A stretch of 64,000 bases of DNA from Antedon bifida (Eukaryota; Echinodermata; Crinoidea; Comatulida; Antedonidae), in NCBI GenBank assembly GCA_963402885.1, contig OY727093.1, forward strand, positions 14,067,501 through 14,131,500, in the 5' to 3' direction. Of the stretch, positions 1-64,000 are shown piece after piece (the stretch's first letter is position 1; each line of letters begins with the position of its first letter). The notes under the pieces are model-generated. The model was not told the DNA's origin. It saw only the letters and a list, made by a program, of their open reading frames with translations, and did not search any database. The position numbers and the translations under genes were made by a program.

Positions 1-63
1 ATTAGAATTCTAAATAAGTTTACAGACGTAAGCGTAATCTAATACTTCCAACAATTTTAGTAC

Positions 64-2099
64 CTAATTTTTTGACCAGTTTCTTGTTTTTGTTAAGCTT
101 TTTCAATGACTCAGCATTCATGCATGGAAAGCCAAGATCTTGGGCCTCATCACAATGTTGTTGATCTCCAAGAATACAGATTGAGAACTTTGGTCTTGGA
201 ACCTTGTGCAACCTAATGAAAGAGTTTGTGATGTCAATAGTTACAATTTGTAGCCAGATTCTATTCACACTAGATAAGGTAATTCATTCATTAGATGTCA
301 TTTATTAGATATGGCAATATTCACTGCATATTATACTACAGTCGACCTTCTCATTTACACATTCTCAATTACAAACCTTCTATTTTACGAACGCCGTTTG
401 AATGATGACGTCATCAGCGAATAAAAAAAAATAACATAAAACTTTTACATACAGGTACCTACTACAGTATTATCTTATCCCAAAACAATTATTTAAAAAA
501 ATGAATAAATAAAGCAAAGGTTATTACAAACGTATTCTGTTTATTTCGAGTTTAAAAGTTGTCTAGGCCTAGGTCGTTTGGTCTAGGCCTAAGCTAGTGG
601 TCAGGAGATCATCATCCCCACTGCTGGAGTGCATGCCTCTCAGACCAAAATGAGAAGGTCGACTGTACATACTATTACTGAATTATTGTATAACATATTA
701 AAAACCGACATTGATTGTGATTAGTTCATACTTCCATAAATGACAATTGGCCATTCATTACTATACTGTACTTGGTAATTTTATTCAATGCGCTATTCTC
801 AGTTTAGATTTTCTTCAAATGTATTTAAGATAAGACATGCATTAGACATCATTGAATAGCGCATTAATTATTGGTTGCATCCATCCAACTTACAACAAAA
901 CCAATCTACCTGTACTTGTTGCACAACCTAATTAATTAACTAGTTTAGTGGCGGCTCTTTCTTAGCCTACCCAATTATTTTAAGACCCTGGGTGAGGGTC
1001 CGCCTGAACACGATATCCAGGCTACCTGGCTTAATGTCAGGTTATATTTAAAGATGGCAACTTCCATACTTGACAGTGCCGGAGAAACGTTTGTCCTTCT
1101 GAGGATCGTAGTTCTTCAAGTTGATCTGGAGTTCAACGGTCTCAACAAATTTCCGCTTCTTATCCTTGCTGCCCTGGATGATTGCAGCTACTGCATCATA
1201 TATGGAGTCTCTTGATACCTTACTGGGAAAAAAGGAAGTAAAATATGTCTGAAATAAATGCCTGCCAAATTAGTAGGGTTATCGCGAGTCGACTCCATTT
1301 ATTGCCACAATTCAATGAATCCTGTAGTCTGACTTTAGTCCAAACCAATTGCATATAAATTTACATTTTTATAGCAATTTATTTTATGTATATTAACATA
1401 CTAATATATAAAATAAATTACTATAAATTAAAAATGTAAGTTTATATGCAATTATTATTTCGAAAAATCTGAGAGGTTGTAATTTGTATAGATCGCTCGA
1501 GTGGCTAAACAAAATGATCATTTCCGGCGATGTTTTAGGTCCTATATTTAAAAAAATATTTTATTGCATCATTATCTCACATAGTCTCTCTGAAATATTA
1601 GGGAAAAGGCTTATTTATGCTTATAAAATGCATATCAAAACCTATAAATATAAGTGGCCGAATCGTCTCGAAGCAAAATTGTCCCGGGCCGAAACGTCCC
1701 GCTACCAATTCAATCACACGCATGTTACTATTCTGAAAATAATTGAACTGTAAAAACTGGTTTTTTTTATCTATCATACTAGGGGGCCTAGGTGTATATA
1801 TGCTTACCACTATTTACAACTTTTTTATTCACTTGAGATATTATTAGTTACAGATAAACAAATTATATTGTTTAACTGCTAGCGTAGGCCTACAAAGTAT
1901 ACGTCGTGGGGATCGGAAGACACACGAAGCATGTTGAATCAGAAGCATTAAATCATATTTCAAAACATACAATATTGTTAGAAATACTTATATCACTTAT
2001 TAATATGATTTTATATAACTAATAATGTAATCATTTTAGACATTTTCAGTCACAGACTGGTGTGATTATTATAGATTGTAAACCCTTCTCATACCTCAT
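64..2099 (-). CDS. RPL10A: Ribosomal protein L10a (uL1), N-terminal half, gene truncated by window edge
   Basis: Cytosolic large-subunit ribosomal protein uL1 of the L1 stalk. Coding exons in transcript order: 2095-2099 (ATG AG only), 1070-1222, 64-212. Exon 2 encodes SKVSRDS...KDKRFSGTV and exon 3 encodes the family signature [19 protein letters not shown] followed by [14 protein letters not shown]. These align almost residue for residue with animal RPL10A. Splice sites on the minus strand: ATGAG|gtatgag, cccag|TAAGG, GTCAA|gtatgg, ttag|GTTGC, and a donor TTAG|gtact at the left. Phases agree at each junction. A five-base first coding exon ending inside the second codon matches my recollection of vertebrate RPL10A. 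The C-terminal half (after about residue 101) lies beyond position 1. No frame break is seen. The upstream neighbour USP47 starts 421 bp away on the other strand. Confidence 0.97.
339..665. mobile_element. MITE-like element with TIRs CAGTCGACCTTCTCATTT and TA target duplication
   Basis: The left end CAGTCGACCTTCTCATTT (339-356) is matched by its reverse complement ending at 665 (AAATGAGAAGGTCGACTG), with TA on both outer sides (337-338 and 666-667). Length is 327 bp and there is no coding frame. TIR sequence and TA duplication fit non-autonomous pogo/Tigger-type Tc1-mariner elements; the superfamily name is inference. It lies in RPL10A intron 2. Confidence 0.8.
787..865. repeat. Inverted repeat in RPL10A intron 2
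   Basis: AATGCGCTATTC at 787-798 is repeated as its exact reverse complement GAATAGCGCATT at 854-865, with a 55-bp AT-rich spacer. No coding content. It may be the remnant of a foldback element; function is not visible. Confidence 0.55.
953..1041 (-). ncRNA. Possible structured intronic RNA (snoRNA-like hairpins)
   Basis: This is a GC-richer island in the AT-rich RPL10A intron 2, just downstream of the exon 2 donor in the transcript. Read on the minus strand, 1041-1003 folds as CCTGA/TCAGG outer stem, an internal loop, and CCAGG-tag-CCTGG upper stem, a shape resembling an H/ACA pseudouridylation pocket. It is followed by GACCCT/AGGGTC (1000-984), an AAAATA sequence that fits an H-box pattern, and GGCT/AGCC (967-953). 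I could not place a clear ACA box. Ribosomal protein introns commonly host snoRNAs, so the idea is reasonable but unproven. Confidence 0.2.
1347..1453. repeat. Foldback (imperfect palindrome) in RPL10A intron 1
   Basis: The left arm AATTGCATATAAATTTACAT and onward is answered by the right arm ending ATGTAAGTTTATATGCAATT. The arms extend inward through TTTTATAG/CTATAA and TTTATTTTAT/ATAAAATAAA with small mismatches, so almost the whole 107 bp is self-complementary. Probably a short foldback or MITE relic. No coding content. Confidence 0.55.
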
Positions 2100-2520
2100 C
2101 GTGCACCTCACTCAACTGCGAAAGCATAAAAGACAGATATTTAGTGTGGCGCAATAGAGGTCAATTTTTTTAGACAACTTTAACTAATAACATAATATAT
2201 CAAATGATATTTGTTAGTTATTGATCGGAATTAAATATATTTTTAGTACATATAGTAAACAATATTATTCTCCTTTTATTTAACAACAAACATGTGCATT
2301 TTGCCTAGAATATTTAAACTGTAAAAATAATTATTTGACATTGGTTCAAAGTAAACAACCTTTCTATGGGAAATTCTGTGTTTATTCCAATTATTTCCGG
2401 TCGTGATATTGATGGTGATATGGTCTTCGTTTCTAAGTTTAAAGTTTGATATCTTAAAGTACATCGTTAGTTTCAAAATAATGACCTGAATTCACAATAG
2501 ACTTATTCTTCGTTTCCACT
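2100..2520. promoter_or_regulatory. Shared RPL10A/USP47 divergent promoter region
   Basis: The 421 bp between the two start codons must hold both 5' UTRs and promoters. On the minus strand a pyrimidine stretch CTTTCG beginning at 2124, 25 bases upstream of the RPL10A ATG, could be a 5' TOP-type transcription start expected for a ribosomal protein mRNA. At 2393-2401 the minus strand reads ACCGGAAAT-like, similar to an ETS-family site often seen in housekeeping promoters. No clear TATA box was identified. Element calls are by eye only. Confidence 0.45.
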
Positions 2521-24668
<22,148 letters not shown>

Positions 24669-25300
24669 ATCCGTCATTAACAAGGACATGTTGATATCCC
24701 ACAATATTGACATTTTGTAGAAGGACAGCAAATCAACTATCCACATCTCGGGATGTTGATATTTTTATGTAAAAGTTAACTGTCCACATCCCAGGATGTT
24801 GCTATGTTATACAATTGTTGTAACCTTGTTATTCAAAGATGTCAATGGAGGACATTTTAAGAACTCTGCTTGATAACTCCTGACATCAAATCAGCAGTTC
24901 CCATCGCAGGATGTTGCCATTTTCATTTATGGTAATAATGATAAACTTATATAAAACTTGTTATTCAAAGTTGTCAGTACAGGAAATCTTAAGAACACGG
25001 TTCGATAACTCATCATGTCAATAAAATTAGTATAATGATGATGTTGAATAATTGATTTTAAGGTTTTGACAGTTAAGTACTTGCTTTCTTGGAATACTGT
25101 AGATGACCTTTTTTGCAATAACCGAGAAATTCAGTGTACCTTGCACATTTTAGCTACACCATTATTATGGAGGGTATAATTATTGCTTAAGTTAAGCCTT
25201 GCCTAACCCAGCTACCTGTACTTTTTAGTGTACTTTTATCTTAAGCATTGAGTTTTGTCATCTTACATTAGTAATTAAGCAACTGTATTGCTTAGAGTTA
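24669..25300 (+). other. USP47 3' untranslated region and flank with degenerate duplications
   Basis: After the TGA, blocks of the type CCACATCCCAGGATGTTGCTAT recur at about 24738, 24780 and 24900, and GTTATTCAAAGATGTCAATG...GATAACTC (24828 on) is echoed by GTTATTCAAAGTTGTCAGTA...GATAACTC (24960 on). A possible poly(A) signal AATAAA is at 25020-25025. The end of the transcript cannot be fixed from sequence alone. Confidence 0.45.
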
Positions 25301-25836
25301 TTGATAAATCTGAGACTGGCTTAAGATGAATTTTGTTTGCTAAAGAATTTTAACAAATCGGGTCAGTGTTCAAATTATGCAAATAAACACCATCATCATG
25401 TTTCTTACTTGGAAACGCTTGACAATTGTAGTATAGTAATAACTTTATTTCAAACCAGTCGTGAAATAAATTCTCAAAACAAGTTTTTGACAGAAATATA
25501 TTATATTAGGATTTTTCTTTAATGTGTCACAGTATTTACAATTTCTGTAATTACCTAATTTGTTATAATACATTGAACTTTGTATTCAATATGATCATTT
25601 TATTATTAAAATTTCTTTTCAATTGGAGAAGATATATAATTCTGGAAGATCCCTATATACACGGTTGTCTTTGGCATGTGTTGTGGTAGTACAGTCGATT
25701 ATAATTTAAATCACTTTAATGTAAGACCCATAATGTAACAGTACAGCTAATTTTTATTCAATAAATATTCAATAATCATTGAGTACATGTTTGTCTATTG
25801 TGTGTACATCAAATCCATCTTACTTTTTTCAAACTA

Positions 25837-25978
25837 CTGTAAAACCACTCATTGTGACACACCTAATAAGGGGACACTTTCCTGTGAAATGAACATGGGT
25901 CAATATTTTTAACACTACTATTTAGGGGACATCAAATTAAGGGATCCTGAAGGTATCCCCTTAATAGGGGTTTTACTG
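25837..25978. mobile_element. Short TIR element (MITE family B), intergenic copy
   Basis: It has ends CTGTAAAACCAC and GGGGTTTTACTG, TA at the left junction (25835-25836) and CA at the right. The body matches the reverse complement of 9308-9453, including AAGGGGACACTTTCCTGTGAAA. About 142 bp, no coding content. Confidence 0.65.
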
Positions 25979-26456
25979 CATTTAAATTTCAGTCAAAACT
26001 TATGATGATCCCTAACCCTTTTGCAACAATCCAAATAACATAATAATAGCATAACATATTTATGAGCAACAAGACCACAAGCCCCAAATGTAAGCATTGA
26101 AGAAAACATATTTTCTAGTTCAGTAAAAATGTTGTGTATTTCCTTGTATGCATAAATCAAGCGGAGCACAATAAATTTGACAGTTGTTGCGGTAACTGTT
26201 AAATACATCTCAACATTGTGTTCTGTTCAATATAAATCCTGATTTAGGCAGGACTTTCATTACATTCCGATTTTAACCTATAATACAAGATAACAATCAT
26301 TAAATGTAAATTGATTAGTAGAACTTGTATATAGGGTACACATTTGAGACCCAACATAATGTCCCTAATAGGAGTACTGTATCCTAGTTTCCTACTGATA
26401 CAAAGATGCAATGCATATGAATCAAATGGTAATATTGTTATTATAATATAATGGTA

Positions 26457-26586
26457 AGCTCTGTCTACACCATTAAACACAAAAAAGTGTGATGTGCCCA
26501 AATATGGTAGTGATATGACATCATTGTGTCTATATATGGGCACATTTTTTTGTCACAAAGTTTGGTAATGTAGACAAAGGTAGCTT
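26457..26586. mobile_element. Short TIR element (MITE family A), intergenic copy
   Basis: It begins AGCTCTGTCTACACCATT after TA and contains the inverted CAAATATGGTAGTGATATG body. It ends TGTAGACAAAGGTAGCTT, where the right TIR carries a short insertion. Same family as the element split at 5173-7111. Confidence 0.75.
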
Positions 26587-28171
26587 TAGACTATTATATT
26601 AAATTGGACAAAAATTAATACTATATCAGAAATCATTGAATTCACTAAATGTTTAATGCGTCTTCAAATATTCAAAGTTATCAGTACAGGAAATTTTATA
26701 TCATCTGCGATATTAAATTATGTCCTCATAACATCAATTTGAAAGAAAATTTTGTAGCCAACTACATTGGATTAGAGTGGCGCCTAGAAATTGGAAACAA
26801 TTATTCTGCTTGTCGACACTTCTCCCAATTTTAACAAATTGTATTAGTGATCTAACAGTAAATAAAGTCACAAACTTTACTTATGAAGGTTATTTTAATG
26901 ACACAATGAAGAACCGACCAGGGATTTCTCTAAAGCTGGGCACTGTGTTTCCGTTAACAAAATGCGAGTAACGGATCAGGGGAGAGAGCCAGAGGAAGGG
27001 GCAATGTGGCATATCATGACTGGACATATGGGTTTTATTTAGACAAATTGCTACGATATTATTACTTTAACGATCAGGTAGAACTTCCAGTCAAGTGCAG
27101 TTCTCCTGTCCATCTGTTTTTAAGTTGCAAGTTGTCGAAGCTTATTAAGAACAGCACACTTTGTAAGTAAACAACATAAGCTTGCTTAAAAAAATCACCA
27201 AAACTTACTACTCAAAATGTGTGCTTTATAGAATGTTAAATGTAAATATCCCTTATTTATTTTTAAATGCCTCACTATTAATAAATGGCCCATTAAACAT
27301 TGTTTGAAGAAAAAATATAATTATAATTTTTTATGTGGAATCAATTTTATTTAAATGTCTAGAATTGAGGTTAATTTAATCATGGAGGGTTTTTCCTCCA
27401 TGATTTAATTCAACTATAATTCAAGAAATACAATATTTCTAAACACTTGAGCATGTTTCAGATTTCATAATCTATAAATCCTGCATCCATGCAATATCAA
27501 CTAACACATTGAACAAGGAATCAAATGCATTCATTGTGCACATGGTAAAGGGAACATAGTAACAGTTTACTATGAGGCCCTGTAAGATGATGTCACGTTG
27601 TTAACATGACTTGTTGGTTGTGTGAAGCTGCACCCAGTTGGTCTTATTAAACTCTCCCAAGTATTCCGATTTGTATGATTGTAGCAAAGCAATTTTGTCA
27701 TTTACAATAAATTTATGCCGTAAATGTCCATTTTAGGTCATATAAGTACTGTAGGCACATGTCAACTTGCAACATGAATCTTATGTTTCTCTGTTCCTGT
27801 TATTCTATAATGGTTCCAATTTCTTGCAATGGACTAACAAAACAAGTTAATTAAATAAAGTTCCAATTAATTGTTCTATCTTGAATCAATTTATACAAAA
27901 ATCAAATGTTACCACTGACATCTCAGAATGAAATTTTCCCTAATAGCTAAACAAAAATGTGAAGAGGGATGGCCTCATAATTATTAAAAACACTTAAAAA
28001 GGAACCCACAATAAACTATATACACTACTCTACACATATATGGCATGAAATCTACAATTGAATGTATACCCCTTTTTACTTCAAAATAAAGATATGGACG
28101 GTACAGTATTTTAATCTATTTGAGCTTTTTTCAACTAATATGTATGTAATATGAGAGTCACTCAAAATATA
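26587..28171. other. Intergenic DNA, no supported gene
   Basis: It contains a short open frame around 26777-26971 that has no recognisable domain and stops on both sides, and a perfect hairpin at 27378-27405. A block at 26669 (ATTCAAAGTTATCAGTACAGG) repeats sequence from the USP47 3' flank at 24962. Nothing else could be assigned. Confidence 0.5.
27378..27405. repeat. Perfect hairpin AATCATGGAGG / CCTCCATGATT
   Basis: An 11-bp perfect inverted repeat with a six-base loop. The same CATGGAGG/CCTCCATG stem core occurs at 54791-54819, and a weaker version at about 63153-63179 after TSFM. It could be a small foldback family or an RNA hairpin. Confidence 0.6.
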
Positions 28172-28268
28172 CATATATTAATGCAGCCACTGATGAGATC
28201 CAGCCACTGATACCCACAGCATTGTCATTTTTTCAGTAATTTGCCTTCGGATTCATATATTAATGCAG
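28172..28268 (+). mobile_element. 67-bp Penelope 3' remnant with 15-bp target duplication
   Basis: CATATATTAATGCAG at 28172-28186 is repeated exactly at 28254-28268. The 67 bases between match the 3' tail of the Penelope element at about 6928-6991, with only a few substitutions, including TGAGATCCAGCCACTGATACC and CAGTAATTTGCC. This is an extremely 5'-truncated retrotransposition event. Confidence 0.85.
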
Positions 28269-29149
28269 TAATACATTTGTTTGTGTAATTTATATATCAT
28301 CCTCTGTATCATACCAATTTCACAATGCTTAAACTAATACAATAATAGCAATTAAAACCAGTTAGTTTGAGAAATGGTCATCTGTGAATATAGATGCATA
28401 AAAAATATGCATCTCTAATTTATCACAAAACCAGCATACTAACATTGAACATAGAAATAACTGTCAGATACACAAACTTTTGTCAGTACTGTATAATTAG
28501 CTTCAAAAGATAAGCAGATGGAGTTGGGTCATAGGTAAGGTCACAGACGTATTGAAAATACGAAAAAGAAACTTAAAATAAATACCTAGATCAATGAACT
28601 TAAGCGGAGGGAGTAGAATCAAACCCCGGTAGGAAATCAACATGTTACTTTTTGTGACCTATTCACCCTTTATTGAAACATTTATGAACGTTATTTTACG
28701 ATACATATTTATTATGTTTTTGTTCAAAATGTCCGATCATTTATATTGAAATACTGTATAATCATTTTTTTTTCCAACATGTTATTTTCAAAATTACAAA
28801 AATTACTGCTTTTCAATGTACAGTAAATGTAGTTGAAATGTTGAAACAAATAAAACTTCTTTCGATACATCGATACAGTATGTTTGTGCAATAGATAAAA
28901 TAAAACATCTATCTTCACATGATCGAGTTGTCCATGTGAAAAAAGCACATAAAAACATATATACCTAGTACTGTAGGTCCTAATTTTGTAGTTAACACTG
29001 TTACGGAGAGTAATCAATCTTACTGGCTTAAATACTAGTAACTAAATAATATAACTAGTATATGGTATGCTTTTTTTGTTAATTCAATTTCTAGAAGGCT
29101 TAACTATAGGTATCACAGGCATATAATAATATCCGAATTATTATTTAGT

Positions 29150-29760
29150 GACTATAGCTATAGTATAGGTAGGGTCTAGAGGCTGTCCTTAAAGCCTAAA
29201 CAAACTATGTTCTAGGAGTATGCCTGAATTATTATTATTATAATATAGACTCCGAGTCCTAAGAGGGCCTACCTTCCTATATGCCTAGACTAGTTTAGAT
29301 CTGTTTAGTAGAAGGTCTAGCTCTAGACTAGTAGAAACAACTATTTATAGTATTAGTTACTGCACTGTCTGAGTGTAGGCATAGTACTACTACTAGTACT
29401 AGCCTAGGCCTCTTAGTAAAAGGCCTAGCTAGTCCAAGGCTTTAGTTAGTGTAGTACAGACAGGCCTAGGCCTACCTAGCCTAGGCATAACCTATCCTAG
29501 TACTAGTAATAAATTTCCACCACTCCATCATCATGCACACCACAAAGGCCTCTAGCTAGGGCCTAGTCTACAGTTAGTAGGCTAGCTAGCTTAGTAGTAG
29601 ACTAGCTAGGCTAGGCCGCTCTAGCCTATTACTAGGCTTTAGCTAGGCCCTAGGCTACATAGCCTAGCTAGATAGAGAGAGGGCTAAAAAGGCCTAGTTA
29701 GTTAGGCCCTAGGCTAGGCTAAAAGGCCTGGCCTAGCTAGTATGTATGGTAGGCTATATA
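29150..29760. repeat. TAGGCCTA/CTAG-rich low-complexity region
   Basis: Dense short palindromes of the types TAGGCCTA, CTAGCTAG, AGGCCTAG and ACTAGT cover about 600 bp. The same octamer occurs singly across the window. No tandem period is fixed. No coding content. Confidence 0.6.
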
Positions 29761-32700
29761 TAAATATGGTAGCCTAACTATACATTCATGATAGATCTTT
29801 GGAAATCATCGAACAATGAACATTTTTCAAACAATGAAGCAATTGATGTCTCATCCAGGTCCTAGGCTAGCCTCTCTCCGCACAAACAACCCACGTGGTG
29901 GTGCAAGCATGCTTCTGCTCTTCATTGACTTTTTTCTGCGCTCTTCTCCTACCGCATGGTGTATCACATGCAACTCCTCTTTCTTGTGATTGGTTGATCT
30001 AACGACCAATTAAATCGCTGTAAATATAGTCTATTCATGAATAAATTAAAATAAGTACTAGGCCTAGACCTAGTACTTACTTTCCATGGTCTATTTAACT
30101 ATTTTGTCTCCCTTTACTTGTTATTGTTATGTTGTTTTGGACAGAAAATTCGCCACCGATCGTACAAAGAAGGTTGTGTAAACTTTAAAACATTAATTTG
30201 ATCAACTTATTTTTAGGAGTTGTAGACCCACTCCATCATCACTTCTGCTCCACCAACGTTTGCGTTAACATCACGTTGATGCAATAGTATATTTCGCATC
30301 ATAATATGTGAAGTAGGACGAGTTTAGAGTAATGTTTAAACTTTGGTCATTGTTATTCAAAAGAACTTTATTTTAACAGAAAAACTTTGAAACAAACATG
30401 AATGATTTGAACTTTACCAGACACATTTTAAGTTAAATTAGCTTGGTCATGATGCAACACCTGACCCTTTCATAATCCCCTTACCCACAAAACCCCCAGT
30501 TTCAGCAAATATATCACGTTTGGGTGTTTGATGGAATAGACCTAGCTTAAACGGATCAATTCGATATCTTTGCTTCGTGTCTCAAAATATGCGGACACAT
30601 ATTTCATTAATTCCAGTCCTTCCTATAAATTATAATTTTGCTAATCCACTTGCACACTTGGCGTATAGAACAATTAAAGTACAAAATACAGTTTTATAAA
30701 AATGACTTTGTTACATGTCTCCTAATTATATTACGGCCTCATACAGCTAGATACTGCTGGTGGACATCGATACAGATCCTCCGTTTATTCATTTATCAAA
30801 ATGAGTTTCTTGATTTAATTTCGCCTGCCATATTGAGTAATTCATAGGATCAAAAGCTTAGTCGTTTGGTAACAAACAAAACAGACCTAATAATTACACA
30901 TAATTGAAAAGTATATGGATATCATGTGGTAAATACTACATCATACATCCTAAATATTTGTTTTTACAAAAAGGTCGTCGCTACGAAAACGAATAATCAT
31001 ACAGTAGTACACACTAACAAGAACAATAATGATTACCTTACTTATCATATACAGTATAATCACACGATTTAACATATAGTAATATAAAATAACAAAGATT
31101 ATACATATAAATATATAATTATAATGTTTTACATAAATATACAACATAAACTTTATATAAAGTTAAGTATCTTACATATCTTGTAGAAAACTATCGACCT
31201 TTTTGTGGTCAAACTTCACTAATATACAATAAATACGATTTATTTCTTAATCTAAAAAAACCTATATAAGACAACACTGACTTTTGATATATCTCTGTGT
31301 GGAATATTAGCATAATGTATGCAAGAACACTTTATGCTTTCTCTAGTTTTAAATAGCATTTTGTACGCTCTTTTGGGAAAAATTATTATTAATAGGCCGT
31401 CAGTTTTCGTTTTAAGTTTTCTCACTGGTAATTCTTTTTCTTTCTGAAACATTTCAAAGGCATGATAACGCACACATACCAATACGGTACTATTTAATCT
31501 GCAGTTACAACAAATAAAAACCTATATTATATCATTGCTTCGACAATTATAAATAATGAATACACGTCTTGTAAAATTAATTCACTTAATCAAAATAGCA
31601 CACTGTTTGATATCCACACTGTTGGAATACTGTATTTATAGGAGGGCGCCTACATTTTCTTGTAGGTTTAATATTCGAAATTTAATGAAATTGTTACAAT
31701 GTTACACCTGCTGTCCCATGGTTGAATGTCGAGTTTTAACCCAAACACAATCTATTTGAGTTGAAGTGCGTTTGAAAATAATTACCAAGGCAGGTATGGC
31801 GTTATCTAATTATTAACATTATGGTTTATGAATATGATCGGTGTGTTATCGTGGAGGTCATCTACAGAGTACACTAAGGGTTAAAATGTTCTGAGCTGCT
31901 ATAGCTCCTGATGAGTGAAAATATAATCACGCGACATAGATAGCTATAAAGGTTTAGAAATATTGACAGTTAGCGTACATAACTAAAAAGAATAGGTTGA
32001 TACATTTAATCATAATACGAATCCAAATGGGTCCAGGCGCTCCCATCCCATAAAATCCACTTGTTGTAAACGGAGTCATTGGGACCGAGTTCATAGTGCA
32101 GTTATGGTCCTAATTAGAATCGATTTAATAATTCATGTATTTTTATAACTGTCAAATATCGAATAGAACGACAGTACTTATTTGGATGTAGGTCGGATAT
32201 ATGAACTCAATAAATACCTGTGGTGGGCTGTGCCCAAAACTGAGTGTTTTGTTTTGCTTTTGTCTACTTTTAGGGCCTACCTACACCAAACGTGGTGTAA
32301 TGTAGTAAAAGTACTCATAATAATACATATATATCATTTCATCTTACCGTATGTTATCGAAAAAGATTGTATTAAAAAAAGAAGGGCCGGTATCAATTTA
32401 GTTCCTTTCAAATGCATCGAGGTCTAAAACAAGTCATAATCAAAATATGCTTAAAACTTTCACATTATCTGGACCATTAATGATTGAAATTGGTGACCAT
32501 GGCTCCGGATTGTCCGATGGAGTTTGTTCAGATCATGACGTCATTTTCCTGTTGAAATATATCCTTTATAAATATGTCCAGATTAATCAATATGAAGCAA
32601 AACGTGAACAGAGTAGATTATGGATTGAAAACGTTTAGTAATACAACTTGAGCCATAAATGGCTCGTGTGGGATATGAACAAATGCGGTTTCTCTTAACT

Positions 32701-33375
32701 TACACAACGACTCTACTTCTTAATGCCACGCTATAGCAGACGGTTACAAAGATATTAATGTTAAAAACTCCCAGATGCCTGATCGATAAATTTGCTAATA
32801 GATCACAAACGGGCTTAAATTGTGAAGCTGTTTTGTAGAATATGTAAGTGTATTCATCATGTAAGCAAGAACACTTTCAAATGTGTCGTTTACATGATAG
32901 ATAGTAGTACTGGAAAATACCACACGCCCGATGCCAAAAAATGTGAGCCACATGACACACCCAATAATGCCATAGAATCAGATTTCTTACTGTACGATAC
33001 ATACGTATATCTTTGGTTAATCCCCTTTACCAGTTGTGAATTCCAGTAGGCCTTTCCATGAGTTTGTGCCATATGTAATTGTTTAATAAATAAATGTGGC
33101 CTGCTTTCTCAATAATTGCTGTTTCCTCAACCGACCGATTCAATGTTCTGCCGTCTTGTGCGCGCAATGCAGCTTATATCCGTCGTAATATTACACAGCC
33201 AGTTTGTTCTTCCCGGTGTCTTCCTATCCACGGTTTTGATCACACATCAAACCAGAATAAATATTGATCTATCTCTTATGATTGCGGCGCAAACTACAGC
33301 ATATCATAATAAATATTTTCTGTGTTATAAAGTAGTATAAATCTCGCTATAATAATAGATAACAAAAAGATGATC
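29761..33375. other. Intergenic DNA between convergent USP47 and Wnt9
   Basis: At 29860-30010 a less AT-rich stretch holds a CACGTG E-box and an inverted CCAAT (TGATTGG), promoter-like in appearance but without a gene attached. The remaining 3 kb shows no exon I can recognise. The Wnt9 3' UTR must extend leftward from 33375 by an unknown length. Confidence 0.4.
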
Positions 33376-36300
33376 TCAAAATGGAGGAACGTATCGTTTA
33401 CATGTATACACTTCAGTTGTGTTATAGCAAACATCACACTCAACTTTACAACACCAAATAAAATTACATCTGCACATTGATTCGACTTCTTCTGTTTTGG
33501 TGTCGTATCCTCTACCGCAGCATAAACTGTCACAATTCTCATCCTTCTGACACCGACGTCCACCAGTACCTGGTGAATGAGCTGTCGGCTTACAGTAGTC
33601 TGGCGATTGATCTCTGTAAACCATTTCTGTTGAAAGTGGTTTACGAGGTGATATTTCTTTTAACAAGAGTCCCGGACGGGCTCCATTTCCGAGTCGAACT
33701 TTTTGTGCGCTTTCATACTTTTGTTGAAGTAATCTGGAAATGTTTTGAAAAGGAGCAAGTTGTTTCCAACATGTTTTAGTTGAGCACGTTGCTGAAATTC
33801 CGTGACATTTACAAGTCTTCTTCATTCCTTTCTTTACAAGCTATGAATGTAAAAATAAAAAAAACGTTTACGGGACTGTATAATACGTATTATTTCCCAT
33901 CTCATTCTGCTATAGCAGATTTGGGTTTCTTTTTATACTTGTTTTCAGAAAATGTAGCCTACACATTATAGATGATTTATCTTTATTCCTTTTATGTTAA
34001 ATTTAATATGTATTAGGACCAAGATACCTAATTTAATCAGTAAATAATGAGGTAATCGGAATACTTTTTTCAAAACTTCCATTATTATATTATATTTTTC
34101 TTCTTATTATTATTTTACACAATTTTACAAAGGTGTACATACATTGTTACAGCACTTGTGAGCTATCGATACATAATATCAAACTTCAAATAAACTTTAC
34201 GCCTACACTTTTTGATTTGTTTGTTCTGAGTTGTAAAGTAGTTCTAATTCCATTGACTGTGTTTGGCAATTATTGCTATGTTTATTTGCTTTGTATTTCT
34301 CACAATGATTCTAACCGAACTTTGATTATAAATTATGGGAGAGAAGAGTTGTAAATTCTTTTCTTCCTGTTAACTTTAAATTCGAATAACTTACAAACAA
34401 AATAAATGTAAACAAAATGTGTAAATAAATTATTTATATAGCACTAATAGTAAACAAAACCTAAAATCAGACAAATAGTTCCATAGAGAAATCAGGTCAC
34501 CTGGAGATTAGGCAAAGAGCCATTTAATCGTACCCAGACAATAATTAACCCTTTGCACTGTATCTGTAGACTAAATTGAACAAGGGCAGTAGCGTAATTT
34601 GCAATTGTTGAAATATATGTATTATTGTATTATTGTACAAGAAATACACGTTGGGTTCAAGTGTACAACCAGTGGTACGAAGAGAAACAAATTTCGCGCA
34701 CGCGTGAAATTAGGCATTTAGTCATTTTGACACACACAATTCAAGTGTTTTGGTGGTGTGGGGAGGAGTGCGATAATAAATGGTTTGTGGGTCTTCCACA
34801 CGCATTCATTGGTAAATGGGAATGTTATCACAACTATGGGAATTGACGCAGTGCGTCTATTAGGCCTACTCTTACAGGAGATTAGCAGCCAAATCCATTT
34901 TCGATTAAAAAAAAAATTGCCGTAAAAAAAAATAAACATAGCCAAATATAGCAAATTAAAATTGTGATATTGCAGATATATAATATCACGAGATATGTTT
35001 ACGTTGAGCCAATCTTTTAACATCGGCTGAGGAGACATGAAAGTACAGTATTGACAAGCTATAGTGACATAGATCGCAACGCAATAAGGAAATTAATAAG
35101 TACAACGACAACCGCAGAGCAAAATGACCTTTATGTTCATATAATTATAAGGCAACCAAACAAACAAACGAAGAGTGGGATTTAAAACTTGAAATGTACG
35201 AATCTGGACGATGACAAAATGTAATACTGTAATTGATTGATAACATTATATTCTTTTAAAGAGGAACCGCCGAGAGAGAAAAGCAGTTAAGCATAGAAGC
35301 CATCATCAAGGATTATTGCTTATGTTTTTATTAGGCACATTTTATCAAGACCCCGATTAGACAATCAATAAGTACCCACTTCTTTTGAAAACGGTCATTA
35401 AATTAACTTTAATTATTAACAAATGGAGATAATTTTAATGCAAAGGTAAATGTTGTAGATGAGATATTCGTCACAGTAATAAAACACCAATAATTGATAA
35501 TAATCACACTTACCAGTACTCCTAAATCACTGTTATGTCTATCTAGTTTTTCTGTCGCATCGTTTCTATTATTTTTCAAAAATTCCCGTACAAATTTTTG
35601 ACTATATTTCATATTGTCTCCACAGCCTCCCCATCTCCAGGTTTCCCGATTTTTATCAACATCAAACGTGGTTTCATCGCATGAACACCGCAGTAGATGA
35701 TTTCGGCTACATGCCCTAGCTATGGCATGGGATAGGCCTGCAGATGACACTGCATATAGGAATGATCCTTCTTTAAACCCTGTAAAGAAATAGGAAGATA
35801 CAATAGTTGTGAGATACAGCACTACCTTTAAAGACATGCAGCATCAGTATGTACTCAAGAATATTCTTGATATTTCATAACTGTAGTAAAAGCTTTAATA
35901 CAGTATTGAATTTTCCTTAAAGGAAATTATACGTGTTTTTTAGTAATTGAATAATGCAGAATTAATGACTTATCACATGAGTTTCAATAAGAATATACAC
36001 ATAGTACATAGTAGGCTTAAATAGACCCATCCAAGATTAATAACTGTTTAAATAACATGCTGAGTAATAATTGTGTTAATAAATTTAATATATGAGATAC
36101 ATAAGATATAAACAATTTCTATAAAAATTTCATTTCGATGAATTAATATTCTAATATTTTTTACTATTAAAAATACCGGTAGTTATTAATTTTTAATAAA
36201 TGCAAAGTAGGCTAAATTTAAATAAATTAGCGATAAAAGGATTAACATTATTATTTTAATATTACAAAAAAAAAAAAATAGGACAAATAATATATTATCC

Positions 36301-39300
36301 GAGGTCATTCTATAAATAATATTGTTTGCAGAGTGGCAGTGCGTAAAATAGGCTACTTGATTTATATTTTTATAATTTATTTTCTAATAAATACAATATA
36401 ATACACTAATATTATTATCACACAAAAATATATATTTAAAAACCACATTCACGTATGGTATAACAAATGTGTTTCCATGTAATGAGATATTGATAGTTTT
36501 AGGACATAACGTAAACTATATTAATTAAGGTTAAAGGACACGCCAACGGGTGGAAATCAGACTGGTAAAAAGTCCATGGAGAAGTCTCGACTGAAATACG
36601 CGGAGCAACTAACGTTGTTGGCTAAAATTATATACAGTATAAGTTTCGTTAGGAAACGAGTAATTAGTGTCAAGCAATAGCTAGAGCCGTCCGTCTTGTG
36701 TGTGACATAGCCTATCAAGTGAATGATCATTTTACATGAAATTGAGGGATTTAGAACATCGATGTTGATCGGTAATATCAGGGAAGAGTGAACCCCTGGT
36801 AATATGTCTGTCTCAAAAATCCATGACTCTACTATTTGAATTAGAAGATTAACGATTACGTGATATGATGGGTGCCTGAAATATGTATCACGCCCATAAT
36901 TTGAGATATTTGGCTAGCATTAAGATCCTCAAAACGTGCAACAAGACGCGTTTAATCACCAATGTACAATTCGGATACCGGGGATGTGGTAAAATATTAT
37001 AAGTGTTAGCACTACTTTATATGCCAAAAATGAAAATCCCGGACCACATTTATACCAATGGTAATGTGGTAATTCAATTTTCTGTGTATTGTTTAATATA
37101 TTCGAAAAAAAACAAAGCATTTTAAACTGCTGGTCAGCTGAAACATATGTTTCTGTTGTCGTTGGCCATACACTTTGAATTACACATGCTAATTCAGTAG
37201 TTCCTTGGTAAGGCAGTTCCCACCAGCCGGCTTAAATTATTTAACTTATTATGGTAAGGATCTCAAACGATAAGCTTAACACTTGCAATATAGACTTCAC
37301 ACTTTGTAATAACATATTTAAATTCGCACCAACTTGATAATTCAAGAAATCTCGCTGTTTTTATTCGTTAGAGGCTCTATACTGTGGTGTTATCTATATA
37401 ATGTATACATTCTAGTCCAATCACGATGGAGTAACTAAATATAGGCTAATAATTAGTACTGTCATTCTTAAGAATAACAGTGTTACACGAACTAATAGTG
37501 GAACCATTTAATGAATACTGTATTCTAGTCCTAACGTTGTGCAAAGAAAAAAAATCTGCTAAACCTCTTGTACACGTTGTTCAGCCGCCATGATAGCAGT
37601 GTAAAAAACAATTAAGGCAAAGTAAAGGAGACCCAGCTTTCGGACTTTCGTTTTACAGTTTAAAGTGTCAAAGTAAATATCATCTCAATTAATTTGTATA
37701 CAGAAGACAGGCGACTATGACATCTAGTTTTATCAAAACATAAATCGTGTTCTTCATTAAAAACTTATCTCCTTAATTAATATTTCCTTAATCGGTTAGT
37801 CTTATTAGCTAGTACAGTAGTTATATTCTTATTCTTTAAAATGATATACTGATATACTGTTCCTTGAGCAACAAATGCATTATAAAAGAGACACCGTTGT
37901 GTTAGACTTATTAAGAATTTTAACCGATACACCTCTAGCATTAACTCATCCTCGCCTACTTCGACTCCCCATTTTGCTCCTCCTTCTCTCCAACTCATTC
38001 GTATAGCGTATATCCTCGCCTAACTCTTTTTGCAACTCTACATCTCAAACTCCTGGGTGCCTACACTCGCCTACTTCTCCCTTTTAAATCCCTCTCAAAC
38101 TTCATTCATAGCGTGTTGATGTTCACCTTATCAAACCTTGGTCAATTATCATTCCTAGACAAAGTCAATTTTAATAACGTAACTAAATCAATAGTTAACC
38201 AAATGTTTCAACACTCAACAAAAGTTTTGTAAGTGCATGGCACTAGGCATATTTGTCGTTATGGTACCCACAGCCAGACTGAAACGGAACTGCAAACAAT
38301 AGTACTGACAGATATAAAACACTGCCTATAACGAAATAGTTAACAATTACACGAGGAGACAAATTGGCCAGATGTGTGCAAAACAACTCATGTATAAGAA
38401 TGTTCATTTGGGAGAATGGGGAAATCTGACAAATAAGTAATATTTGTATGACGTCACAGTTTAGTTAATAATTATACGAGACACATTTACAACAAATATT
38501 TTGCTTTGGAGTATTTTGTTTTTAACGTGGGATCATCAACAGGTATTTATAGCGAACACCCAGTTAGATATTATGTACACATACAACTGTTATTGTTTTC
38601 ACCAGGAGGGAATATGTACATGAATTGACTTTGATGTATGATATTTCCTAAGATTTTACGACACCCTGTAATTGTTTTTAGTTGCTGTTCAATGATTAGA
38701 TCAATCGAGTGCTCATAAGACATTTGATGAAAGCTATACTTTGCACACATTAAAGTTATGGACTATAACGAGAAAGTGAATTTGGAAATTTCAATCAACA
38801 GCGTAGGATTATACTAACTATATAGAGAACCATCTAAAGCTTGAAAAATGAAGTGGTCTATAATCCAAAGGCATTCTGTTTTGTTTTATGCTGGCCTTTC
38901 TTGTGTAAATTCATTTGATATTACAGGTAGGCCTACTATGTGCCCTGAAAAAAGGTTTTCCCAATACACTCAGTATATTCTTGTGAATCTGAAAGTTATA
39001 CGGAAAAGGCATTTAATATGCAAACAAAAATTAATATTCTCTTATTTTACAACTATAGACTATACGCATGAATAATGATAATTTTTTTTACGTTGACGGA
39101 CTAAAGGAGCACTTTCGACCAATAAGATTAGTCCGGTTGAAATGGACAGTGAACATGAGTCGTAAGTTTCTGTAAAATGTTTGCCAATACTACAATATAA
39201 TGATGGTCTGTGGTTTATAGCCTCGTAGAAAATCCTTTGTAAAGGGTAGTTAAAAACTGAGTAAAACACTCATAGCAAATCAAAAGTGGATCATCCTGTT

Positions 39301-42300
39301 GGTATTCAATTTAAATACACTTAAATAGGCCTACACTTAGCTAATTAAACGACGAATTCTCAAAAAACACTTTTAGTACAAATCTGTCATTTTTGAGGAG
39401 GTGTAAAGTAACAAGAAGGATATGAATGATAGTGATAACATCGTTCCCTTGTGGGTCAAGTGTTTTTATCTTATGCCAATTACTAATAAGTCTTTTTAGT
39501 ATGACTATTTTTTTAAATATAAAAAACCTCATAATTATGCAAGTAAAATTCTGGTAATTGCTATATAATGAATCAAATAATCAAATACTATAGCTTTTTA
39601 TCATTTCTAGAAGGATTATAAAATGATAAATCAGGGTCAAGTATTTATAATATCTTAATCACTTAATGCTATATCAGTGCTAATTTTGTATTAGGTATTT
39701 CACAATAAAATTAGCATATTTCTGTGACAATAAAACTGTCGAAATGTTTGTTCTGAAGTCGTTACATTTATTGATGGTTATAAATGATATGTATTCAATG
39801 AATATTAGTATAATAAGTTACATCAATTCTGCTCATGTATAGGCCTGTGATAAATTATTGAATGTCTACATATTAACGGTAATTAATAAGTAACAAACAA
39901 CTTCGAACACCATCGAGCTGGTGCGGCGTTTGTACTAAACATTTCAGATTTTAGACAAGTTTCAGTTTTAAATGTTGTTAAATTGCACAATTACATTCAG
40001 CGATGAATGCCCACACTAATAAGTTAATACTCATACAAAATTACTTGAATTAAGTATTGGCTAGTATCGAAAGATCCGTTCTTTCAAAAAATGAAATTAA
40101 TTTATAGTAATAATGGGCGTATCTCATTGAGCAATATTTTAAAAAAAAACATAATTAATACAGGCTATGCTAAAATCACGTCAAACACATTATGACAAGT
40201 AATAATTGGCGGACGAATCACACATGCGTGTTTAAAATAGATAAATCTATGATAAATAGATTAAAATTGGCTTGTTACAGATCCTCTAAAACGGCGACGA
40301 ATCATCTCTTGATATAACAGGGACATACATCTTCACAAACTTATCTAAGCGGGGACATATATATTTCCATTTTTTCAATTGGTTTGATGAACATCTTACT
40401 TGACAACTAGTAAGTCGGATGTATCAAGGGATGAACCTTATATCATCCTGTCCAACCACAGGCAGGGGGCGATTAAATGTCTCCTACAAGTGTATGTCTT
40501 TCAGAGTAAAGACTTAATTCCGATTGCGTTTCCGATTATCATTTTGTGTTTGCAGGAGGGTATTTGCAACAACCGGTTAAATTTGGCACCGATGTCAATT
40601 AGTGAGTTAGAAATAACTGTTTATTTAATTTTGTATTTTTAATACAACGCCATGTGAATGTTATTCTCCCATGCGGAGAGAGGGCGGGGTACTAAGCGGA
40701 TGAGGGGAGGGAAATCTGACTGAAGTGTGTAGTGCCCCGAAACCAACAATATCTACCGTAATATACGTCACGTGCTCCATGTATGGTCTGCAGTATCACC
40801 ATGCGTATCGATTGGGAACAGAGTAGTTGTGGAGATATTAAGTCTGCCATAATTTGCAAAATTTGTTCAAGAAGTTTCACTAGAGTAAATACATTATTAA
40901 ACTGACACTACAATCTGACAGCTGTCGCAAACTTCAATGATAAATCAGGAGATATTGCTGCTACGTATTATTGTTTTTATAAATGCACTCATTTCAGATT
41001 TGCCGATTTAAGGTCAAATAAAATCGAATACAAACTATTAGATATCAATCAATTACAAACATTGTTTGTTTGGATAAAATGTGGTGCTTTCCTGAAATTG
41101 TGACCACAATGGCAATTGTCAATCAAACAACAGATACCCCTTTAAAGCTGCATTCACATGTTTTACGTAACGAAAACGGCGCTGTTCAAGTCTTCATAAG
41201 GTTCCATTATTTAACAAACGTTGCCGTCATCCGTTCCGTGAAAACGGAATAGAACAAATACGAATGAAGCTTAATTTAGCATTCATTTCAAAATATATAG
41301 GCCTATCCTGTATTCGGATTTAATTGTATATCATCCAGTGATATGAACATAATAAACGAACAACGTTTTACAATCATTGTGCCAAAATCAATATTGTGGC
41401 ATGTTTATTATGTAGCCTTTGATCTGTAATTAGGCAGCTAGAAGATAAGAAATTGATAAACATAAAAATTCACAGACTAATATTCTGTAGGCCTATACCT
41501 CAACAGATTAGATTAGAAGAATTAATGACTATTATGACGTCGTTGTATGGTATGAAATTGAAGTATAATATACATTCCGCCGTGATATAAAAATGGAAAT
41601 CTAGGCCTATCACAGGTTTATTCATTTCTTATAATTCAAGTAACACTGGAGGAAAAGAGGTCCAGTACCATTGGTGTGTTAGTGGTACCGGAGTCTGCAG
41701 ACAAAGTATATACTGTATATCAGTATGTGAATGATCATTAAACAACGAGACGTTTAAAACAGTCTGTTCATCTATTCTAAAATGGCTTTTACAGAAAATA
41801 CTGGTATGGGATTGAAAGGTTATAACGTGCCAGATGATTTATATTTGCATTTGAACTATTACAAAATGAATATATATTATGCTTTAATAACAAATATAGG
41901 CCTAATAGAATTAATGATATACAATTCAGCCATGTTATATGCGTCTATCTTAATAGTCATATGTTGGCAGGGAAGTTTAATTTCATCATTCCTGGTCACC
42001 TCCCTGTTTCGCAACAGGATCGGCCACTTTTCCGTACCTTGACAACATCTAGCAAACGATTCCCCATTTACAAAATGTATCTTCTAATGCAATAATATAC
42101 TCAATCAGAGTTATGGTACTGCTATGTTACAGGCGCCTATCGTATTTATTTCATATCATCACATTATTTGTGGGGGAGGGGAAGTTTAATTTCCCAAACA
42201 TCGCATCATTTCCCTTCGTTGTAACCTCCTTGTTGACTGACTTGTCTTCATCTTGATTCGCAGAAAACGGTTATAGTGCTTAAACATGATTGTATTCCTG

Positions 42301-45300
42301 CTTACCGTATACTTTATAAAGGGAAATGAGGCCCTTAAATAGTGATACAAAACAGAAGCACAAAGAATACAAGTAACGATTGAATGAAACGTTAAAAAAG
42401 GATGTCACGTCTACCGGTGAAAATAAACATGCATATATAAAAAAAACATGTTATCGTCATTTTTACAGCTAATATCCAGGCTGTATTAAGATCCACCAGG
42501 TGTATAATTGTTGAAATACACATATATTTTAGTATTTAGTTGAATGAGAGTGTCGCTCCATCTGGAATTCTAAATAGCATTATAGGCATAATTGTTTTGT
42601 TTTGAAGTTCAATATAAATATTGTTTGTCGATGAAAGTAATAAATCTATAACTATATTCATTAAATAACTCCCGAATTTAAGAAGTGGAATGTCTAACAT
42701 GAAACTCCTACTATGAAACATTTATTTTACAGTATAATATATCAATATTTGTATTTCAATCGTTCAATGCTAACATCTGCTTTCGTTTATCAATCTTTCC
42801 TGTGTTTGGTTTATTTTCATAACGACTTTTACCTTTGAAACAACTTACATCAGATTCGTTTATATGTTACATGACATGATGATATAATATGTTGTATTGT
42901 CATTTTGTATTGGTTCAGCTACTAGACTCTATGATCGTTCTGTCTTAATTCAAATCAAACACCCGACACAAAAAAAAAAGAAAAAAAGTATAGGCCTACA
43001 AAGGAGAAAACCATAATTAGGCCAAATAAATAAATAATAAATAAATAAAAAATAAAATTGTCACGTAATTTCATTTTTTATGAACCACAAAACGCTCAAC
43101 GATTACGCAATTTGGAAAAGCGAATTATTCTTTCAATTTTTAATGAATACGACAATTTTAGATAAAATAGGCCTATAGCAAATAAAAAAGTCATGCGGCT
43201 CCAACAAATGGAAACTTTAGATTTAAATAAAATAATATTTACTTACTATTTTTCAGCAAATTTTTCTTATAGGATGAGTTACTAAGATCACAATTCCAGC
43301 GTTCATTATGGAACTCATATAAGCAAGATCTATTGCTAATATCGATAGCCTCCTTCAAGACGTCGATCATACCTTCGTCTCGCCGACACATACTTCGTTG
43401 TTTGCCGTTAAGTCCAAGGAATTTACAATTGTTTTTGTCCAAACTTATTCGTCTGTTAGATAAAATCCTAGAATAAAGAAAGGGTTTAAAAAAATAGAAA
43501 TTTGGGATTGTATTTTTCCTAGCATTAAAAACATTAATATTAATAATTAGCGATTGGTCTGTTTAACAACGGAGTAAAATGTAACATTGCTCAATATGCA
43601 ATCGTACGTAAAAGGATAACGGATCAACCCACCCGCTCCTAAATTCAAGAATCATAATTTCATGCATGGTACTTACAGACCCTATATACAAAAAGTGTAT
43701 ATTTTACTAAAGTGTATGTATAAAGAGTATGGGAGATTATGCCTATTAGTAAAAAAAATAATATTTTGGCACACATGGCGTTTCGTATGTATAATAATAC
43801 TTAGCTCGAAATTCATTTCCAGACAAAAATTGAAACGTTGACTGGTGGACTAACAAAAAAGACAATCAATGCAGACTGGGGAAAGAGTCTAGTGTACAGT
43901 ATTTTGAATAAAGCTTACACAAAGTTTGGACCAAGTCACGTGTCTAAAACCGTATACAGAATAGGCGTAGGCCTAAGTACCGGTAAGTAAAGTAAAACAG
44001 AGCGTGCACATATTAAACCACAAGGCACAATCTGTGTGATCTGTAGGCCTATATTGCACTTACTAAAAACTAAATATAAAAGCTTACGTATACACATAAA
44101 ATAAATCACTATAATAACAATATCAGATTGTATAACTTGTTTATCGAATTATGTCGGCAACACTTAGATGTTTAGTAATGTTTTCATAACAGACAGAGAA
44201 GTTGACCTAGCAATATGATCATATCGCTAATGTTATGACTATAAAACGCAACAAGTTTTCGTAAACAATGAAATGGGAAAGACATTTTGATGTATATTGT
44301 GAAATAAGTGAGTTGAAATGATGGCGTAATCTTCCTGACACATAAGAAACGCAGTATACAGAACACAATAAGGACTAGTTCACACCAAGTAACATTTGCG
44401 TCAATGGTTGCTATTTATAAATGCGTGGACATTTCTTGTGTGAACTATCCCGTTAACTTGTATTAAGCTGATACATAATGTAGGCCAGTGAACCACATTG
44501 GTTGCTTTTAAACTCAGTCCTGATTCGGATATCTTCAGACGTATCACGTCCTTCCAGACAGCACAGAAAGAACGTGTGCACAGCCATACAATTCTCTCAT
44601 GTACGATAATCAGTTAACCTTAATTTTCATATAATGTGTTGAAATAAGAACAATCCTTATTCTTAATTATACAGTTTCCTTTGAGATATTATACCATAAT
44701 CAGTTTAGACCTGGGAGAAACAGTGTTATTTAATAGTATGACTTGGTAAAGAAAAACAATCAATTAATAAGTATAATGGACAATGACAATGTTTGGATAG
44801 TGTTAAATCTTGTATCATGCTTCTAAAACAAAAATGTCGAAAAACGCAAATTATGAGGAAAATGAGGGAAACACGTCTTACAAGACTATGATTTGAACCA
44901 CATATCAATTAAGCATGCTAATAGTTTCACTATTTTGTTAATAGTGTATTAAACACAGTCAATCATGAATATTCTTTTTGGTCATATAACGTTTCTTAAT
45001 TCCATTATCTGTAATAGTTTATTCAAGATAGGACGCTATTAAGATTGATACAATCTAGATTAGCCCAAATACATCTCGTCAACACGAACTGGAGCTGCAC
45101 ACCCGTTAGGTTCAGAAAACTTTGTTACATTTTGACGTGAAAAGAATTACTATTTAATAAGTACAGTGTTCCATATTCTGAAGTCTACCTGATGGATACA
45201 CAATACACTTTTCAAGATAACATGCATCTCGACACTCGTAAAGGGTGAATAGCCTAAATTTTATAAATAATGTACTGCGCGATTCCTTTGAAGTTTGAAG

Positions 45301-47716
45301 ATGATTTTAGATAGGCATAATCTAGGCCACAGAGTTGACAAAAAGTAGGCCTCTTTATTGAATTTGTTCATGGTGGGGTGGAACCATAAACGCGGTATAG
45401 GCTACAAGACAAATGTGCAGAATTCTCACACAGTAGTCAGATAATACAATGTACTGTACTATAATTATGTGAAACTTGCCATACACTATTTAATAATAAA
45501 ACAACTGATGAGAGGAATCTAAAAGTTCTCAATAGAAGATGGTCACCTCAAGTTACGCACAAAGCGTCAAAAATAAAAGTTGGACTGGAATTGCTGTGAA
45601 AACTATTTCAGACGAAAAGGAGTTAAAAACCAACCAGTTAAGGTGTTCTTTTAATGAGTATCTACCGTTGTTTTCATATTTTGTTATAGAAAGGGAATCC
45701 CCTCAAAAATAAGTTTAGTAAAGATCAAGTCAGATTTGGTTCATAATATGAGATAAAACAGAGGTATTTGACAGATACAAGTCAACTGAAACCAAACCAT
45801 TCATCAATCAAAAAAAGCCACCGACAAATCATCTGTCAGTCAGGTTATCAGTAAACCACTCATTCAATCAATCAACCAACGAATCAAATCTACTGATCGA
45901 CGATTCTCCTAATTATTCCACGGAAGGACCGATAAAATATACTAAACAATCGATTAATTTATTCAAAATTCTTAGAAATTATTAATTCTATAACCAAACT
46001 TAAATATAGGTATGACATTTCAGCTTCCTGATAAATGTCAGCAATTCAAATACACTGATGGACACTATAGTCAACAGGTTGAATCAAATGCTTGTTATAA
46101 ACATACGGCATTGATATCCTTTTCAGAAATAGGGTAAAAATACAATGCTACTGGTCTCTATTATAAGTTCCGTGTATTTTGTCTTCTCTGTTATTACCGC
46201 ACATTAAACGGAGAACTTAAGAATAACAGATATGTATGCTCAAGAGGCCTGATTTGATACACAACCGATGATAGTCGTATATATCGTTATTGTTATTAAG
46301 AATAATCTACATTTCATAAATGTCCATGGCCCTTTAACATGGTATTCAAATGTATCATTTCAGAAAAATTAGATAAATAAACATTGACAGTTTGTAAAAC
46401 TAATTTCCGGTTTCTTTTCCAACTACCTAACAAAGTTATAAAAATTATTCATAGCCACTGTAGCATCGCTTATGAATTCAAGGCTAAAACATAGAACTAT
46501 GATTTCTAAAATAAATGATCAATTATACTAGAATATCAAATTCGTCTGTCCATCTGTAACACGTTATATATTATCAGTATTTAGCGAGTTGGAAAAAGGG
46601 GGATTGGTACTGGGGTTACGGGACAGGAATGATTGAACTTTTTCTTGGATTCATTTTTTTCATTGAATGCTAATTTCTTTAACAGTGAGAAATATTTCAC
46701 AATACTACTAGTGTTTAAATCAATTTTCTATCGAGACAATTCTAATATAACTACTGTAATATAAAACTTGAAAAAAGAAACGCAAAAAAGTTACTAAAAT
46801 ATTTGTAGCCGTTAATCATGAAAATTCTCTCTGTCACAAAATTTCTAAACCTAAACTGGCCTATTTAAAATACCTTCCAACCACTTAAATAGTTTGACGT
46901 TGATACGTTGCAGGGTGGCTTCTGATGATACTATCACAAGACAACATCAGATGTATAGTGTCGGCATTCATTCGTTCAAAAGGCACCCAACCGACACTTA
47001 TTATCACCACAAAAATAACATCGTTTGAAATTAATTTAACTTGAATTATTTTGACAACTAATACTATAATGCTGCTGTTTTAGCTGAATTATTTTTTAAA
47101 GACTTGTTTAAAGTTCATTCTACAAATAGTTTGGAGTCTGTATCAATCCGTAAATATTGGCATTTAAATATAAACATCTTGTAGTTGTGTCCTATTATAT
47201 TAATATGATAATTCATATATCGAGCTGTCCTAGTATTCACATTTCAACATTTAGGTTGTGTTTACGAATGTTTTAAGCACGCGGAACATGTAACACACAC
47301 TTTATTCTATGCTAAGGTAAACACCCGTATAATTCTACAATTCACCCAGCTAAATGAATATCAATACTTCTATTTATTGACTTAGGCCTAAAGTGAAACA
47401 TATAGGGAAATCTTTGATATTATGTAATTGAAAGACGTATACATTATGCTAGTACATATCGTATTTTAAATAATTATGCCTACAAAATAATACAAGTACA
47501 TTTATATCGAAAGAGTGCTCATACACATGATATATGTTTGTATTTTAGTAGGCCTATAACATTTTCAGCTGAATGTTTATGTATACCTACTTTTCTCACT
47601 CGCTAAAAAAAACACCTAAAAGTCGACAAAAACAATACATACCCAAAGTAGGTTGAGCAACTGGGCAGTAAACTAAGGCCAAAAAGAAGCACCATGAATA
47701 GGTACCCAAACTTCAT
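33376..47716 (-). CDS. WNT9: Wnt9 secreted signalling protein, complete, 4 coding exons
   Basis: Secreted lipid-modified ligand for Frizzled receptors. Exons in transcript order: 47643-47716, 43247-43467, 35514-35779, 33376-33840; sum 1026 nt = 341 residues plus TGA. Junctions TTTGG|gtatgt, ttctag|GATTT, AATA|gtaagt, tttacag|GGTTT, GTACTG|gtaagt and catag|CTTGT keep phase. Exon 1 encodes a signal peptide (MKFGYLFMVLLFGLSLLPSCS). Wnt9 identity rests on GLNGKQRSMCRRDEG, FHNERWNCDL, GFKEGSFLYAVSSAGLSHA, ETWRWGGCGDNMKYSQKFV and TCWKQLAPF, closer to human WNT9A/9B than to other Wnts. The C-terminal domain has the usual twelve cysteines ending VYTCK. The acylation loop reads CHGISATC, with Ser203 retained but the usual Gly-Ser after it replaced by Ala-Thr. 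N-glycosylation sequons: NRS, NSS, NIS, NTT. Single copy here, 6.2 kb downstream of GOSR2 on the same strand. Confidence 0.95.
35780..43246. other. Wnt9 intron 2, 7.5 kb
   Basis: Long AT-rich intron with no recognisable exon, RNA gene or transposon coding frame on either strand. Long introns in developmental ligand genes often hold enhancers, but no specific site can be supported by eye. Wnt9 intron 3 (33841-35513) is likewise empty. Confidence 0.5.
43468..47642. other. Wnt9 intron 1, 4.2 kb
   Basis: AT-rich, separates the signal-peptide exon from the mature protein. No recognisable exon, RNA gene or mobile-element coding frame. Scattered single TAGGCCTA-type octamers only. Confidence 0.5.
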
Positions 47717-49447
47717 GTTGTCGTATTAAACACTTTATGAGAAACATCCTACTTGCAGACCAATAATAGATCCAGGGCGAACCTTTAGAAACTGACGCCC
47801 GCACTAAACTGAGCACTTATTCTACTGTTTCCTGACTAAGGCAAAAAGTCGCTTAAGTTCACAAAGAATCAATCATTCATTTCAGGCGCGTTTGTGCTTT
47901 GGGTTGCAAAGTCATGATTGGTTGGTTCTTGTCGAAGGCGGGCAGTAGAGACTGCAGACGATCATGATCGGTTTACGTAATGTTAAGTTACAGCATATTA
48001 CATTGGATTTGTAAGACAAAATTCCAATATTGACATATATCGCACCTTTGGCCTGATAGGTGTATGGAGTTTATTCTAGTTGTCGGAACTACGGACTTAC
48101 TGATGACTGGAGGAATAGAAGAAAAAGACATTGTGTGTATAATTGGGTATCATAAAGTATATAGACTATTTGACTATATCCATATAATTTGACGTGTGCC
48201 AACACACAACAGGGTGATTTATTGTCAAATAGAACTGTCTTCTTTGATCTCCCGCTTGTAAACAAATATGATACTTTATTCTTGGTTGTTTATGTAAATT
48301 GTAAGAACTAATATTATCATTGAAAATATTTACCGTAAATAAGTACCGTAGTTTTTATTTAATTTGAGAAAATATAGCGCAGTGATAAATTGAGAACGAT
48401 AATCATGATTGCTAATTTATAATAGTTATCATTATCGCCAAATGAATTCATAATTTTGGTATGTAAAATCTTTGGGATGCATCATGATTGTTTAGAGCCG
48501 TTTGTACATGGAACGTATTCAAAAGAAATTCGAATAATTGTTATTAATACCATTCTAGCCGTTTTAGCATTGATAGGCCTATACTATTAATAATAATATA
48601 ATTACTATAATTGTTTTTCTGTTATTATTGTTACTTATCATTTATATATCGTACAGTATTATCGATATTATTCTCAAACATACAATTTGTCGTGTTCATA
48701 TAAACTATACCCTAATATAGATCACCTTTAAAAGTAAAACTGATTATAGCACGCCACCTATACAGCAGGAATATTTCAATCACAATATCGTTCGACATTT
48801 TTTTGGGGTCAATAATTGACATTAATCAATATTTTATAGGCCTACTGGTTTCTGTTACCAATAGTAATTATCTTATCTACATAACTGTAGGCCTATATTC
48901 GTTTTTACAATACAATAATAGTACAATGGCTATGAGAGCCATTGCCAAGAAAAACCAACTCTTTGATTTTGATAGAAGCCCACGAAGACCAGTATAGTGT
49001 CCCACGTATAAAATCACACGTATTGGTATACTATTCAACTCTTTCCGAAACCACTCTCATACTCATTTACAACCTGGCCGCCCTCCACAAGCTAAAAACA
49101 GAAAAAACGACTGTTCGAAGTGTGAGAAAATAACAATTAATTATGGAAAAATGTGATTTCAACACATTTGTCGTCAACGGATTAATTCATAACCACTTGG
49201 CCTAAAGACTTATCCTTTAAGGGTATAAAGACAGGCAGACGTCATAAATTCCATAGAATTTAAGAACAATACTTTGCTAAGAAAGACATATGGAAATATG
49301 AAAATGAGATTATAGGAGCCTAAATGAATTAATTAATCTGCTGCCATACGATGTCCACTCCTAAACATTTATATAACTTTTCTAATGCTCGGTTCTCAAA
49401 ACTCGTGTGCCCTAAACTCAAATCGCTAGACTACGCATAGTTTTTTC

Positions 49448-49503
49448 ATTCATTCATTCAATCTTTTTATTTCGGAATCTCTGGTCCATAGAAAGTACGA
49501 TTA
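49448..49503 (-). repeat. Retrotransposon 3'-tail repeat, copy 1
   Basis: On the minus strand this reads TATGGACCAGAGATTCCGAA followed by ATAAAAAGATTGAATGAATG, a conserved tail plus a short tandem end. The same core is found in the opposite orientation at 58190-58245. The pattern is that of a non-LTR retrotransposon 3' end; the family is not identified. Confidence 0.55.
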
Positions 49504-52500
49504 CATATACATTTGTTAGTGCATTATTATACACTTAGCTGTTTTTTCCTTCATGCCGTCTATACTTATGGGGTGAGATCACCGTCATGCACATGGGATA
49601 GGCCTACATTCCCTCCAGACATTTATAACCCGTCGCCGGGTATAGATGTATACTATATACTAGACGATTAAATATTTCAGATGCTTATTTCATTAATGAT
49701 GCAGTGAAAGTGAAAACTGTTGACTATAGGGCCATGTTTAAATACATCGTGGCCAATAACCTTTGGCATAATGAATCAGCTCTATCAAATTAGTAAGCCT
49801 CCCATACAAATACTCTTGCACTTTTAGCCGTTTTTACTTTTCTTTAGACTCATTAAATGACTTTTTAGCCCAAGGAAAATGTACGGAAAGTCACAATAAT
49901 GTATATTAGGCCTAAAACTAAAAGATCAACAACTCGGAAAGAAAGAAATTTGGCGGTGGTCATAATTTGGTGTAGGCCTATTTCTTTAAACGCTTACGGA
50001 GAACGAAGTTAGAAGCCACAAAATGTGTCCTCTGGTGGGTCTATATATTTATAATTTGACATTATCATGCCCCGAGCGAAGTTTGTGGTTGAAAATAAAG
50101 TTGTTATTGTTTCTACATATGACTTACTTTAAAGTCTTGGAATACGTTAACCTTTTCAAATAGGCTGTAAAATTATTACATTTTCCTATACACATAGGGA
50201 CAATTAGATATATGAATACGACATTATATTAAAAGACCACACATTAAGATAACATCCGTTTCAAATACACCGTTACAAATCATTAATATGATTTTAAGGA
50301 CTTGTTGATTTTTGTGGTCAAGTAAACTCAAATTGTTAGAAACGCATTGTGTCTGAATCGTTTTTATAAATGTCACTTCACTCAAAATACCCGGGTATTC
50401 GATATACAATTTGTTTTATAATCAATTGCTGTAATTTTACACAATAAAATGTATTTATTATTCATTCTGTATCAATATATGTCTATGCACAATCACTTTT
50501 AATTTGGGTGCACTAAAGAGCATTGTAATTTGGTTGGAGGTTGGGGTAAGTTCCTTGCACGTGTAACATGCGTTCAAATCATGAACCAGGAGACTATGGC
50601 ACATTACCTCATTAAGTCATCTTTTTGACGCTTGCCATTATATTTGGGTCTAGCTAGGCCTTATACAGTACAGTTTTAATTTGATTTTAAAATGTTTGTC
50701 TCGCGGACGGTCGGTTAGTGACATTTAACTATTGGCAGTTAATTCTTGGCCATGTACCAATATGGAAATAATACACTTTTACTTGTAAATGAGAAACGTG
50801 GAAATATTTAATTGTGCACAATATTGTTAGCTCTTTCGTGGGGGCAGTATCAGTTCAGTATCTTTGTCGTATTACGTATACGGTTATAAAAATGTATTTA
50901 CCATCTACAATTTCGTAAATGTTTGCGTATTTTGAAAAAAACGTTGTATCAACATTGACTTTAAAAGTACATGAAACAATACGCAAGTATGTAATGTTGT
51001 TTTATCAATTATAATATAAATCATGGCGAACGATAACAGACTTTATCGACATTCTTATCGCGGTCATCATTAATATGTAGATAAACGTATGTTTAAACAT
51101 GTCATTTAATAATTAACAGACGACTGACGAAAAGAAAGTTGTAGTGACGTTAAATGTGTGATTAGCGTTTTATATAGTTACATGATTTCGAACGATGTCA
51201 AACATGTTAATATTTTCCCGTTTCAATCTCCGTTCTTTCACATTCGATTAAGGTCTACATTTTCGAAACAATGTCTGTTTGGCGATTTAGCCTGTTTAAG
51301 TCGTTGAATAAGCGATGAGAGATGATCGTCACATGGTCCTCTAGCTGAAAGTGGTTTGGCATCGAACTTTTTACGTGTGTAATTGTTATTTCCGTATGGC
51401 CTTGGTTCATATTGCATATTAGTAATAGACCTGGGAAATTACATTTTCATGCACGGTATAAAGAATACCTATGCTTGACGGGAGGACAAAATTACATCTG
51501 GCATATGGCACTCATAGTAATAGGTTAAGGGCGTAAAATTATGATACACATTTTACAAGGTTTTTCTTATTAATAACATATTTTGGCAAAATTACAATTT
51601 GTTATCTATTAAGCGCATCGCGGATATTGTACAGGATTATTATTTTTATAATAAAAATAGCATATTAAAACCCTGTGCTACTCTTCAAACAAGCATTTCC
51701 GGATATTATTTGTTTCAATATACAGTAATCGAAACCTACCGGTGTTTTAAAAAAAACTTGCCGCTAGCTATGATACTACGGAAACATCAGCAAGAAACAT
51801 TACGAGACACAGCGACAGAAAATAAAGCTATATACGTCTAAATTCAAAGCCAATTTCCGTTTTACTGGTTTTAGTTTATTTTTTCCAAAAGTAATTTTAA
51901 CTTTTTAGTTAGCTGTTGGTTCGTAGATGATTTCTTTTACACAGTAATTCAATCATTATAAATAGTGTATACATTTGTAGGTCAGTGGCAGACCTACAAA
52001 TATAAAACTTTTAGGTTTCCCCCAAGTCTAGTTATGTCTAGTTCATGCTGTATGTAATCTAGTAATTCCTTTTGAATTTCGATTTTTTTTTCTTTTCTGA
52101 AATCCAACTCAGGTATACGCATGGCACGCAAGTGTGTGTGCCAACATGATTTATATTTACTAATAAGCCGAATCGCCGAATTAAGGTGGTTGTTCTAAAA
52201 ATGCATTGTCATGTAGATAATACAACACAGTTTAAAATACGATTCAAAACACTTTAATTATATAAATTTTAATATTCATAATTGTACTACACATTCACAG
52301 TAACGCTGGCATTAATAAATAAACTATTGAAAATATATATTATAGTGTTTATAGAGTATTACGTAATTTTAACAATTCTTTCGCGTTGTTTGATGAAGAT
52401 CAACTGAGTTAATATAGTAAATTTTAAGCACTAGAGAAACACAAAATACGGTGGAATAATAAGCGAAAAGTTAAAACAAAAATATCAAAGTAAATTTTAA

Positions 52501-53401
52501 AACGTTAAAAGTAATTACTAGTAATATTTTAAAAAATAAAACGAATATATTTATCTGATGGGTAGCGTACAATGAATTACTTTTATTAGTTGTATAATAG
52601 TACTAGTGCATGTTTCATTTGCTATGTCATTTAATACTTCAAACAGCAGAATTTCAATTCATCTTTAAAAGATACAGAATAGTAGTTTTATCCACGGGTT
52701 AGATTCCTGGCACGAAAAGCAATTTATTTATATCATTGTTTTCGTTATTTTCTTTTTTTCTTTTACAATGAACCTACTGGGATAATCCTCTTTTTACTTA
52801 AAATAAGTGTATATGGGACATTATTATGTTTTAAAGTGTAAACTTATTACGTGGTTTTGCCTACAATGGCACCTTTAAAAAATAGTTTTAAAAGTGTAAA
52901 CGTCTGAAAGTTTTTAAAATGTTACACAAAATTGGAGTTATCACATTTATGCATGTATCATCATGTTTCCTTTCATTTAAAATATGCCAATTTCATCCAC
53001 TTTTATTTTAGTTCTGATGTTTTTTTTTTATTTTTTAAATATCACTTCAAGGCAATTGCGTTGATTCATCCTTCAAACAGAAAAGTACATTTTAATAAGA
53101 TATTAATGAAGCATAAATTTCTTCCCGAACAGAAAAATACATTTAAGTAAAGCATGCAAGAATAAACAGCTACAGTAACAAGTTTAACATTAAGTTAGAA
53201 GCTATAAGATGACATAAATCAGATGTGTAACTACAATAAATTGACTGTTAATTTACATTAATCTTTTATATATTGTGTAATACTAAAAAATATATGGAAT
53301 GATTTAAAAATTATACAATCAGTGAAGATACCATAGACCATAAAATGGCCCAACGTTCAAATTCAATCTTGTTACCAGAATGTGATGTGTCGATAAGAAT
53401 C

Positions 53402-53426
53402 ATATATATATATATATATATATATT
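53402..53426. repeat. (TA)n microsatellite
   Basis: About twelve uninterrupted TA units, 3' of GOSR2. Confidence 0.9.
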
Positions 53427-53934
53427 TATTTATGTTGTTTAATTTGTTTATCTAATTGCTTTAAACAGACAAGATGCGCACATATTTATCTTTTTACGAC
53501 CAATCCCAAGACAACATTACAACCAATCAAGTATGCCCAAATTTCCCACGCAAAAATTAAATCAAAGGCCATAAATGATAAGATACCTTCATTGACAATA
53601 AAGAAATTATGTTGGCAACCTCAACTAGTTTCTTGAAGCATCCAATCATAAATAAGAATTGGCCACGAAATTCCAGAAAGCACAACTATAGCTGATGACT
53701 TACTTCATGCAAGGGCGGCATTTAAATACGGAATAGGGGAAGGATAGAGGAACAACATTGCAATAATGAAAAAAACACATTCCCATAAAAATAAGTCAAA
53801 TTTTAAGGAGTAATTAAAATGTTACAGCACCATCCTTTATCCATTTAAACTTGTCTTTTCTTCTTCCCATTGTTTCCTACCCACACAGTGCATTACCATT
53901 CCCTTTGTAATCCTCTGCTGATTGGCTTACCATG

Positions 53935-56900
53935 CTATGCATAGTATCTATATATTAATACCATTATGATACAAGTTACTATCATGCCACCAAATAAGAT
54001 AAATTTGTCTTGCACAGAACGCTTTTCTATCAGTCTCATTACAGTGTTGCTTAGCCCTAATGTGTTTGCAAGGTCCAACATTTTCTTCTTTGTGCCCTGA
54101 AAAACAATGCAATCAATTCAATTGTTCAGTTTATATCTTAATGTAATTTAATAATTGTGTGGGATCTCCAACATACATAGCTACTCTTTGTATGGGTTTT
54201 CTGTTGTTAATTTGTGCAGCTACTGTCACTATGATTGTTGCTACTCTCTAAACTTATGACAAAAAAATGTGATATACTCATATATGGACATGATGATGCC
54301 ATATCAATACCATATGTAGGCATATCACTACCATATTTGGGCACAGCACACCGTTTTTGTCAAACTAGTTTGATAGTGTAGACAGAGCTACTATACTTAG
54401 GGTATTCTGGTGGCATTGTGTGGACATTCTGTATACTAATGATACACTCCATAGGCAATTGATATTTAGTTGTTAATGCTGGCATAAAGTTAAAAACAAC
54501 TGGATTTAGAGTAAAAACAAATTGTATCTGTTTTTAAACTGTCATTTCAACAGAGGGTTTAAAAGCCTTTAGGCCACAAAGTTTGGAGAACAGTGCATGG
54601 TAGTACTGTATGTATGTATGTTCGAAGGAATGAATGAACACAATTTTAAAATCCAAATATATCAAGTTAACTCTATGTATCATTGTGCTTTTTGTATGAA
54701 TAAAGATATTGATATAATCAACCTAAACCTCTAATCAACTTAGCTCCTGAATAAACTGAACCTAGCTAGCTCTCTAAAACATCTTCCACTCATGGAGGTA
54801 TAAATGTTATACCTCCATGTTCCACTCAACAAAAATTACATTTTTAATGGCGGCCATAAACACCGAAAACTGAAAAAAACACACCTGATTTTACGGCACC
54901 AATTCAGTATCAATTTCAGTACCAATTAATATGAATTATATCAATTAATTTCATGTTTGCAAAGTCAAGGTCACTTTTTAATTAATTCAAAAAATTACAT
55001 TCCACAAAAATCTTGAAAAGTCATTTTTAAATAATTCACATTTTGTACGCCAATCAAAATGCAAAGAATGATACAATCATCGCTAATGAATTTATGACAC
55101 AAAGCCTAGTTTGTAAAGCCTTCGACATACGATATCTTTGGGTGTTAAGCCGGGAAAACAGTATTGGTATCTTTGTCAACATTCTTCAAAGACAAGGCTT
55201 GTATCCATGTCAACTATACCTATTATGAACAGTTTTTAATTGCGTTTCTTGACAGTGTCACCACTGTACATGAACCATGATACACTTTTCCTTCGTGACA
55301 ATTATTAGTTGGGTATATGCGCTGTAATTTGAAGTTTCCACACAACAACTACCGCATTGTTTGGCCAACATGAATTTGAGCAGCTACAAAGTTGATATTT
55401 AATCAACGAAACTTTCAGTTGTAGCTCTGGGATTAAATCGATATCAAAATATGACAGTTTATTGAGAAAACACAAAACAAGTTGTGTGTAACATTGTAAC
55501 TAATCTGTTACTTTAAAAGCAGTATTTAAAGCAAGATCTAATTCAAAACAAACTCAATAATTTAATGACCATGCATGATAGAACTGCCAATAAAGTGTTC
55601 ATTTCATGCTACAAATTATTTACTACACAATTTTAGTGATTAATATTAATGTATGTAATAATCAAGGGCATTTACATAATGATCAAATATTCTATCCTAC
55701 AAAATCAAGACAACTATTATATTACTATTAAATAATTTTGATTTTATATCTTATAAACACCCACATTTCCTAGTCTACTGTACTGTACTTTATAGCCGTT
55801 TTAACAAGAAAATCCACAGTTTTCATCATCATTATTATAAGAATATTGACATCTGTCATATACCCTCACATAATCTATAGCAACTAGACGTCTTACTGTA
55901 CAACACAAAGAATTAAGTGCTAATCTCTTGGAAGTTCTAGTTTTTTAGGTCCTGTAGATGTAAGATTAGAATTGTTAATACTTCAGACACAGAAATAGAT
56001 TAAACTAAGAAACCCACACACAAAAAGAATTGTATGTAAGAAGGAGTGGCAATATTATATGATATATTGTCAATATTTGGCTGAATGCCATTCAGTAAAA
56101 TTTCAAATATAACATGTTTCCAGTTTCAGTTGTAATGAAGGAACAAGGACCATCCTGTTAAAATAGAGACACATTAAATGTTTTTATACCTAACACCTAA
56201 ATAAATTCCTTGGCCTTGTTGAAATACTGTATAACCTGTCAGCATTCACCTCATGGCATTATTTGTACCATTCCACTCATAAACATTCATTATTTGCATT
56301 GAGAGTTTGCTTATAACTATTATTATTATTATTTGTATATTATTGAATAGAAAAGAGTATTACATATCAGAGGAATTAGTTTAGAAACAAATACCTCCAT
56401 GCTTATAAATGTTTGCAAAATAAAACATTCGTTAAAAGAGGACTAAACAATTTCAGAAAAAAAATACAATTATTGTAATACACAGCATGGTAGGTACTGA
56501 GTATTTTCATAAATGAGAAAATTGCAGTATGACAAACAAAATCATGATAAGAGGTAATATTTACATACTTCAAAAAGAATTTTGAAATTCTTGAAATAAT
56601 CGCATAACTAAAGCGTTAAGCTTCAGAATCCATGTTAATGCAAGAGGAATTACGGACAACAAATCATAAACAAGAGAAAAAGATGAGTCAATGTATAGAC
56701 TTTATATCCGCCTCTTCTAGTAGATGGTAGGCGGTTACTCTCTAAAGAACTGATTTCTGATATTACTATCATAGCCACATTATTTTAACTAATGTTTATA
56801 CCATTACAACTTTCAACGTTGGCTAAGTCTAGTTAATTACTAATTTTGCTTCTGAATAGTAGAAAAGCATAGATACTGAGTAAGAAACATATTTTTTAAG

Positions 56901-59900
56901 AAAATGGCATAAAAACTTGGCTTGGCATAGAAAAAAGGGTGCCAGTTGATTTTCTACAACACAAAACATGTGACCATGTGGAGTGGAGAGAGAACAGTTA
57001 GCCTCTATGAAAGTGAACAAGAAATGATAGAAATAATTTAAACACTACAGTAGTTCTCCTTGATAAATTTGTCAACAACCCAACTCTCCTTTATCATCTA
57101 TCAACAATCACCATCAGAAATGTAGAAAAGCATGTAAGCATTAATTTCAAGGACTGATTTAATTACTGAATTAAAATGAACAATTATCACAGTGATCAAT
57201 TCAATTAGAACATAGAGCCAAATGTCTATGCAATGAGTTGTTAACATTAAGCTAATTGTGTCACAGCATTCGGTGTTTCTCATTAAAGGACAGTGCAATA
57301 TTTATACACATTGTTAGTTAAACACGCAATATAAACCACAGCTTACAATAGGTGTAATGAAACGCGATGATAGGAACACAGTGTGATGAGTAACATGGAA
57401 TTACAATCAAGTATTATTTAAGAGAACTTTTATTTTTCAATTCAATGTTAATGTCTTTAAATTGACAGAAAAGCAGAATGTTTTGGATAAAAAGTAAAGA
57501 CTAAGTATGGTTCTTACGTATGTATTATAAAATAATGCCTGGGTTTGTTTCCATTTTTCTTACTTTATTGGTCTAAATTTTGATTAATCTCTATAATTGT
57601 TGTATTAAGCTTTGTACACTATCAAACTAGTTTGACAAAAAAAGTGTGATGTGCTCAAGTATGGTAGTAGTATGACCAAATATGGTAGTGATGACATCAT
57701 CATGTCCATATATGGGCACATCGCATTTTTTTTGTCACATAGTGACAATATAGTTTGATAGTGTAGACAGAGCTTTAGAATATCATTGTCACAGTAAATA
57801 TCTTTTTATATTCATGATGTAGAATTTTCTATTCTTTCTTTTATTTAGCTTAAAACCTTTAAGCTTAATTTATTTAGACAAATTGAACTGGAAGAACAAA
57901 AAAAGAAAGATGACACTGACCTTTAATATATTCCGCTGTGATCGGAGGTTAGCCATTGATTCAGCTCCTTGACCAATCAGATCACTTACACCATTAATAG
58001 AACTCCGTAAAGATGAATGAAATTGTAAGTCATGGTCTATATCAATAGCTGCACTATCCTAAATAATAATATTATTAAACAAAGATAAATTAATAAATTA
58101 ACACAAATTAATGAAAAAAATATATTTTAATGATTATAATTAGTTAGTACAGTATATTTTTGTGTTAATTTATACGTAATTTTACATTCTATGGACCAGA
58201 GATTCCGAAATAAAAGATAAAAGATGAATAAAAATGAATAAACAAATACACAACTAGTATAAAAATTGATTTAGAAAACAGTAGTCTTTGGAGAGTTGAA
58301 TATAACTGTACTACAGAAATTGAAAAAAGTTAATAGAGGATAGAGGGCGACAATCTAGAAATAGCTTACATGAGTAAACATGATAAAGTGTGATTTTATT
58401 AATACATTACTGTATATCAAAAGTAGGTAAAACTTACATTAGTTGTGTAACTGCGATTTAGCAATTCTTCTCTATCTTGTGCTTCTTGTTGTGCTCTTTC
58501 ACGACGTTGTTGGAGCAACTGTAGCGCTGTATGTAGATGCGATAAATCATACTTCAGCTTGTCTACTTGTCTACAAGTTAAAAACGACAAATATTCTGTT
58601 TAATATGTTTAAATTGGATTTTAATATAATATATTATAAATTTAATATTACAAAATATATCTTTTTTCAAATTTTTAACACAATTTAAAATTTTTTATAT
58701 AATTTTATTGTTAGATGTTTTTATGAAAATGTAATGTTAATTTACATTTTTGCATGTTGTCTTCTTGATGGAGGTTCCTTGTTAACTAGAATATCTAGGC
58801 GTTCGCAGTTACTTGTGATGCGTTCAAGACGATCCCGCACATCATTTTCTAAAGCTAAGAGATAAGAAAAGTATATATCATTGTTGGTAAAGCATCGGTA
58901 AAAGTAGAAAGATTAATACAATGATAATAATATTTGGTAGAAATATGGATACGGATAGTTATATGTATTTATAAATTCAATATTTGGTTGAATGTATAGA
59001 ATGGTACGTACTGTGATAATTCTCATTCGAGGCCTTCTCTAACCTGCCAAGACTATTCTGTACATCATGAATTATTCTGTAAGAAATGTGTTAAATATCA
59101 TTATATACACGATTGTAATGATACTTACTAATTATTATACTACGTCTACTACTAGCACTAGCCTATTGATAAATTCAATAAAATAGATGATAAAACATTT
59201 TTAAAATTCGAAATAATAGGCCTAGTAGGTGGCCCTCCTTTACTCTAGGGAAATAAAACAATGCACATTGTTATGCGCAATTTGAATGATTTGTAAGATT
59301 TTAAATTGAATTAAAATACTCAATTCAAATTGCGCAGAATTTTTTAAAATGCGCAAAGAGTATTTCAGTATTACTATTAAACCACAGCTCGACATAAACC
59401 TTATAATAAAATGTTTGTTATAAATATCAAAATAAAACTCTTTATCTAGGCATAGGCCTATATTTTTATAAGAGAGAATATAATAAATAAACAATTCTTG
59501 TTGTGCAATTTCAAATTGCGCAAGAAAATCCTTGCGCAAATTTCGCTTAACACAAACAATACAACAATAATATAATATTAATAAATAGAATACATAGTAT
59601 TTATCGGATATAGGCCTAAAGTACAGACGAATTCCGAAATACTAACTAGGCCTACTATCTAGGTCTAGACCAAGACTATACTATAGGCCTAAAGTACTAC
59701 ATGTACTGAGAGAGGACCGGCCGGCCTACTTCTACTACTATCTAGCTAGGAGGAAAGGACCAGCTAGATAGAGGGCCTAGCTAGCTAGATGAGAGGGGAG
59801 AGGTGATCAGTAGGCCTAAAACAGAACGATTTCACCTTAAATATTATACACCATGATAATGCCTGGAATAGCATAAGTTATACATATTTCATTGATTGAA

Positions 59901-59956
59901 TTTCTATCAAATTCATATTAAATTTACCTGTTTGTTTGGTGATACAAGTTGTCCAT
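53935..59956 (-). CDS. GOSR2: Golgi SNAP receptor complex member 2 (membrin), complete, 6 exons
   Basis: Qb-SNARE for ER-to-Golgi and intra-Golgi membrane fusion, anchored in cis-Golgi membranes. Exons in transcript order: 59928-59956, 59012-59076, 58746-58854, 58438-58570, 57921-58058, 53935-54096; sum 636 nt = 211 residues plus TAG (human 212). All junctions are GT-AG with matching phase. It starts MDNLYHQTN (human MDPLFQQTH). Residues about 10-110 form the N-terminal helical domain, with [19 protein letters not shown] and [16 protein letters not shown] closely matching human. The SNARE motif runs from about residue 130 and carries the zero-layer Gln in NLRSQRN, then [20 protein letters not shown]. 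The last 21 or so residues, [21 protein letters not shown], are the membrane anchor. It is divergent from TSFM across a 307-bp gap. Intron 5 is 3.8 kb and hosts two MITE family A copies. Confidence 0.97.
54240..54389. mobile_element. Short TIR element (MITE family A) in GOSR2 intron 5, copy 1
   Basis: The right end TTTGATAGTGTAGACAGAGCT is intact and the body contains ATATGGACATGATGATGCC and CATATTTGGGCACA. The left TIR is degraded (CTACTCTCTAAACTTATG). Confidence 0.7.
54791..54819. repeat. Perfect hairpin CATGGAGGTATAA / TTATACCTCCATG
   Basis: A 13-bp perfect stem with a three-base ATG loop, in GOSR2 intron 5. Shares its CATGGAGG arm with the hairpin at 27378-27405. Confidence 0.65.
57608..57775. 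mobile_element. Short TIR element (MITE family A) in GOSR2 intron 5, copy 2
   Basis: It begins AGCTTTGTACACTATCAAAC and ends GATAGTGTAGACAGAGCTT, flanked by TA on both sides (57606-57607 and 57776-57777). The body repeats the TATGGTAGTGATGACATCATC type of sequence. Confidence 0.8.
58190..58245 (+). repeat. Retrotransposon 3'-tail repeat, copy 2
   Basis: TATGGACCAGAGATTCCGAA followed by ATAAAAGATAAAAGATGAAT in GOSR2 intron 4 matches 49448-49503 in inverse orientation. The simple-sequence end differs between copies, as expected for retrotransposon tails. Confidence 0.55.
59077..59927. other. GOSR2 intron 1 with TTGCGCAA-type repeats and hairpins
   Basis: TGCGCAA occurs repeatedly between 59270 and 59545. 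It includes an inverted pair GCGCAATTTGAAT (59274 on) with ATTCAAATTGCGC (ending about 59334), and a perfect hairpin TTGCGCAAG-AAAATC-CTTGCGCAA at 59516-59539. The stretch 59630-59820 is TAGGCCTA/CTAGCTAG-rich, like 29150-29760. TGCGCA resembles an NRF1 half-site; that reading is speculative. Confidence 0.5.
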
Positions 59957-60263
59957 ATTTTATAATTTTTTCATTCCACATCATCAGAGCGAGAGCAGCT
60001 TTACTCTGTACCAAGAGATAATACGAGTTATCCAAAACATAACAATGCGTTTCAAACGCGTTTACGTGCAATATTACCAAATAACGTGATATGTTCTTTG
60101 GTTCACTCTCTTTTATTGTATCGGTAATAAAACGCGTTTATTAGGTATTCAAACGACGTCGTGTGAGAAAAAAATCAAGAATCGAACGTGTTTTGAGTGT
60201 GGTGGTGGGGAAAACCGCCGCTCTTTTATGCAGTGTTGGTTGGCCTAAATCTAACGAAAAAAC
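59957..60263. promoter_or_regulatory. Shared GOSR2/TSFM divergent promoter region
   Basis: The 307 bp between the start codons of two housekeeping genes. It holds the palindrome AAACGCGTTT twice (60054-60063 and 60130-60139) and CGACGTCG at 60154-60161, a CRE-like palindrome. CpG is visibly more frequent than in the flanking introns. No TATA box is evident. Confidence 0.5.
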
Positions 60264-63138
60264 ATGATTCAAACAAGTATGTATTGATATTCTGTGCGTA
60301 TACATGGATATATAAATCTTGTAATGTTATTTTTACATTTCAAATGTTCAGGCTACCTCAGCTAACAGACTGTGATAGTGTCTAGCCTAGGCCTATGAAG
60401 TTTGCCAAAAAGTGCAATGTTACATCTTCTGTAGTTGACTGAGACTGTTGTTGCTAACCCGTGTGTGGTCAATTCGTACTTTTATGTTGTGCGCGATTTC
60501 AATCTTTGCGCAATTAGCAACTTGCATTACTTATTTAATAGGCCTATAATAAACAAAATTATAAAAATGAGTGTTACGTACGTCTCTTTCTGGTATATTA
60601 TCAGGCACATTTATATATACTTATTAAATGATTTATAAATAATAAAGAAATATATGTATTATTTGTGGAATCAATAAACAACAATAATAATTGTTTTCAT
60701 TACAGAACAATTTTTACTTTTCCGACGCAGTGTTCATCTGGGAAGAATCTGTAAATCAGCAGAGAAAAGTAACTTAGCTAAGCTAAGAAAGAAAACTGGT
60801 TTCACTTTTGTTAATTGTAAAAATGCTTTAAAACAGTTCAACAATGACTTGGCAAAGGTAAAAAGATGTAAAAATATATTCTACCTTTATTTAAAGATGT
60901 ATTGTCCCTTTGACTAATTCCAAAAAAATAAAAAAAAAACAGATTTCGAAAAAAGGTGGGTCATTTTGAAGTATCATAATAGTTATTAACTATCACCAAA
61001 AATCATTTAACTGAAATACAGATGTTTTTTTTATTAAAAAAATAATTTTGACTTCCAGTCAAAGTTTTCGATCAAAACATATCCCATAATGAAACGCGCT
61101 TGTTTGGCTACTCTGTATGCATAATCATAAAACTTCCTCACGATCTATGTGAAAATACCTTCTCAACCGTGAGGAGTTGTAAACAATCCTAATTAGCATA
61201 TGCATATTAATGCGTACTCGTGGTTTGAAATCTTTGTTTACTTTCGCTCGCGACGATTTTCCAGACGAAATGTAATCAAATCAATTTACCTGTTAATTAC
61301 GTAAACTTGTTGTTTTTGGCTCGAATTTTCGACTTAAAGTGAATAACTTTAATATTACTTTGATATGGCCAATTTAAATTTAGAATATTTTGACCTTCAT
61401 TTTTTTGTGTTTCAAGGGACAATACATCTTTAACTGTACAGAACCATGCTCATGAAATAGGCTGTAAACTTTCCCTAATATAATTCCTCTTTCTATTGTT
61501 TTTGTTTTTAAAAAGGCTGAAGAATGGCTATACAAGCAAGCTGAAAAGGAGGGTTGGAGTAAAGCTACCCGTTTACAAGGACGTGAAACAGCTCAGGGAA
61601 TGGTAGCAATCTTATGTCAAAATAACTATGCTGCTATGGTAGAGGTCTGTAAAGCTCTGTCTACACTATCACACTTTATGTGACAAAAAAAATGTGATAT
61701 ACCCATATATGGACACAATGATGTCATATCACTACCATACTTGGGCACATCACACTTTTTTGTCGAACTACTTAGATAGTGTAGACAGAGCATTACAGAG
61801 TTGCTGCAACCTAAATTATATTGGGTTGATTATTTGAGATTGCATACAGTATGTAGGGATTCAGTGGGTTAACCAATTATATTGAGGAATGAATGAATAG
61901 AATTGTAGGTAAAAACATAAAAAGGTACAAAAACGGAAACAAATATAAATTGTTTGATTATTAATTTTTCTATCATAACAGGTGAATTGTGAAACTGACT
62001 TTGTAGCCAGGAATTCTGATTTTCATACATTTGTTGGTAAAGTGGCATCCATGGCTTTAAGACAGCACATAAATAAAAATGCTGAAATAAATGAAGTTGG
62101 CAAGGTAGTGTTTTTAAATTCTGATTTGAGAATTGGCATTATTGCATCACCATTTTTAGACCTCATCATTAAATTATTTAGATACTCCTGTTTTGAACTA
62201 ATAAAACAGTTAATCAATTAATGTGCATATATAATGTCAGTTTCCTCTATAAAAAAAATGAAGCACTATATGCTTGAATAAATATGTTACTTTTAATTAC
62301 ATGCAGAGTGAATTGTCAGGGGATAAGTTAAATTGTTTAAAAGACAGCAACACTACATTGAAAGACATTACAGCATTAGCTATTGGGAAGATCGGTGAAA
62401 ATTTGACAATAAAGCGTGCTGTCTGTATGCATGTTCCCCCTGGAAATATATTGGGCAAGTACAGTTTTTGATGCAATATTTTTACACACTCCAACCCCCA
62501 TGATGTATATTCAACATTGCATTTCTAGTTAAAATTGTGTTTGATTTACAGGAAACTATGTTCATTCTATCGCACAAACGTCCGTCTTAAATACAAATGA
62601 CTGTTCACTTGGGAAATATGGAGCACTCATAGCTGCCGAAAACATCAAAGAACCATCTCCCAAATTGCAACCTGCTGCCATGGGCAGGAGGCTATGTCAG
62701 CACATTGTTGGCATGAAGCCACTAACAATAGGTGAATTCATACCACCTATACAGAATATACAACAGGAAGGTATGTAGAAAAACCTGTTTTCTCAAAACA
62801 ATTAAACTATTCATTTTCTAAATATCTGAAAATTGACCAGCTGGGCTGATCTTGTCCACTACACTGTGGTTCGAGTGTACAGTAGTAATTAATAACTAAC
62901 GTCATACATTTGGTCCTGCAGAGCACTATACCCTCAATACTTTAAAATACACATTCTTTATTCAATCATAGAAAATGAAGAAGATGCAGAAAATGTTGAA
63001 GAAATAATTGTGACAGAACTTCTAAACCAAGAATATTTGATAGACCCATCTTTAACAGTTGGAGAATTATTATACCAAGAAGGCATCCAAGTAAATGACT
63101 TTGTTCGTTATGAATGTGGACAAAAATTAGAAGATTAA
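60264..63138 (+). CDS. TSFM: Mitochondrial translation elongation factor Ts, complete, 7 exons
   Basis: Guanine-nucleotide exchange factor for mitochondrial EF-Tu. Exons: 60264-60276, 60706-60857, 61516-61644, 61982-62104, 62307-62454, 62552-62770, 62972-63138; sum 951 nt = 316 residues plus TAA (human 325). The first exon (MIQT plus one base, donor A|gtatgt) is chosen because it is a phase-compatible ATG exon and gives an Arg-rich, acid-free presequence-like start [19 protein letters not shown]. It is the least certain part. The UBA-like N-domain follows ([22 protein letters not shown]), then [17 protein letters not shown]. The EF-Ts hallmark [11 protein letters not shown] is at about residues 99-109, with core [15 protein letters not shown] and the C-terminal [11 protein letters not shown]. 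Intron 5 (97 bp) uses a GC donor. Introns 2 and 3 carry TIR elements. Confidence 0.95.
60894..61430. mobile_element. 537-bp TIR element in TSFM intron 2
   Basis: The left end AAGATGTATTGTCCCTTTGA is answered by CAAGGGACAATACATCTT at the right, with TA directly outside both (60892-60893 and 61431-61432). The interior is non-coding but contains a CpG-bearing stretch (TTTCGCTCGCGACG) near 61243. Non-autonomous; different TIR from MITE families A and B. Confidence 0.8.
61651..61793. mobile_element. Short TIR element (MITE family A) in TSFM intron 3
   Basis: It begins AAAGCTCTGTCTACACTATC and ends AGATAGTGTAGACAGAGCAT. The body has CATATATGGACACAATG and CATACTTGGGCACA. It sits only six bases after the exon 3 donor junction (GAG|gtctgt), so the insertion left just the minimal donor intact. 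Confidence 0.8.
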
Positions 63139-64000
63139 ATACATTGCTTGAAACATGGAGGCTATATATTTCCTCCACGATTAAAATAAAACAGATTTCC
63201 ATGTGAACAGTTGTATAGTTCAATAAATTCAATATCTGAGAATTTGATAGTTTCAAATCTTGATAAATCAGAGATTTGTAGGCCAGCCAATACAGTACAT
63301 ACAGAAGTTGGGATCTGTAAAACAATCTGTAAATTCAATTTGAATTGGTGATTTGAAACATACAAACTGTACATACATCAAGTGTTGACGGTGTAAACAC
63401 ATTTATTTAACTGTGGCTTTCTCATAAAACAATAAAAAGTGTTTAACTACACATAGAGACATTGTCTTAACAGCTGTTGCTGTGTTATGTTAAAATAATG
63501 TTGGCTATTAATAATCAATTTTGGGTCATATTTTCATCAGTGTATCTGTCTTTCACACCTGCTCCCATCCATGTTAATGGTTGTTTTCATGAAACTCCAT
63601 GCAGATATGCGCCAGTATTTTTATTTGATAGCTGCATGGTGCGTTGTGAAAATCTGACGCAAACCTAGACTGGAGCAGATGTGATCTACCCTTTTTTAAA
63701 CTTGAAAAAAAGCAATATTTTCTTTCTATTTTCACACACTTGGAAGTAAAACAGTTAAACTCAAAATATTAAAGATTATTAAAAATCATATTTAAATCCA
63801 TTTAAAATATTTTAAGATAAAAATCGTAAATACTATTTGATCACTGGAAAATTCATTCAATGTACTATGGTCCCTATATTGTATTTACTATAGTGGTGTT
63901 TAACAATAAAAATATTCAAATATCTAAATCTTGGAACTGCATTTATATATTGCAAGAAACTTTCTTTTAAAACAGAAACATCCAGAAATAATATACTGTG
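63139..64000 (+). other. TSFM 3' untranslated region and flank
   Basis: Candidate poly(A) signals AATAAA are at 63185-63190 and 63431-63436. A CATGGAGG...CCTCCA hairpin core lies at about 63153-63179. Beyond 63440 no gene is recognised up to the window end. Confidence 0.5.

Follow-up and report, generated by a model that had tools for sequence, protein, structure and literature searches.

Why should Wnt9, which encodes a secreted Wnt ligand of developmental signalling, lie next to GOSR2, a housekeeping membrane-traffic gene whose product is a Qb-SNARE of ER-Golgi traffic, in an echinoderm as it does in human? The window analyzed here, a stretch of 64,000 nucleotides, corresponds to positions 14067501-14131500 of contig C1 (33.2 Mb, 10.5% of the assembly) in an assembly of 315.6 Mb and 27 contigs. 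A preliminary description had stated that the two genes are adjacent on the same strand with no gene between them and had read this as a linkage of great age.

Gene models and their assignment

Along the minus strand GOSR2 is followed by Wnt9 after a gap of 6.2 kb. GOSR2 is complete, with six exons (59956-53935) encoding 211 amino acids, no internal stop in the reading frame and GT-AG borders in all five introns. Wnt9 is likewise complete, with four exons (47716-33376) encoding 341 amino acids and GT-AG borders in three of three introns, that is eight of eight for both genes together. The parts of the pair are as follows:

59928..59956, minus strand: GOSR2 exon 1, start codon at 59956; the frame joins exons 2-6
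59012..59076, minus strand: GOSR2 exon 2, AG/GT borders
58746..58854, minus strand: GOSR2 exon 3
58438..58570, minus strand: GOSR2 exon 4
57921..58058, minus strand: GOSR2 exon 5, first half of the SNARE region (open frame alone: V-SNARE_C, 2.8e-6)
54097..57920, minus strand: GOSR2 intron 5, with dispersed short repeats at about 54257-54398 and about 57600-57780
53935..54096, minus strand: GOSR2 exon 6, second half of the SNARE region, membrane anchor and stop (open frame alone: V-SNARE_C, 6.3e-6)
47717..53934, no strand: intergenic DNA from the GOSR2 3' end to the Wnt9 5' end, no gene found, local repeat cover 1.2%
47643..47716, minus strand: Wnt9 exon 1, signal peptide judged by eye (hydrophobic start, then STYFG), donor GTATGT
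43247..43467, minus strand: Wnt9 exon 2
35514..35779, minus strand: Wnt9 exon 3
33376..33840, minus strand: Wnt9 exon 4 (last)

None of the 25 stop-to-stop open reading frames of at least 50 amino acids that overlap the intergenic DNA matched Pfam at 0.01, and neither a tRNA nor an Rfam match at gathering score was found in the window. Between GOSR2 and Wnt9 there may still be a gene that is non-coding or evolves rapidly and resembles nothing known. The adjacency is real and had been described correctly, with coordinates accurate to within a base or two.

The GOSR2 protein carries a V-SNARE_C domain (Pfam) at residues 123-184 of 211 (E=4.5e-16), followed by a C-terminal tail that is hydrophobic as judged by eye, and shares 51% identity over 210 aligned positions with human GOSR2. 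Four V-SNARE_C matches at E<=0.1 are present in the genome, two of which are exons of the window gene while two lie elsewhere (contigs C14 and C7); a second copy of GOSR2 was not found among them. The Wnt protein covers positions 4-305 of the 305 positions of the Pfam wnt profile (E=7e-92), and its gene is one of 12 Wnt loci in the genome, obtained by our own grouping of 39 exon matches. A maximum likelihood tree of last exons was calculated from 24 sequences, namely the 12 of this genome and 12 human references (three of which, WNT3, WNT5A and WNT7A, came from our own search) representing subfamilies other than Wnt8 and WntA. The window gene groups with WNT9A and WNT9B (92.5 SH-aLRT/79 UFBoot), a moderate branch support by which it is probably a Wnt9.

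Some of the comparisons would leave room for a misassignment, in which the Wnt belonged to another subfamily or the SNARE were one other than GOSR2. The best last-exon identity of the window gene is to WNT9A (45.7%), with WNT7A close at 45.3%, and to the last exon of WNT9B the window gene (44.9%) is slightly less similar than the genome's own Wnt2-like gene on contig C16 (45.7%); furthermore, branch support is moderate, and a search of solved structures with GOSR2 gave no match at E<=0.1. We nevertheless regard such an error as very improbable. The tree unites the window gene with both human WNT9 proteins, WNT9A has its best match among the Wnts of this genome in the window gene, and the full-length alignment with WNT9A reaches 43% identity (156/359) and takes in the YFG start as well as the KYS.KFV.EFL stretch. 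On the side of the SNARE, the similarity to human GOSR2 over almost its entire length and the lack of a second copy among the V-SNARE_C matches argue in the same direction.

The age ascribed to the linkage had been made dependent on the DNA being that of an invertebrate deuterostome, and this proved to be the case. In COX1 (contig C27), AAA occupies all four sites at which other animals have Asn, and two of four AGA/AGG sites as well as the ATA sites compared fit the echinoderm readings Ser and Ile. The echinoderm mitochondrial code is also used by flatworms. Protostomes, however, are devoid of Wnt3 according to PMC6060547, and a Wnt3-like gene is present in this genome, so that code and gene together point to an invertebrate deuterostome; a protostome or a cnidarian as the source was rejected on these grounds. 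COX1 is followed by COX2, with ND1 and ND2 upstream on the opposite strand (genes recognized by eye).

Neighboring genes and gene order

The pair is flanked by parts of two further genes:

7134..9080, plus strand: part of a ubiquitin-specific protease gene, UCH-domain open reading frames at 7134-7394 and 8847-9080; left neighbor, convergent with Wnt9
61979..63138, plus strand: part of an elongation factor Ts gene (EF_TS, 3.4e-9 and 8.3e-6); right neighbor, divergent from GOSR2

The protease gene, which we take to be USP47, is likely to have further exons up to about 17.3 kb, and the EF-Ts gene is presumably that of mitochondrial TSFM. An exon resembling a PDE, suspected by eye in the left flank, was dropped because Pfam lent it no support. 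To our knowledge, neither a ubiquitin protease nor EF-Ts neighbors human WNT9B, and presumably Wnt9/GOSR2 is the only one of the three neighbor pairs assigned in the window that matches a human pair. The resemblance to the human WNT3-WNT9B-GOSR2-RPRML block at 17q21.32 lies in the adjacency of Wnt9 and GOSR2 on the same strand, the plus strand in the case of both human genes. The differences lie in their order, in the distance of Wnt3, which is 11.4 Mb off here, and in the outer neighbors.

That WNT9B and GOSR2 are adjacent on human chromosome 17, as the preliminary description had held, is borne out by Table 1 in PMC7744760, which gives the order WNT9B, GOSR2, RPRML, although the intervals listed there overlap and appear padded; in a further paper, the WNT3-WNT9B linkage is termed classical (PMC12897036). 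The order within the pair is indeed swapped, GOSR2 preceding Wnt9 here and WNT9B preceding GOSR2 in human. An inversion or other rearrangement had been invoked to account for this. A rearrangement is in fact needed, but one inversion is not enough: as computed, at least two single-gene inversions, or else one transposition, lead from the human to the echinoderm order. The gap shared by the two genes consequently lies on the 5' side of Wnt9 in the echinoderm and on the 3' side of WNT9B in human, and owing to the swapped order the intergenic DNA of the two species is not positionally homologous.

Linkage with Wnt and Hox genes

Wnt9 and GOSR2 reside at 14.1 Mb of contig C1. Also on this contig are a 32-kb cluster (3.76-3.79 Mb) of Wnt1, Wnt6 and a probable Wnt10, the last being labeled for its place in the cluster while its best identities are to other subfamilies, and Wnt3 at 25.46 Mb. 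Of the bilaterian Wnt9-Wnt1-Wnt6-Wnt10 cluster (PMC3003278, PMC6060547), Wnt1, Wnt6 and probably Wnt10 are together here, whereas Wnt9 lies outside at a distance of 10.3 Mb from Wnt1. Ten Antp-like/Hox-like homeobox matches, all on the plus strand, are located at 7.33-7.64 Mb (0.31 Mb) of C1 and account for 10 of the 11 homeobox matches at E<=1e-15; the eleventh is on contig C10. Amphioxus is described as having Wnt9-Wnt1-Wnt6 and Wnt3-Wnt10 clusters, which in B. floridae share a scaffold (PMC6060547), and Hox genes are placed in bilaterian linkage group B2 (PMC11175523). This is consistent with an old chromosome holding Wnt1, Wnt3, Wnt6, Wnt9, Wnt10 and Hox genes. The long-lasting linkage put forward earlier gains support from this sharing of one contig with further Wnt and with Hox-like genes.

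Additional gene families of human 17q21 give a less uniform picture. CDK5RAP3, which we take to be located at 17q21 in human, was found at 14.88 Mb of C1, 0.75 Mb from GOSR2. PNPO and a PEHE match (KANSL1/MSL1; 36.2 bits, barely above the cut-off of 34), both presumably representing 17q21 genes, are on contig C9, and secernin, a further 17q21 family, was not found in the genome. MRPL55, presumably at human 1q42 near WNT9A, is on contig C11. An ANAPC3 match at 19.04 Mb of C1, 4.9 Mb away, was taken as CDC27, with a weaker second match on C10; the profile also matches 12 of 14 prokaryote controls, which makes it a weak ground for this assignment. CDC27 is named together with GOSR2 and WNT9B at 17q21.32 in PMC10918883. 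Of the five 17q21 families, two are on C1, which has a probability of 0.09 by chance, or of 0.06 if the unfound family is left aside and four are counted. The case for a shared chromosome is therefore carried less by the 17q21 housekeeping genes than by the genes of the Wnt and Hox families.

The location of Wnt9 10.3 Mb from Wnt1, yet on the same contig, indicates that local order is fluid here. Wnt9 and GOSR2 might accordingly have been shuffled freely on the same ancestral chromosome and have met separately in the two lineages, for which the swapped order and the different outer neighbors would also speak. Against this stands the probability of chance adjacency of this named pair, which amounts to 0.0007-0.001 if both genes are on the same contig and to about 0.0001 if they may be anywhere, figures that assume 20,000-27,000 genes (2,100-2,800 on the contig) and ignore that many pairs would have been noticeable. 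On balance, we consider an independent origin of the two adjacencies rather unlikely.

Repeat content and the possibility of regulatory constraint

Repeats were assessed over a region of 264 kb against a local sample of 334 kb of the 315-Mb genome, so that repeats are underestimated. Wnt9 together with the gap (33841-53934) has a local repeat cover of 0.4%, compared to a mean of 27% for windows of equal length and 2.9% for the lowest such window that does not overlap it. On the 3' side of Wnt9 (19500-33375) cover is 1.4%; the two flanks have 34% and 32%, and three 10-kb stretches taken as controls on other contigs have 30%, 15% and 12%. The longest interval free of local-repeat matches in the region falls into this domain:

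28258..49439, no strand: stretch without local-repeat match, 21.2 kb, longest in 264 kb; the next longest has 9.7 kb

A genome-wide search, in which very common words are skipped, revealed a dispersed element at 43732-43898, about 150 bp long, to which the local sample had given no match. No other element appears among the 40 matches listed, but as 39 candidates were scored out of 1,230 found at first look, further elements may be hidden. Window positions 1-20000, the one control for this search, returned 13,751 first-look candidates (39 scored) and hold a high-copy retroelement. The presence of the dispersed element inside the stretch given above means that the domain is repeat-poor and not repeat-free.

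The repeat pattern suits a regulated domain centered on Wnt9. One possibility is that GOSR2 is a bystander, with long-range Wnt9 enhancers residing in or beyond it and chromosome breaks between the two genes being selected against. The contrast of 0.4% with 27% would agree with this, as would the low transposon density of Hox clusters reported for nine bilaterian species (PMC11175523). Human variants at 17q21.32, in a region that holds GOSR2, go along with atrial expression of WNT9B and WNT3, although, as the authors state, none of these associations was significant after multiple-test correction of the eQTL analysis (PMC10918883). A precedent is offered by the Wnt7-Atxn10 block (PMC8851819). 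On the other hand, the repeat-poor DNA extends over Wnt9 and the region 3' of it (about 20-54 kb) but leaves out GOSR2, for which cover is 7.1% over the whole gene and 9.2% in intron 5. The preliminary description had considered control elements of Wnt9 in the introns of GOSR2 or in the DNA between the genes as a possible reason for the linkage; the pattern lends no support to enhancers inside intron 5. Moreover, repeat-poor tiles are not rare: a cover of at most 4% occurs in 15 of the 52 tiles (5 kb each) of the region, among them six of the seven tiles of 20001-55000, the seventh rounding to 4%. Finally, the gap common to both species adjoins opposite ends of the Wnt gene. Selection on regulation is hence a possible contributing cause of the adjacency, albeit a doubtful one.

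Origin of the adjacency

An inherited pair is plausible, and the reading we prefer, with a probability of about 0.6, is an ancestral adjacency or near-adjacency whose order was scrambled later, common ancestry being inferred from the comparison of human and echinoderm. Wnt9 and GOSR2 would have been functionally independent, close neighbors on a chromosome of the deuterostome ancestor that also carried Hox and Wnt1, Wnt3, Wnt6 and Wnt10, and would have been kept side by side in the lines leading to echinoderms and to human. Small rearrangements, either the two single-gene inversions or the one transposition, would have swapped their order, and such events may also have moved Wnt9 away from Wnt1.

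A more far-reaching proposal, put forward tentatively and in our view improbable, is that Wnt9-GOSR2 constitutes an undescribed deuterostome-wide regulatory block, in which a Wnt9 control landscape pre-dating the echinoderm-vertebrate split covers GOSR2 as well, so that flips would be tolerated and separation would not. Wnt7-Atxn10 and Wnt5-Fbxl14 resemble such a block in that a Wnt gene is kept beside an unrelated gene in distant animals. They differ in being conserved across many genomes, whereas Wnt9-GOSR2 is compared in two species, and a regulatory role has been hypothesized for Wnt7-Atxn10 (PMC8851819).

Searches of the open-licence literature for GOSR2 listed no paper on a Wnt9-GOSR2 pair in an invertebrate. 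If the adjacency is a coincidence, it cautions against deducing regulation from gene adjacency in two species. If, instead, the pair is old and held together by regulation, it would add to the few described ancient linkages of Wnt genes with bystanders, and the echinoderm locus would provide a small, clean place to seek shared control elements. Under the same premise, human variants at GOSR2 for which associations with blood pressure, aortic valve area and anomalies of the great vessels are reported (PMC10918883, PMC7744760) could act through WNT9B. It should be added that the readings of ancestral adjacency and of regulatory selection overlap.

Genes and repeats within and beside the window

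GOSR2 and the elongation factor Ts (EF-Ts) gene are divergently oriented and approximately 2 kb separate the GOSR2 start codon from the first Pfam-confirmed EF-Ts frame (window 59956-61979), an arrangement in which a common promoter region is possible. At the opposite end, to the left of the ubiquitin-protease exons, lies a retroelement:

window 5220-7000, + strand, reverse-transcriptase fragment (RVT_1 2.6e-4, under the Pfam cut-off)

In a genome-wide search, dozens of long copies of this element were found with approximately 87-95% identity. Farther left, about 91-98 kb from the window, locus L013 carries two helix-loop-helix frames, the first of which appears by eye to resemble the achaete-scute-like family:

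L013:8612-9091, - strand, helix-loop-helix frame, candidate achaete-scute-like
L013:2407-3054, - strand, helix-loop-helix frame

Developmental and mitochondrial genes elsewhere in the assembly

Contig C1 also carries a homeobox group and a Wnt3-like gene, and a further Wnt gene resides on contig C11:

C1:7331620-7643751, one strand, ten Antp-like homeobox matches
L005 (C1:25458871-25462350) plus C1:25462914, Wnt3-like gene, three Wnt matches
L008 (C11:1966646-1970107), Wnt gene, candidate Wnt11 or WntA

The homeoboxes, all ten within 0.31 Mb, form a compact Hox-like cluster. The Wnt3-like gene looks intronless and long because an 887-codon open frame is reported for each of its three Wnt matches. 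The L008 gene was assigned by eye as a putative Wnt11 or WntA; in the tree of last exons it groups weakly with WNT10B. Identity as Wnt11 would be noteworthy, since a sea cucumber survey detected no such gene (PMC9957329). On the mitochondrial contig (L033, C27), gene order, which may be informative about the class of echinoderm, was read by eye: COX1 is followed by COX2, and upstream of this pair ND1 and ND2 are encoded on the opposite strand.
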